From NCBI GenBank assembly GCA_029378245.1, contig JARKIF010000036.1:372001-436000 (forward strand): a stretch of DNA of 64,000 bases. Reading direction: 5' to 3'. Under the pieces are notes generated by a model, which did not search any database, was not told the DNA's origin, and worked only from the letters and a program-made list of their open reading frames with translations. This stretch comes from Roridomyces roridus. Its lineage: Eukaryota > Basidiomycota > Agaricomycetes > Agaricales > Mycenaceae. The translations under genes and the position numbers were made by a program. Shown one piece after another: positions 1 through 64,000 of this stretch. The first letter of the stretch is position 1. Each line of letters starts with the position of its first letter.

Positions 1-1632
1 CCGAGCGGGGAAGAGTTTCTTCTGGAAATCGGATTTATTAGGGTCAAGGGCGATTGTTGGACAGACAAACATGAGCGGGTACGTCTCGATAGAATCCGTC
101 GGAATGCATATGTTCATGTCTTGTCGAACCCGAGTCCGTGTCATTCAACAGGCGCCGGGTCTTTCAAGCCACCACAGCCAGCAAGGAACTTGACGGATAG
201 TCCAGTAAAACATGGAAACACCGCAGGTGGAGAGCAACCGAAATTGACAATTTGAAACGGGAGACAGGGTGTGGCCAGAACACCGTTGTGTGCGGGATAA
301 TGAAAGCACTAGTTGATTAATTATGTAAAATAAATTGAACCAATTACCGAGAGGCAATGAGGAGGCGTTGGCGTACCGAGAGGCGGCCCTTCAGCAGTGC
401 CATTGCCCGTGGGCGTCATCCCGAAACCGAAAGGCGGCGTCGGCATGGCGATGAGACGATGCACAGGCCGAGTTTGTTTGTACGTTAGCACGAGCCATGG
501 TCGAATGTCAGCGCGAAATCGCCGTGATGAGTTAGAGCCCACAGCCCCGCCACACAGCCAGCACAGCCGGAGAAAAAAGCTGCTAATCAATCCTATCAGC
601 CCGTTATCAGCGCGACACCGAACCGTGATCATGGCCGCGGCCAAACGCTGAAATCGGGTCCGGATTCGGGTGCAGTATTGGGATTGGCGCCCGCGCGCCA
701 TGGTGTCATTGGTGATCCCGCATGAACACACGCCACGAGACCACGGCGGAACATTGGTGAGATCCTAGAGCTCGGGTTGTGGGCGGAAACCCTCTGCATG
801 AGGTTGGAATATCGCCTATTCCAATCGAGGGGCCAGCAAGCGGGGTGCGATTTTCTTCTTCGTGCTGGCAGGACGAGATGAATGGAGGCTACTGGCGGGC
901 GCCCGGCTGTCCTACATCACGGATCATGATCGACGCCTATCGACACGAAGCTCGGGAAGGCTCGGGATTTCCAAGCCCGGATTGGAATTTCTTGGCCTCG
1001 GTGCCTGAGAGCGGCTGAGTGGTTGTGAATCGCAAATCACGATCAGACCTGTACAGTACAACTCACCGTCTCAGTTGAACAGCGGCGCACACCCATCATG
1101 CGTGAAGGAGGACGGGCTCGGCCCGCCACCGCCTAAAATACGTCCCCGAACAGCCCCGAGCAAGGATCGGTTACAAAGCTGATGGTGAGAGTCGCTCTGC
1201 GGCTGCGTATTCGGCCAGTGGGTGGGAAGCCAATCAACACGAGGTGGAATCTTCAGCCAGCGGGGAGGTCGGTAGCAGTTGGTTTTAACAGCGCCGGAAC
1301 TCTGCGCGTGGGTGCATCCTCGGCTTGTGGAGGGCATGACGAGAGCGTTCTATTCCGTTCCGTTTGCACGACACCGGAACAGAACGCAGTCAGTCGACGT
1401 CATCACCACACCCACGGTGTCACTGATTCGAGCACAAGAACAGAACAGAATTCAGAACAAAGTTTTCTGGGAGATGGACAGATGAGTCTGAGTTCGGCAT
1501 CTGAGCTTGATCTGAGCTATCCTTGTGACGAATACGGCGATTTTCTTGTCCTGCCAGACGGAGGTAAGTGAATCCCAGGGGTCTGAAGAAGTATCTAAGA
1601 ACCGCAGTACAAAGCCGAAAGTGAGCACTGAG

Positions 1633-1855
1633 CGCATAACGGAACAGGGGCAGTCTAGAGACAGTAAGGACGAGGCACCAACAGAGTCTTGCTTGGTCTG
1701 AATAGGGAACAAGCAAGTGGAGAGACGCATTCATACAGGCGAAAGGCATAACGGAACAGGGGTGGTCGAAAGATGGTAAGGGCGAGGGAAGTCACCGTCT
1801 CTTCTGCATAGAGAGCAAGCGAGTGCCGACTCATTCCCAGGCCAGTGTGAACGAA
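1633..1855. repeat. Imperfect tandem repeat, two units of about 110 bp
   Basis: Each unit starts with gcataacggaacagggg (about 1636 and 1747) and continues with a related block (gtctagagacagtaagg against ggtcgaaagatggtaagg) and a shared gagaacaagc/gagagcaagc stretch. The two units are about 111 bp apart and visibly diverged. No coding potential is evident. Confidence 0.6.
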
Positions 1856-4817
1856 TGCCTCGTGTTGGCTGGAAAGCCAGATAACCAACAGTATCGCTGG
1901 CAGGCAGGCAGACGGACTTGACAGATGATCCACCGGTGAAGTCAAAAAAATGACTGACAGAAAGCGGGGATGATCAATCTGAGACCAGACTTGACCGGCA
2001 GAGGAGAGGCTCGGAGAGGATGCCAACGAAACCTGTTCGAGAGACTAGTCCAGCGGGATAGTAGCAGCGGTGGTAGAGACGGCCAGTTAGATGATAGGAC
2101 GGACCAGGACAATGATACCTTCCTTCTTGAGATCGTCACAGGCGCTGTAGAAGGGAAACTGCAAGGGCGATCCGATGAGTTCGACTTCTATTGTGTGAGT
2201 GTGAACGATCCACGGACGGAGGGGCGGCGGGGATTGTCTGCAAGTCCAAACTTCTGGTGCCACGTCGGAAGTAAGTCAATCAGAATCTTTGAAAACTTCC
2301 GAGGTGGTGGTAAGAAACGCCCAAGCAAAAGCAAAAGATAGTATTGGCGTGAACGGCCTCTTGATGTCGAGGTAGATGGGTGGAGATGTGGCCATGTTTC
2401 TCCCAGCAGAAGAGCGACTTTTTCGAGATAGTTGCCGATGAAGATGATGACTAGATCACACCTAAGTTAAACTCAGGAAGAGCGAAATTGGGCGTTGATA
2501 CTGGTGAAAGAGCGTCGGAGTGGACGGAGAAAAATAGATGGGAATGAGCGGCAGCTTTGCAGGTTCGGACTCCGGAGGTTCCACGAGCCTGGGCATTGGC
2601 GAGGAATCACGGAGAGCAAATGCAAGATGCTTCGGCCCAGCTGTTGAAGCCAATGCAGGACTGCCACGATCCGTCGCAAAATCCGGCGGTGAGGAAAACA
2701 AGGAGGAGCAAAGGAGGAGACATGAGATACGTCACCGATTGGTCAGCAACCTTCTCTTGATCTCATCCTCAACGGATATCGCAACTGGCTGGATGGTACT
2801 GGAGAACAACTCCACTCACTGGTCTTCCAGCGCCATCCGGATTCGCAGATGAACGCCATTGACACGTGGTTCAGACTCGTTCTCGCGTCACCCCCAGCCC
2901 ATTACTGGCGCCGCGGAAGACGCCCTCCTCAGCTCGTTTCTCCATCATCAGGCGACGAAAGACCCCATTATTTTGTTGAACCACTTGATCAACTGTCTCT
3001 TTCAATTTATACCGGAAAAATTCAACACTGTTCCATTTCAAAGGACTACCCAGGCTCAAATTGAACGAGCCGCTATGGAACAACATTGAATCCCAACCTT
3101 TTCGAGCATGTACTTATCAGCCATTGATTGCCCATGACTGAACCTCCGCTCGGTCTATCATTGGACTTGCGGGGAAGGAAAAGAACACCAGCTGATCTGT
3201 AACTTTTTGGTTATACTGGTAATAACAGCAAGTGCAAGCAGAGGAACCCCAGCAACCCGTTCGATTGACCGTCTCACATGACCATGGAGGTCCTCCCTGA
3301 GCTCCAACCAATGATCTCCGCAAATTTGCCTTCGTCTCGGCTTTGCGGCCGTCTACGCGCCTACGGCAAATCGGGATAGCCTGCGCGATCGGCGGTCTTG
3401 GGCGGTTCGTGCTGATAAGGATGGCCACGGATTTTCTGAAGCGGATGAATGGTTTGGATGCAGGTACGTAAAAACGAGAACGTGAGGGCTTCAATGGTAT
3501 CTCCCTCCGCTCGGAGTGGGTGCAAACCGGCACGCAGGTTGTGCGTCATGCTTTCTTCTTCTTTCGATCTTCTTCTTTGCCTGCAGGCATTATCCAGGCA
3601 CGCATGCATCTCGGCTCCGATAAGCTTGAAAACTCGATTTCGACCGGGTTGATTACAATTTACGACCGCGGGATGACCGATTTCAATTCGTTGCGTTGCA
3701 ACAGTTACTCGCCTCGCTGGGCATACTGGGCAAATGAGCATCCCCCAGAGGTTTCGCTTTGGCTTCACCACCAGAGCTATGCGCGGGGGTCTCGCCCGAT
3801 CGGATGGGATGTAGCGGGATACCGTGAATTCTTTCTGAGTGTCAACCACTGCAGAGAAGTATTTCCGCGAGCCGCCGTCTTCCCCAGGTTTCATGCAATC
3901 TAATCAGACGAAACGTGCCTCGGAATCGTACTTCCAGGTGCTTCCGCGGCTCGCGCTACGATCAGGCACCGGAACAGTTTGCGTCATATCCTGTCATATC
4001 CTCTTTTCCTGCAGGCGGACTTGGATTCAGGCACCCGCTCGGGAGTGATGGTTGCATTCCTCGGCAAACGCGGTACTCTGGATGCCGTATTGAGATTCGA
4101 ACACCTCGAGGGGCTTTCTTTTCAAGCACCGAGAGCGGCGAGCTCGAACAACACCTGTTGTACTCTTCGCCGTCTCGTTCGAATTCGACCCGGGTCCAGT
4201 GCGTGTGAGACGTGCATTTTTGCCCTCCACCCGCTGGTTCGAAACACTGAGCGGAAGTCAAGCGGAAGCTAGGGATGAAGGAGCAAAAAGCAGTCTCCCG
4301 AATGGAACGGGAGTTACCAAGCCTGAGCGCCGAACCTGGAGGTCTCTGCGTAGGACTGTTCGTAACAGGTATACGCGACTAACTGAAATGGTTACCCATC
4401 AACTCGACTTCTTTGCCTGCCAGTTTGCAATCAGAATTCTGGCACGCCTCCGCACAGCTCGGCACCGACTCGGTCACTCGATCTGGTCTAGAGCAATGGA
4501 GTAGCTGAATTGCCAGACCAGGGGTTCCTATCGACCCGCGGACCTGTGAGTCCCAAATGAATCCATCATCTAGTCATCTAATCAGTTGGTTCAATTTGAA
4601 CTTGGTTCGCCCGCACTTGGAGGACAGAGTCTTGCATTTGCTATTGCTTGTGATTGTGTCCAATTTCCAGTTTATGGCCTTTTCGAGGAGACCGAGCCAT
4701 TTGGTTTTTGCCGAGACCATGTCTTGAAATGTGCACCGGGCAGTTGGTTTGGACAAGTAGCTCGATTCTCGTTCGATTCGAGATGGTGTTCTAGGGAGTG
4801 TAGAGAACAAGTCCAAA

Positions 4818-4859
4818 GTCTTTGCTCTCCATTGTCCTGTCTTTGCTCTCCATTGTCCT
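4818..4859. repeat. Perfect 21-bp direct repeat, two copies
   Basis: The 21-bp unit beginning gtctttgctctccattgtcc occurs twice head to tail without mismatch. It lies about 180 bp upstream of the alpha-galactosidase start. It could be a simple replication slippage product; a regulatory role is only a guess. Confidence 0.7.
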
Positions 4860-5040
4860 CCATGTGGCATAATATCTTCGAAGCTACATTCTGTTTCTGT
4901 GTCTCGTCCAAGTCTCGTCGGGCAATTTGCAGGGCGGTGACGTGATCACGTTGACAGCTGTGATGTGGATGTGTGATGTACCATCATGGGATCAGTTGCA
5001 CGTGCACCGAGTCGCTTCCCCGCAACCTCCATCATCCGCC

Positions 5041-7487
5041 ATGAAGTCCATGCCACTGAAAGACCCACGGAGCCCTCTGGCGCCCCCTCGACACGCCGTC
5101 ATTGTCTCCTCAGCCCTGACCTTTGCGCTGGCAGCGCTCGGCGTCGCCTTGGCAGCCCTGTCCATGCTGTACTTCGGACGTGGTGGAGCTCATCCGCCGG
5201 CGGACATGCGCGTCGGACGCCTTCCAGGTGCGTCTTACTCCCAACATGGAAGATCCCAGAGCTCACTCGATGCAAGTCATGGGCTATAACAGTGAGTGCT
5301 GTCGCTCCTTCCTAAGCCAGTGGCATTCATCGCTGGAAAGCCTGGAACGCATACCACGTAAGCTCCCCTCTCTTCTCGCATCCGTTCCGTCGGTGTAAAA
5401 GCATTCATCCCAGTGCGATATCAACGAAACCGTCTTGCTGGAAACAGCCAGCTTGATCAAGTCTCTGGGCCTCGCGGTATGCCGCCCGCTCGAGGAGATG
5501 GATATCCATCTGACGATTCTCCAGGACGTGGGATACGACTACGTCAACGTCGACGATTGCTACTCGGAGAAGAAGAGGAATGACAATGGTGATATTGTTG
5601 CAGGTGCGTCGAGACTCACCATCGAGCGCTTTTGCCTATCTTTCTAAGATCCGACGCGATTCCCCCATGGAATGAAGTGGCTGACGGACCACATTCACTC
5701 ACTTGGATTGTTTGTAGACCGTTCCCGTTTTGGAGGCTAACTCACGTCGGCACAGAAAGGCGGGGATTGTACGTTTCCGAGCTCAAATTCTATGCTTACA
5801 CTTATGTGCGCGACAGTACAGCGACGCGGGCTGGTTCACCTGCGCGCTTTACCCTGGGTCGTTCCAGAATGAGGAGCGGTTCGTATTCTCAACTGACTCA
5901 AGATCTTTATGATATGACCACAATCTAGAGACGCAAAGTTATTCCGTGAAGAGTGGGGTTTCGATCTTCTCAAGTATGTCTGTCTGTCTGTCCGATACAA
6001 GCCGAGAATTAACCCGTCTTTAGATATGACAACTGCGCAGGTGAGATGGCAATTGCTTATCTCCGACATTCTCTCATCCTCCCCAGTCCCTTTCGACGAA
6101 ATCAGTCGCGAGAACATCATCGGCCGTGAGCACATTCTTTTCTCTGGTATGCTTTAGACTGACTACGGACCCAGGCTACGTTCGAATGTCGGATGCCATC
6201 GCCACTCAAGCCAAGGCATCCGGACAGCCGCCGCTCTTGTTATCACTCTGTGAATGGGGCAATGTATGGATGCCGTGTCCAGTCCGCTCAAATTGAACTC
6301 GTTTTTAGCAACAACCATGGCTCTGGGCGAAGCGTATCGGGCAGAGTTGGCGGGTACGTTCTATCCCTCCACCCGCCTGTTGTTTGATACGAGACTCGCT
6401 TCTAGACGACCGGTGACATTGGTTTGGTGCCTTCTCATGCATCCCAACGAACCGCTCTGAATTGAAGGCAGGGCCGAATTGGAACTCGGTCGCGGATATC
6501 ATCAACAAGTACGTTATTTTCCCCTTCTCTCCATCTGCTCTCTCATTTGGATACACTTAGAAACTCGTTCATCTCATGGGCGAGCGACTTTTACGGACAC
6601 GGGGATCTCGATATGGTATATTCTTTGTCTTCCCCGGAGTATTTGTGAACATCGTCCGTACAGCTTGAAGTTGGGAACGGTGACCTCACTTTCGAGGAAG
6701 CGAAGGCTCACTTTACCGCTTGGGCATTCATGAAGTCGCCGCTCTTAATCGTGCGTTCCGTCTAAAATCCTCTTTTTTTCCTTGGGGGAATCTGACTGTT
6801 CGACTAGGGAACCCATGTACGTCCTTGGTCTAGCTAGCAGTTTCAACCGTCCGCTGAATGATAGTGAACAGCTCGCAGACGCTTCCACCGAGACGCTCTC
6901 GATCCTCAAGAACACAGAGATCATCGCAATTAACCAGGACCCGGTCGTTGGTACAGCTATAACGCCATTCAGATGGGGCGCCGGCGTAGGTGTACCGAAT
7001 TCTAGCAACAAATATCGAAACTTACGAAGCCATTGAAAGCCTCAATGGACCTCCAACTCGACGCACCCCGCGCAGTATTGGAGTGGGGAGAGTGAGAATG
7101 GGACAGTGTTCATGCTGGTGTGTCCTTCGATTCCTTATGCAACCTCCTGTCTGACGGGGAAGTAGTTGAACGTCCTCGACGAGCCGGCGGATTTGTTTTT
7201 CAACTTGACAGAGTCGCCGTGGATTAGGTCGGGGAGGCAGTATTCTGTTCGGGTGCATACATATCCTTCCCGCTCTGCCTTCGTGCTGGAAACTAAACTA
7301 TTTCCAGGACCTCTGGGCACACACCGACAACGGTACCGCCGCGCGGAACATCAGCGTCCCCGCTGTCCCCGCGCACGGAGTCGTGGCGCTCCTCCTGCAG
7401 GATGCGGGCGACGAGCCGGAGGGGATTGAACCGAAATGTTCGGTGTTGGAGTGGTGTATTGATAAGAACGGTACCTTGATTCGCTGA
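5041..7487 (+). CDS. Alpha-galactosidase, glycoside hydrolase family 27, with N-terminal membrane anchor
   Basis: Predicted to hydrolyse terminal alpha-1,6-galactosides (melibiose, raffinose-type sugars, galactomannan side chains). It is split by many short introns, e.g. 5228-5276, 5292-5340, 5358-5413 and 5477-5524. Splicing these gives the GH27 signature MGYNTWNAYHCDINE followed by [13 protein letters not shown]. Further on are LLKYDNCA (nucleophile Asp in KYDN), [29 protein letters not shown] (acid/base Asp in GDI) and AINQDP. The C-terminal beta-sandwich ends at TAA-free CGC TGA, 7485-7487. The chosen ATG (5041) precedes a hydrophobic stretch of about 25 residues (codons roughly 20-45) that lacks a clear cleavage site, so the enzyme may be a type II membrane or wall-bound protein. 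Exon ends were inferred from family conservation; the exon around 5700-5775 is the least certain. Confidence 0.92.
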
Positions 7488-8040
7488 AGCCTGGAAGTAA
7501 GTCGCGTTATAGGAGGATCGAATGTACTACCGTGCAACAAGGGACCAAATTTACTGCTGCAATGCGAACCAAAGACATGACATGGCCCTGGATGCACCCG
7601 ACCCGAACCAAACAGCGATCGAGTCTCTTTCTCTTTCAAGCTGCAAGCATGCATCTCTCGGTAAATGCGTGCCCTCGAGAGGCTCGAAAGCCGGAGAAGC
7701 TTGGACTGTTCTGGATCACCCATTCAGAATGTCTTGGTTTGAATGACTCCCAAATGAGACTCGAGCTTCAAGTATGGCAGCATTTACAGCATGTAAAACT
7801 CGAGAGGGAATCAAATTGGTCTAGGTTCTCTGGTTCCACCAGCATAGAGATTCAAACGTAGCCCCATTATACAGGTCTCTGGTCCAGTCCGTGCCCAGGT
7901 GCCCGCTATTTTGACCGATTCACTCGTCAATCTTCAACGGGATAGAAGCCGCCGCCGTGTCGATTCCCTCTGTTGCTGTCGCTCGACCTTGACAAGAACA
8001 AGAACATCAACGCAGAAACTAGGAAACGATGAAGCGCGCC
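7488..8040. other. Intergenic region between convergent genes
   Basis: This lies between the stop of the alpha-galactosidase and the stop of the minus-strand Zn2Cys6 gene, so it should contain both 3' UTRs. I see no further gene, RNA or repeat in it. Confidence 0.6.
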
Positions 8041-8850
8041 TTACCATGGACCCGATTCGTAAGCGCTACCAGGGTTGTTCGACCTAAGTGGACTTCAGTT
8101 CCTGATGCGGATGAAGTTAAGATTCAAGACTCACCACGGATGTCCGCCCCCATGCCCAGTCGTCCAAAAGTCCAACAACATGTCATTTTGAAGCTGGGCT
8201 GGGTCCGGATCGTAGTTGGCTGTTGGGATGAGATAATTGTCTGCAGGCCTACCCGGCGGCATCGGCATCGGTGGGTGAGATTGCGTAGTAGTGCCAGCGT
8301 TCCGGACGTCTAGATATTGTCGGGCATGTATGGCCTGCGTGTCGTAGAGCGCCGACAGCGGACGCTGTGGACCTCGGTATGGAGTAGGATATACCCCGGT
8401 CGGTGAGAATAGTGACGAGCGTCGTGGGTCATGGAACGAGGACCCCGGCAAGGACAGCGTTCCCGGGCCTGGAGTCCGAGAGCGACGATTGTGCATGTGT
8501 GCCCAGCCCTCGGCTGCGGAGACTGCACTGGCAGACGCGTACGGCTCATCGGGATCCGAATCAGGCGAGTGTGTTGACCTGGTTGGTGAATGTTCAGGCG
8601 TTATGGCCGCGGGGTCTGCGGATACATATTGGCAGGAAAGTTTCTTTTTCTTGCAGCGGGTACACGGATTTGTCGGTGGTTGCTCAGTCGTTATGCACTG
8701 TGCGGGGAAAAGATCAAGGAGTCATGGCGAGCCTCCCCGGCGGGATGATGAAGGACACACCCTGACTTTGCGTTGTCTGCAATGGGCGCAAGCAAGAATC
8801 GTGCGACGCAGCTTGGCGGAGCCAGAGGAAGATGGGGTGGGGCCGGACAT
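8041..8850 (-). CDS. Zn(II)2Cys6 fungal-type transcription factor, short
   Basis: Nuclear DNA-binding regulator of the Gal4 type. The zinc cluster spans an intron. Exon 1 (8761-8850) encodes MSGPTPSSSGSAKLRRTI then ACAHCRQRKVR. After removal of 8698-8760, exon 2 (8135-8697) starts with the third Cys and continues to CTRCKKKKLSC. The six cysteines fit C-x2-C-x6-C-x10-C-x2-C-x6-C. The remainder is low complexity, rich in Pro, Ser and Asp. A GTGAGT donor at 8134 and a cttag acceptor at 8084 allow a third exon ending at the TAA at 8041-8043; otherwise the stop is at 8131-8133. At about 240 residues it lacks the large middle-homology region of many family members. It is convergent with the alpha-galactosidase and divergent from the GT8 gene. 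Its target genes cannot be told from sequence. Confidence 0.85.
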
Positions 8851-9651
8851 GAGGGTTACGAACTTTTACGAGTTGTGGAAGTCTTACGAACAGCCTAGCT
8901 TTTATACGCGTTTGTTCTGAATTTGACCGCAGTCGACGACGCGTATCTCATACTTATCACAACGAGAAAACCGAGAGTCGTTTCAACCTCATCCGATTGA
9001 AACGGGACGGTACTAGTCAAGCCGCCGGCCAGGAGGCAGAACCAGAGGCAGACCATGGAGCGTATACGAGCGAGTTGTTCCATTTCCCGAATTATTCACT
9101 CAACATCGTCCAGTCAAACGTGAACGGTGGTTTTCACACCGCCGCCGCCGGCAAGGACAAGAGGCCAACCATGGACTGTATGCAAGAACGTGCTTCTATT
9201 TCCCAAGGCCCGGGGCTGTTCCTTACTTATTTGAATTGGCCTGTTGATGACCGTCGGATGACTTTCAATCCAGTGAAGTCCACCTAATCTTGGGATTTAA
9301 TGGGAACCAAGACATAGAACAAGGTGTAGTTAGTCACCTTTCTCTCGATTTGTTGCAGAAAACGTCTCCCGTTGGGTGCATGAACCTGCGTGCCACCGGC
9401 GGGGGCCCGCGGGTAACTCGTATGGGTGTCGCGGGTACGGGTACGGCAAGAGTCGCTGGGGCCACTGACGGACACCGCCGTTGGTAGAGGGTGGTTGCCA
9501 TTGTTTCCCGACGGATCTGATGCATGTTGGTGTTCGCCGCTAGCATTCATCAGATGACACGGAACTTCAACTTGACGATCGGTGCTGTACCGAGTATCAA
9601 TTAAATACACTGCTGGCGCTGGTACTGACGAATTAGTTACAACACCTAGCT
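8851..9651. other. Shared divergent promoter region
   Basis: The stretch separates the start codons of the Zn2Cys6 regulator (minus) and the GT8 gene (plus), about 800 bp apart, so it should hold both promoters. Around 9395-9450 there is a run of gggt/cgggt-type near-repeats. I find no convincing TATA box or gene. Confidence 0.5.
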
Positions 9652-10881
9652 ATGCTTTCGACCTTTGGAATACTGGGGACCGAGCGCTGGACATACCAGC
9701 TGTTGGGGCCAAATTCCTATTCAGCCGACCTAAACGAGACCACCAATCGATGGAGCAGGCGGTGGAAAGCGGCACTTTTCGTCGGGGCTATACTCGCTAT
9801 TGCGCTGGTGTGGATGGGACTGACCGCTCTTGCTCGTGTACTCCGGTTCCAATATGTCTCCCTGGATAGATTCCAAGATCTGTGGGTTTTCAATTCCAGC
9901 TCACCTTGCATTCCGGGACTCATCTAGCATCGTCCGCCACAGGAATCGCATGCCAGCCACCAAAGGCCACGGGCCCGGGCATACACTACCAGAGCAGCGA
10001 GCAGTCGTCACGACACTGTACTCTGACGGCTACGCCATCGGCGTCGCAGTCCTCGGCCGTTCTGCACAAGTCGCCAACATCAGCGCTCGGCTCATCCTCC
10101 CCTACTTCGAACACAAGATCTCACCAAAGGCGCTCTGCATCGCACGGGCGGTGGGCTGGGAGCCTATGCCCATCGCACGCATCCCGCCGCCGAAAGGCGA
10201 CGACGCCGAGTACGGGCATTACAAAGATCAATACACCAAACTCAGCATCTGGAAGCTGGACGAAATTGGAGTGGACAGCGCAGTGTATTTGGACGCGGAT
10301 ACGCTCGTGCGCAGCAACTTTGATGAGCTGTTTGATAGTCCCTTCAATTTCGCGGCGGTACCGGACGTTTGGCTTGAACGTCGTGGTTTCATTGTTGATT
10401 TCAATGCCGGAGTTCTCGCGTTTCGGCCGTCGACTGCGGTTTTTGGTGCGTTGATTTGCTGGGATACTTCAGTGAACTGAATACCTTTTCAGACGACATG
10501 CAACAGAAGCTGGAAATTGCAACGTACCCGCCCGCGGAAGCCGAACAAGCCTTCCTCAACCTCTACTTCGGCCCCACAGCCCTCCGGCTCCCTTACATGT
10601 ACAACGCAAATCTTGCGATAAAGGCACGCAACCGAGCTCTATGGAAGCGCTTGACGGATGAAATGCGCGTAGTGCACTATACCCTCGTGAAGCCGCTCAT
10701 CAATGACCTTGCCAAGGGTGAGAATGTCATTTTATCGCCAGAGGAGCTCGAGGTGGAGCTACAGATCACGGAGGGCAGGGACGGCGGCCTCTTCAGGGAG
10801 GAGATCGGCTGGTGGAGAGACGAGTACCGGATGATGATGGTGGTCCATGGGCATGCGATTGAGCAATGTTATTCGTCGTAG
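9652..10881 (+). CDS. Glycosyltransferase family 8 (glycogenin/galactinol-synthase-like), membrane-anchored
   Basis: Predicted retaining sugar-nucleotide glycosyltransferase. Three exons: 9652-9881, 9928-10445 and 10493-10881, with introns of 46 and 47 bp that restore the frame. Exon 1 encodes an N-terminal segment with one strongly hydrophobic helix (about codons 40-62), a signal anchor typical of Golgi-type enzymes. Exon 2 shows the GT8 fold: AVVTTLYSDGYAIGVAVLG near the start, DQYTKLSIWKLDEIG, then YLDADTLVRSN with the Asp-x-Asp metal/sugar-nucleotide motif, and DFNAGVLAFRPS. Exon 3 carries FLNLYFGP, LPYMYNAN and a final conserved WWRDEYRMMM. The length (about 380 residues) is usual for fungal GT8 enzymes. 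The acceptor cannot be predicted. It neighbours a GH27 enzyme and a zinc-cluster regulator, which might be a loose carbohydrate-related grouping. Confidence 0.9.
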
Positions 10882-11695
10882 AATTCTTGTATTGGGGTTC
10901 ATTACGGCACCTGCGCTACGGGTCTCTGGCCAATCATCCATGAGCTAAGACCCGAACGAATCCAAAATCCATCCATTGTCGACAAGTAGATCGGCGGCTT
11001 GAACCCAGGCTCCCAAAACAGAAACGATACGCAAATATCACTCCTTGACCCCGAATTGAACGGGTGTACTTTGCATTTGTCAATCGACATGAGAGCAAGG
11101 TGCAAGCTGCAGGGACGACCGGCATCGAGAGTTGGCTTGATGTATATGTACTCGCAAGGATTCAAGTAACGATGTTCATGGGTGGTTTGCGATTCGGCGC
11201 CGACTGCTTTTTATTGGCCCAACGACCCGAATGGACGATTTGGCGGTTCGGACCGTGAAACTCGCAGCCAACGACCTGCAAAAATATGGCACATATACTG
11301 TGCAAAAATCCAAAATGGTCTGCAACCCGTTGGAAACAGTGTTTTGCATGTGCAACTGCATCTTTTTTGTGTGGTTCGCAACAAATTTTGTGCGTGCTCA
11401 CAACTCTCAAGGATTGGCTCGCATGTCTGGCTCGAGATGGTTGCATCTCTGCTGTGGCATGGTGACATCCTCATGGAACGTACCTCTCATTCACAAGGCA
11501 GGTCACTCACATATATCCCAGAAACAGTTGCATCAGTCCGACAAGCTGGTTGCATCAGACCGGTATGCAGTGGCATCCTTCGTGTACTGTGATTATAACC
11601 AGTCAATGTCGCGGTTGCATCTCGTGGCCTTCACTGTCACATTTGCCTATCATGAACAAACCTAGGAAATTTCCCAAGCTCTGAGACATTCGGCA
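10882..11695. other. Intergenic region
   Basis: No gene is supported. The part around 11290-11560 is AT-richer and repeats the words ttgcatc and gcaac many times. A motif near 11290 (tatactgtgcaaaaat) recurs in inverse orientation near 13430, but I could not extend this into terminal repeats. Confidence 0.45.
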
Positions 11696-12310
11696 TCAAT
11701 TTTCATCTTCGGATTCCTCCAGATGAGCGGTGAAAATGAGGACCGCTCTACAATAGATATCTATGCCCCAGTTACCATCGTCCTCCATAATGCCCAGGTC
11801 CCCCAGAGCTTCCTCTGCCTCTCTTATCTCCTCGTCCTCATTGACGAAGATCCCTGCATTGCGTTCGGCGGCCACATTGGGGAACTCTGAGAAGTCCGGA
11901 GATGTTGGGTCGTTCGCTAATTCATCTGCTGGGGGAAGCCGCTCGCCTGGATCTTCTCCATAAGCAGGGTCCGAGGCGGTTCGAATATCGTCGCCGGGGT
12001 CGCCTGTCCAGTAGCCACGATTGATAGCGCGAGTTTTGCTGAGCTGGTACAGAGCGATCGGAGTTGTATTCCCAGCCGTGCGGATTTTGTGATTATTCCA
12101 CGACGATCGGGTCTCGTCCAACGAGTGCTGGATGCGAGGTTGAAAGATAATATAGAGGCAGACTCGATGTACCGCGCTCTCCATGTCGAGAAGGCCGGAC
12201 TGCTCGAGATACGTGAAGATTTGACGATGCAGCTCGAGTGTATCCTTTCGCACATCTCTCCAGCCGCGCTCCATGCGGATGTTCTGAGTCGATCTAGCAT
12301 CTGGTTTTAA
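11696..12310 (-). pseudogene. C-terminal part of a fungal integrase-core-domain gene (relic)
   Basis: One open frame reads STQNIRMERGWRDVRKDT, then a stretch with QIFTYLEQSGLLD and SLDETRSSWNNHKIRTAGN, then TPIALYQL and an acidic C-terminus ending at 11696. In agaric genomes this succession (R-x-ERxWxDV ... DxxxxxWNxHxxRTxGNxTP) is the last third of the fungal integrase-core family related to rve-type DDE recombinases. The catalytic two thirds are missing: upstream sequence on this strand codes for something else, and the likely splice from it would be out of phase. The gene is therefore probably a 5'-truncated copy. The acidic tail (EDEEIREAEEALGDLG) may be lineage specific. Confidence 0.65.
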
Positions 12311-12339
12311 CGTCAGAGCATCAATGAGATGATGATTCA

Positions 12340-13027
12340 CGCACCTGCCGCGGAGATATGCCCTGTGGGAGACACCCCAGCGCTGCACCGTCCATCAAGT
12401 CAGCGTTCATGCGGGTCTTCCGCTCACGAGCAGCCTCGCCCACGGAGGAGAAGTGACCGCCTGATCCCGAGGGCTGAGAAGCAGAGCTCTGGTTCGGGCG
12501 GTTAGACTGGTGGTGTATGAGACGGTGGTCAAAACAGAGAGGGAAATACGGACCGTGTCTGCAGAGTCTGCAGACACTTTTTTGCCCAGAGTAGGACCCT
12601 GGCACGCTCAGTGAGATTGGATCGAATGGAAAAAAGTACTAGTGACGCACCGGGTCCCCCGGTCCATCATGCTGCATGCCACGGCAGCCGCACACACATA
12701 TGGCGAGAAGTGTGACCTGTTCAGAGACGTCTCCAAGCAGTGTGGGTGGGCAGAACTTGCGGCACGACCCCTTGAAGGGGCAGTCCGAATTGGTGCACCG
12801 GGACAGATCCGACCAGGCGACCATCTAGCATGCCATGAAGGACTATCACGGCTGAAGATGCCCGGAGAACTCACCGTGGGGATCGGTTTTGACAGAGAAG
12901 GAGGGTGAAAATAGGACGGCGAGCTGGATGCAGAAGAAGAGCGATGGATGTCGTTTTCTTTGTTTGACGGCGCGTCCCACTGCACAGTTTGAGTCAGCGG
13001 ATACTTATCTGTGGAGATCATACGCAT
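12340..13027 (-). CDS. Hypothetical protein with a cysteine cluster (CxC-type), agaric-like
   Basis: Probable multi-exon gene. Exon 1 starts at the ATG ending at 13027 and encodes a Ser/Pro-rich segment. A gtgagt donor follows SKPIPT. Exon 2 encodes RCTNSDCPFKGSCRKFC and then ICVCGCRGMQHDGPGDP, eight cysteines that look metal binding. After a gtgcgt donor (at about 12650) come a Ser-rich stretch and EAARERKTRMNADL. Proteins with a CxCGCxGxQH signature followed by Ser-rich sequence and an AAxxRxxR segment occur in agaric genomes without assigned function, as far as I remember. The 3' end is unclear: it runs into the integrase relic, with which it is out of phase. Function unknown; I am not certain the locus is still a gene. 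Confidence 0.45.
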
Positions 13028-14378
13028 CAACCTACTAGTACGCTTCAGGATACACGTGGTTAAAGCCGCGTGATCAGGGACAGGAAACCGGAGAGCAATG
13101 GAATAGAAGTGGGAAAAGTAAACTGGCCCCTATTCCGCAGGCGCGTCGTGTAACAGCACGTGTAGTTGTGATCCACGGAAGCAGATCTAGAGATGTCACC
13201 CGCGTGGTTGCCATCAGGCTGGATGTGATTCTTGTGAAATCATCAGATGCAAACCGTCAGCCAGGGCCAGGTTGTCGGTCATATTCGTGTTGTGAACAGT
13301 CCGCAGATGCCATGTGAACGGGGTTTAGAGATGCAACGCGAGCGGAAACGATATGAGCTGCGGTGCCAAGCAAGATGCGATCCAACCAGGTATGTTGTAT
13401 CTGAAAACCCTGTAAAATTGTGCTAATTTTTGCACAGTATATCGCCCATACAAAAAGAACCATGCCATCGTAGCTAATGTTCACTTCAATATTCATGTCA
13501 GTGAATACAGAATTCCCAACAAACGGCGGACGAACCTGGACCTCTGACACGGCTGAGAAATTTCCAAAGTCTGGGCGATCCATACCGTCAAAGGTGACAT
13601 TGTATCCAAAGGAGCTCGAAGGTAGATGAAGCTACAAGCAGAAGGGAACTGACGGAATGAGCGTCGAGTTAGGAGTCCGAAACGCCAAGCATGTAAGTAG
13701 CATACTAGCATTCGAGTCAGAGGCGTGTGGGCGGATGGATATTTCTCCAGACAGACAGACGGCTGGTCAAGTGGAATACTGGGGTGAACACGGCCAGCGG
13801 CAGCCTGCAGTGAATATGCCGAGTCTGTCGGGATATTTGTCGACCGCCCATTTTTCGACCTGACGGGACGGAAAATGAGGTGGAGACGATGGCTTCTGAA
13901 GAGAGACCGGGATACCTCGTTTTCGTAGGCTCTTTGTTCAATCTTCGTTTTCATGTGCTGTTCGTAGTTGGACATGGTCGACAATATTGAAAGACGTCTC
14001 GTTCTTGGAAGATTCCTGGGTATCCTATCCTTCTCCCGGAGAATTGGTCCATCCTTCTTCTGAAATGGAAGGAAGACGAGCAGATGCGATGGAGCGGGCG
14101 CGGAAAAGCTGTTACGAGGTGTGTTGCCAAGGGAGATGAGCATGACTCGATTTACGGCACGGCAGCTGCCGAAACTGCTTCGCGCTCTTCGCGTGCCTCG
14201 TTCCTCCTCTTTTTTTCGTCTTTTCCTAAGCGCTCGCTGCAGCCCAGCCTTTCTCCAGACGCTGGACGCGTATTTTTCTGCATAGATTCGACGGGTGGGC
14301 CGTGTCTCGGTCTCACCTTTCCCAATTGGCTCTTTGATATACTTCCGCTTTTTCATCACCACTCTCCATTCTACCACC
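13028..14378. other. Intergenic region and 5' region of the C2H2 gene
   Basis: Long frames on both strands (for example minus 13493-14428) carry no recognisable domain and have mixed composition. The last 150 bp is pyrimidine-rich, as expected for a fungal promoter and 5' leader, with gatata at about 14335. Confidence 0.4.
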
Positions 14379-16515
14379 ATGCAGAGCCCTCTCCTGCACC
14401 AGATCTCGTCCATGAGAGACTCGCTCATGCACGACGACGCCCAGAACTACCACAGTCTCGCTGGTATGGCCCACCAGCCCCGCTCTGTCCACGGGGGCCT
14501 CCCGCTTGCCAGCCTCGCGAGCAGCAGCGGTGGCTTGGCCTCCACCATCCTCGACATCGCCGCTACCTCTTCCTCGCACCTCTCAGCGTCCACTAGCTCT
14601 ACCTCCTCCTTTGAGCAGTCCAAATCCGATGCGGATCTCGCCCACTACCTCGCTACCTCAAACACTACCGCAAGGAACGACCCATCGCCCGCCCACTCTC
14701 TCAATCGAGAGCCGACGCTCATGAGCACCAGCCTCAGTGGTGGCTGGGGCTCTGGCCACATTTTCGACCGTCAAGGCTCATTTTCAGTATCTTGGGGCGA
14801 CTCGATGCCTTCTATCCACTCGACTACAGCACCGCCCATAGAGGCCACACCTTCCTCTTCCTCGTCATCCTCCACCACGGCGTCGACGACAGACGCAGCT
14901 CCAGAGCCAGCGAGCATACGGCCCTACCACGCCCGTGGCGAGTCGTATCTTCTCCCGCCCATCCCGAGCCACTCCCCAGACCACACCTGGTCTCCAAGCA
15001 CCTCCCTCGATCCCAGTGCCTTCACTGCCCCGCTCTCCCACCCCGTATCCCCGACCCTCATTCACTACCGCGTTAACGTCAACACGGGTCCTCGCATGCC
15101 CATTCAGCGTATGTCGTCCCCGCACGAGCACGAGCAGCGATACGTCACCCTCGCTGAGATCACTGCCCTCCCGAGCGCGCCTATCCCTCGTTCGACGAGT
15201 AGCAGTGCTGGCGGATCTAGAGGCAAGAGGCGCTTCTCGGACGAGGAGGAAGTCGAGGAGGGCATGGCGTCCAAACGTCCGCGGCTGTTCCTGCGCGACA
15301 TCAGTGGGAGCGCAGCTGCTCCGAGTCCTCCCAGCCAGACATCTGGGTCTGGGTCGCCTGTGGAGAGTGGCTCCCGATCTGCGGGTGATGTCGGTGGAAA
15401 AGACGATGAGGAGGAGGAAGAAGAAGACGACGACGACGAAGAGTATGGGGATGGGGATGAGAGCGATAGCAGCTTCGATGCGGATGATAGCGGGGAGTTT
15501 GTGCCTGGGCGGCGGTCTACACGAACGACGGCTACGCGTAGACGACCGGCCAAGCAGCGGGAGAGGGAGGAGGGTTCTGGGAAAGGCAAGGCACCAGCCA
15601 AGCGCGTGGTGTCGTACGAGAAGACCACGGGCTCGAGTCGCAGGAGTGGTGGTGCACGCAAGCTTCGGAGCGCAGCAGAGGCGCTGAGGGTTGTTACAGA
15701 GATGGCGAATGCAAGCAAGGCCAGCGGGCGGGAGGCCTCTGTATCTGCGCCTGCCCTCTCTCCCTCTCCTCCTGTCATGGACGTCCATTCTCCTGATGCG
15801 TTGACGCTGGACCCCGAGCTCGAGCCTGGGCTCGTCTTTTCCTCCGAATCCACGTCCAGTGCCGTCAAGACCGAAGCTGACGCTGCTGGCATATACGGCG
15901 GTGGCTTGGGCTCGTTACCTTCGTCGTCCGACTCCAGCTCCTCCACTCCTGCCAATCCATACGCTGTCTATTCACCCTCCGCGATGCTCTCGCCTCCCCA
16001 AGCTGGGAACGCTCTCTACCCTCACAGCCCGTACGCCATGAACTTCACCATGTCTGCCGGCGGTGCTTACCCCTTTGCGCTTGCGACCTCCCTTACTGGG
16101 CCGGGTACGGGACCGCATTACTCGCCCTTGTCGTCCTACTACATGCCACCGCCTTCTCGCCCTCGACGCAGTTGCGCCTCTCTGCCTGTCCCTGTCCCGA
16201 ATCTCATCAAGAAGAGCCGTGGGCGACGGGTGCCTGCGCCGGAGGAGGCGGGTGCGGGTGGTCCGTCTGGGGAGCAACGGACGTTTGTGTGTACGGTGGA
16301 GGGATGTGGCAAGTGTTTTGTGCGTGGGGAGCATTTGAAGAGGCATATGAGGAGTATTCATACGTATGAGAAACGTGAGTTTTCTCCCACTTTTTCGCGT
16401 TTTGGGGAGTTGCTGACGGTGTGGGGTAGCTCATTTGTGTCCGTATGAGGGCTGTGGCAAGACGTTTAGTCGACGGGATAACCTTGCGCAGCATGCGAGG
16501 ATACATCTTGGGTGA
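14379..16515 (+). CDS. C2H2 zinc-finger transcription factor (Msn2/Msn4-like finger pair)
   Basis: Nuclear DNA-binding regulator. The start at 14379 has a good fungal context (ccaccATGc). Exon 1 (14379-16374) is one long frame and exon 2 (16430-16515) is joined by a 55-bp intron. Two tandem C2H2 fingers sit at the extreme C-terminus. The first is CTVEGCGKCFVRGEHLKRHM ending in RSIHTYEK; the second is CPYEGCGKTFSRRDNLAQHA ending in RIHLG. The intron splits the linker, giving TYEKPHLCP. The roughly 610 residues before the fingers are Ser/Pro/Thr-rich and look disordered. They include an acidic run (EEEEEEDDDDEEYGDGDESD at about codons 343-362), basic stretches such as RRRPAKQRER, and low-complexity serine runs. 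The finger pair and spacing resemble stress-response element binders, but that function is inference. Confidence 0.93.
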
Positions 16516-17338
16516 TGCGTCTATCCTTCCTTCCGTCCTTCATCGTCCTCCCTTCCTCCTCGACGCACCCGGAGTCACCGCATCTTTAGAAACCCCAAGA
16601 ACGAATTATCGAATCAAGAATCCCCAAAATCTGTTGTTGTATACGTATCCCTCGGACCTCCTCCTCCTCCTCCGATGTATTCATCACATCACATGTATCC
16701 CTATCTCCAGCCCGATTCTTGTTGTACGAGCGAGCGCGTCTCCCTACCTTACCTGCCCTTGCCCACCTATCATCCCTTCCCTCCCTCCCTACTCTACAAA
16801 ACTTGATAAATCATAACACAGATACGTTTCGGTTAGCTACGCTACAACATCATTACAATTACAATTTATCCTATCCTATCCTATGAGTCGTTTTTTTTTG
16901 GTGTTAGATTCTGCAATTGCGAATCGAATGGCCGTGGGGCGAATGTTTGTTCGAGCTTTTGAATGGAATGACTGAGAAGCACATTTATCTGGCGCCAGTG
17001 AGACGCCTGGTACTACATTCTCGGCTGCCTATTCTCTGAGTCGCTCTGCCGGGACCCGCCTCGCCGTGGTCATGTCCATCGGAATTTCTCGGTTTGGAAG
17101 ATGAACATTGAATGCGAGTAGTGTTTTGCCGGCTACGGCTTGAAGCCCGAAGCCGGCAAAGCCGGGGTCCGGCTCTCTCGGCCGACAGCCATACAGCTCT
17201 TGGCCACAACTCCCTTCCTCTCGCTGCTGTACGACACTGCACGCGCAACACAGCCTGGTCGCATGTATTCTTGGCCTATCTACACCAAGGCTGTCACGCC
17301 GGCGCTTGTATCCCTCTTCTCGTCTTACCACCACCACC
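16516..17338. other. Intergenic region
   Basis: The first 350 bp is pyrimidine-rich with repeated ctcctcctcctcc and ttatcctatcctatcc words, probably 3' UTR and terminator of the C2H2 gene. The remainder should be the promoter of the next gene. I see no further coding sequence. Confidence 0.5.
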
Positions 17339-19616
17339 ATGAACAATGGACCTCCCTTCAGCTCGGAATTCTCCTTCGGAAGCGGGCCAGATCTTCCCCA
17401 GTAAGTCTTGGCCACCTCTGCTAGCCTCCCAATTCATGTGTTCACGTCCTTCATCCAGGTATCCGGGCGCCTTTTTCCCAGCGTCGCAGCACCTCGCAGT
17501 CCACGGCGGCAACTTCACTAGCAATGTACATATTCACGGGGAGCCTTCCGATTCTATTGTCTTCTCCGGTACGTGTAAACTCAGCGTGAACATTGTCCTC
17601 ATTCTCCTTTGAAAGATTACAGGCAGATACGTCGTGGAGATATCGATCTCAGAAAAGAAATCATTCTCGATACCACATCTTCTCAAGTCCATGCGATGGA
17701 TCGCAGAACCAATGCGCGCCGCATTTACTCAGCAAAGATCCATGGTGTAGAGTCCGAGAGGGCGGTTGTCGTCTACCGTGGTGACAATGCTGAAGAGGTA
17801 TGTACTTGCGTATCTCTGTGGATTTCTCTGCAACTCAATTCTGTGATGCAGGAATGGCGCCAATATATTGAACGACACTCACGAGTTTGGTATGTCCCGA
17901 GCGACGAGTCACCATATCATCATTACATGGACATGGTCACCCAGGCACGGGCCGACGATCCTTCAAATCTTCGGAGTTGCAAGTTTCTCCGGTTTACATG
18001 CAGTGGTGGCGCACGATGGTATGTTTCCTGTGCAATTCTTGAAGGCTTTGATTTCACAGTTTCTGAACCCCAGATTTGCTCTCGAACGATGATTTTATTG
18101 AACTGCGTCGCCCATCGCCTGTGATGACTGTATATCTCTATGCTTGCTGGGTATGTCTATGTAAATTTATCCCCTCGCAGCATTCTGTCTCAGGATTTTG
18201 AATTACCCAGGGAGCCGACTTTAAGGTGAGACTGACAAGTTGCCCACGGCCTTGTCAACAACCGATCTCATTCAATTCACGAGCATTATTGGCAATGGAA
18301 AGCAACAAGAAACTGGTAAGAGAGTCAACGCCGTCGATCCCACATTGTTTTACTATTCCGCCGTAGGACGAGGAGCCGGAGACTCGATGGGTCAGACTTT
18401 CAACCAATCGGCTTTGTGTGGAACTAGCGGACAGCGAATCGTGGCCGAGGCCTGATTACCCAACTCCGGATGACATAACCACACCGGACGAGCAACAAAC
18501 ACCGTTGGCGCAGCTGAATGATGCAAATTCAGAGACCAGAGCCATGGAAATTCTCTCTGTCAAAATTTATCATGAGGTTTGTTTTCGTTATCTGCCAGCG
18601 CACGTGGTGGATTCGATCCCCTGGGAAATCTCAGAGGTTCCTCTTGGGGCTCTGATGTTCCATCCTTTGAGGGAATCTTCCCAAGACGTGATTTTCCATC
18701 GCTCGGGGGAACCTTTCGAGGCTGTGGCTGGGGGGGCTCTCAGCGATATCCACGATTTCCCCCGCGCCCTGGAATGGCATGGTTTCAAAGCCTCCCAGTG
18801 GCCTGCAGTCGTCTTTAATCGGCGCACAGCGACTGGCTGGACACGGTAGCACGTTTCCAGCGTTGGATTATGGAAACCCTTGCTGATCATTATTGACCTA
18901 AAGGTTCAAGGCGCCGGAGATCTACCACTACAGCATATATGCCTCACTGGTTGCGGGCAATCCTTGGTTCTCCCAGGCAAATCACATCTTCCAACGTTTA
19001 AACATTGCCTCGAGGCATGAAGATTATGGTAGTTTCCGTCCCAATTCGTCGGAGAGGCAGTTCATTGACTTTGGCTGTAGTATTTGTTGAACAGGTAGTA
19101 TTCGAACTGTGCATCCTGCCCCATCAAGGCCGCACCCACACGGATATCTCTTTGTCTGCCCTTTAGAGCATTTCAAGAGCAGTAGAGTCTCATTGGCATG
19201 GCCTCAATTTCCCTGGTTCTGGTGCTTGGACCCGTTGGGAATCCCACCTTTGACGCCGGAAGCTGCCCAGAGTTTGGGATTCCCCGAGATCAAGCAGAGA
19301 GCAAACCTCCGAGGTCGTCGCTGGGACACAAAAATCTATGAAGGGCTACGGAAATTTCACGCAGCGAAAGGCTTCGATCCATATAGTCAAGATCTTGCAA
19401 AACACCTTGGGGTTCCCTTGATGGAAGTTGCGGGTGATAGGGAAACTTTGCACGCGCATGGTCAGTTTCATTGCCCTACCCTCGACTCTCGGATTGACAA
19501 TTGTTCAAGTTGACGGAACTGAGGATGAGATGGCGGACATCGATGTGGCCGAATCACAATCATCCGAGGACATAGTTGAGCCACCGCGCACGAGGAGCAA
19601 ACACCGGTATTGGTGA
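17339..19616 (+). CDS. Agaric-expanded protein with kinase-like N-terminal segment, function unknown
   Basis: Multi-exon gene starting at ATG 17339 (caccaccATGa). Exon 1 ends at a gtaagt donor after DLP; the next exon reads FFPASQHLAVHGGNFTSNV. Later exons give GDIDLRKEIILD, RRIYSAKIHG, AVVVYRGDNAEE, EWRQYIERHSRV, ILQIFGVASFSGLHAVVAHD and MTVYLYACW. Then come LSTNRLCVELADS, WFSQANHIFQRLNI and GYLFVCPLEHF. The C-terminal part shows FWCLDPLGIPPLTPEAAQSL and RRWDTKIYEGLRKFHAAKGF. The order matches a large agaric protein family that I recall. The stretch from RRIYSAK to LHAVVAHD resembles the N-lobe of a protein kinase but I see no HRD or DFG, so activity is unlikely. One stop-containing interval around 18230-18400 needs an intron I could not place exactly, so minor damage is possible. 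Confidence 0.75.
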
Positions 19617-20024
19617 AGGAGGAACCGTATAGTTCAACCTTGAAATTTTATGTGGACTCCTTGTTTGCAGCGTCGAAACAATCACCACAAATGTGCCCGC
19701 CGGTCGTCTACGATATATACAGATCTTTTCTCTGCGTGTAGGACCCGTCGCCGCTTATGTGTCCTATCCTGTATGCACCTCTTGAGGTGAAAAGCTCAGC
19801 AAAAAACGATGAACACTCCGCCATTCTATCCTACTGATACAAAATTCGTAAGCAGCAGGCGACTCGAAAAATAAAAACACAAATACATACAGCAGATAAC
19901 AGAGCAGATAAAAAAGCCAGAGGAACATAAAGTAAAATACATCATTCCACATCTACATCGCAGAATTTTTGTGGTTGAATTCGATTTAATTTGTAGGATT
20001 TGATGTGCAACGGGGTGAATTGTA
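19617..20024. other. AT-rich intergenic region
   Basis: Contains the probable 3' UTR of the preceding gene and an AT-rich stretch (about 19860-20000). No gene is supported; the minus-strand frame here is only low-complexity hydrophobic sequence. Confidence 0.5.
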
Positions 20025-20410
20025 GTCTGATTGCAAAGTCTGACCCTTGGCAGGGGCCCGACCAATGACGTCAAGAGCCCGATTGGGTCGTGCCACGTGA
20101 TTGTTTTGCTCGCGCATGTTCGAGCCCGCTCCGAGGTGTCTATTTTCCCTTGGCTCGTTTCGAGCCATGCATCCTGTCCAGTCCATTCCTTATTACTTTG
20201 AATCCATAAAACATGATTTTCTTTGATTTGGGGTCCTATCTGAGGTGGTCCTGTGTGATCATGTGAGTAAAGTCAATTTAAGATAGTTGACAAGCTGCGG
20301 GTTCGAACCGACGCGGGCAAAAGAGTCACGTGGGACTACCCAACTGAGCATTTGACGTCATTGGTCGGGCCCCTGCCAAAGGGCCGAGTTTGATAACAGA
20401 CTCTATAATC
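20025..20410. mobile_element. Foldback/MITE-like element with about 70-80-bp inverted ends
   Basis: The left end contains cttggcaggggcccgacc followed by aatgacgtcaa and cacgtga. The right end, on the opposite strand, contains ctttggcaggggcccgacc, aatgacgtcaa and cacgtga in the same order. The inverted ends are roughly three quarters identical over about 80 bp and enclose about 200 bp with no coding sequence. The centre holds gggttcgaacc, a tRNA T-arm-like word. I could not define a target-site duplication. Confidence 0.65.
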
Positions 20411-20484
20411 AATCTACATACGTGTATCGTCAGATTGTCTAGAGTCTGTCTACGAGAGACTAGGTGAATTGGACCTGCCCATAC

Positions 20485-20734
20485 CTTTCGGAGCATCGTA
20501 AAACACGACGGTGCGTCCGTGGTCTAGATCGAACCGTGGGACCGCGCTGTGGCCGTGGGTGTGCCGAGACATTTGACGGTGTTGCGAATGCATATCATTG
20601 AGTGGCTCGGAGTACCGCCCATCGCGACTGCTACCGAGCGCCGCGTTCGCCGGCGAGAATTGGACGGAGACTCCATGGAGGTTCAGGTGGGCCGCGGCAT
20701 AGGCGGTCGATTCCTTGCGGCGGGATGTGGGCAT
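20485..20734 (-). pseudogene. Possible orphan first exon next to the foldback element
   Basis: A minus-strand frame from ATG (20734) encodes MPTSRRKESTAYAAAHLNLH and further ordinary-looking protein sequence to VVFYDAPK, then meets a consensus donor (GTATGG) at 20484. No following exon can be found, because the foldback element starts only about 75 bp downstream on this strand. It could be a first exon cut off by that insertion, or a chance frame. No family is recognised. Confidence 0.25.
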
Positions 20735-21870
20735 TATTGTTGTAGGATTGATCCGCACATTGCTACATGTTTTCTTGGTTGGAAATCCCCTTCCTGTTAC
20801 CATCCCATACAACCTTATTTCACACCATTCCCAATCCCCGTTTCCATAGCCATCCCACACTTACTTCATATTTCCATTCCCATAGTTACATGCATGTATT
20901 CAAGCTGCAGTTGCTGGTGGAATGCACAATCACTTTCTTCCCATACAAAAATTATGTGTACCTTCGATGTGTCTAATTTCCGGGTGCTACTTGGGACCGT
21001 TTCTATGTTTCACTTTCAAACCTTTACGAGCAGGCGCGCCGAATGAATTCAGGTGGTAGTGAGCTGCACTGCATAAATGGCCCCAGGATGATTTTAATCC
21101 GAGCTTGCGGCTCATTGTTTAAACACCGAGGCGACGGCGATCGATTCTGTGGCAAAATTCCGTGGAGCTAGGCATCATATGGAACTGTAAGCAGGTAAGG
21201 AGGGTTAGCCTGTGCTCAATTCACACCAGTGACACCACGTTCAGGCACTCCATTTCTCGGCGACCGAGCCCGGCTTTGGTATGTTGGTATGTTCAGCGGA
21301 AGTGGGAAACCCATTCTGGCGAGCACGCAGAGGCCTTCCGAGTTCTCTTCTTGCGGAGACCTGCAAATAAGTAGCTCAAGTCGGTGCCGCCGACAGTGCG
21401 GAAAATCACGATGATTCGTAATCGACGGAGAGGTGAGCATGCGGCCATCAGACTGTCATTTGATTACCGCTTTCCTTCTCCTCCCTCGTTTCTTCCGTGT
21501 CGCTCTTGTGTCGCTTTGAAGGCCCTCGGAATCCACTGCCTACCCGGGTCTACCATTGAACCCTGTTCTTTTGGAACTTGGAACCAGCAACACCGAGGGC
21601 TCTCGGCAGCGTGGGCTCCACCGCGGCCTCAAGCCAGCTCCTTCAGGACGTTACCATGTCTGGACTCGGTCTTTGATTCTGAAATGCAACAGCTTACGTC
21701 CTCCATGTGGCCAAACGGAGACTTCCCACGCAGAAGTGAGGTATTTTTCCACCGCCGGTAAATGGTGGGCAGATTTGGTATGGACCGTTTCGATGAGCGA
21801 TCCTCGGGGCTAATATTGGACAGGCCCAAATGCCTTTCCCCAATTGCTTGTAGGACGGACACTGCATCTC
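20735..21870. other. Intergenic region upstream of the copper radical oxidase
   Basis: No convincing gene. Several overlapping short frames exist on both strands without motifs. The region ends in the promoter of the next gene. Confidence 0.45.
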
Positions 21871-21875
21871 TCAAG

Positions 21876-21883
21876 GTATAAAA
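21876..21883 (+). promoter_or_regulatory. TATA box of the copper radical oxidase gene
   Basis: The sequence tataaaag stands about 50 bp upstream of the start codon of a secreted oxidase, a normal position for a strong fungal TATA promoter with a short leader. A second instance of the same arrangement occurs before the secreted-protein genes near 51658 and 56886. Confidence 0.7.
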
Positions 21884-21931
21884 GGGCCAGGCATTCGTCG
21901 AGTGTCCTCACCGCAGTTCACTACTTCCAAC

Positions 21932-23957
21932 ATGCGCTCCACGTTCCTCTCTCTCCTCCCCTTTGTTCGCCTCGCCTTGGCCCAGAACACCTGGTCCTTT
22001 GTGCAGCAGGGAAACTCTGGCATCATCCCCCTTGAGCTCATCACGCTCTCGCCGACGCTCGCACTGATGTATGACCGCCCCTACACCAACCCGCTCAAGC
22101 TCCCTGACGGCGAGCCCGCGTGGGCCGGTCTTTGGCATTTGGACACCAACACGGCGACACCACTCAGAACAATTACCAACACATTCTGGTGAATTTCATA
22201 TAGTCTTCCACAACTTATTTGCTAACTTGGGAATTTCAGTGCTAGCGGGGGTTTCATCTCAAACGGTACTCATGTTGCTGTTGGTGGCCAACCTCTCGAC
22301 GCCATCCCTGGGTGGGGGAACGCTACTGACGGCACAATGGGCATCCGCCTCTTTGGTCCCTGCACCTCCGCGGACGGAACCGGCCCTGGATGCACCGTCT
22401 TCGAGGACCCGGCTACTTTGCACCTTGTTAGAACACGTTGGTATCCCACAGCCGTGCGCATTGCCGATGGCAGTCTCTTCATCATGGGTGGCAGCGACAT
22501 CCTGACCACCTTCAACGCCCCCGACATTGCACAGAACAACTACGAGTTCTTCCCCCCGCGTGCGGGCGAGGAGGGCACCGTGAGGGACAGCAAATTCTTG
22601 AATGACACTCTCCCAGCCAACCTCTTCCCTCGGTATGTTGTGCATCTTGCTCGGCTGGTTAACTACTGACTTTGGAACACAGTTCAATGATGCTTCCTTC
22701 CGGCCACATCCTCATGATTGCCAACAACCAATCCGTCATATACGACATCGACACCAACACCGAGCTCATGCGTCTTCCTGAGCTCCCTAACGGCGTCCGC
22801 ATTGGTGTCCCCTTCGACGGTTTCGCCCAGCTGCTCCCACTCTCTCCCCCGCTCTACGAGCCCACCGTTATCGCCTGCGGTGGCTCCAACAAGCCCGACA
22901 CCATCACATTGGAGGAGATGTCCGTCAACGACGTTGCTTCGACTCAATGCCAGCGTATCACGTTGACTGCCGCAGGTGTCGCTGCTGGATGGGAGATTGA
23001 TCATCTGCCGGAGCCCCGGGTCATGGCTGAGACCGTCATCTTGCCCAGCGGTGATGTCTACATCCTCAACGGCGCGCATACTGGGTAAGTCGCACGGTTC
23101 AATTTACACAAGTGCTGATATACTCAATGTAAATCAGGTACTCGGGATATCCTTCCGTCGGCGATTCGGGAGCCACCGGCACCAATGCGGCTAACCCTGC
23201 GCAGCAGGGTATCATGTACAAGAGCACATTGCCCTTGGGTCAAAGGTATTTGTGTAAACTGTTTCCTCCGACCTTCTTACTCATATTTTGGACAAAGAAT
23301 CACTCAGTCTGGCATCCCCACGAGCCCCATCCCGCGTATGTACCACTCCGCTGCGACACTCACGGCCAAAGGGTATGTTCTTACACTTTCACAACTTCTG
23401 GTTGTTGACGTTGCTCAGAAACATCATGGTTGCGGCCTCCAACCCACACCCCTTCGTCCTCACTGCTGACAACAACCCTAACAATCTGTCCTTCCCCTCG
23501 GAGTACCGCGTCGAGTACCTCAGCCCCGACTTTATCACTAACAACTCGCCCCGCCCCGTCATCTCAAAGTCTCCGTCTCAGCTCGCGTTCAACGCGAACG
23601 GTACGCTCACGGTCACTATCCCGGCCACCCTTGCTGCCGGTGAACTCCAGGGTATGCTCTGTCCATCTGCATTTATGAACTCTTGACTCACACCGAATAG
23701 TCTCGTTGATGGACATGGGCTTCGTCACTCACGGATGGCACGCCGGCTCCCGCCTCGTCTTCCTCGAGCACACCCTCTCGGGCAGCACTCTCACCATCAC
23801 GGCTCCCCCCAACGGCAACATTTACCCCCCAGGCCCTGCTTGGATCTACGTCGTCGCGGATGGTGTCTGGAGCGAGGGTGTCCAGATCATGATTGGTGAC
23901 GGTGGAAACCCACCCCGTCCCGCTCAAGGTGTGCCGGTGACCATCACCAGTCTTTGA
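21932..23957 (+). CDS. Secreted copper radical oxidase (AA5_1, glyoxal oxidase-like)
   Basis: Predicted extracellular oxidase that converts aldehydes or alcohols with O2 to acids or aldehydes and H2O2, feeding lignin-degrading peroxidases. Seven exons: 21932-22188, 22240-22632, 22683-23084, 23138-23245, 23298-23372, 23419-23651 and 23701-23957; all introns are about 46-53 bp and in phase. A signal peptide (MRSTFLSLLPFVRLALA) is followed by the kelch-like seven-bladed propeller. The Cys-Tyr cofactor and copper ligands are visible: Cys in TFCASGG, Tyr in RWYPTAV, the Tyr-His pair in PRMYHSAATL, and His in GFVTHGWH. The C-terminal Ig-like domain ends VPVTITSL. At about 570 residues without extra domains (no WSC repeats) it fits simple glyoxal-oxidase-type enzymes; the substrate is not determinable. 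Confidence 0.95.
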
Positions 23958-24211
23958 AGTTGCAGGCTCGCAGCCAAATAAATAAATAATGTAGTGTCTT
24001 TCTTTCCTTGTTATGGTTTCTGGTAGAATCAAGTTAATTATTGTGAATCCAATTCGTCATCCATCTCACACTCCGACAAAGGTCGATGTATCTCTCATCA
24101 ACTCTTGGCTTCAGAGTCTCGCCGCTGTGTAGTTAAGTTACCAACTAGCATCGCTGGCCCTGAGCATTCATTCGAGGCGTTTTCAAGTGATGGGGTCGTC
24201 GAGGGTCTGTG

Positions 24212-24261
24212 GAAAAAGAAACTACGCACCATCGTATATTCCCGACCCCGATTCGAACGGG
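24212..24261 (-). repeat. B-box/T-run unit a (tRNA T-arm-like, SINE-like)
   Basis: On the minus strand CCCGTTCGAATCGGGG forms a tRNA T-arm hairpin and Pol III B-box; 28 nt further is a T5 run. It is followed upstream by a block (tgtctagacttgtgcagatgg on plus) also found at unit b. Confidence 0.6.
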
Positions 24262-24688
24262 ACTCCTCTGCCAACCTGACTGTCTAGACTTGTGCAGATG
24301 GTGTGAATGTGTCCAGCACATACAGGTGTGGTTGAAGCTAATGAAATTATCCGATACAATTGGGTTGAAAAACTTGGATGTTTCGAGTTCGATGCTCAGG
24401 GCACCCGACAAGACTCGAATACTCGCCTGAATCCGAGTCCCGAACGTCAGTCCAAAGCCAACTTCTGCTTCGTCACCTGCAGGCATCGCCCTGGTCCATA
24501 GAATGTGGGAGAGTGCTGCAACACTGTGGTTGGTTTCTTGGGATACCTATCTCGTGAAGAGATCACGTTGAAGATCTGTGCTGAAGGAACCTGGGCTCGA
24601 TTCCTGGTAATGACCTGGATGCATGTTTTCCCAAGGCAAGCACAGCCTGAATTTAAAAGCATGAACCTCCTTTCTGCGGATGCAAAGC

Positions 24689-24742
24689 AAAAATCGTTGA
24701 CCTAGATAATATTGCAAGCGCCCACGCCGAATCGAACGGCGT
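24689..24742 (-). repeat. B-box/T-run unit c
   Basis: Minus strand: ACGCCGTTCGATTCGGCGT, a perfect 6-bp T-arm stem around the TTCGATT loop, then a T5 run about 31 nt downstream. The preceding sequence (gtctgaagccaaggtgttga) is vaguely like tRNA-Leu/Ser arms but I could not fold a full cloverleaf. Confidence 0.6.
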
Positions 24743-24854
24743 CTGACTCTCAACACCTTGGCTTCAGACTCTCCCCGGTGTAAGTAGAAACCTTCTCTGC
24801 TGCAGCATCGAGATAAGATCAATCTTCACGAGAATGTACATAGATGAAAAATTT

Positions 24855-24901
24855 AAAAAGCATGGTGAGCAGGAGGACGTCCTGCCCCCGAATCGAACGG
24901 G
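24855..24901 (-). repeat. B-box/T-run unit b
   Basis: Minus strand: CCCGTTCGATTCGGGGG followed about 26 nt later by T5 and then a second T5. The sequence before it matches unit a over about 60 bp with differences. Confidence 0.55.
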
Positions 24902-25184
24902 ACTCCACTGACTTGATTGTCTAGAGTTGTGCAGATGGCGGTGAATGTGCCCAGGGTTCAAGCTAATGCCATTATCTATGCAACGGGGTTGAGAAACTCC
25001 TATGGTTCTTCTTTATACATGCCGGGATAGTCCCGGGCCCACCGCATATCCAAGGAGCGTGATGAGAGAGTGTTGGAACATCGTGGTTGGTTTCTTGGGG
25101 TCATCCAAGTATTTCTTCTCCCGTGGCGACTCGTTGTATGACTGGATAAGCGACATCTTCCATCCCTTGAACGGACAAGCCAAC

Positions 25185-25244
25185 AAAAAAAAAAAGGAAG
25201 GACGCAGATCTTCCGGTCTATCGTCCGGCCTCGAATCGAACGGG
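25185..25244 (-). repeat. B-box/T-run unit d with T11
   Basis: Minus strand: CCCGTTCGATTCGAGG, then a 33-nt trailer ending in an 11-nt T run. The trailer (ccggaagatct) and the word gtttcaacagccggt before the core are shared with unit e. Confidence 0.65.
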
Positions 25245-27138
25245 ACCGGCTGTTGAAACTCGAAATAGCGGCAATCTTCATCGCCTCATCGCCTTGAAGG
25301 ACGAGGGTTGTTACTTCCGTACTCGAACACCCTTGACGCAATACACGTCCATTCCATGACACTGTCGAAATCGTCCGAATTTATTTGCTCGCACTCTCGA
25401 GCTCGTTCAGGCACCCGACACTTGAATGTCACTTGCCCGAATGCTACCAAAGCCAAGTTCTTCTTCTACAATCGGATGCAGGCATCGCCCAGTCCGTGGA
25501 ATGTGGGAGCATGTTGGAACATCGTGTCTTACTGACTCTTACATATATTCTGGCGACTTACGATATTATATGTGACTGACCTTCCGGCCACCTTAAGGGT
25601 TTTGTGTACTTGCGTAGATGATACATCAATTCTTCGAGGGCTGGAAGTGTCTGGGAGGTGGCCTAGGTTCAGACGAGTCGAATGAGACCAATATCGCCCG
25701 ATTGTGTCAACTTTTGGAGACATGGGAAATATTTTGGCGAGACAGGTCCAAAAATGGCCAAAACGGCTGAGCCGGCCACTCGTGGGAATCACAGCCTTGT
25801 GCCACGAAACCGCGTCGCTGTCGGTTCCAGGCAACATGCCAGCTGGATAGGCTGCCCAAGAGGTGCCGGGGGCATGCGAATCGACGCGGTGGCACTCTCC
25901 CGTAGCCTTTTAATAAAAAATATTTGTGTATTTGGCTGTCTCGAATGACAGGGCACCGACCTGAGGGACCCGAAGTGTGCAGGTCACCAGCTGGGCGTAG
26001 CAGGGTACGGAAGTCACGAAGATAGGTTCTGAGAATCCATCGCAGCACGCGGGGCCAGAAGCCAGTCGCAGAGGAAGTGATGTACGTCGAGCCTCACGGG
26101 TGTGCCATGCAGGAGGCTGGGCGACGGTACATTGTCGGGGCTCAAAATGTATTTCACGAGGCGGAGGTGACCGTTTGGTGTCGAAAGGGTGTTTTTGTAT
26201 GTGGTAAGTGTCCGTGAACGCGAAGAATTCACTTGAAATAGTCCGAAACGGGGTGTAGTGCTGTCGTGCATGGACTCCGCTTGCCAGCTGTCAATGGCGA
26301 GAACGGGTGCCGAATGCAAAGAACATGGTTCGGGGGATGATAAAAATGTTATTGAAAGGCTATAGACTCATTGGGGAACGTATGGCGAGCAAGGATAGGT
26401 AGGGTGAAGAAGGTGCCGAAACCCATGTGACGGCGAGCTCTCGTTCCAGGCAAAGGCGGGGTGTACAACCACGGTGAGCGGGGTAGGTCAAGATGAGGTG
26501 TATGTGTACGCACTACATGAGCCATTTCCGCCACTGCCACCCTCCATCCCCGCAAAAAATCTCGGAATGTCCGGGGTCGGGAAACAGGCGATGTACAGAG
26601 GTTGGCCTCAAAGACGACAAGAAAAATCGCTAAATACATGTTAGTACCGTCAGTGGGGTACATGGACTATGCTCACTGACCTTACAAAGTTCGGACGCCG
26701 TGCCAGGCATATTGCGTCCGATGCAAAGGTATCAATCCGACGTCTTATGTGGAAGATTTTGCTGCTTGGGCGTGAATCCTGGGTCGTATAGCGGTATTTA
26801 GGGGATGATCCGCCGCTGGTGCATGGAGTGGGGGATAGCCCAAGGTCCACAGAGCATGACGAGCCCAGGAAGTCGTGAATTGGCCAGGTGGTCGTCGAGA
26901 AAGAGGCAGCGGAGTGCAAGCGATGCCACATCCAAAATAAGAAGTCACGTTTTTCGGGCCTACGTCCCGGTCGCCAAGGACCACACATCACGGCAACTCA
27001 ATGAATCAACCCCAAATACAACAACTAGGTAAGAATACCAACTTGGGGGCTTGTATGAGGCAAGTGGCCGGATGGCTAGGCCGGCCGGTTAGGCAGTCTC
27101 AGATAATACGTGACATCTTCGATCCCACCGTGTAAGCC

Positions 27139-27194
27139 AAAAAAAAAAAGTATGTGGATCTTCTGGTGCATCGTCCGCCCTCGAATCGAACGGG
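27139..27194 (-). repeat. B-box/T-run unit e with T11
   Basis: Minus strand: CCCGTTCGATTCGAGG followed 29 nt later by 11 T. It is clearly a diverged copy of unit d both before and after the core. Confidence 0.65.
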
Positions 27195-27346
27195 AGCGGC
27201 TGTTGAACGTGGAACTAGCGGGAATCTCCACAGATCTTCATCGCCTTGAGTACCATGACGATGATTATGAACGGCGGACGTCTGACATGCTCGAAACGGT
27301 GCTCGAGCTAATGCATTTGTTGGCCAGAATAAGCCCGGAGCCCCTC

Positions 27347-27398
27347 AAAAAAGCATTGCTTAGATAACGCCAATGGTCCACCCTCGAATCGAACGAGA
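27347..27398 (-). repeat. B-box/T-run unit f
   Basis: Minus strand: CTCGTTCGATTCGAGGG, then T6 about 31 nt downstream. It lies about 200 bp from unit e in the same orientation. Confidence 0.55.
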
Positions 27399-27580
27399 GG
27401 TACGGCTGTTGGACTGGCGGAAACTGTGGTGGCCTCAGGAAATCGACCAGATCGTACTACTTGGAACACTTTTCTTGAGCCCATGTATGTATCCGTCACA
27501 CAATCGAAATCTTACTTACACTACACTCCTCCTCCTCCCCTCTCCTCTCAATCATCACCACAACACAACACAAAACCAAC

Positions 27581-29624
27581 CTACATCCCACCCCCAACCA
27601 GCGCCGTACACAACTCCTTCAAATTCCCACTGGTCTCCCCAACAACGCGCTCCCTCAAATGCCGATGCCCACTATTATTCGACGCGAACGGGAAGGCGGC
27701 TTTGATTCTGTCGAGACGCGCGCGCGACCAATGGGCGCGGATGAGTCTGTTGGCGTGTTAGTATATATTTTAGAGGCGAGGAGGGAGGGAGGAGGGAGGG
27801 AGGAGGAAGGAGGAAGGAAGAAGCAGCCACTCACCGCATAACCAAAACCCTCTCCCGCGTCCCCATCCCCTCCATAGTCTTCTCAATCATATACGCATCC
27901 CTCAACGCAGCAGGGTCCAACTCGGGATGATGCACGTCCACTTCGCAGCCACGGACAATGTGCATGAGGGCTTTGCGCTCGAGGCCGCCGCTGCCCCAAA
28001 AAAATGAGGTCGTCAGAATGCGAGATGGAGAAGGAGGGAGGGAGGGAAGACGGACAATTCACTATCAATCGCCTTGGTGAGCGGCTTCTTCTGCCTGCTA
28101 TGATACTCGCGGCACACTTGCGAAAGGTGAGGGGCCGTCCGGCTCGTGAGGATCGTGTGGAATTTCGACTGGAATTACAGGTCAGATTGGTGGAAGAGAA
28201 GAGAAGAGAAGAGAAGAGAAGAGAAGAGAAGAGAAGGAAAACGCACCTCGTCAGTCCCCATCCGCCCCGCACCAGCCTTGTACAACGCCTGAGCATCGTC
28301 GATGGCAAGCTGCCCTGGGTTCTGCGTCGACGCGTCGGGGAGGACGAGGCGCTCCGTCTGCAGAGCCAGGGTCATCACTGGTACTCGTCAGCCAATGCTG
28401 GACACGAAGAGAGAGAGAGAACGCACACTTCCGCGCTCCACCATCCAACTTTGTCTGGATCGCCGTAGACAGATTCTTGCCGTACATCTGCTGATAGGTG
28501 TACGACAACAGGTTGATGTCGAACAGAGAGAGGTCGAGGATGAGTTCGTTGAGAAGGTCGCTGTATGGCATGTCAGTCAGCGATGAAATGGAGAGGGAAG
28601 GAGACGCACCCCGCGTCACTGGACACCAATTTGATGAGATGCGCGTCGTATTTGAGTGGTCCTAGGGCGAGGCCGCAGAGACCCGCTCTGCCCAGGATGT
28701 CAGTTTAAGCAAGAAAGAAAGAGCATGCAACGCACTCGAGGTCGCCGCTGCACTCTTTCTCAATCCACTGCAACAGCGTAAGCCGCTTCTTGTTGTTGTG
28801 ATGCATCTGGAACTCCTGCGATACGGCGTCCATCTTGATCGGTCCGAGGTTGACCATAAGATCGATCACTGCGCGTATAAGTACATCGAGTAGAGAGCGA
28901 GAAGGAAGAGACGCACACTGCTTCTTACTCTTATGCGTCAAAATGGCATCAACATCCCTCTCCACGCCGTCGTACTTCTGAATCCCACCAGGGAACCGCG
29001 GGTTATTGATGAGGATCTCGCCGCGATAATACACTTGGGGCGCTTCGACTCCGTACGCACCCGGAGCAGGGCCAGGTGGGGGTGCGTAGCCTCCAGCGGG
29101 GTAGCCGACGGGAGGAGGGCCAGCGGGAGGAGGGTAAGCGCCGAATCCAGGTTGGGGTGCAGAGGGATAGCCGCCTTGGGGCGAGGGTGGGAGGTATTGC
29201 GGTGCGTATCCTGGCTGTCCAGCGGGAGGGGGATAGGCACCAGTTGGAGGGGGGTATGCGCCAGTTGGGGGTGGATAGGCGCCAGTCGGAGGTGGATATG
29301 CGCCAGCGGGAGGTGGGTAAGCACCAGCTGGAGGCGGGTATGCGCCAGCGGGAGGTGGGTATGCGCCAGTCGGGGGCGGGTAGCTTGGGGCGGGCTGGGG
29401 GTGGATCAGATGGATTGAACACGACGAGAGTCAGCACGTACGTAGCCTTGACCTGGCACGGCCTGTATAAAGTATCAGCAGCGTGATCTGACGACGAGAC
29501 TGAGACATACGAATCCTCCGCCCTGAGGGGCACCAGGCTACGATGAACGCGTTAGAATCACGGGGGAGAATGGCAGAGGAAGACAGACATAGGTTCCGTA
29601 GGGGGCAGGGGGTGGGCCAGACAT
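27581..29624 (-). CDS. Annexin with N-terminal proline/glycine/tyrosine-rich repeat tail
   Basis: Calcium-dependent phospholipid-binding protein, probably cytosolic and recruited to membranes. The ATG is at 29624; about ten exons separated by short introns end at TAG 27581-27583. The N-terminus (MSGPPPAPYGTY) leads through short exons to a proline-rich domain with about seven or eight copies of AYPPPAG/TYPPPTG (about 29226-29385). A linker with VYYRGEILINNPRFPGGIQ follows. Annexin repeats then appear as DAILTHKSKKQ..KRLTLLQWIEKECSGDLE; LLSYTYQQMYGKNLSTAIQT; then DDAQALYKAGAGRMGTDE with TILTSRTAPHLSQVCREYHS. The last repeat has EKTMEGMGTRERVLVMR and RIKAAFPFASN, ending GETSGNLKELCTALVGGGM. The core GxGTDE/GMGTRE motifs are kept in repeats 3 and 4; repeat 1 has lost it (LTHKSKK), so calcium sites may be few. 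Exon joins were inferred by eye. Confidence 0.9.
28193..28236. repeat. (AGAAG)n microsatellite in an annexin intron
   Basis: About nine uninterrupted copies of the pentamer gaaga. It lies between two annexin coding exons on the minus strand, where it reads as a pyrimidine tract within the intron. Likely length-polymorphic. Confidence 0.9.
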
Positions 29625-29803
29625 GAGGGGAAGAAGGAAGAAGGCGGTTTGAAGGCGGTGGTTATAGTCTTGGCACAAGGCTGTGAGTGTCACCGCCTTT
29701 GACAGCGCAATCAGCGCGCCCTGTCCCGATCGGGCATTCACGGCCTTGGAACGGCCGGTCCCGAACAATTGCCGCATCGAATGTGAAAGCGGAATCTTGC
29801 GGG

Positions 29804-29854
29804 AAAAAACTTGTAAGTCAGCATCATTCCAACCCCCCGAGTCGAACGAGGGGT
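29804..29854 (-). repeat. B-box/T-run unit g
   Basis: Minus strand: CCTCGTTCGACTCGGGGGG, then T6 about 24 nt downstream. It lies just upstream of the annexin start, divergent 5' DNA shared with the type 1 copy that follows. Confidence 0.6.
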
Positions 29855-30170
29855 GTCCTAATGTCCGAAGTTCTTTCATGGAACGAGATCAATGACTGGA
29901 ATGTGCGCATTTAAGCAGCTTCAACTTGAACGCATTTGTACATACCGGTACTCTTGCGAGACCGGCGGCCCGGAAAAAAAGCAGGGTCCGTGATTTTTTA
30001 GTATTCCCGCCCGAATCGCACGGGTGCCAACCTCGGGTCTGCGACCCAACGTAACAAGAACAACAACACACTTCGCGAAAGTGTACATTATCTTGAAGGC
30101 AATAGAGGCAGTTGGAAGAGAATTTTGGCGGGTAAATCTCGTTTGTATGCGCATTTGAAAAACTCGAACT
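29850..30170 (-). repeat. Type 1 dispersed repeat copy carrying unit h
   Basis: About 300 bp on the minus strand is homologous to 39310-39665 (plus) and its inverted twin 47676-48031. Shared blocks include gacattgatctcgttc-like and acattccagtcattgatctc, gtgtacattt/gtgtacattatc, and gggcgggaatactaaaaaat. Copies differ by many substitutions, so this insertion is older than the inverted duplication. Confidence 0.7.
29974..30024 (-). repeat. B-box/T-run unit h (inside the type 1 repeat)
   Basis: Minus strand: CCCGTGCGATTCGGGCGGG, with one change in the T-loop (GTGC for GTTC), then T7 about 28 nt downstream. Trailer: aatactaaaaaatcacgg, as in units l and p. Confidence 0.6.
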
Positions 30171-30209
30171 CGAAGGACTTCTATCACCCGGTCCCGAGTC
30201 GAACGGGGT
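30158..30209 (-). repeat. B-box/T-run unit i
   Basis: Minus strand: CCCCGTTCGACTCGGGACC, then T5 about 30 nt downstream. It abuts the type 1 repeat in the same orientation. Confidence 0.55.
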
Positions 30210-30497
30210 TGCCAGCAAGATTCGGGGGAGTGCAGTGTTCAGATACACACAACTCCGTGTCCGCATTTATTCAGGAATCGATGCCACTCTCCGCTTTTCG
30301 CACCTCAAAATCTTGTTTCTCATTGGGGACCCATATCTTGATTTCGGAGGGTGCTGGTGCAGTGTACCTCGTTCCCGCCTGGCGCCATGGATTTTTTCCC
30401 ACATCCCGCCGTGCTGGGTGTCGCGCTCATCTTAACCTGAACGTGTTTGTACATATTGGTACTTCCTTTCACTTTATTTGCCCTTGCAGACCGGGAG

Positions 30498-30545
30498 AAA
30501 AAAATGGAGCAGCCTTTGTGAGTATTCCTGCCCGAATCGAACGGG
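30498..30545 (-). repeat. B-box/T-run unit j
   Basis: Minus strand: CCCGTTCGATTCGGGCAGG, then T7 about 25 nt downstream. The trailer aatactcacaaaggctgc resembles that of units h, l and p. Confidence 0.6.
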
Positions 30546-31506
30546 TTCCATCTCGAGCGCTCAAGCTCAAGTTTGTCTTTGCAGGAACCAGACGCTTCGA
30601 TATCCGCAGGTGCGATTGCCAAGACCACAGAAGCGGTTGAATTCTACAAACAAGTTTGTACAAATTTGCCAGTCACTTTGTTGTCCATCATCGCAGCGCT
30701 TTCGCGACTCGTTTGATGTTTGGACCTAGCTTACACTATTGATGACCGATACTGGGCATACAAGTTCTTCTTCCGTGGAGAGAGAAAAACATACGGGACC
30801 AAGGGTCAGTCGGTCATCTCTATCCGCCCAGACCCGACGGCGAGTCGAAGGGTTAACCGATTTACAGCTGGAGGATGGCATGCAACTGAGCACAGGCTTC
30901 GGATACACGACCGTGGGTGTCATAGAGTAAGGAGATGAATGAACCCCTTTTTGAACAGCGGTTGAGTTGAACTGACTGGACTCACGGTGGATGCACGATA
31001 AGTAGTAAGCGAGCTCAAACAAAAGGCTTCGAGGAGGTGCAGACTCCTCACCGAGCCCCAAGTCGATCCATGCCTTTCACGGACATGACGACGTGCACAA
31101 AAAGAGTACCTGTGGAGAAGGGTGCAAAGGTAGTGGTGCACGTACTGAACACGGGAATGCACACGCAGGTATGTCTCAAATCATATAACACCCTAAAAAA
31201 TCTCAATGTTTTCCCGGTGGACAGTTATTAGGGCGAGTCAGAAAAAAAGGTAGTTTCTCAGAGTTCGAAGAATTCATGATGCAACCCCGAATCGAACGAA
31301 GTTTTCTTTGCAGCGAACGCACATTGTAGGGCTGCTTGTCCGGGTATCAGATGCACAACCGTGGACTGTGTGTGGTGACCACCACAATAAATCCAGTCTG
31401 AACACAGTAATTGAAAACCGAGTCCGGAAACGCACGCACATCATTCAAACATCATTCCATCATTCTTTGTTGACGGTTGTGTACCTTGCTCTTGTCACAA
31501 ACCACC
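30546..31506. other. Intergenic region before the first F-box gene
   Basis: No gene is supported. It includes unit k (31242-31300), and the last 70 bp should be the promoter and leader of the F-box gene: the words cattccatcattctttgttga here recur upstream of the second F-box gene (about 45600, opposite strand) and, diverged, at about 43790-43830. Confidence 0.5.
31242..31300 (-). repeat. B-box/T-run unit k
   Basis: Minus strand: CTTCGTTCGATTCGGGGTT, then T7 about 36 nt downstream. The trailer atcatgaattct is shared with units n and o. Confidence 0.6.
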
Positions 31507-32346
31507 ATGTCCCTGAAACTCCCCGATTTCCCGCTCGATGTTCTCCTCGAGGTCGCGAAAGAACTCGACCTCTCAGACTCGCTACATCTCGCTGCTGTAC
31601 GCATCTTATCGTCCACTAATCTTGCGGTTGAAAGCGTCGACAGACTTGCACCGCGTGCGCCGCCGTCTTGGATTCTCCCTCTTTCTGGATCGAATGTCTT
31701 CGTCGGATGGAGGAGATCCATAGACGACCCATACCCTGTACCCCTGGAACCGACCTCACCGTTCTCCCTCTTGACAAGCTCCGCGACGTGGCCGTCCACG
31801 CGTACAAGCTCAGAAAGAACTGGGCCTCCGACTCCGCGCTGCCCGTGACCATTCATTCCTACTATATAGCTGGTGAATCGGATCCCTCGCACATTTTGCC
31901 CATCGAGGGGACGCATATGATCCTCATCGTCTTCTATCGAAGCCTCGCCTGTTTGAACACCACGACGGGCGAGTATCTCGCGAATTGCGATCGTGATCCG
32001 ACATTCGAAGGGTGCTCCCCGCTTTTTTATTCTGCGGGAATGTGTTGTGTCGCATTCGCTTGCTACAATGAGTGAGTCCATCGTCATGCTCTGCGAGTCA
32101 GTATTCATGATATCCAGTGTTGGAAAAGAGCTCGCACTCGCTGTCTTCAACGTGGATTATGGAGACTTAGAGGCGGTGACAGTCTCCTCGACCTTCTCAC
32201 GCAGCTGGCCCTACCCTGAGAGAATCCGTATCGAATGTGTGATCGCCAATGAAAACACACTCGGTGTCGTCGGTTCCATGGATGGCGAGGGCCCCGCCCT
32301 ATTCTACTGTCGCACAAGCGATCCCGGGTTGTACATGCACGTGTAA
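31507..32346 (+). pseudogene. F-box protein gene 1, 3' end cut off by a transposon
   Basis: Starts at ATG 31507 (accaccATGt). Exon 1 encodes an F-box: LPDFPLDVLLEVAKELDLSD then SLHLAA. After an intron come WIECLRRMEEIHRRPIPC, LRDVAVHAYKLRKNWAS, HILPIEGTHMILIVF and SLACLNTTTGEYLANC. A second intron ends at about 32116, followed by ELALAVFNVDYGD and SSTFSRSWPYPERI. It is a clear paralogue of the minus-strand gene at 44076-45563, which continues for about 220 residues beyond GEDRCLFYCRTTEP. This copy stops only eight codons after its equivalent, FYCRTSDP, and the stop codon is inside the repeat gtgtaaggttgtaagg that forms the end of the adjacent transposon. F-box proteins act as substrate adaptors of SCF ubiquitin ligases; this truncated copy is probably defective. 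Confidence 0.75.
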
Positions 32347-32373
32347 GGTTGTAAGGTTGTGTATTATGTGAGG

Positions 32374-32455
32374 TTGATGGCGATCAGTGTAATGTTGATG
32401 GCGATCAGTGTAATGTTGATGCACATCAGTGTAATGTTGATGCGCATCAGTGTAA
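32374..32455. repeat. Four tandem 21-bp units at the left transposon end
   Basis: Unit ttgatggcgatcagtgtaatg repeated about four times with changes in the third and fourth copies (gcacatc, gcgcatc). The cagtgtaatgtt/cgtgtaaggtt core matches the right end in inverse orientation, so these are probably subterminal transposase-binding repeats. Confidence 0.8.
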
Positions 32456-32700
32456 ACCCGCGCAGCGCTCACGAAGGAGGTTCGGCTAACAGTCCGATCT
32501 CGCGGTTCTGCGCCTTTGTGCGCTCATCGTCCCAGAATGGCAGGCCACGGCCCCCGGATCATCGATTGTCGGCAATCGATTACGCTCTTGCTTTCTCCCA
32601 CCTCATCGCCCGCCCTCCCGCCCTCCCGCCCCACGAAACGGTGAGTGGCCCGGCGTGCCCCAACTTTTCATTGATGATAGAAACATACTTTCCAGGCAGG

Positions 32701-35700
32701 ATGGACCAGAATCCTTGGAACGCGGCTGAATTCGAAGCGGCTCTGAACGCCGATGGGTGGGCCGGGGGCGGCTATGCGACCGACGGTCCCCATCAGTCAT
32801 GGTGCGTCGTACCTTTGCTGTGAGTGCGAATCTCACATCAAATTTATAGGCCGAGCGATTGGATGAGTGGTCAGATGTCAGGCTCGAACGGTCATTCCGC
32901 TGGGAACTGGGCATGGTGCGTGGAGATGAGCTGTCAGTGCGCTGCGAGTATCTCGCGGTTCTCACCCAATTACAGGCCAACGGACTCGGAGGTCATCGAA
33001 CCGTCCGTTTCAAACTCACACGCTTTGACATTGGCGGCGTCTCCTTACGCCTCCTCGATCAGCAGCTTCCCCGGATATAGCACGACAACCCAAAGCTCCG
33101 CTTCATCAAACTTCCCGAGGTGAGAATTGTTTTGAGGAGGCCGGACGACTCTCAGGCTGCATGTATAGCGATCTCCCGATGCACGCCAGCGTCGATGCGG
33201 ACCCTTGGCGGTACGTCCATTCAGTATTACGCGGCTGACATGTTAACAAGTATGAAACAGGTTGTACGCTCAATCTACGGCTCGGTCGTCAACATCGTCG
33301 CTCGCTGGCGCGGAATTGTGAGTATTTTCAATTTTCCCGCGCGGATGGAGTAAACGGTGTTTCCCTCTCAGCTCGGATATAAACTCATTCTATCATCAAC
33401 CTGCGGCCAGTACCTCTTCGCTATCGCTTTCTGCATGTGGGGATATCTGGTGAGTTTTCCTCATCTTTGTCGCAGTCGGATGGCGTTCACAATCTGTCAG
33501 GGATGATCTCAATAATCTGAGCAGCGACAACGACACACGGTTCTCCGACTTCGCCGACCAACGGTACGCTGATATATTCTGCGTCTATTACGTGGTCTGA
33601 CTCGTCTTTTTGGAGTTCTTCGTCATCAAGATTTAGCTCCCTCGACCCAACCAGTGTCTGGAACGAACTCCCATTTAGTATGGTTGCCGCTGAAAGGTAC
33701 GAGTGCTCGTACACTGGGCGATTCAGAGCTTGACACCCAGCAGATCAAGCAGCCCTCAATTAGACTTTGCGGATGACCCATCCCCGTTCGTGATCGTTGT
33801 TTTCAGTGATTGTGCCAATCTGAGTGTTGTCCTAGAGTTCTCGTACCCGCGGCCACGCAAAGTGCTGCTGCCGCCGCCAAATCGCGATCTTCTGGGGGTA
33901 AGAAACCCCGGATGCGCCCAGAGGAGATGGGAGATGAGTTCGAGCTTGATTGGCAGCGTTCCGATACGAAGTGGGTTGAGGATGGTGTCTGGTCGGAGTA
34001 CATAGAGTTCCCCTACGGCTTGGCGTTCACCCAACACAAAACAATCCGGCGGCTCGAGCGTGTCCATGGAGTTCCGTCGGAACTACCTCACCCCGAAGTG
34101 CCAACCGCATTCGTGCTCTCTTTCCCCGAGCAAGTTGTGCCCGGAAACATGACGCTGGATGGTTTCTGGCGTGATCTGGTCCGTTTTGCCGGTTCTTCAT
34201 GTCGTTCCCTTGCTGACAACCTCAGTGCCCCCATTCTTGGCGCCAATCAACAGGGGGTAGGGACCACGCAGATGCCAATATCTCTGGTTTCTTTTTCCCC
34301 GGCCGGTCTGCGTCGGAGAAGATCAGTTGCCGTCGCGCCGTGCCAGTGTGCCAGGGAGTGTGGGTATGCGGCTCCATTGATCCCACGTTCATTCACGAGG
34401 TCAGGCGCGACCTGGATCCCGAGCTACAACATCGACTGGCGGAGGCAACGCTTCGCGTTCGTGAACAGCAGGAAGGGACAATGGTTGGGAAAGTGTTGAC
34501 GTACGTGGACTTCCATCCTCTGCTTCATGTTGCTCAACGTCTAGCAGATATATTAGCTCCTTGGACCGGCTGCACTGTACCGGTATTCTGGCTGATGGCT
34601 CAACCTGTCCAGGAACAGTGAGCGATGTCCGAGCTTTCAGAAAGGTAACTATTGGCCATTTGATCGTCCTTTACTCACCCGTTTCTGTGTTCAGTCTCAC
34701 TCCGGGAAAATGCATGGCCTAGCGTGCACCAATCGTTTAGCGCTTACCTTTGCCGAATCCAGACACTCAACGCACTACATTCAAGAAGACATCGACGAGA
34801 CGATCTTCCTCGCTGCGAAGCGTGGCGAGCAGATAATCGACGGAGAGGATGCCGAAGGTGACTGCACCAGCGTGTTGAGTTTGAAGCAGGCGTCTACAGT
34901 GGCCAAAACTTGCAGTGAGTTTCATGTTTCCATTCGCTTCAATGTATTCACTTCCATAGGATTCAATCACTTTTGCAACGGTGTTGCATATTCTGCACCA
35001 CTTGTTCGTGTACAGTGCAACGCCAGGATGACATTCTTCATCCCCAACGGGGATGTTTACGACGACTTGCGGTTCACGATGATTGCCTTTCCGTCTGAAT
35101 ACCATTGCCATCCAACCTCTCTGGGTACCAGATGCCCGCGCGGAGTGAGGGATAAATACAAGGAATGTGTTCGAAAGTATGGTCCGGAAGCTACTGTCGT
35201 CAAAGTGGAAATAGGTGTGTTTGCCGAGCGTTCTTGGCGCGACCAGCTTACGTAGCCTCTTCAGCGCAGTCAACGCGAGATATACTCGGGGGCAAGACTC
35301 CGAGCCAATATGATCCTAGTTTGATCAACGCGCGACTCAAATATAGGTTGCTTCGCGAGGTGCGACTCGAGTCCGCCACGGCAGCAGACGGGGAGAATGT
35401 CGCCGAAGGTTTGTGGCTGCCACTGGCTTTTGGCTTTTAATGTTTCTTAATTCATTCCCATTTCAGCGGTCGCTGCATACATTGCGCGGCAACAGGCAAT
35501 ACCAGATGCCCAGCAACGATACATCCACACCTTTCGTTCCAGCGAGGGCAAGCGCATCTTCATCGGCGCTCATGCACCGCTGCTTTCCCGAATTCATCAT
35601 CTCCGCACGCTGGACTTTGATACATCTTTCAAGCCCGTCGAGGGGAAGTTGCAGATATTCGAGATTAACGGGCTGCTTGATTCGCACGGGTGTGGTGAGT

Positions 35701-37491
35701 TCCAGGTTATATTGTCGTCAACCTGCTGTTAATTGGCCATGCAGTTATCACTGTTCTTCGCGTCTGGATGGATGCACACGATCGTGCAACATTTGAGATT
35801 GTGTGGTCTGACGTTTTCGGCATCGTTTTGTCGCTGACCGGCAACCCCCTTCGTTTTAAACGACTGCACGCCGGGGGGAAATTGTTGGGCATCAACTCCG
35901 ACATGGAAGCTGCGCCGCTGCTTGCCTTTGCAGATGCTGTGTGGAAGACGATGACCGACGCTCGCCGTGCCGAGATCGGCGAGCCGCAGTTTGTTCTCCT
36001 CTTCGTTCTACGTATATGCAAGGTGCACTTCAATCGGTGAGCGGTTGATTATTTCATTCTGTTCTGTCGCTCAACAAGGTCAGCGGTATTGACGACCTCA
36101 AGCACCTTCCGAGCGACGCCGGTGCTGATAGCGACTCAGATGCTTCCGACGCTGAGGACGAGCCGGATGAGACACCGGATCATCCTCTACCACTCACCCG
36201 GCGCCGCCTTCGTGGCTTGCGGCATTTCCACTCCCAGCAACAGGTCGACGCGCTCGATATGGCCATTCTTGGTTCAGGGGATAAACAGCTCATTGGTACG
36301 TCATTCAGTTCAAAAATGTTTCCCACTGATAAGTCGAACATGCAGCGTGGTGGAATCATAAGACCATGCACCGGTGGCTTCTCCCCGGGCTCATATCTTT
36401 CCTGTCGCATATTCATTCTGATGACTGGCACCTGATTCCAGCGTCGACCAACATTGGAGAGGGAAAGCACCGTTGGAACAACATGTATGCGGGAACAGGG
36501 ATGGGGATCATTGAGTCGATGGAAAAGTAAGTTTCCTTTCCTTGTTAATCGTCGGTCGGCTGACTATCACCAGGTACGAGCAGCTTGACATCGAGGTCGA
36601 GTACAAACTCAAACAGGCTGCGATTACGGGTGATCTTCATAACATGCATAACGACCCAGTCGATAGGTACGCCCAGCGCAATGCACGGAATATGGCCAGG
36701 ATGAAGGGGCTCCAACGTAAGCGTACTACGGACCACTACGTAAAGCTTTGCAAGCTCGCTGTGGAGGGGGTTGAGCAGGAGCTACGTGCGGCGAGGGCCG
36801 AGCTTAAGGTATGTTCGCTCTTGTCCGAGTTGTGGCGCTGATAGCCCGGAATTCAAGTCAAAATCACCTGGCGCTGAGAAAATTGTGGCGACCGAAGCGG
36901 TTGAAGCCCTCAAGGCGGAGTTAGATGTGGCGAGGGCCAAACTCGCACAGGCGAAAGCTGAGGTCAATGTACGTCCTTAAATTGTCGAAAATGACCCTCC
37001 GGCTGATTCTGCAGACGAACTCGTCTGGTCGTGTACGTGCCGCTAGACCCCCGCGTACTGCGGCAGGATCAGCTAAAGTACAGTCCGTGCCCGCACCCAC
37101 ACCAGCCACCTTCACGGCGCCTCCATCCCCTCCATCCCCTCCATCCCCTCCACTCGAGCATTCCATCTCCACGGCTTCGCCTCAGCCCGTTCCCGGCCAG
37201 GTGACGGCGGGAACCGCCATCTCGGAGCCGACCGACAGTCCAGCTCCTCGGCGTGCATCGACTCGGAAACGCGCACGCCCCGAGTCTTCCTTAGCAGCGC
37301 CGCTGTCTTCCACCAAGCGCCAGAAGACACCTGCTGATCCGCTGGCGGGCTGGGTAATGTTCGATCCCGACACGGAGAAGGAGGTCACTGGGCACGAGTG
37401 GGTGAGAGAGAATCCCCAGGAATTTGCCGAGCGCTACCCAAAGGACTACGCCCGCTATTTGTCTTACATTGCATTCCAGAATAATAGTTGA
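32701..37491 (+). CDS. Putative DDE-type transposase of an agaric-specific (MULE-like?) family
   Basis: Long gene with many short introns, start probably ATG 32701 (MDQNPWNAAEFEAALNADGW), end TGA 37489-37491. Recognisable order: FELDWQRSDTKWVEDGVW; VPTAFVLSFPEQVVPGNM; VCGSIDPTFIHEVRRDLD; YIQEDIDETIFLAAKRGEQI; FPSEYHCHPTS. Then RYIHTFRSSEGKRIFIG; LDFDTSFKPVEGKLQIFEIN (first candidate catalytic Asp); GNPLRFKRLHAGGKLLGINS plus DMEAAPLL (second Asp); MHRWLLPGLISFLSHIHSDD; and STNIGEGKHRWNNMY (candidate Glu). The tail has NSSGRVRAARPPRTAAGSAK, a basic linker and GWVMFDPDTEKEVTGHEW. I recall agaric proteins with this same order (FKRVxGxxxxWE ... LRFKRL..GG ... N.GE..H.WN ... SSGRVR), usually unannotated. 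Assignment to a named superfamily is inference. No clear inactivating change was seen, but exon joins were not all verified. Confidence 0.7.
37121..37150. repeat. (CTCCATCCC)n in the transposase tail
   Basis: Three in-frame copies of a 9-bp unit, encoding a PSPPSPPSP-type linker in the transposase C-terminal region. Confidence 0.7.
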
Positions 37492-37594
37492 TGTACGTAC
37501 GTACATAATAACGGTACTCGTGCATGACGGCGGGATGTCCAGGCCGCCGAGTCCAGCGCCATCAAAGTCCTCGCTTCGCACAACATTACATGAT

Positions 37595-37653
37595 GCGCGA
37601 ACCTTACAGAGTGCGCGAACCTTACAGAGTGCGCAAACGTTACAACCTTACAC
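37595..37653. repeat. 18-bp repeats at the right transposon end
   Basis: Unit gcgcgaaccttacagagt occurs twice exactly (37595-37630) with further degenerate copies before and after (gcgcaaacgttacaacctt, acacagtgcgc). In inverse orientation the ctgtaaggtt core corresponds to the gtgtaaggtt of the left end. Confidence 0.75.
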
Positions 37654-37679
37654 AGTGCGCACACACCCGATGGGCCAGG

Positions 37680-37687
37680 TTTTTATA
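37680..37687 (-). promoter_or_regulatory. Orphan TATA box (promoter copy without its gene)
   Basis: Minus-strand tataaaaa, the duplicate of the TATA box at 51658-51665 before gene A. In this arm the homology ends 11 bp beyond it, so the promoter now points into the end of the transposon and antisense to the transposase gene. Confidence 0.6.
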
Positions 37688-38453
37688 CGTGTTTCTTAGT
37701 CGCGAGCAGCGCCCCGTTAGCACTGAATTCAACTTGGAAAGGAATCGTTCCCGCACCTTTCCTCGTTTCACGAACAAAACAGGGAACGCAGTCCATTGTT
37801 TGAGCCGTTGGCGCTGCAATATTAATGAGGATATTTCAGTCCATGGGGAAGAGGAAAAGAGGCGAAACATACAACCAAGTACTCCATCGCGCGGAGACAG
37901 TAAACGAGTTGTCGCTGGTCTGGGAATGAATGGGCGAATGAGATGTCGGGGTTGTTGGCTGAGAATACGACGAAGAATCCAGTCAACTGGTGCCCACCTG
38001 GAACATCCCCCCAAAAATGGGCGGCATTGCGTCAAGGGGATGCCAAGGCAACATCTCACATCTCGAGTCTCAACCGGGTGTAGAATTCGGCGCAGCTTGG
38101 GTGCAAAACCCGTATGGGTTACCCTTCCGCATCAAATCGCGGGTGGTTCGCGGGTTCATGTACATACTGGGGTGAACCCGAAGGTGAGCCCGTATACCCG
38201 TCCCGACGAACCCTAATACAGCGGTTTTTAAATTAGTGCATATACGGGCTGTGCCTTGCTCCACCTACATCGTGCTGACCTTGGGTTGACGGCGAGCCTG
38301 CTTCTTCGAGGCCTCCGCTCCACTCAACTCCACAGCCCAATTCACCAGCTGTGCGCGGCTAGACGGGATTTCCTTTCCCCGAACACTGGCCACATGTGAG
38401 TAGAGCGAAGCAGGCATGCATTTGCCCAATTGGGGTCATCTGCTCGGCAGCTG

Positions 38454-38705
38454 TCAAGATACGGCAAATGTGTATGATACTGGAGCTGCGACGAGGACTG
38501 CCGATAGAAGGACCCCGAGCAGTAAGACCGACAAGCACCGATGAAATTCCTTCGGCGTCGATCCTCCGATGCCAGCAGCGAGGGCGAATCCAGATCCTGA
38601 AGTGAGGGAGACGTCGAGGAAGAGGGATCCTGTTGCAACAGTCAGCTTCGAGATACAGAGGAGGAGGTACTCTGACCGAGGTTCTTTCGCCGACTTTCGG
38701 ATCAT
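38454..38705 (-). CDS. Small ORF with hydrophobic segments, unknown
   Basis: An 83-codon frame from ATG (38705) encodes MIRKSAKEPRSEYLLL.. with hydrophobic stretches near residues 28-50 and 60-82 (SVLLLGVLLSAVLVAAPVS). It is unchanged in the right arm at 50643-50894, but the whole block is absent from the third related region near 56.3 kb. Nothing else supports expression; it may be chance. Confidence 0.2.
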   Translation of the reverse strand: MIRKSAKEPRSEYLLLCISKLTVATGSLFLDVSLTSGSGFALAAGIGGSTPKEFHRCLSVLLLGVLLSAVLVAAPVSYTFAVS

Positions 38706-39309
38706 GACTGCACAGGGTATCTAACTCTCGGTCGCAGATGTCTGGAGCTCCTGAGGCGAGCAATCAGAGTCAGAATTATCAGATAAAAAAGAGGCCGCCC
38801 TGGAGTAGAGGAAAGACTGTCGAAATGACCACCCCGTGGAAACGATGTCGTGGAAGACAAGACGATGCGTGGCTGTGTATCGGATCAGCGGGCCGCGAGC
38901 TTACGTACCACCACTGTGTTCGGTGTCGTACGCAAGTAGTAAACTGACGAGGCCTGATTCAACTTCAGGCCCTGATTGCAAGGGAGCCCGGATGGCTACA
39001 GAGGTTGATAAAGAATATCAGTTTGGTCCGATGTCGAGGAAGGATCGTGAAAATCAATTCTGAATTCCAACTGAATTCCGAATGGTCAGTCGAGAAACTA
39101 CGAGTCCAGACTCTGCCATCGACCCCTCCAACTCTTCCAAAGCCGCGGAAAGCGACTTCCTCCGCGCTCCGTGGGCGTCCGAAGGAAACCACTCGCACTG
39201 AGAAAGAGCCCATCGCGGGTTTCGAAGAGGATATCTGCTTGGGTCGGCCTCGTCAAATGCGTTGGAAGCGCTCCCCTTTCCTTTTCTTCAGGTTGAAGTT
39301 TCAGAATCT

Positions 39310-39665
39310 CAACTGCGGTAACGAGATTTACCCGCCAAATTGTACAAATGTGTATTCCAGTTCAATTCCAGCTGTCTCTATTGCCTTCAAGCTAAATGTA
39401 CACTTTCGCCAAGTGTGTTCTTGTTCTTGTTCCTTGCGTCGCAGACTCGAGGTTTTCACCCATTCGACTCGGGCGGGAATACTAAAAAATGACGGTCGCA
39501 GCTTTTTTCTCGGCCCCCGGTCTCGCAAGGGCAACGCAAGGGGCCACCTGAAAGGGAGTACCGATATGTACAAATGCGTTCGAGTTGAACCTGCTGAAGT
39601 TGGCACATTCCAGTCATTGATCTCGTTCATTCCATTGACGTTGAAAGATCTTCGGACGTTGAAGT
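39310..39665 (+). repeat. Type 1 dispersed repeat copy carrying unit l
   Basis: Homologous to 29850-30170 (opposite strand) over about 300 bp and near-identical to its inverted twin in the right arm. It ends close to the 3' end of the phospholipase D gene. Confidence 0.7.
39458..39508 (+). repeat. B-box/T-run unit l
   Basis: Plus strand: CCCATTCGACTCGGGCGGG (A for G at the first T-loop position), then T6 about 30 nt downstream. It has the same trailer as unit h. Confidence 0.55.
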
Positions 39666-39867
39666 GACGAAGAAGATTCCGGGAGGAATTAGGAATGGAG
39701 CTCACGTGGGAAGATTTCAAGTCTCGACGAAGCAAATAAATACACAGCGTGTCCCTTGTATCCTTTCCAGTGAGCGGCGTGTTCCCGAATTGCAGAAAAT
39801 TGTCAGCGCACCTCCGACCGCGCCCATCATTCATTCATTCCCCAATTCCAATAAATACACAGTCCAT

Positions 39868-42800
39868 TCAAATATAAATGGGAAGCGTGGGGTTAAGCCC
39901 CTCCCAGTCAATACCCTCGACCAAATCCTTCTCATCCATGAGGAAGTCCTGTGCGAGCCGTCAGCGTCAATTACACACAGGAAGAAGGAAGGGGACGTAC
40001 GATAGGAGCTTCGACGAGCGCGCCCTTGACCTCCGCAAGCCGATTCTTGACACGCTGCAGTGGGACGCCAGGGGCGACGTGCCCCGTCTTCACCTTGGGC
40101 ACATAGTTCTACCAAATCCTATCAGCACAACATAGAGTGAGGAAGAGATGATATCACATACATCATACGCCTTCCAATCGCGCACCAAGTTACTCGGCAC
40201 AGGGCGGAAGATCTCGGTGAAGATCTCCCGGTTCTTGCGCGCCGTCGTGCGCCAGAGTTCAGTGAAACCCTCCGAAAGCGGGTCAGCGACGAGCGCATCT
40301 TCTTCCTCGCGCGTCTCGTCCGGGTTGGGGTTGGGGGCAGGCCGCATGAACGCGCTCGGCTTCTCGTGATACTTGTCGGTGTACTGTGGTTCGATGAGGC
40401 CGAGATGTTCTGCCGAGAGCGTCAAAGGATTAAACGGGAAAGGGGGAAGTCAACATACCGCGGAAGAGCTTGCGCCGCAGAGTCGCTGCGAAACGAGACA
40501 CTTGATATGGGCGACCGTCCATCGTCGAGTCAATCATATCTTCGTCCTCCACCACGAGTGCAATCTCCGAGTCACCATCGCCCTTCTGACTGCGGTCGTT
40601 GAGGTTAGCCGAGCCCATCTAGTATCCCGGTCAGCACGCCCAATAACTCGAGGGAAAAAAGACTTACAATAACCCTCCGATCATCCACAATCATGAGCTT
40701 GGTGTGGATATACACCAGCTCCGACACATACGAATCCAACTCCTCCCTCTCGGTCCCCAACCACTTCTCATCCAACAAACTCGTCCGATCATGCAACATG
40801 TGTTGAACCACGTTATCAGCCACATCTTCATCCCCTCTCACGCCCTTGGCACCACGCTCAAACCGCTCAATAATCTCCCGCGCGGCGTCTTCCGAGGGCG
40901 GAATCGGCACGGTTTCGGTGCGAGGCTCAGTCTTTTCGGTGACGACGATCCCTTCGCCGGTGGGTTGAGGCAGCGCGAGCGTGACCTCCTTCTGCGAGTC
41001 GTCCACACCCGTACCGATCCATTGACGCGCGAGGGCGACCTGAGCTTCGGAGTACTTGACACCAGAAGCTTCCTCGGCGTGATTGATGTACGTCGCTGAA
41101 AATGCGTCAATACACGGCTCTCTTTGAAAAGGAGAGACTAACACAAGGGCGCGTTAATGCGGTCATAGGCGCGAAGATGGAAGAACCGGATATAGTCCAT
41201 CGGCTCATACCCCGCCTTGCGTACCTCCTCAAAGATACTATGCCCACCGCGGTTAATAGTACGGTACATGGCCCCCATAATCGTCTTGAGCGAACCCTCC
41301 TTCTTGAGATCCCCCGCAAAACCAGGCACCTCGGGGATGACGACGATAACTTGGAATTTCTGACCATGCTGGCCCGCGCGGACGATACGCTCGACGAGCG
41401 AGGCTGCGATCTGATTCTTGACGGGGTCCTTGTCGTGCGTCGCGGAGATACTAGCAGCCCATTAGTGAAATTCAAACTAAAGAGAGGAAGACGTACAAGA
41501 ATTGATTCTCGATATAGATGAAATGCTCCGCCTCACGGATAAGCTGGCGGTAGGCGTTCTGGATACTATGCTCGGTGAGAACACCATGCGACCAATCGCT
41601 CACACTCCGCACGACTTGAACACGCATGCCCGGAGTCTGGCGCTTCGCATAGTGCGGCTCGTCATCGTCCTCAGGCCAGCCGAGCCATCGCTGGCGGTAA
41701 TGATGCCCCATCTCACGCCACGTCTCGCGATGCGGGTGCCTCACGACCGCCTCGTTCGGAGCAGCGTCGATGTCGTGAGGGAGGGCGAGAACTGGGTACT
41801 TGGGATCACGGTACTTGCGCTTGCGAATCTCGTTCCAACGCTCGGTAAAGTGCTGCACAATGTCGAGCACGACGGGACCTGTGAGGGTCATGTGTACGTC
41901 GTGCCACGGCATGCGGGCGCTTTCGAGAGGGGAAAGGGTGTTGGAGGCGTAGTTGTAGACGTTCTGGAAGTCCATGATACGTGCGTTGTTGTAATCCTGC
42001 CCAGGGAAGAGCGTGAGGGAAAAGTCGGTCGGGTGGACGTCGGCGAGCGGGTGAGTGTGCGTGTCCCAACGGCCAAAGCAGAGGTCGAGGCCGCCGATGC
42101 AGGCGTAGTGGTTATCGACGACCACGACCTTCTCATGGTGAGACCAGAACTCGACTTGGTCTAAGAAATTATCAGTCAAAGAAGCACGATGTAGCGGACG
42201 ACGCACCCTTGGTACCGATATGGTCTGGGTGACGCATGCAGGTGATATTTGGGTGGAGAGACTCGAGCCAGTTCTTGGTGTGCTTGGAACTCATAGTCAT
42301 CGTCTGAGTGACTTCCTTGTAGACGATAACGTGGATCTTGACGCCCTGCTCGGCCTTGCGCTGCAGCAGCTTGTCGAGACGCCATTGGGGATTGTGGGCC
42401 GGGGGACGACGGAGGTAGAGCTCGGGAGTAAGCCACCAGTCCTACAAGAGTTGTGAGATGCGGTGGTGCCGATTCACGACACACGCACCTGGATGAAAAT
42501 GACCTCTTTCGCGTTATCCAACATCTCCGAGACGGCGTAAAAGTAGTCGTGGCCATCAATGTGCCTATAAAGAGATGTGAATATGATACCGAAACGAAGA
42601 GGCTACTCACCACTTGACAAAGTTCTGAGCACGCTCCGCAGCAAAACTCCCAAACCGATGGCTGGCGTTGATCTCCGCGCGGATAGCATCTTGACGCTTC
42701 TCCTCGGGATCGTCGTGGCGACCTATAACTCGCGTCTCAGTATCCTCGCCATCGTAGCGTCCACAGTCTCACGATTAGGGTTAAGAATGCCTGCCAACCG

Positions 42801-42920
42801 TCGGTCAGCTCTGGTTCTTTGCACGTCGGTCGTCTACGCACCGATAACCTCTTCACGGGCGTGGTGGTAGCCCTCCGGGAGCTTCTCAACGAGCGCCTCG
42901 ATCTTCTTGAAGAAACTCAT
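39868..42920 (-). CDS. Phospholipase D (two HKD motifs), intact copy
   Basis: Predicted to hydrolyse phosphatidylcholine or related lipids to phosphatidic acid on intracellular membranes. Start ATG at 42920 (MSFFKKIEALVEKLPEGYHH), stop TGA 39868-39870, about ten exons. Early exons give RFGSFAAERAQNFVKWHIDG, FIQDWWLTPELYLRRPPAHN and KIHVIVYKEVTQTMTMSSKH. The first catalytic motif is HHEKVVVVDNHYACIGGLD (about 42085-42145). Conserved sequence follows: FPGQDYNNARIMDFQ, MPWHDVHMTLTGPVVLDIVQ, HSIQNAYRQLIREAEHFIYI. The second motif is YIHTKLMIVDDRRVIMGSAN (split by an intron at about 40618-40672), then LNDRSQKGDGDSEIALV. There is no obvious PX or PH domain, as in fungal PLD-like enzymes of about 850 residues. 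Its 3' 1.3 kb is duplicated at 46143-47473. Confidence 0.93.
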
Positions 42921-44075
42921 GGTGGTGGGAGGAGAGGGAGAAAGGGAATTCGAGGCAGTGCGTTGCTTGGCATGGAGCGCTCGGTAACGACGGCGCCGTC
43001 ATTTTGATTGATTTGATGCGATAACGGCTTGCCTTTTGCCATCTCGGGATATCTCTTTTCGCGGCTTCCTCTTGGCGGCAGGCCCCGTTTCTTATACTCT
43101 TGTAAGTATACGGCTCTGCACGCTCGAACTATTGGACGAATCCTGCTCGAAGTACGTTTGTCAATGCGGACTAAATTGAAGGTCCAACTGAATTCAATCG
43201 ACTTGGCGATTTATATCCTAAGCGGTGTTGCGGGTTCGCCCTGCTCGGCGATTCAGAGACGGACCATACCGCGTCCCGAGAGCTCCACGTCGTGGTATGC
43301 ATCGACGATCGGCGGGATGTCACTAAGACGGACTCCGGAGCGATACTTGGCAGAGTCACGGCCGATACTACAATTTGTACAAAGTCAAGGACGCCTCTGT
43401 CGTGGTACGTAGCGGCAAAGCACCGGGAGGAACCCAGGATAGAAGCTCGAAAAGGCGTGAACAAGTTCAAGCATCTCAGACCCATTTTTTGCGGAAGGGT
43501 ACGAAACTCACCGCGAGTCACCGACGCCTTCGACGGAATGAGGAGTCTGCTCGAAGTTGGAGACATGGAAATCATCCTGCAGGGAGGTCTGCTTCTTCCT
43601 TCCACCGCGTGTTGACCTCACTCCGTGCGCAGGAAATGCCAAGGATTGATGCCCAGTGTGAAGTCAACGACATGATAATATGAATCGAGTCTGACAGAAA
43701 TTTCAAGAAGTTGAACCCACACGTCGAGCCGATATCTTCTCTCGTGTACTGTGTTTTCACCGTGGCCTCAACAACGGTCCACAACCGAATCGTCAACAAG
43801 GAGTGATGGAATGATTGTACTTGCTTCCAAGCTCGGTTTCTGATTATTCTCTTCAAAGCATTTAAGTAATGCATCCATGCCAGTGGACATGAACAACCCG
43901 TTCGACTCGGGGCTGGGTATTTGGTACATCATGGCGTTCTTTCTCTTTTCTCAGTCGCCATAGAAAACAGAATGAACAGCACTTTCATATGAATCGAGTC
44001 TACAAGAAATTTCAACACCCCACACGTCCTCTCATGCATCGTCGCACGTCCTCACCGACGCTCCACAGCCGACTC
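42921..44075. other. Spacer of the inverted duplication, no gene
   Basis: Should hold the phospholipase D promoter (first 200-300 bp) and the 3' flank of F-box gene 2. A word gaatcgagtct..agaaatttcaa occurs at about 43682 and 43990. At 43770-43830 (minus) there is a diverged copy of the F-box gene promoter, suggesting a lost third F-box copy. Confidence 0.45.
43896..43949 (+). repeat. B-box/T-run unit m
   Basis: Plus strand: ACCCGTTCGACTCGGGGCTGG, then a pyrimidine stretch with T4 at 43946-43949. The flanking words ggggctgggt and ctcagt.gccat match units n and o, of which this is a diverged copy. Confidence 0.5.
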
Positions 44076-45563
44076 CTACGCAAACTCAAAGACCTTGAAC
44101 GGTAATCCAGCATCGGGGGAGTTACGTGCCTGATACACCACCCCGGAGCGATCGTCCACCGCGAGTACAATTTCCTGCCATGGAAGCGCAACTTTCGGAG
44201 GAATCGGAAGGCGTCGACTCTCTACATGCGGTGTGGGTCCACGAATATACTGGAGGAGAAAGACGGCGTCGCTGGGGTCCTTGATGACAACGCAGGTACC
44301 AGAGGAGCCCACGGCAATACAATCGATAGTCGTAGTGTGTTGGTACGAGCAGACAGGGCCGACGGTGAGGGCCGAGTCGTTTGCGCCATGAGCTGCAGAA
44401 TACTCTGCGGGCCAGAACAGGATACGGTGTGCTGAACCGTCCTCCGTTGGACGTTTCACGACATTCAAGATACCGTAGGTGGGCGGTCTCATATGAGAAT
44501 GTCTGAGCTCTCTTGCTCTTAGGGCAGGGCGCTCGTTGGGGGTAACAGGGGGATGATCATGTCGCGTGGTATGCGTGTGCGTCGGTGTCGCGTGTATTAT
44601 TTCCGCTGATTGTCCGTGGTCTTGCATGAAGACGAAGAAATCGTGGCCGACGGCGACACCTGCGAATGCGGCGGGAGCATTCGCGGAAGAAGTTGGCTGG
44701 ATCACCAACACGAAGCGGTGGAGCTCTTGGGGCTCGGTCGTGCGACAGTAGAATAGGCAGCGGTCCTCACCACCCATGGAACCGACGACACCAAGCGTGT
44801 TTTCACTAACGATCAGAGATTCGATACTTACTGATTGTCTCGTGGCAGGGCCAGCTGCGCGAGAAGGTCGAGGACACGGTCACTGCTTCTGAGTCTCGAT
44901 AATCGACATTGAAGACGGCGAATGCGAGCTCGTTCTGATCACTGAGTATCATGAATACTGGCTGGTGGGGGATAAGATGATATATGGACTCACTAATGAT
45001 ACCGAGCGAATCCCACAGAGCACATTTCCGCGGAATAGAAAGGCCGCGAGCACTGGCCGAAGGTCGCATCCGGATGACACTTGGCCAGATACTCGCCCGT
45101 CGTGGTGTTCAAACAGGCGAGGCTTCCATCAAAGACGACAAGAACCATGTGCGTTCCCTCGATGGGCAGAATGTGCGAAGAGTACGATTCACCCGCTATA
45201 TAGTGAGAACGAATCGTCACGGGCAGCGGGGACTCGGAGGCCCAATTCTTTCTAAGCTTGTATGCGTGTACGGCCATGTCGCGGAGCTTGTAGAGAGGGA
45301 GAAAGGTGAGGTCGGTTCCAGGGGTACAGGGTATCGGTCGTCTATAGATTTTTTCCATCCGATGAAGAGATTCGATCCAGAATGACGGCGACTGCAGGAG
45401 GGCCGCGCATGCGCTGCAGGTCTGTGGGTCCGTCAGTCATCGCACAAGTAGAAGCCGAAGATGGTAGGCGTACGGCTGCGAGATGTCGGGAGTCCGAGAG
45501 GTCGAGTTCTTTTGCAATTTCGAGGAGGATATCGAGTGGGACATCGGAGAATTGGAGTAACAT
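44076..45563 (-). CDS. F-box protein gene 2, full length
   Basis: Likely substrate adaptor of an SCF ubiquitin ligase. The ATG at 45563 aligns with that of F-box gene 1. The F-box is FSDVPLDILLEIAKELDLSD then SRHLAA in exon 1. After an intron the next exon reads SPSFWIESLHRMEKIYRRP, DLTFLPLYKLRDMAVHAYKL, HILPIEGTHMVLVVFDGSLA, CLNTTTGEYLAKCHPD and SVGFARYH. Then come ELAFAVFNVDYRDSEAVTVS and a last exon from about 44777 with GGEDRCLFYCRTTEPQELHR, FAGVAVGHDFFVFMQDHG, a His/Thr-rich loop and DDRSGVVYQARNSPDAGLPF. The C-terminal part has repeated short hydrophobic strands, perhaps a beta-propeller. It shows what F-box gene 1 has lost. Similar proteins are expanded in agarics. Confidence 0.82.
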
Positions 45564-45749
45564 GATGGTGGTTCGTGACAAGGGCAGGATACACAAAGGT
45601 CAACAAAGAATGATGAAATGATGTCCGTGCCATATTTTAGACAATTATTGTGTTCAAAATGGATTCAAGGATTCAACATTCCTGAGGCCTGAGACCCAGA
45701 TGCCCCTGAGCTCTGCATAAATAACGGAATCACGCTGTAAATTGGAAAA

Positions 45750-45801
45750 CCCCGTTCGACTCGGGGCTGGGTCATGAATTCTCGCAATTTCTTGCTTTTT
45801 T
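45750..45801 (+). repeat. B-box/T-run unit n (left hairpin arm)
   Basis: Plus strand: CCCCGTTCGACTCGGGGCTGG, then T6 about 29 nt downstream. It is identical to unit o in the other arm. Confidence 0.6.
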
Positions 45802-46039
45802 CTCAGTGGCCATGAAAATGTACTATTACGGATAACATTGGCTAATCTCTGTGGGCATTATTTGATCTGAGAGATGCCTGGGTGTGCATCCAATACGTAC
45901 GTCTTTGGAAAGAGCTCGATCGAGCTGGGGCTCGGTGGCGACTGTCCATCTGCTCAAAACCTTTTGTTTGAGTTCGCTTACTATGTGCATCCACAGCGTA
46001 ATCTAGTCAGTTCAAGTCAAACTTTTCATGGCCACTGAG

Positions 46040-46091
46040 AAAAAAGCAAGAAATTGCGAGAATTCATGACCCAGCCCCGAGTCGAACGGGG
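46040..46091 (-). repeat. B-box/T-run unit o (right hairpin arm)
   Basis: Exact inverted copy of unit n on the minus strand. Transcription from n and o would converge on the loop of the hairpin. Confidence 0.6.
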
Positions 46092-46142
46092 TTTTCCAAT
46101 TTACAGCGTGATTCCGTTATTTATGCAGAGCTCAGGGGCATC

Positions 46143-47473
46143 GGACTATATCCGGTTCTTCCATCTTCGCGCCTATGACCGCATCAACGCGCCCTTGTGT
46201 TAGTCTCTCCTTTTCAAAGAGAGCCGTGTATTGACGCATTTTCAGCGACGTACATCAATCACGCCGAGGAAGCTTCTGGTGTCAAGTACTCCGAAGCTCA
46301 GGTCGCCCTCGCGCGTCAATGGATCGGTACGGGTGGGGACGACTCGCAGAAGGAGGTCACGCTCGCGCTGCCTCAACCCACCGGCGAAGGGATCGTCGTC
46401 ACCGAAAAGACTGAGCCTCGCACCGAAACCGTGCCGATTCCGCCCTCGGAAGACGCCGCGCGGGAGATTATTGAGCGGTTTGAGCGTGGTGCCAAGGGCG
46501 TGAGAGGGGATGAAGATGTGGCTGATAACGTGGTTCAACACATGTTGCATGATCGGACGAGTTTGTTGGATGAGAAGTGGTTGGGGACCGAGAGGGAGGA
46601 GTTGGATTCGTATGTGTCGGAGCTGGTGTATATCCACACCAAGCTCATGATTGTGGATGATCGGAGGGTTATTGTAAGTCTTTTTTCCCTCGAGTTGTTG
46701 GGCGTGCTGACCGGGATACTAGATGGGCTCGGCTAACCTCAACGACCGCAGTCAGAAGGGCGATGGTGACTCGGAGATTGCACTCGTGGTGGAGGACGAA
46801 GATATGATTGACTCGACGATGGACGGTCGCCCGTATCAAGTGTCTCGTTTCGCAGCGACTCTGCGGCGCAAGCTCTTCCGCGGTATGTTGACTTCCCCCT
46901 TTCCCGTTTAATCCTTTGACGCTCTCGGCAGAACATCTCGGCCTCATCGAACCACAGTACGCCGACAAGTATCACGAGAAGCCGAGCGCGTTCATGCGGC
47001 CTGCCCCCAACCCCAACCCGGACGAGACGCGCGAGGAAGAAGATGCGCTCGTCGCTGACCCGCTTTCGGAGGGTTTCACTGAACTCTGGCGCACGACGGC
47101 GCGCAAGAACCGGGAGATCTTCACCGAGATCTTCCGCCCTGTGCCGAGTAACTTGGTGCGCGATTGGAAGGCGTATGATGTATGTGATATCATCTCTTCC
47201 TCACTCTATGTTGTGCTGATAGGATTTGGTAGAACTATGTGCCCAAGGTGAAGACGGGGCACGTCGCCCCTGGCGTCCCACTGCAGCGTGTCAAGAATCG
47301 GCTTGCGGAGGTCAAGGGCGCGCTCGTCGAAGCTCCTATCGTACGTCCCCTTCCTTCTTCCTGTGTGTAATTGACGCTGACGGCTCGCACAGGACTTCCT
47401 CATGGATGAGAAGGATTTGGTCGAGGGTATTGACTGGGAGGGGCTTAACCCCACGCTTCCCATTTATATTTGA
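46143..47473 (+). pseudogene. 3' fragment of the phospholipase D gene (duplicate)
   Basis: Near-identical to the last 1.33 kb of the gene at 39868-42920, with all intron positions kept. It begins mid-exon (DYIRFFHLRAYDRINAPLC) with no start codon or promoter of its own, contains the second HKD motif region (YIHTKLMIVDDRRVI), and ends ..EGLNPTLPIYI. The first HKD motif is missing, so it cannot make an active enzyme. Amino acid changes against the parent are few (for example V to G in GTGVDDSQ and T to A in QYTDKYHEK). Confidence 0.93.
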
Positions 47474-47832
47474 ATGGACTGTGTATTTATTGGAATTGGG
47501 GAATGAATGAATGATGGGCGCGGTCGGAGGTGCGCTGACAATTTTCTGCAATTCGGGAACACGCCGCTCACTGGAAAGGATACAAGGGACACGCTGTGTA
47601 TTTATTTGCTTCGTCGAGACTTGAAATCTTCCCACGTGAGCTCCATTCCTAATTCCTCCCGGAATCTTCTTCGTCACTTCAACGTCCGAAGATCTTTCAA
47701 CGTCAATGGAATGAACGAGATCAATGACTGGAATGTGCCAACTTCAGCAGGTTCAACTCGAACGCATTTGTACATATCGGTACTCCCTTTCAGGTGGCCC
47801 CTTGCGTTGCCCTTGCGAGACCGGGGGCCGAG

Positions 47833-47882
47833 AAAAAAGCTGCGACCGTCATTTTTTAGTATTCCCGCCCGAGTCGAATGGG
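47833..47882 (-). repeat. B-box/T-run unit p
   Basis: Inverted twin of unit l within the right duplication arm: CCCATTCGACTCGGGCGGG and T6 on the minus strand. Confidence 0.55.
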
Positions 47883-48317
47883 TGAAAACCTCGAGTCTGC
47901 GACGCAAGGAACAAGAACAAGAACACACTTGGCGAAAGTGTACATTTAGCTTGAAGGCAATAGAGACAGCTGGAATTGAACTGGAATACACATTTGTACA
48001 ATTTGGCGGGTAAATCTCGTTACCGCAGTTGAGATTCTGAAACTTCAACCTGAAGAAAAGGAAAGGGGAGCGCTTCCAACGCATTTGACGAGGCCGACCC
48101 AAGCAGATATCCTCTTCGAAACCCGCGATGGGCTCTTTCTCAGTGCGAGTGGTTTCCTTCGGGCGCCCACGGAGCGCGGAGGGAGTCGCTTCCCGCGGCT
48201 TTGGAAGAGTTGGAGGGGTCGATGGCAGAGTCCGGACTCGTAGTTTCTCGACTGACCATTCGGAATTCGGAATTGATTTTCACGATCCTTCCTCGATATC
48301 GGACCAAACTGATATTC

Positions 48318-50016
48318 CTGCTACCGTTAGGTACAGGTTTCTATAGGGCGCCCTATTTTCTGGTTTTTGCGGGCGATCACGTTTTTGTCGTTCGTTTTTG
48401 CGTCAGCACTGATGTATCCAGCCAAATGCTGCGCCAAGCCGATGATTGCCGAACTCCCAACGCAATATCGATGACCTCGTGGTCCGGGAGCAGTCGTATC
48501 CGACAGGCTTTTCAACATCTGTGCAAATGCCATGCAGAGATGTCGGGTTCTTTGCCGAAAGAGATTCCCAAGAGTGCCACAGTGAGGTAAACCCCTTCCG
48601 AACGCCTTGCTCTCTGCTTGCTCCTGCTTGACATAAGTCCTCGTTCTCAACTGCCACCACCCTCCACCTTGGAAGCCTCGACAAGATAATTTGATTCTTG
48701 TTCTCTCTTGCGGCTTGCCAAGCTTTTACGCTGCCTCTTGAGCCTTGCAAGTTGCTTGAGCCTCCACCACAGGCCGGCGCGCAACCGGCATGACAGACCT
48801 GAGACAACGAAAGTTCTCCTGGGTTGAGGCTCGATCGTCGACGGCTTATTTTAGAGGTTGAATCTTGAATTCAATTGGGTTGAACAATAAGTTTCCATTG
48901 CACAAGCTGAAACAACTCTGTACTGAGATGAATTGACGGGCCACACTGACTGCAGTCCCTTGAATGAATGGTGCTGTATCATTTCTCCCGTCCTCTGTGA
49001 CTTTCAACTGACATTTTTTTGACTCAATTCCATTTTGGATCCTTCAAGTTGGATGGCAGGAGCGAGGGAGTGCGGCGCACCGACGAGCGACCCCTGCAAC
49101 ATGGTGTATAATGAGATTGTACTTATGTTGCACCGTCAAATGCTGTTTTTCAAGTCTTATGTGTTGATTCTAGCCCTGCTTCATCAGGAAAACTGGGGGT
49201 CACTGGAGAGCACTGTGTAGTGCTGCATAGCGCCATAGTGCCCATAGATACATCCCCGCTATGCAGCACTATGCAGCACTATGCAGTAGCTCCTTGCTGA
49301 CGCTTCGTGTAGACAGTTCCAAAATTAAGTCCTCTGGACCCGCACCGTGACAGCACTTGATGGAATACAACGGCGAAGTGGAACAAAAGTAGAATGAAAA
49401 AAGGCATAATTTCACTAGTATCTAATACAGTGGCAACGGGAATGAATCTACACGGCGCGCGCATGCGAATGACTTGAACAATACAACGAATTGACGACCA
49501 GCAAGTACACGAACCCTGACTTCTCAGCGACTCGGATTGGACTCGAACGACTCTCCTGGCTCGGCGGCACGGATGGACGAACACAGGTACCCGCGGGGAA
49601 TTCGGGGTCGGATTGGTGCTTCGAGAATGGTGGTGTTAAGGGAGGTGGAGGAGCAATGGGGGAGAGGAGGGTAGTGCACGACACGAACCCACCGCTTAAA
49701 TGGATTCCAGCCTTGTTGTGGCCGCCGTGTCAAACAAGTCAATTCGAAACGGACAGGCATGTCAAGCCGCCAAGCCACAGAGATGCCAAAGTGACCCATA
49801 GTGGCCATAGTACTGCAGAGTACTATGGGCCCTATGGCTACTATGGCTCGGCTGGTGTTTTCCTGATGTTGCAATTGCTGCAGGGATGAATAAGTACTAG
49901 CCACCGTCCACTACCTTAGTATCAGGTTCAATAGAACTTGCCATGCTCAACAATTGATGTTGACATTGGCCCCGCTCAATGGTAGCAGGCCGTGCCGCTT
50001 GCCGGCCCTACAGCTT
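48318..50016. mobile_element. 1699-bp insertion in the right arm with TATTC target duplication
   Basis: The left arm has an uninterrupted gatattctttatcaacc. The right arm has gatattc (to 48317), then 1699 bp of unrelated sequence, then tattctttatcaacc (from 50017), so TATTC is duplicated. I see no long coding frame and no convincing terminal inverted repeat; class unknown. The interior from 49215 to 49850 holds foldback words built on CATAGT and GCAGCACTATG. Confidence 0.75.
49217..49290. repeat. Hairpin and triple ctatgcagca repeat inside the insertion
   Basis: agtgctgcatagcg and cgctatgcagcact form a 14-bp perfect inverted repeat about 25 bp apart, and ctatgcagca is then repeated. A second hairpin, catagtactgcagagtactatg, lies near 49805. 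The two clusters may be the ends of a small foldback element nested in the insertion. Confidence 0.55.
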
Positions 50017-50042
50017 TATTCTTTATCAACCTCTGTAGCCAT

Positions 50043-50406
50043 CATCAGACTTTTAACAATCTGCTTGTCAGCCTCGACAAGCTGACAAGCTCCGCCAAAA
50101 TGAGACGAATTTCAATTTTCCGACAAGCTGACAAGCCCATGTCTAAATTCCACAAGGTCCACTGTTCAACCCTTGGGCAGTGCATTATTTTGATTTTTTG
50201 TTTCCCCAGTCATTGCTCTGATGGCAACGGCTTGCAGAATAAAAACGAAGAGACATTGTTTTGGGGGCTATTGGAGTCATCCAACGCATCTCTTTCACAT
50301 TTCTGAACAAGAAAAAATAATATCTCGGTCGGTGTTCGAACTTGTGACCTTGTGGACAAGCTGACAAGGGAAAAAAGCCGCCAAGTAAAATGTTAAAACA
50401 CTGATG
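50043..50406. mobile_element. MITE, 364 bp, AT target duplication, empty site in the other arm
   Basis: The element begins CATCAGACTTTTAACAATCT and ends (inverse strand) CATCAGTGTTTTAACATTTT, and is flanked by AT on both sides. The left arm has the empty site gtagccATccggg at the matching place (38985-39000). The inside contains the palindromic word gacaagctgacaag several times and a minus-strand AGTTCGAAC core with T6 about 16 nt downstream. Confidence 0.85.
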
Positions 50407-50642
50407 ATCCGGGTTGCGTACGACACCGAACACAGTGGTGGTACGTAAGCTCGCGGCCGCTGATCCGATACACAGCCACGCATCGTCTTGTCTTCCACGA
50501 CATCGTTTCCACGGGGTGGTCATTTCGACAGTCTTTCCTCTACTGCAGGGCGGCCTCTTTTTGATCTGATAATTCTGACTCTGATTGCTCGCCTCACGAG
50601 CTCCAGACATCTGCGACCGAGAGTTAGATACCCTGTGCAGTC

Positions 50643-50894
50643 ATGATCCGAAAGTCGGCGAAAGAACCTCGGTCAGAGTACCTCCTCCTCTGTATCTCGA
50701 AGCTGACTGTTGCAACAGGATCCCTCTTCCTCGACGTCTCCCTCACTTCAGGATCTGGATTCGCCCTCGCTGCTGGCATCGGAGGATCGACGCCGAAGGA
50801 ATTTCATCGGTGCTTGTCGGTCTTACTGCTCGGGGTCCTTCTATCGGCAGTCCTCGTCGCAGCTCCAGTATCATACACATTTGCCGTATCTTGA
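50643..50894 (+). CDS. Small ORF with hydrophobic segments, duplicate copy
   Basis: Same 83-codon frame as 38454-38705 in the left arm. It has no independent support. Confidence 0.2.
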   Translation: MIRKSAKEPRSEYLLLCISKLTVATGSLFLDVSLTSGSGFALAAGIGGSTPKEFHRCLSVLLLGVLLSAVLVAAPVSYTFAVS

Positions 50895-51657
50895 CAGCTG
50901 CCGAGCAGATGACCCCAATTGGGCAAATGCATGCCTGCTTCGCTCTACTCACATGTGGCCAGTGTTCGGGGAAAGGAAATCCCGTCTAGCCGCGCACAGC
51001 TGGTGAATTGGGCTGTGGAGTTGAGTGGAGCGGAGGCCTCGAAGAAGCAGGCTCGCCGTCAACCCAAGGTCAGCAAGATGTAGGTGGAGCAAGGCACAGC
51101 CCGTATATGCACTAATTTAAAAACCGCTGTATTAGGGTTCGTCGGCACGGGTATGCGGGCTCACCTTCGGGTTCACCCCAGTATGTAAATGAACCCGCGA
51201 ACCACCCGCGATTTGATGTGGAAGGGTAACCCATACGGGTTTTGCACCCAAGCCGCGCCGAATTCTACACCCGGTTGAGACTCGAGATGTGAGATGTTGC
51301 CTTGGCATCCCCTTGACGCAATGCCGCCCATTTTTGGGGGGATGTTCCAGGTGGGCACCAGTTGACTGGATTCTTCGTCGTATTCTCAGCCAACAACCCC
51401 GACATTTCGCCCATTCATTCCCAGACCAGCGACAACTCGTTTACTGTCTCCGCGCGATGGAGTACTTGGTTGTATGTTTCGCCTCTTTTCCTCTTCCCCA
51501 TGGACTGAAATATCCTCATTAATATTGCAGCGCCAACGGCTCAAACAATGGACTGCGTTCCCTGTTTTGTTCGTGAAACGAGGAAAAGGTGCGGGAACGA
51601 TTCCTTTCCAAGTTGAATTCAGTGCTAACGGGGCGCTGCTCGCGACTAAGAAACACG

Positions 51658-51665
51658 TATAAAAA
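51658..51665 (+). promoter_or_regulatory. TATA box of secreted-protein gene A
   Basis: tataaaaa stands 35 bp before the ATG at 51693. The equivalent tataaaag precedes gene B at 56886, so the promoter is conserved between the copies. Confidence 0.7.
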
Positions 51666-51692
51666 CCTGGCCCATCTGTGGTGAGCCCACCA

Positions 51693-54600
51693 ATGCATTT
51701 CTTCAGAATATTCCTCGCCCTTGCGGTCGTAGGCCAAGCCCTGGCTGTCCCAGCCGAATCGTGTCGAGGCTCCAGCGAGAGGACAAGCCACCGGGCTTCC
51801 ACCCATAAAGCACCGGACCACTCTACGAAGCCTACTCATTCGAGGGCAAGTTCCCTCGCCCACGGCAGTGGGCATACCTCACGCACTCCGGCGTCCCATT
51901 CAGCATCCCATGTCTCCGCATCCAACCATAGAGCGCCGTCCCACACTACGAAGACTACACACTCGAGGGCAAGTTCCCTCGCCCACGCCAGTGCGCATAC
52001 CTCGCGCAGTTCGGCGTCCCATCATTCAGCATCTCATATCCATGCATCCGTCCACTCAAGCGTTAAACCTTTCTCGCCGTCGACTCTGCTTCACCGTTCG
52101 AGCGCTACCGCCAAATCCAGCGAACATAGTGTGCACACATCGGGATCCGCGTCAGGGTCTCATCCCTCGGTCCTCGTGCATCCCGGCGGTCACTCTGCTG
52201 CACCGTCGGCGACGCCCGCCCACAGTTCCCATCCCTCGTCAGCTCACCCGCAATCCACCACTCACATTGCCTGGAGTGGGTGAACTTCGAATAGCCTTGT
52301 GTTTTTGATCTGATTCAGTTGATTCAGATCCCAACCCAACTTTATCGTCCAATGCTGTGTCCGAAACTTTTGTACACGCCAGTTCGACTATGGTAATTCC
52401 GATCCCAACGAGTACCACGACAATACATGTTGCTGGCACCCCTCTTATTGTCGCTCCTGGCGGTCTCGTGATCAACGGACTGCTACCTTCGGGCGTATCA
52501 ATACCTGGTGCCGTGAAACCGAAATGGAGTACGTGGACCGCTCTTTATTTGCTCCTCCAATGTGTTAATTACTGCCAGATCCGGATATCGCCCCAGGCGG
52601 TACCACACCCAAGCCAATTCCACCTCCTGGCTGGGTTGGTCCGTGGGTCAATCCCATTCCGGATTCTGAGCATCCCGATGACCCGACGACGAAGAAAAAA
52701 CCCACTCGAACGTCAACTACTCCCAAGCCTCCCACACACTCGACGAAGCCGACTTCGACGCACTCCACCAAGTCATCGTCATCCAGTGCCTCATCCACGT
52801 CTTCGGCTTCGTGCCCGGCCGTGACTGCGCCATATGATTTTCCTGATGATCCGGCAGTTGCTGACTGGGATGCACTTGGGCTAGATCCCGACCGTCGTCG
52901 CGCTCTTGAGCGTCGCGGTATCCGAGGCAAGAGTTCTTTTCCGAAAAATCTTCTGAATATTTATTATTCCCAGACATCTCGTTGGAGGTGTGCGGCATCG
53001 GCGGCAAAGAGAAGACCAAGAAGTTCAACCGGATTAAGAACACAGTAACGGTTAATCTGGGTGCGGGAGACTACTACAGCATCGGGCTCAAGACGACCGG
53101 AGGAATAAATTCCCAGCTTTCAGTCACACAAGTGGGCTCTGTTCCTCTCGGGAATGGGCCCTTTACCTCTCCTGGCGGCAGGACGATCAGATCTGTTAAC
53201 CGTATGTACTAAACTGCCCTTTTTCGATGACTTAAAATTTCTTTGTCAGAGGAGCATGTGTTTGAGTAAACTTGTTTCCCCTGGGTTCTGTATTTGCTGG
53301 CCCGCTGATGTTTTTATCACCACAGATTAGGCTACATTGGAGAATTTTTCACATCAGTCAAAACAAAATCTGGCGTGGATTGTGCATGGTAGTGTTACCG
53401 CACGACATCATTTCATGCTCTAATGACAGCTCCAGGATCCTTAGGAATGTTTACCACCGCCCCGGATTCAATGGGAACACTTTCAATTTCTCTGTGCAAC
53501 TGATTCAGGACATTGATCAGGTATCTACCACTCTGTTTGAAACTCCACCTATTGATCCAGCCGTAGACTGTTAACATGGTTTGGGTGGACTTGCCGCTCA
53601 ACCAGGTACGTTTGCAATTCCCAGTCAATGATCAACAGTTGAATGATGTATGCTTTAAACAGGGTGAATGCTCTTTCACGTTGAAGCCCTTGACATGAAG
53701 CTTATGGATGCCACACAGCGAAATCCAGCATTGTCAGTGACTCATCAGGGAAGGCAAAAGCTCCTCCGCAGAGCAGAAACATCAAATCCATCACCAACAC
53801 CAACTTCGGCACAGCCGTGGCACAAACGAACCTGACGAACTACGAGTACTTTATCAGGAACTTGGCGGCTTTTGGCGGATGTGATTGTTTTTTGTCCTGC
53901 AATTCTGATCATGGGCTGATCAGTTGCGAAGACATGCAGCAGACAGAAGCCATCTTTAGGGCTACCGCCATGCGCATGCAAACCCGTCTTGCAGAGGTCA
54001 CTCCCGACACCCCCGCTGTGAACCTCCCGGTCGAGTTCAATAATTGGTTGCGGGGCCTTCTCAACACATACAATGCCCGTTATACGTGCGGATTGCCTCC
54101 CTCTGTCCATCCGATTGACACTGATGCGCCGTGAATAGATCTAGGCTGACAAATGCGTGGACCTTTTATAGTCGGAAGATGGATGGAATCTCTGCCACTC
54201 GACGCCAGGCTGTGCCACAATGTTTCGCTCTCTATCATGCGGGCAAACAGGCTCAGGCGGCAGGGCAAGTGGCTGTAAGAAATACACCACACCCCACCGT
54301 TCAACACACTCCTGAACATTTTTTCAGATTCCTCCGCAGACATTCAACATTGCAGTGCGTTGTTTACTGAATGTCCAGTTGCATCTGAACTGATGATGTG
54401 TAGAACATGATTCCACCGGCGCCGACCTTGCCGGTTTGCAACGCTCCGGGTACACAAGGACATGTCCAGTGGGGACTGGACGTAAACGGGGTCGCAGCCA
54501 AGAGCATAACGGCCGTGCGTATTCTGGGAGCCGGGAGAATGGTTTGTCATCTGCCCACACCCCCCAAAATCACTGACCATTGCTAGGACTACTACGGTTT

Positions 54601-55019
54601 GGGCAATGGTACGACACAATCGTTTGTGTAACTTGAACCAGTCTCATACTGAACCGTCAGGCACCGATTTTTCCAAGGATGTCGTCGCCGCCAAACGTTT
54701 CCCGTCAACATATGCAAATTGCCAGAACTCGTGGCAAGTTGGCCACACTGTCTCCAAAGCTGGGTACACCGACGTGTTGTTGGACATGACTTGCAACGGC
54801 GTCAACACCAACAAAGTCACAGCACCAATGACCTTTGTGGTCAACAACCAGCCTCTTGTGTGTGTCGTCGTCGATGGTGGGCAACCGACGCCCATATACA
54901 TCCCCGTTTGTGATTCGACGCAGGCGGTTGCAACGGCTTGTGCAAACTCCGTCCTGCAGAGCAATTTCCCCGGGACTGGCAGTTTGCTCACTGGTGATAT
55001 GCAGTTCATTCCCAATTGA
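51693..55019 (+). CDS. Secreted Ser/Thr/His-rich protein with conserved C-terminal domain, copy A
   Basis: About ten exons. Exon 1 (51693-52275) encodes a signal peptide (MHFFRIFLALAVVGQALAVP) and about 170 residues rich in Ser, His, Thr and Ala with internal repeats (THSRASSLAH twice), likely heavily O-glycosylated. Exon 2 starts at 52319 (DPNPTLSSNAVSETFVHASS). Next come GWVGPWVNPIPD, a Thr/Ser/Lys linker and WDALGLDPDRRRALERR, joined over intron 52918-52973 to DISLEVCGIGGKEK. The C-terminal domain shows NTVTVNLGAGDYYSIGLKTT, NQEHVFELGYIGEFF, NVYHRPGFNGNTF, YEYFIRNLAAFGGCDCFLSC, FNNWLRGLLNTYNARYT, and VNNQPLVCVVVDGGQ, ending TGDMQFIPN. I recall agaric secreted proteins with the EHVFELxxIGxFF stretch but no function. 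An adhesin or wall protein is possible. A 37-bp intron (53666-53702) is needed to keep the frame and is unusually short. Confidence 0.75.
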
Positions 55020-55656
55020 TGGCGGTGTCGACGTTGTTGAGAATCTCTGTAGTTAGACCTGCTATTTAAGTTCCATGTATGTAACCTAGTTTCCGACCTG
55101 CTATTTAATATTTATGCTCTGTGTTAGCTTTCAAACAACAGTTTTGTCTGATCTTTGATGCCATGAGTCCTACCCAAATCGCCCACTGGCTAGGTGCTTT
55201 TTGTCTATTCTGACTGTTGAACGCGAGCCATATATATATATATTCTCATTATGCGTGATGCGCCCTATGAACAGCGAGCGAAAGCGCCGTGAGTATCCAC
55301 CATCTGAGCCCGCACAGCCAATTCCAAAGACTCCCTGTCGAACATCAAGACTGGTTGAAACCACCAGCGCCTGGGGGTGCGTCTCACGCCGAACTTGATC
55401 TGTCGCAAGGAAGGGAACACCTCATTCTCAAGAGCTCGGATATTTGGAAGAAGTCTATGGACGGTCGGACAAAAGTGCTGGGGTACGGGTCCACACGGCG
55501 GAGAAAATGTGAGATATCATTCACGCGAACATTGAATTCAATACAACATGAACCTAGTGCGATTGTTAGAAAATGAACGCGCGCGTCCCTCAGAACTCCC
55601 AAAGCCTGCACAGGTAGCGTGATAATACGGTACAGAAAATCACACACCTGTACTTC
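55020..55656. other. 3' flank of gene A, duplicated after gene B
   Basis: Words such as ctatttaatatttatgctc, ttctgactgttgaa and atctgagccc recur in the same order at 62900-63250. It contains (ta)n at about 55232. No gene is supported. Confidence 0.6.
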
Positions 55657-55770
55657 CTACCAGCCGAGATCCAGACGAATGTCATCACTAACTCGATTGG
55701 CAGGAAATGTGTGGCGGAGCGTATCCTGAACAAATCTGCAGTTCGTAGTCGCGGGGATATCCAGGGGCAA
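55657..55770 (-). pseudogene. Relic of the 3' end of an F-box/LRR-like gene
   Basis: The minus strand encodes FVQDTLRHTFPANRVSDDIR followed by LDLGW and a stop. This matches the end of the gene at 63415-64000 (FVEDTLRHTFPGSRVSDDIR, then LDLGW). Upstream coding sequence of that gene is missing here, so only about 110 bp was kept at the boundary of the tandem duplication. Confidence 0.7.
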
Positions 55771-56885
55771 AATTAACCCTCCTCCCACCGCTGAGCTCTG
55801 TTTACCATCCATCCGGACAAAAAGACAGCCACTGGCCCACACTGTGAACTAATTTGAGAGCCAACATGCCGGGCCCGAGCAAAAATGAAAGCTAACTAGT
55901 GCCAATTGAGCATTGTCGGCATTCATTGGAAAGTTGGACTGTAAACAAACTGCAGAAAATCAGGAAATTTTCGGGGTTATGTAAAACAGAGTCCGGCAAG
56001 AGTCCGGACAAAGAATCGGAAAAGGTGGATTTTGCAAATCTGACCTCCTCCGGCATGAACACTGGTCCTAAGATTTGACATAGTAATTTGTGATCGCGGC
56101 CCTGATACGTAAGCTCGCGAGTCCGCTGATCCGAGACACAGCCACGCAATGTCTTGTCTTCCACCACGACGTCGCCTTCACGGGGTGGTCATTTCGACGG
56201 TCTTTCCTTTGCATCGCACGGAGGCATCTTTCTGATCTTAGAATTCTGATTGTTCGCCTCGGGGTCCCAACCGCCGTGTCTCGACCTCCTCGCATCGGGG
56301 ACTTGTCCGGGGACCGCAGCATCATGTACTTATCCCCTGCCACCACAACCCGTATTATTACTGATACGAAAACCGCTGTATTAGGGTTCGTCGTGACGGG
56401 TATTGCGGGTTTACCCCAGTGTGCCGCGCGAAACACCCGCGATTTGATGCAGAAGGGTAACGCCGCGCCCCGACATCTCATTCGCCCATTCATTCCCAGA
56501 CCGGCTGCGCACCGCAATGATGCTACCCAAACAAACCATTGACCGCTCAAGCGCTCAAGCTTCAAGCTGTTTACGTCTCCCCCGACTCGGTTGGTATCAG
56601 TTGTAATGGGAACCTAGATCGCAACTTGAATTGCAGGTCTTCACCTGCCAAGTGCCTGGTATTGTGCGACTCGCAGCCCAAATTCACGCGATGGGTTATA
56701 GCTGAGAGTACTGGATTGTATATTTCTCCGTGGACCCGAGTATCCTTATCGACTTATCGATATTGCAGGGCCAACGGCTCGAAAAATAGACCGTGATTTG
56801 GCGGTGAAACGAGGACAAGCAAGTTGAGATCACTGCTAATTGCTAACGGGCGCCGATGGGGCTGGCTCGCACCCAAAAAAACATG
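55771..56885. other. Duplicated upstream region of gene B
   Basis: From about 56090 the sequence resembles 50435-51690: tacgtaagctcgcg, cacagccacgca, cttgtcttccac, ggggtggtcatttcgac, and accgctgtattagggttcgtc. It is diverged and lacks about 400 bp of the copy at 50600-51100. 55771-56090 holds nothing recognisable. Confidence 0.6.
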
Positions 56886-56893
56886 TATAAAAG
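56886..56893 (+). promoter_or_regulatory. TATA box of secreted-protein gene B
   Basis: tataaaag stands 35 bp before the ATG at 56921, the same spacing as in copy A. Confidence 0.65.
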
Positions 56894-58162
56894 CTCGGCC
56901 CATCTGTGGTGAGCCTACCAATGCATTTCTTCACAATATTCCTCACCCTTGCAGTCGTAGGTCAAGCCCTGGCTGCCCCTGACGAATCGTTGGGAGGCTT
57001 CAGCGAGAGGACGAGCCACCGTTCTTCCACCAAGCCGTCCCACTCTACGAAGGCTACACATTCGAGGGCAAGTTCCCTGGCAGCCCACGCCAGCGTGCAT
57101 ACCTCGCGCACTTTGGCGTCCCATTCAGCATCTCATATCCATGCGTCCGTCCACTCAAGCGTCAAACCCGCCTCGGCGTCGACTCCGCTTCAGCGTTCGA
57201 GCGCTACTCAATCCAGCCGGCATAGTGTGCACACATCGGGATCCGCGTCAGGGTCTCATTCTTCGGTCCTCGCACATCCCGGCGGTCACTCTGCTGCATT
57301 GTCGAAGACGTCCGCTCGGTCCAGTGGTGCTGGCGTGACCCCATCAAGATCTTCCTCCGTGACAAAACACAGTTCACATCCCTCGTCAGCTCCAAACATC
57401 ACTCAAATTGCCTGGAGTGCGTCAACTTCCAATAGCCTTGTGTTTTTGTTCTGATTCAGTTGATTCAGATCCCAACCCCACTTTACCGCCCAACGCCGTG
57501 TCGGAAACATTTGTACACGCCGGTTCAACTTTGGTAATTCCGATCCCAACGAAGACCACGACGATCCTCGTGGTTGGCACCCATGTTACTGTTGCTCCTG
57601 GTGGTCCCGTGGTCAATGGACTGCTACCTTCGGGTGTGTCAATAGTTGGCGCCGTGAAACCAACATGGAGTACGGGGACTTTTTTTCATCCACTCCTCCA
57701 ATGTATTAATCGCTTCCAGATCCGAATATTGCCCCTCCGCCCGGGGCATCTAGTGTGACCTTCACGAGACCACCTTCATACACCACCGTCGTCACAGTAC
57801 CCCAGGCTTCGAGTGCTCCCCCGCAGAATATTTCAGGTCCGCCTGGGGACAAGAATTCGCGAGGAGAGGATTGGTGGCTTCTCCTTTTTGGTGGAGTCAT
57901 TGGCGGACTGCTGCCCACGGATATGGCCATTGTTGGAGGTATCACACCCAAGCCAATCCCACCTGTTGGCTGGGTTGGTCCGTGGGTCGCTCCCGGGCCG
58001 GATTCTTACCCTCAAGACCCGACGTCGACGAAAAAGTCCACTTCTCGAACGTCATCGCACTCGAAGCCGACTTCATCGCACTCGGCGAAGCTGTCTTCAA
58101 CGCACACCAGTTCATCCGCCAGGCCGTCGTCATCCAGTGCCGCATCCTCGTTGTCGGCTTCG

Positions 58163-60064
58163 TATGGAAGGTCTAACACTCAAGCTGATGTGATGGACAT
58201 CGCTTGACGCTTTTGGGAATTTCACCCGACAGCCGCTCGCTTACCATGTGATTGCCGTCAATATGCCGGTTGTCCTGCAGGCTAGCCGATCGTTCTGCCG
58301 AAATCCTTGCCCTGTTCAATGTCGAAAGATGAGTCTCAAATTTTGCCAATCCCGTACCCGCGTTTCGACCCTTTTTTCCGGTTCGCGGAGAATGATGCGT
58401 GTACGGACCGTACCACCACTACAGTGCCAGTCGGCACTTCTCCGACACCTGTCATTCACCATCAAGGAATTTTTTCTGCATTTTCTCATATTTATTTTTG
58501 GAAGGAAACCGGCCAAAAGAATGCGATTGAGACCCTGATCTCATTTTTTCCCACGGTGTTTCACTTTTTCGAGGTATGAAAAATTTCAAGTGGTCTTTTT
58601 AGGGTTTTCTGGCCCAGGGTGACCTCCAAATCACCAGATATGTTGTTTCATGGCATCTCTTTTGACCCTGGGAAGTGCTGCCAACCAGCGTGGAAGGGGT
58701 ACCGGGTCGGCATCGGCAGCAGAGCCGAGCGGCACATAAGCGTAACCCTAGATTGATCGGATCAAACCGACAGCTCAGCAGTAATTGATCGGATCATTAG
58801 GGTTTGTTTCACTTTTTCTGTCGTGAAAAAAACCAAATGTTGTCCGATGGACCTGAGGACCACAGGGTATGTTCTTGGGCCTCCTTAGATACACTTCCAA
58901 CAGTTTTTGAGTCCATTGAACCCCAGACCAAAATGTAATTAGTGGTCGAAGATTTGATAACCATCCCTGCCAAATCAGGAACCGTGATGTGGTGACGGGC
59001 ACTGTATCGTCTTCCCTCTGCACCACACACCAACTTTCTTGCCTTCAAGTTCCATGACTATGGGCGACTCTCGTTCTACAGTATCTGACTTCCGACAAAA
59101 TATAGTCTTTCATCGTCCGGTAATTGGCCTCGGTGTTTGGCTAGTACTGCTACATCCTTCACGGCTTGTAGTCACTTTGAATTTGATTCTTCACATCTTG
59201 AGCGCTGAAAATACATATTTACAGTGGTGCGTCGCAGCTCAGATGCATCAAACTAGTCTCTGTAACCGTCAAACAACTCACCGACGTTGCTCCTTTGTGG
59301 TGCTTCCTAGATGGCACCCAAACGGATGCAAAGCCCGCGTTCGCACGTGCCAATTGGTTTTTCCATGGCAGACCAGTAGTGGTCTGGAGCGTGCAGATGA
59401 TGACGGTGGATGATAGAGGTGCGTCGCCCTTGGAACATACACAATACAGGTCTGGTCATGTACACCGGCTAAAAAGGCAGACGCGATTCCTGTTGCTGCT
59501 GCGTTCAAGACTGAGCTCCCCGGACCTCGCGAACCTTCACGGTGACGCGACCCGTGGTTTACCCAGCTCCCAATCGCGTCAGAGCGCCGTTTGCCCAAGA
59601 CCAATACGTGCGTGAAGCTGAAATTTATTCCTTCATCAGCTGAGTCTTGAGTTCTCAACCCGCGTCAAACAGAAAGTTCCTGCCGCCAGGGATCAGTCAT
59701 TCAGCAATGTTAGTACTAGCGTGCGTCTGTCCTTCGATTTCTACATCCTCCTAAGTTGAACTTCCAAACTCCATCTTTCAACTCGCGCTCGCCTCCCTTC
59801 GCCTCATGCATGGATCCCAGCGTGGGCGCCACTTGGGAAGGTTCGTTGCGTAGGCCGCCGTACTTCCATAAACAAGAGGAATCTGTTTTGCGCTGCATTC
59901 AAGGCGTATACAAGGTGTACAGCTATAGCAAAATGCATCGGCACAATCGGCTGAGTGAGCCGCAGCTGATGCGAATCAACCTATAAGCGAGCGGCTGTCG
60001 GGTCAAATTGCCAAAACGGTTAAGCGACGTCCATCACATCAGCTCGAGTGTTAGACCTTCCATA
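58163..60064. mobile_element. 1902-bp TIR element in gene B, GCTTCG target duplication
   Basis: The left end TATGGAAGGTCTAACACTCA matches the inverse of the right end (TATGGAAGGTCTAACACTCG) with two differences in the first 45 bp. The similarity continues to about 75 bp (..ttttgg.aattt.acccgacagccgctcgct). It is flanked by GCTTCG at 58157-58162 and 60065-60070. Removing the element and one flank restores an exact gapless match to gene A. No transposase frame is visible, so it is non-autonomous; the superfamily is unclear. Confidence 0.88.
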
Positions 60065-60824
60065 GCTTCGTGCTCGGCTGCAACTGCGCCATATGATCTT
60101 CCTGATGATTCCGCGGATGCTGACTGGGATGCACTTGGGCTAGATCCCGACCGTCGTCGCGCTCTGGAGCGTCGCGGTTCAGCCCGAGGCAAGTGTTCTT
60201 TTCCCGTGAATGTTCTGGATATTTAATGTTCCCAGACATTTCGTTGGAGGTGTGCAACATCGACAAAAAGCACAACAATCGGATTTCGAACACAAGAGAA
60301 GTTACTTTGGGTGCCGGAGACTACTGCACCATTGGGCTCAAGGCTGCTGGAGGAACAAATGCCCAGCTTTCATGCACAGGGGTGGGTGCTGCTCCTGTCG
60401 GGAATGAGCCCAGGATCACTAGCAGTGGCAGGTCTCTCCGAACGGTTAACCGTATGTCCTAAACTGCCCCTTTGTGGATGACCTAACTTTCTTCGTCAGA
60501 GGAGCATGTTTTCGAGTAAACTTGTTTCCTCTTAGCTCTGTATTTGCTCGCCCGCTAATGTTTTTATCAATGCAGATTAGGCTACATTGGAGAATTTTTC
60601 ACGGAGGTTGAAACAAAACCTGGCGTGGATTGTGCATGGTAGTGTTATTGTGCAACATTATTTCCTGGTCTAATCACAGCTCCAGGATCCTCAGGAATGT
60701 CTACCACCGCGCCGGATACAATGGGAACACTTTGGATTTCTCCGTGCAACTGATACAGGACATCGATCAGGTATCTACCACTCTGGTTGAAAACTCCACC
60801 TATTCATCCAGCCGTAGATCATCA

Positions 60825-61384
60825 CACAGGGGGCATCTACCGTGGCACTTTTTTTTTGTGTGCCAAGGTGGCACTTGGCGCGTAGTTGGCATGTGGAGGT
60901 AAAACCACGTGCCTTTGGTGCTCCCTTGATGTGCGTGAGTTCGAATCTGCACTTATGCATCCTTTTTCTCTGCTCGACACATTTGGTGATTATGAGCCTC
61001 AAACACCCGGTTTACAATTCAAATAAAATGTACAGAGTACTGCCTGACCCATTGAGTGAGTTCACAATGTGATTCGGAGGATGTTGGGCGGTGTCATTGG
61101 GTATTTCCGCACCTGGGTCACTCCATTTCCGTGGAACAGGCAGGGCCACAGCACAAAGGGCATTAACAGTAATTTTGCAGATACTCAAGGCCCTGTATGT
61201 GGAAACCCACTCCCTCAAGAAAGAATATCTTCCAAGACATCACAAAGTGCCCGGCCAATTGTGAAAGCCGGGGAATAAATCAAATTCCCACAAAATGTCC
61301 AACCTCCGGCCAACCACGCACCAAGTGCCACGCAAGTGCTACCTTGGCACACGAGGCCAAGTGCCACGCTTGATGCCCCCTGTG
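60825..61384. mobile_element. 560-bp TIR element in gene B, TCA target duplication
   Basis: The left end CACAGGGGGCATC..GTGGCACTT..GTGTGCCAAGG matches the inverse right end CACAGGGGGCATC..GTGGCACTT..GTGTGCCAAGG over about 60 bp with small gaps. It is flanked by TCA (60822-60824 and 61385-61387). Removing it with one TCA gives gapless alignment with gene A. A 3-bp duplication and CAC-ends suggest a CACTA- or PIF/Harbinger-type non-autonomous element. The plus strand contains GTTCGAATC followed 16 nt later by T5 (60938-60966). Confidence 0.88.
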
Positions 61385-63414
61385 TCAACATGGTTTGGGT
61401 TGACACCCCGCTCAAGTGCGTCCGCATCTACAAAAGTGAATTTTGAAAAAGTGGCTTACTATTGATCTCACAGTCAGGTACGTTCTCAATTCCCCGTCGA
61501 CGAGCAACAGTCAACTGATATCTGCTTCAAACAGGGTGAATGCTCTTTCACGCTGAAGCCCTTGACATGCAGCTGATGGATGTCCCACAGCTAAATCCAG
61601 CGTTGTCAGCGACTCATCGGGGAGTGCAAATGCTCCTCCACAGACTGGCAGCATCAAATCCATCACCAACTTCCTCGCACTCGCGTCACAAGAGAAGCTG
61701 ATGAACTACGAGTACTATATCAGGAACTTTGCGGCGCTTGGCGGATGTGATTGTTTTTTGTCGTGTAATTATCATCATGCGCTGGTCATTCACGAAGACT
61801 TGCACCAGACAGAGATGCGCATGCAAACCCGCCTTGCAGAGGTCACTCCCGACATCCCCGCTGTCAATCTCCCGGTCGAGTTCAATAATTGGTTGCGGAG
61901 CCTTCTCAACTCATACAATGCCCGTTATACGTGCGGATTGTCTTTATCCGCCCAATTGATACTGATGTGTCGTGAATAGATCTCGACTGACCAATATGTG
62001 GAACTTTTATAGTGCGAAGATGAATGCAATCTCTGCAACTCAAGGCCCTGTGCCACAATGTTTCACTCTCTATCATGCTGGCAGACAGGCTCAGGCGGCT
62101 GGGCAAGTGGCTGTAAGAAATTCATCACACCCCACCGTTCAACACAGTCCTGAACATTTCCTCAGATTTCTCCACAGACCTTCAACATCGCAGTGCGTTG
62201 TTTACTGGATGTCCAGAGTTGCGTTTGAACTGACCGCGGAGTGCAGAACATGATTCCGGCAGCGCCGAACCTGCCGACCTGCAATGCTCCGGGTACCCTA
62301 GGACATGTCCAGTATGGACTACTGCCAAACGGGGCCACATTTAAGAGCTTCAACAACCACCGGATTTTGGGAGCCGGAAGTATGGTTCGTCTCTCCCCAT
62401 ATACATACATTCTTCGCGAATCACTCACTCTCACCAGGATTACTATGGTTTGGGAACCGGTACGAAACATCATTCGATTCCGAGGCCATCATATCGAATA
62501 CTAAACTGGTTATACAGGCACAGATTTCTCGAGGGATGTTTTTGCCGCCAAACGTTTCAACTCAATATATGCGCATTGCCAGAACTCGTGGGATATTGGC
62601 CCGAGCCCCTCTAAAGCTGGGCTTACCGACGTGTTTTTGGACATGGCCTGTAACGGAGGCACCGGCAACAAAGTGACAACACCGATGACCTTTGTTGTCA
62701 ACAACCAGCCTCTTGCCTGTGTCATCATCCTGAGCGGTGGGCAGGCCTTCACCGTTTGTGATTCGACGCACGCGGCTGCAACGACTTGTGCAAACTCCGT
62801 CATGCAAGTCAGTTTCCCGACTGGCCTTTTGCTCACCGGCGATATGTACTTTGTCCCCAACTGATGGCGGTGTCGACGTTGTTGGGAATCTCTCTAGTTA
62901 CACCGACTATTTATTTTCCATTACTCTTTCAACTTGACCTAGTTTCCTACCTGCTATTTAATATTTATGCTCCATGTTCACTTTCAAACAGCAGTTTGTG
63001 GCTCACATGCACATTTGGTTTTCCGGGATATCACGAGTACCTACCACCCAAATTGCTCAACGGCTAGGCACTTCTTTTTATTCTGACTGTTGAAAGCGGG
63101 GTGCCACATGTACATATATTTTTCTGACCATCTACCCCAGGGACGGGGAGTTAAGGCGACGCGAGTATCGTCTGAGCCCCCACCGCCAATTCAAAAGACT
63201 CCATCTCGAATATCAGGAATTGTTGTTCCTTGCGTCTCACATGATCAGGAGTTTGAAATCCAATGTGAATCGAGTGCGAACGAAAAACGTGAACCTCATG
63301 TTGTGATAATACAAAGGCAGAGAACGCCCGCGTCCCTCAGGACTCCAAAAAGATACACACAGCGCGAACTGGATCCTGTACAAAAAAGGCACAAGATCCC
63401 ACCTGTACTTCCTA

Positions 63415-64000
63415 CTACCAGCCGAGATCCAGACGAATATCATCACTGACCCGACTACCAGGAAACGTGTGGCGGAGGGTATCCTCGACGAATTTCTGCA
63501 GCCCGTAGTTGCGGGGATATCCAGACGGTTTGATGATGAATTGAACTGTGCGTAAGGACGTGGTTCCCAGGCGCTCAACGAGTTGCGATAGCGGGCGCAG
63601 GCTCGGGGCATTCGCATGGATTTGCAGGTAGAGAGTGAGATTTTGAAGGCACGTCGGCATGCCAGAGAGAAGGGATATGAGTGCGGGAGAGACCGAAATC
63701 TCCCTGGTATCCTGGTCGCAATAAACGACATGGTCCAGTGCGAGATTGACGAGGTTGACGTTGGTGGTGAAATCCAGAGTCGAAATCTCATCTGTGGAAG
63801 ATGAGTTGAGAAAAGGAAACAGACTCCGAAACACGAAAACTCGCCTATATTCGACTCGTGGAGTTGAAGAAGATGCAGGCTATGTAACTCGGGACCCAAG
63901 TGGCGCAGGTAGTTGCGGATTAGAGGGCCGCATACAGATACGATATGCCAACCCAGGGTCAAGTTCCGCGTCCGCACCGCGAACAGGAAGCGCTCGTCCA
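63415..64000 (-). CDS. F-box/LRR-like protein, C-terminal part (5' end outside the window)
   Basis: Partial gene running in from the right edge. The minus strand reads TRNLTLGWHIVSVCGPLIRN, LRHLGPELHSLHLLQLHESN, a probable intron near 63830, then DEISTLDFTTNVNLVNLALD, SPALISLLSGMPTCLQNLTL, LSQLVERLGTTSLRTVQF and FVEDTLRHTFPGSRVSDDIR with a final LDLGW and stop (63415-63417). The regular Leu spacing and the closing hydrophobic strand are typical of agaric F-box proteins with degenerate leucine-rich repeats; the F-box itself would be beyond the window. A 110-bp relic of its end lies at 55657-55770. Confidence 0.65.

Follow-up and report, generated by a model that had tools for sequence, protein, structure and literature searches.

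A candidate family of tRNA-shaped, probably non-decoding Pol III genes in the agaricomycete Roridomyces roridus

The TMERs of murine gammaherpesvirus 68 carry miRNA hairpins after a tRNA-like part, and mascRNA and menRNA are released by cleavage of long nuclear transcripts from a single region. At the ETC sites of yeast and the COC and IR boundary sites of fission yeast, TFIIIC acts on chromatin. AfuSINE2, which we take to be a fungal tRNA-derived SINE, represents the mobile elements with a tRNA-like head. One report (PMC3547838) describes Neurospora milR-4 as a Pol III, tRNA-linked milRNA with RNase Z processing that lies between two tRNA-Ala genes with its star strand after them, and another (PMC10886601) describes Helenus TRIM elements as LTR elements with 5-bp target duplications. 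Here we compare these systems with a 64,000-nucleotide stretch of DNA (the window) from the agaricomycete Roridomyces roridus and with related sites across its 90.8-Mb assembly. The sequences are likely to belong to a large, fast-evolving family of Pol III genes for tRNA-shaped, probably non-decoding RNAs that has been multiplied by local duplication.

T-arm cores and the T runs that follow them

A preliminary description of the window had proposed at least 16 units, each with a tRNA T-arm core followed on the same strand by a run of T at a near-constant distance. All 16 cores were recovered in place, units a to k, o and p on the minus strand and units l, m and n on the plus strand. The shared motif is looser than had been described, with TGCGATT for TTCGATT in unit h and CCCA for CCCG in units l and p, and the independent sites number only 14 because n/o and l/p are inverted-repeat copies. 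The distance held at every site: the first run of at least four T (T4+) starts 25-36 nt past the end of the 17-nt T-arm in 16/16 cases, compared with a first T4+ run starting 24-36 nt away from 3.7% of random window points. The window holds 10 strict T-arms (5/5 bp, GTTCRANYC), whereas 40 order-2 Markov simulations gave 0.23 on average.

The same association extends genome-wide, where T runs are commoner after the core than expected by chance. With at most one mismatch, the T-arm core has 1,860 genome sites versus 104 for the reversed pattern, and GTTCGANTCGGGG has 558 on both strands (283 forward and 275 reverse) versus 8 reversed (6 and 2). When a T6 run starting 21-45 nt later was also demanded, GTTCGANTCGGGG gave 105 forward and 154 reverse matches and the reversed pattern gave 0 and 0. 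Because long T runs were counted repeatedly on the reverse strand, the forward figure alone is used, which places T6 downstream of 105/283 forward sites; of 45-nt stretches drawn at random from the window, 1.7% contain T6. Among 83 non-redundant arms, 79 are followed by T4+, and most often the run begins 24-36 nt beyond the arm. In a set of 63 non-redundant CG-closed arms that leaves out loci fetched or chosen by the T6 pattern, T4+ falls within 48 nt past the acceptor position in 59, whereas A4+ occurs at the same place in 5 and T4+ lies within 48 nt upstream of the arm in 3. T4+ follows within 50 nt in all 37 units found by covariance model at E <= 3e-7, although the model contains no T run; the loci of 27 of these units were chosen by means other than T6. 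TTTT lies inside 9 of these 37 unit bodies where 11.8 would be expected, which shows no avoidance of T4 within bodies, and TTTTT lies inside none. By sequence, then, the sites have the B-box and fixed-distance T-run terminator of type-2 Pol III genes. It is a tentative suggestion that some share of the more than 1,000 core sites in this genome may be complete Pol III genes, taken jointly with the payload repertoire considered below.

Units within the window

Unit n (45693..45801, plus strand) is the best preserved in the window and the only one there whose acceptor stem closes with the usual spacing. Its acceptor strands (5′ GACCCAG at 45693-45699, 3′ CTGGGTC at 45767-45773) form 7/7 pairs, the 5′ strand of the anticodon-position stem (TCTGC) lies at 45712-45716, the T-arm at 45750-45766 and T6 at 45796-45801, and covariance model R1 scores the unit at 38.6 bits (window E 5e-8). 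Unit o (46040..46158, minus; T6 46040-46045; 28.1 bits) is its inverted-repeat copy; the repeat arms (45699-45818 and 46023-46142) are letter-identical, and o is cut inside its acceptor 5′ strand at the end of repeat I5 (46023-46142). Unit m (43830..43949, plus; T-arm 43896-43912, T4 43946-43949) has a weak cloverleaf and 24.0 bits. Only these three reach E < 1e-3 with R1 in the window, m with 3.2e-4 in one scan and 0.0011 in another. Unit a (24213..24328, minus; T-arm 24246-24262, T5 24213-24217) follows with 21.1 bits and E 0.0018; by eye it has a D-arm-like TGTG CTGGA CACA and a TCTGC/GCAGA stem, and its acceptor is without a match.

The remaining units were traced mainly by arm and T run. 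On the minus strand lie unit b (24689..24741; T-arm 24725-24741, T5 24689-24693) and unit c (24855..24902; T-arm 24886-24902, T5 24855-24859), the upstream body of the latter resembling that of unit a by eye. Units d (25185..25245; T-arm 25229-25245, T11 25185-25195) and e (27139..27280; T-arm 27179-27195, T11 27139-27149), also minus, are paralogues joined by repeat D18 (82% over 92 nt); in unit e a perfect 7-nt acceptor partner (CGTCCGC) precedes the T-arm by 78 nt, a spacing longer than that of the arrays. The minus strand continues with unit f (27347..27398; T-arm 27382-27398, T6 27347-27352), unit g (29804..29851; T-arm 29835-29851, T6 29804-29809), unit h (29974..30025; degenerate arm TGCGATT at 30009-30025, T7 29974-29980), unit i (30158..30208; T-arm 30192-30208, T5 30158-30162), unit j (30498..30546; T-arm 30530-30546, T7 30498-30504) and unit k (31242..31301; T-arm 31285-31301, T7 31242-31248); h and j belong to the GGAATACT trailer group and repeat D9. 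Unit l (39458..39508, plus; degenerate arm 39458-39474, T6 39503-39508) and its inverted-repeat copy p (47833..47883, minus; T6 47833-47838) lie in arms (39073-41198 and 46143-48268) that are 100% complementary by the repeat search, yet not letter-identical on direct comparison. For most window units, and for most T-arm sites overall, the acceptor had no convincing partner at the standard distance, and RF00005 at its gathering score had no match in the window. The window looks like one cluster in which most units are eroded or divergent.

Cloverleaf anatomy, arrays and constraint

Better-preserved arrays elsewhere in the genome have an acceptor stem, a short D-arm at the place expected for an A-box and an anticodon-position stem closing a variable loop of 25-39 nt (median 30 in 37 units). 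An A-box-like D-arm and the full cloverleaf, which the preliminary description could not see, are present in these members; the D-arm is not clear in most window units. The 37 covariance-model units have the 7-bp acceptor and 5-bp T-arm with GTTCRANYC of a tRNA gene, a combination that most window units lack. Across the 37, paired cells make up 89.5% of the acceptor, 93.4% of the T-stem and 77.8% of the anticodon-position stem (the last figure partly reflecting alignment offsets), and about 11 units have a broken D stem. Two-sided pair changes number 71 versus 25.2 in shuffled controls for these units, 15 of which are the seeds, and 27 versus 9.8 for the seed set. An acceptor partner score of at least 12 was reached by 37/139 sites, six of them canonical or Helenus-like tRNAs, versus 8.0 with swapped acceptors. 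A GG-bearing D-arm followed by YCYRY accompanies 24/83 arms versus 6.05 simulated; it is clear in the arrays and not clear in most window units. RNAalifold alone recovered the acceptor and T stems and did not recover the D and anticodon-position stems as drawn. Folded singly, the L005 and L091 units form acceptor, D-like and T arms. Folding relative to shuffles gave z of -2.5 for unit n, -2.9 for L005, -2.6 for L014 and -2.0 for L091, and was little or no better than shuffles for unit a (-0.4), m (-1.2), e (+0.5) and L075 (-0.2).

Listed neighbors within 1 kb of each other share one strand in 42/42 cases (36/36 without C6). Five reciprocal pairs from one pair of arrays, C6 and C13, allow scaffold and loop to be compared: the scaffold differs at 7/295 positions, the loop at 16/155 (p 5e-4) and the aligned flanks at 208/1282 (p 8e-13), with some flank alignments poor (70/148 in one pair). 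Alternative counts weaken this result. The main scaffold tally counts a decayed pair as 4/52 with 20 gap columns, and recounting that pair as 10/61 gives 13/304 versus 16/155 (p 0.015). The scaffold value of 7/295 is significantly below the divergence of the second-best BLAST segment joining the arrays (91.4% alike; p 7e-5) but not below that of the best one (95.4%; p 0.10). These comparisons point to some constraint on the scaffold.

On this reading a complete gene comprises a 7-bp acceptor, a D-arm (4 bp, mostly with a 5-nt loop) at the place expected for an A-box, a 5-bp anticodon-position stem closing the variable 25-39-nt loop and a T-arm serving as B-box; a T4+ run, usually 16-30 nt past the cloverleaf, would act as terminator. 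TFIIIC would read the A and B boxes, the T run would halt Pol III, and trimming of the transcript at the acceptor stem by RNase P and RNase Z would leave an RNA of about 82-98 nt with a constant tRNA-like handle for stability. Copying by local, same-strand duplication would be followed by loop divergence and then erosion, the window being one such cluster. A possible further step, offered with low confidence, is that the constant handle carries the locus-specific loop, in the anticodon position of a tRNA-shaped scaffold, as a payload, for example a small-RNA source or bait. Arrays would then diversify by duplication while selection keeps the scaffold and the loop drifts, and the repertoire could yield small RNAs or baits directed at mobile elements or at mycoviruses. 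Two of the 37 loops, searched against the genome as 22-nt pieces with at most 3 mismatches, matched only themselves and, for one, the matching C13 array.

Alternative explanations and known systems

The preliminary description had guessed at Pol III-transcribed tRNA-derived SINEs or small ncRNAs. Old SINEs, retroposed copies that kept the B-box and terminator while their bodies decayed, would account for an internal Pol III promoter, a terminator, high copy number and a tRNA-like head, and most window units show no more than a B-box and a T run, as could be expected after decay. We nonetheless regard this origin as unlikely. Flanks share words of at least 9 nt, the sign of target duplication that was sought, in 1/37 units (0.2 expected; shorter duplications would escape), and the longest shared flank word averages 4.9 nt in the 37 units versus 5.0 for mismatched flanks. 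No copies of unit bodies outside their own array or window appeared among the best 40 of 258 and best 40 of 84 candidates for two queried stretches, the C101 array and window positions 24100-31500. The single strand of all 42 listed neighbor cases within 1 kb also argues against SINEs, and compensatory stem changes with a scaffold differing less than the loop are unexpected of decaying copies. The SINE half of the guess is thus unsupported, whereas the B-box and terminator layout and the small-ncRNA half draw good support from sequence. Solo LTRs of Helenus-type TRIM elements, with a tRNA-like promoter inside the LTR, are a most improbable source, even though the same genome carries a Helenus-like element and Helenus is reported from Agaricomycetes (PMC10886601). 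Helenus-like copies in the genome have TGTTG...CAACA ends, matching 5-bp flanks on 7 copies and either orientation, whereas the units keep one orientation per array and have a CCCG/CGGG T-arm versus GCAGG/CCTGC in the Helenus-like element; the test of unit flanks covered words of at least 9 nt, longer than the 5-bp duplications of Helenus.

That the sites are TFIIIC landing sites acting on chromatin, with any RNA incidental, would agree with the many sites that retain only a B-box and T run and with regional unevenness (3 sites on C1 versus about 34 expected and 40 on C13 versus about 16, with expectations from dividing the sites listed for three contigs in proportion to length), but fixed-distance T runs and compensatory acceptor changes are needs of a transcript and not of a DNA-binding site, and we find this reading quite unlikely. 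It is likewise improbable that the arrays are tRNA genes turned pseudogenes or bearing an intron as the long loop. Acceptor, D-arm, anticodon-position stem and T-arm do stand in tRNA order, and ARAGORN made tRNA calls at five places in 4/9 array loci (His, Stop, Gly and two with no assigned type). However, T occupies the U33 place in 3/37 units, the D-loop has 5 nt in 27/37, and the variable loop measures 25-39 nt where a tRNA has a 7-nt anticodon loop; RF00005 at E <= 1 had no match in the nine array loci (33,149 bases); and the scaffold changed less than the loop between C6 and C13, the opposite of what an intact anticodon would give. A genome search with RF00005, in which 63 of 4,178 first-look candidates were scored, gave 31 matches without a locus, some of 97-133 nt. 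SINEs, Helenus LTRs and decoding tRNAs all fit worse than non-decoding Pol III genes.

ARAGORN and Rfam scans missed most of the tested loci, and therefore a class of structured RNAs may be unannotated in a mushroom-type genome. If transcribed, non-decoding Pol III genes of this kind would retain the tRNA fold genome-wide as a scaffold for variable sequence and would offer loci at which non-canonical output of fungal Pol III can be tested directly. The units could also distort tRNA and SINE counts in related genomes.

The units share with canonical nuclear tRNA genes the order of acceptor, D, anticodon-position and T stems, the A- and B-box places and the T-run terminator, but have a 25-39-nt variable loop instead of a 7-nt one, no conserved U33 and a D-loop mostly of 5 nt. 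Like mascRNA and menRNA they would give tRNA-like transcripts with non-decoding roles, yet they stand in gene arrays with their own boxes and terminators. TMER genes are also clustered and specify Pol III tRNA-like, non-decoding RNAs; the variable part of the units lies inside the anticodon-position arm, not after the tRNA-like part. Fungal AfuSINE2 and other tRNA-derived SINEs are alike in a tRNA-like Pol III head and many copies, whereas the units give no signal of target duplications of at least 9 nt, lie in same-strand arrays and show compensatory stem changes. Helenus TRIM elements (PMC10886601) are tRNA-like with A and B boxes and occur in Basidiomycota, but the Helenus-like element of this genome is very unlike the units. 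The kind of pathway proposed for the units, a fungal Pol III transcript with RNase Z, is that of milR-4 (PMC3547838), but milR-4 does not occupy a loop within a tRNA-like fold, the place where the units carry their variable sequence.

T-arm units in the window and across the genome

The preliminary description had reported sixteen sites (units a–p) at which a tRNA T-arm core, corresponding to a B-box, is followed on the same strand by a run of T. All sixteen were recovered on the claimed strands, with units a–k, o and p on the minus strand and l, m and n on the plus strand. The near-constant spacing also held: the first run, of 4–11 T, begins 25–36 nt past the T-arm in 16/16 units, and a random point in the window meets its first T run at 24–36 nt with a probability of 0.037. 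The window has 10 strict T-arms, against a simulated mean of 0.23. The cores of units h, l and p are degenerate, and since n/o and l/p are inverted-repeat copies, the independent sites number 14. ARAGORN and Rfam at gathering scores gave no match within the window. Scored with covariance model R1, unit n (45693–45801; 38.6 bits, E 5e-8) is the sole full member among the window units. Unit o is a copy of n truncated in the acceptor, units m (24.0 bits) and a (21.1 bits) are weak, and unit e can pair its acceptor at all 7 bases, though with a partner 78 nt upstream, and shows no clear D-arm. The remaining window units retain the T-arm and T run, and may be eroded or may represent a variant requiring just a B-box and a terminator.

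Between units d and e lies a repeat of about 1.5 kb (approximately 25564–27108) with many genomic relatives, mostly 76–87% alike, and no ORF longer than 113 aa. Large inverted repeats, 95–100% complementary, pair 39073–41198 with 46143–48268 and 37655–38935 with 50414–51690; they represent a recent inverted duplication, which carries units l and p. Downstream of the cluster, 51648–62921 holds many duplicated blocks in two-copy families 76–92% identical, which are probably duplicated genes. An ORF at 11696–12388 on the minus strand matches the Pfam rva_4 integrase core (PF24764, E 3.2e-23).

An encoded fragment of phospholipase D finds its top named-organism match in Botryobasidium botryosum (65%), and Marasmius, Mycena and Agrocybe are among the top named matches for an RPB2 fragment (88–95%), which makes the host an agaricomycete. 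In the whole assembly (90.8 Mb, 501 contigs), CCCGTTCGANTCGGG occurs 1,860 times with at most one mismatch versus 104 for the reversed pattern, and GTTCGANTCGGGG occurs 558 times versus 8. The claim that T runs trail the core was borne out genome-wide, as a run of six T starts 21–45 nt after GTTCGANTCGGGG at 105/283 forward sites versus none for the reversed pattern (background, 1.7% of random 45-nt window stretches). After removal of near-duplicates and of arms from a separate Helenus-like element, 108 T-arms remained in the DNA examined, 83 closed by a CG pair and 25 not. Runs of at least four T lie within 48 nt past the acceptor position in 79/83 CG-closed arms, a count that includes loci fetched or chosen through the six-T pattern; with those loci excluded the figure is 59/63. 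On the same 63 arms, runs of at least four A follow the acceptor position in 5, and runs of at least four T precede the arm within 48 nt in 3. Such T runs accompany 19/25 of the arms not closed by CG. In 64/83 arms the base that follows the discriminator is T, a conserved trailer position without obvious role. Chance origin and a DNA palindrome were both rejected because the core far exceeds both the simulations and the reversed pattern and because the T runs stand on one side only.

Arrangement was assessed from 200 places among the matches listed, which merged into 155 sites. Among these, neighbours within 1 kb share a strand in 42/42 cases, or 36/36 without contig C6, whose array matches one on contig C13; within 20 kb the figure is 64/78. 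The spread among the matches listed is patchy, with 3 sites on C1 (4.57 Mb), 23 on C2 and 40 on C13 (2.07 Mb). One further array, L040 148–1258 on contig C24, comprises six T-arm units, all on one strand and most of them lacking a clearly paired acceptor, and adjoins a Helenus-like copy.

Paired stems and their conservation

The first reading of the window had found neither a clear A-box nor a full cloverleaf. For most window units this stands, but better-preserved arrays elsewhere in the genome have an A-box-like D-arm and paired stems. In these arrays, the 7 bases past the T-arm pair with 7 bases ending mostly 50–69 nt upstream of it. The parsed order is a 7-bp acceptor, two bases, a 4-bp D-stem, one base and a TCYGC/GYRGA-type stem of 5 bp, then a loop of 25–39 bases, 3–5 bases, the T-arm, the acceptor, one base, the trailer and the T run. 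The covariance-model scan that had been proposed for tRNA-like folds returned 50 places at E ≤ 1e-3, with overlapping loci set aside and seeds included. A stricter set of 37 units (E ≤ 3e-7) came from a search of 14/54 sources, chosen for strong matches. Among these units the D-arm has a 5-base loop in 27/37 and GG in 29/37, the T run begins 16–30 nt past the cloverleaf in 35/37, and a TATA-like element lies upstream in only 3/37. All 37 have at least four T in the next 50 nt, 10 of them in loci picked by the six-T pattern (L075, L090, L091). The motif search had missed a few of the units, whose B-box is degenerate.

Acceptors vary among arrays and their two halves change in step, as in GGCTYGG/CCRAGCC, ACTCGGT/ACCGAGT and GACCCAG/CTGGGTC. 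Because families share acceptors, the acceptor-swap control used partners differing at three or more letters, which keeps it from being too lax. Two-sided changes fill 27 cells in seed alignment A2 versus 9.8 when shuffled. In the 37 units, of which 15 are seeds, they number 71 versus 25.2 shuffled and at most 26 in slid controls, in an alignment that was fitted to the covariance model and so leans towards it. RNAalifold alone recovered the acceptor and T stems and not the other two, and folding was better than shuffles for only some single sequences.

Contigs C6 and C13 carry matched arrays that are probably alleles; their longest BLAST segments are 95.4% alike over 2,484 columns and 91.4% over 1,317, with shorter ones at 76–94%. 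In five reciprocal pairs, the tRNA-shaped scaffold differs at 7/295 positions versus 16/155 in the loop (p 5e-4). Aligned flanks differ at 208/1,282 (p 8e-13), a figure that is too high because some flank alignments are poor, and the loop does not evolve significantly more slowly than these flanks (p 0.06). The 7/295 counts the pair C6_42698/C13_603707, which includes a visibly decayed unit, as 4/52 with 20 gap columns. Counting it as 10/61 gives a scaffold total of 13/304 (p 0.015 versus the loop), and removing it leaves 3/243 versus 9/123 (p 0.004). Relative to the two long segments, 7/295 is lower than in the 91.4% segment (p 7e-5) and not significantly lower than in the 95.4% segment (p 0.10). 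Five C6 units without a reciprocal partner and two unpaired C13 units were set aside, and C13_608207 (L030) was not included. The near-identical copies L094–L096, and L067 versus L069, have almost no differences and are therefore unusable for this comparison. The pattern is what would be expected if a functional RNA fold enclosed a loop that is free to vary; coming from one array pair, it is suggestive, not conclusive.

Candidate readings and known systems

The units are not obviously a mobile element. The idea of tRNA-derived SINEs found little in its favour when target duplications were sought, with flank-shared words of at least 9 nt in 1/37 units versus 0.2 expected from mismatched flanks. 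When the C101 array and window 24100–31500 were queried as DNA, the matches were repeats that lie between units or cut into them; among the best 40 of 258 and of 84 candidates, respectively, no unit copy with E ≤ 1e-3 lay outside its own array or window. L091 7061–7142 is a weak candidate, a decayed unit (E 0.0065) with the D-arm GCGCCCGGCGCGC recognisable, and is interrupted by a many-copy genomic repeat starting at 7092. By contrast, the same genome has a separate element with a 123-bp LTR, TGTTGAAGG...TTTTCCAACA, bearing a near-canonical tRNA-Ile(TAT)-like sequence, and these traits fit Helenus (PMC10886601). Copies lie at L031 1464–1829 (+) and 2001–2365 (−) and in L038, L043, L049, L050, L060 and others, either as solo LTRs or as two LTRs 243 nt apart. 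Matching 5-bp flanks (for example AGAAG, CAGAG, GAGAG, GGGTG) border three of its two-LTR copies and four of its solo LTRs, out of 22 LTRs listed; the remaining flanks are mismatched or not judgeable. Helenus-type elements and intron-bearing decoding tRNAs were also considered for the units and are disfavoured, the latter on the loop and on U33.

A B-box, an A-box and a T run are the marks of a type-2 Pol III gene, and the B-box, A-box-like D-arm and T run of the units fit one. Judged on sequence, we think it fairly likely that the units are Pol III genes for non-decoding tRNA-shaped RNAs. RNase P and RNase Z recognise an acceptor and T-arm, and the variable loop might be a payload. Two of the 37 loops, searched as 22-nt pieces, matched only themselves and, for one, the corresponding C13 array; with no other genomic match for these two, a self-target is not in evidence. 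The F1 D-arm sequence had 0 matches in viral contigs, which says little. Among the matches listed from the open-licence literature, no title or abstract describes a family of such tRNA-shaped genes. A fungal precedent is provided by Neurospora milR-4, described in PMC3547838 as a tRNA-linked Pol III transcript that is processed by RNase Z.
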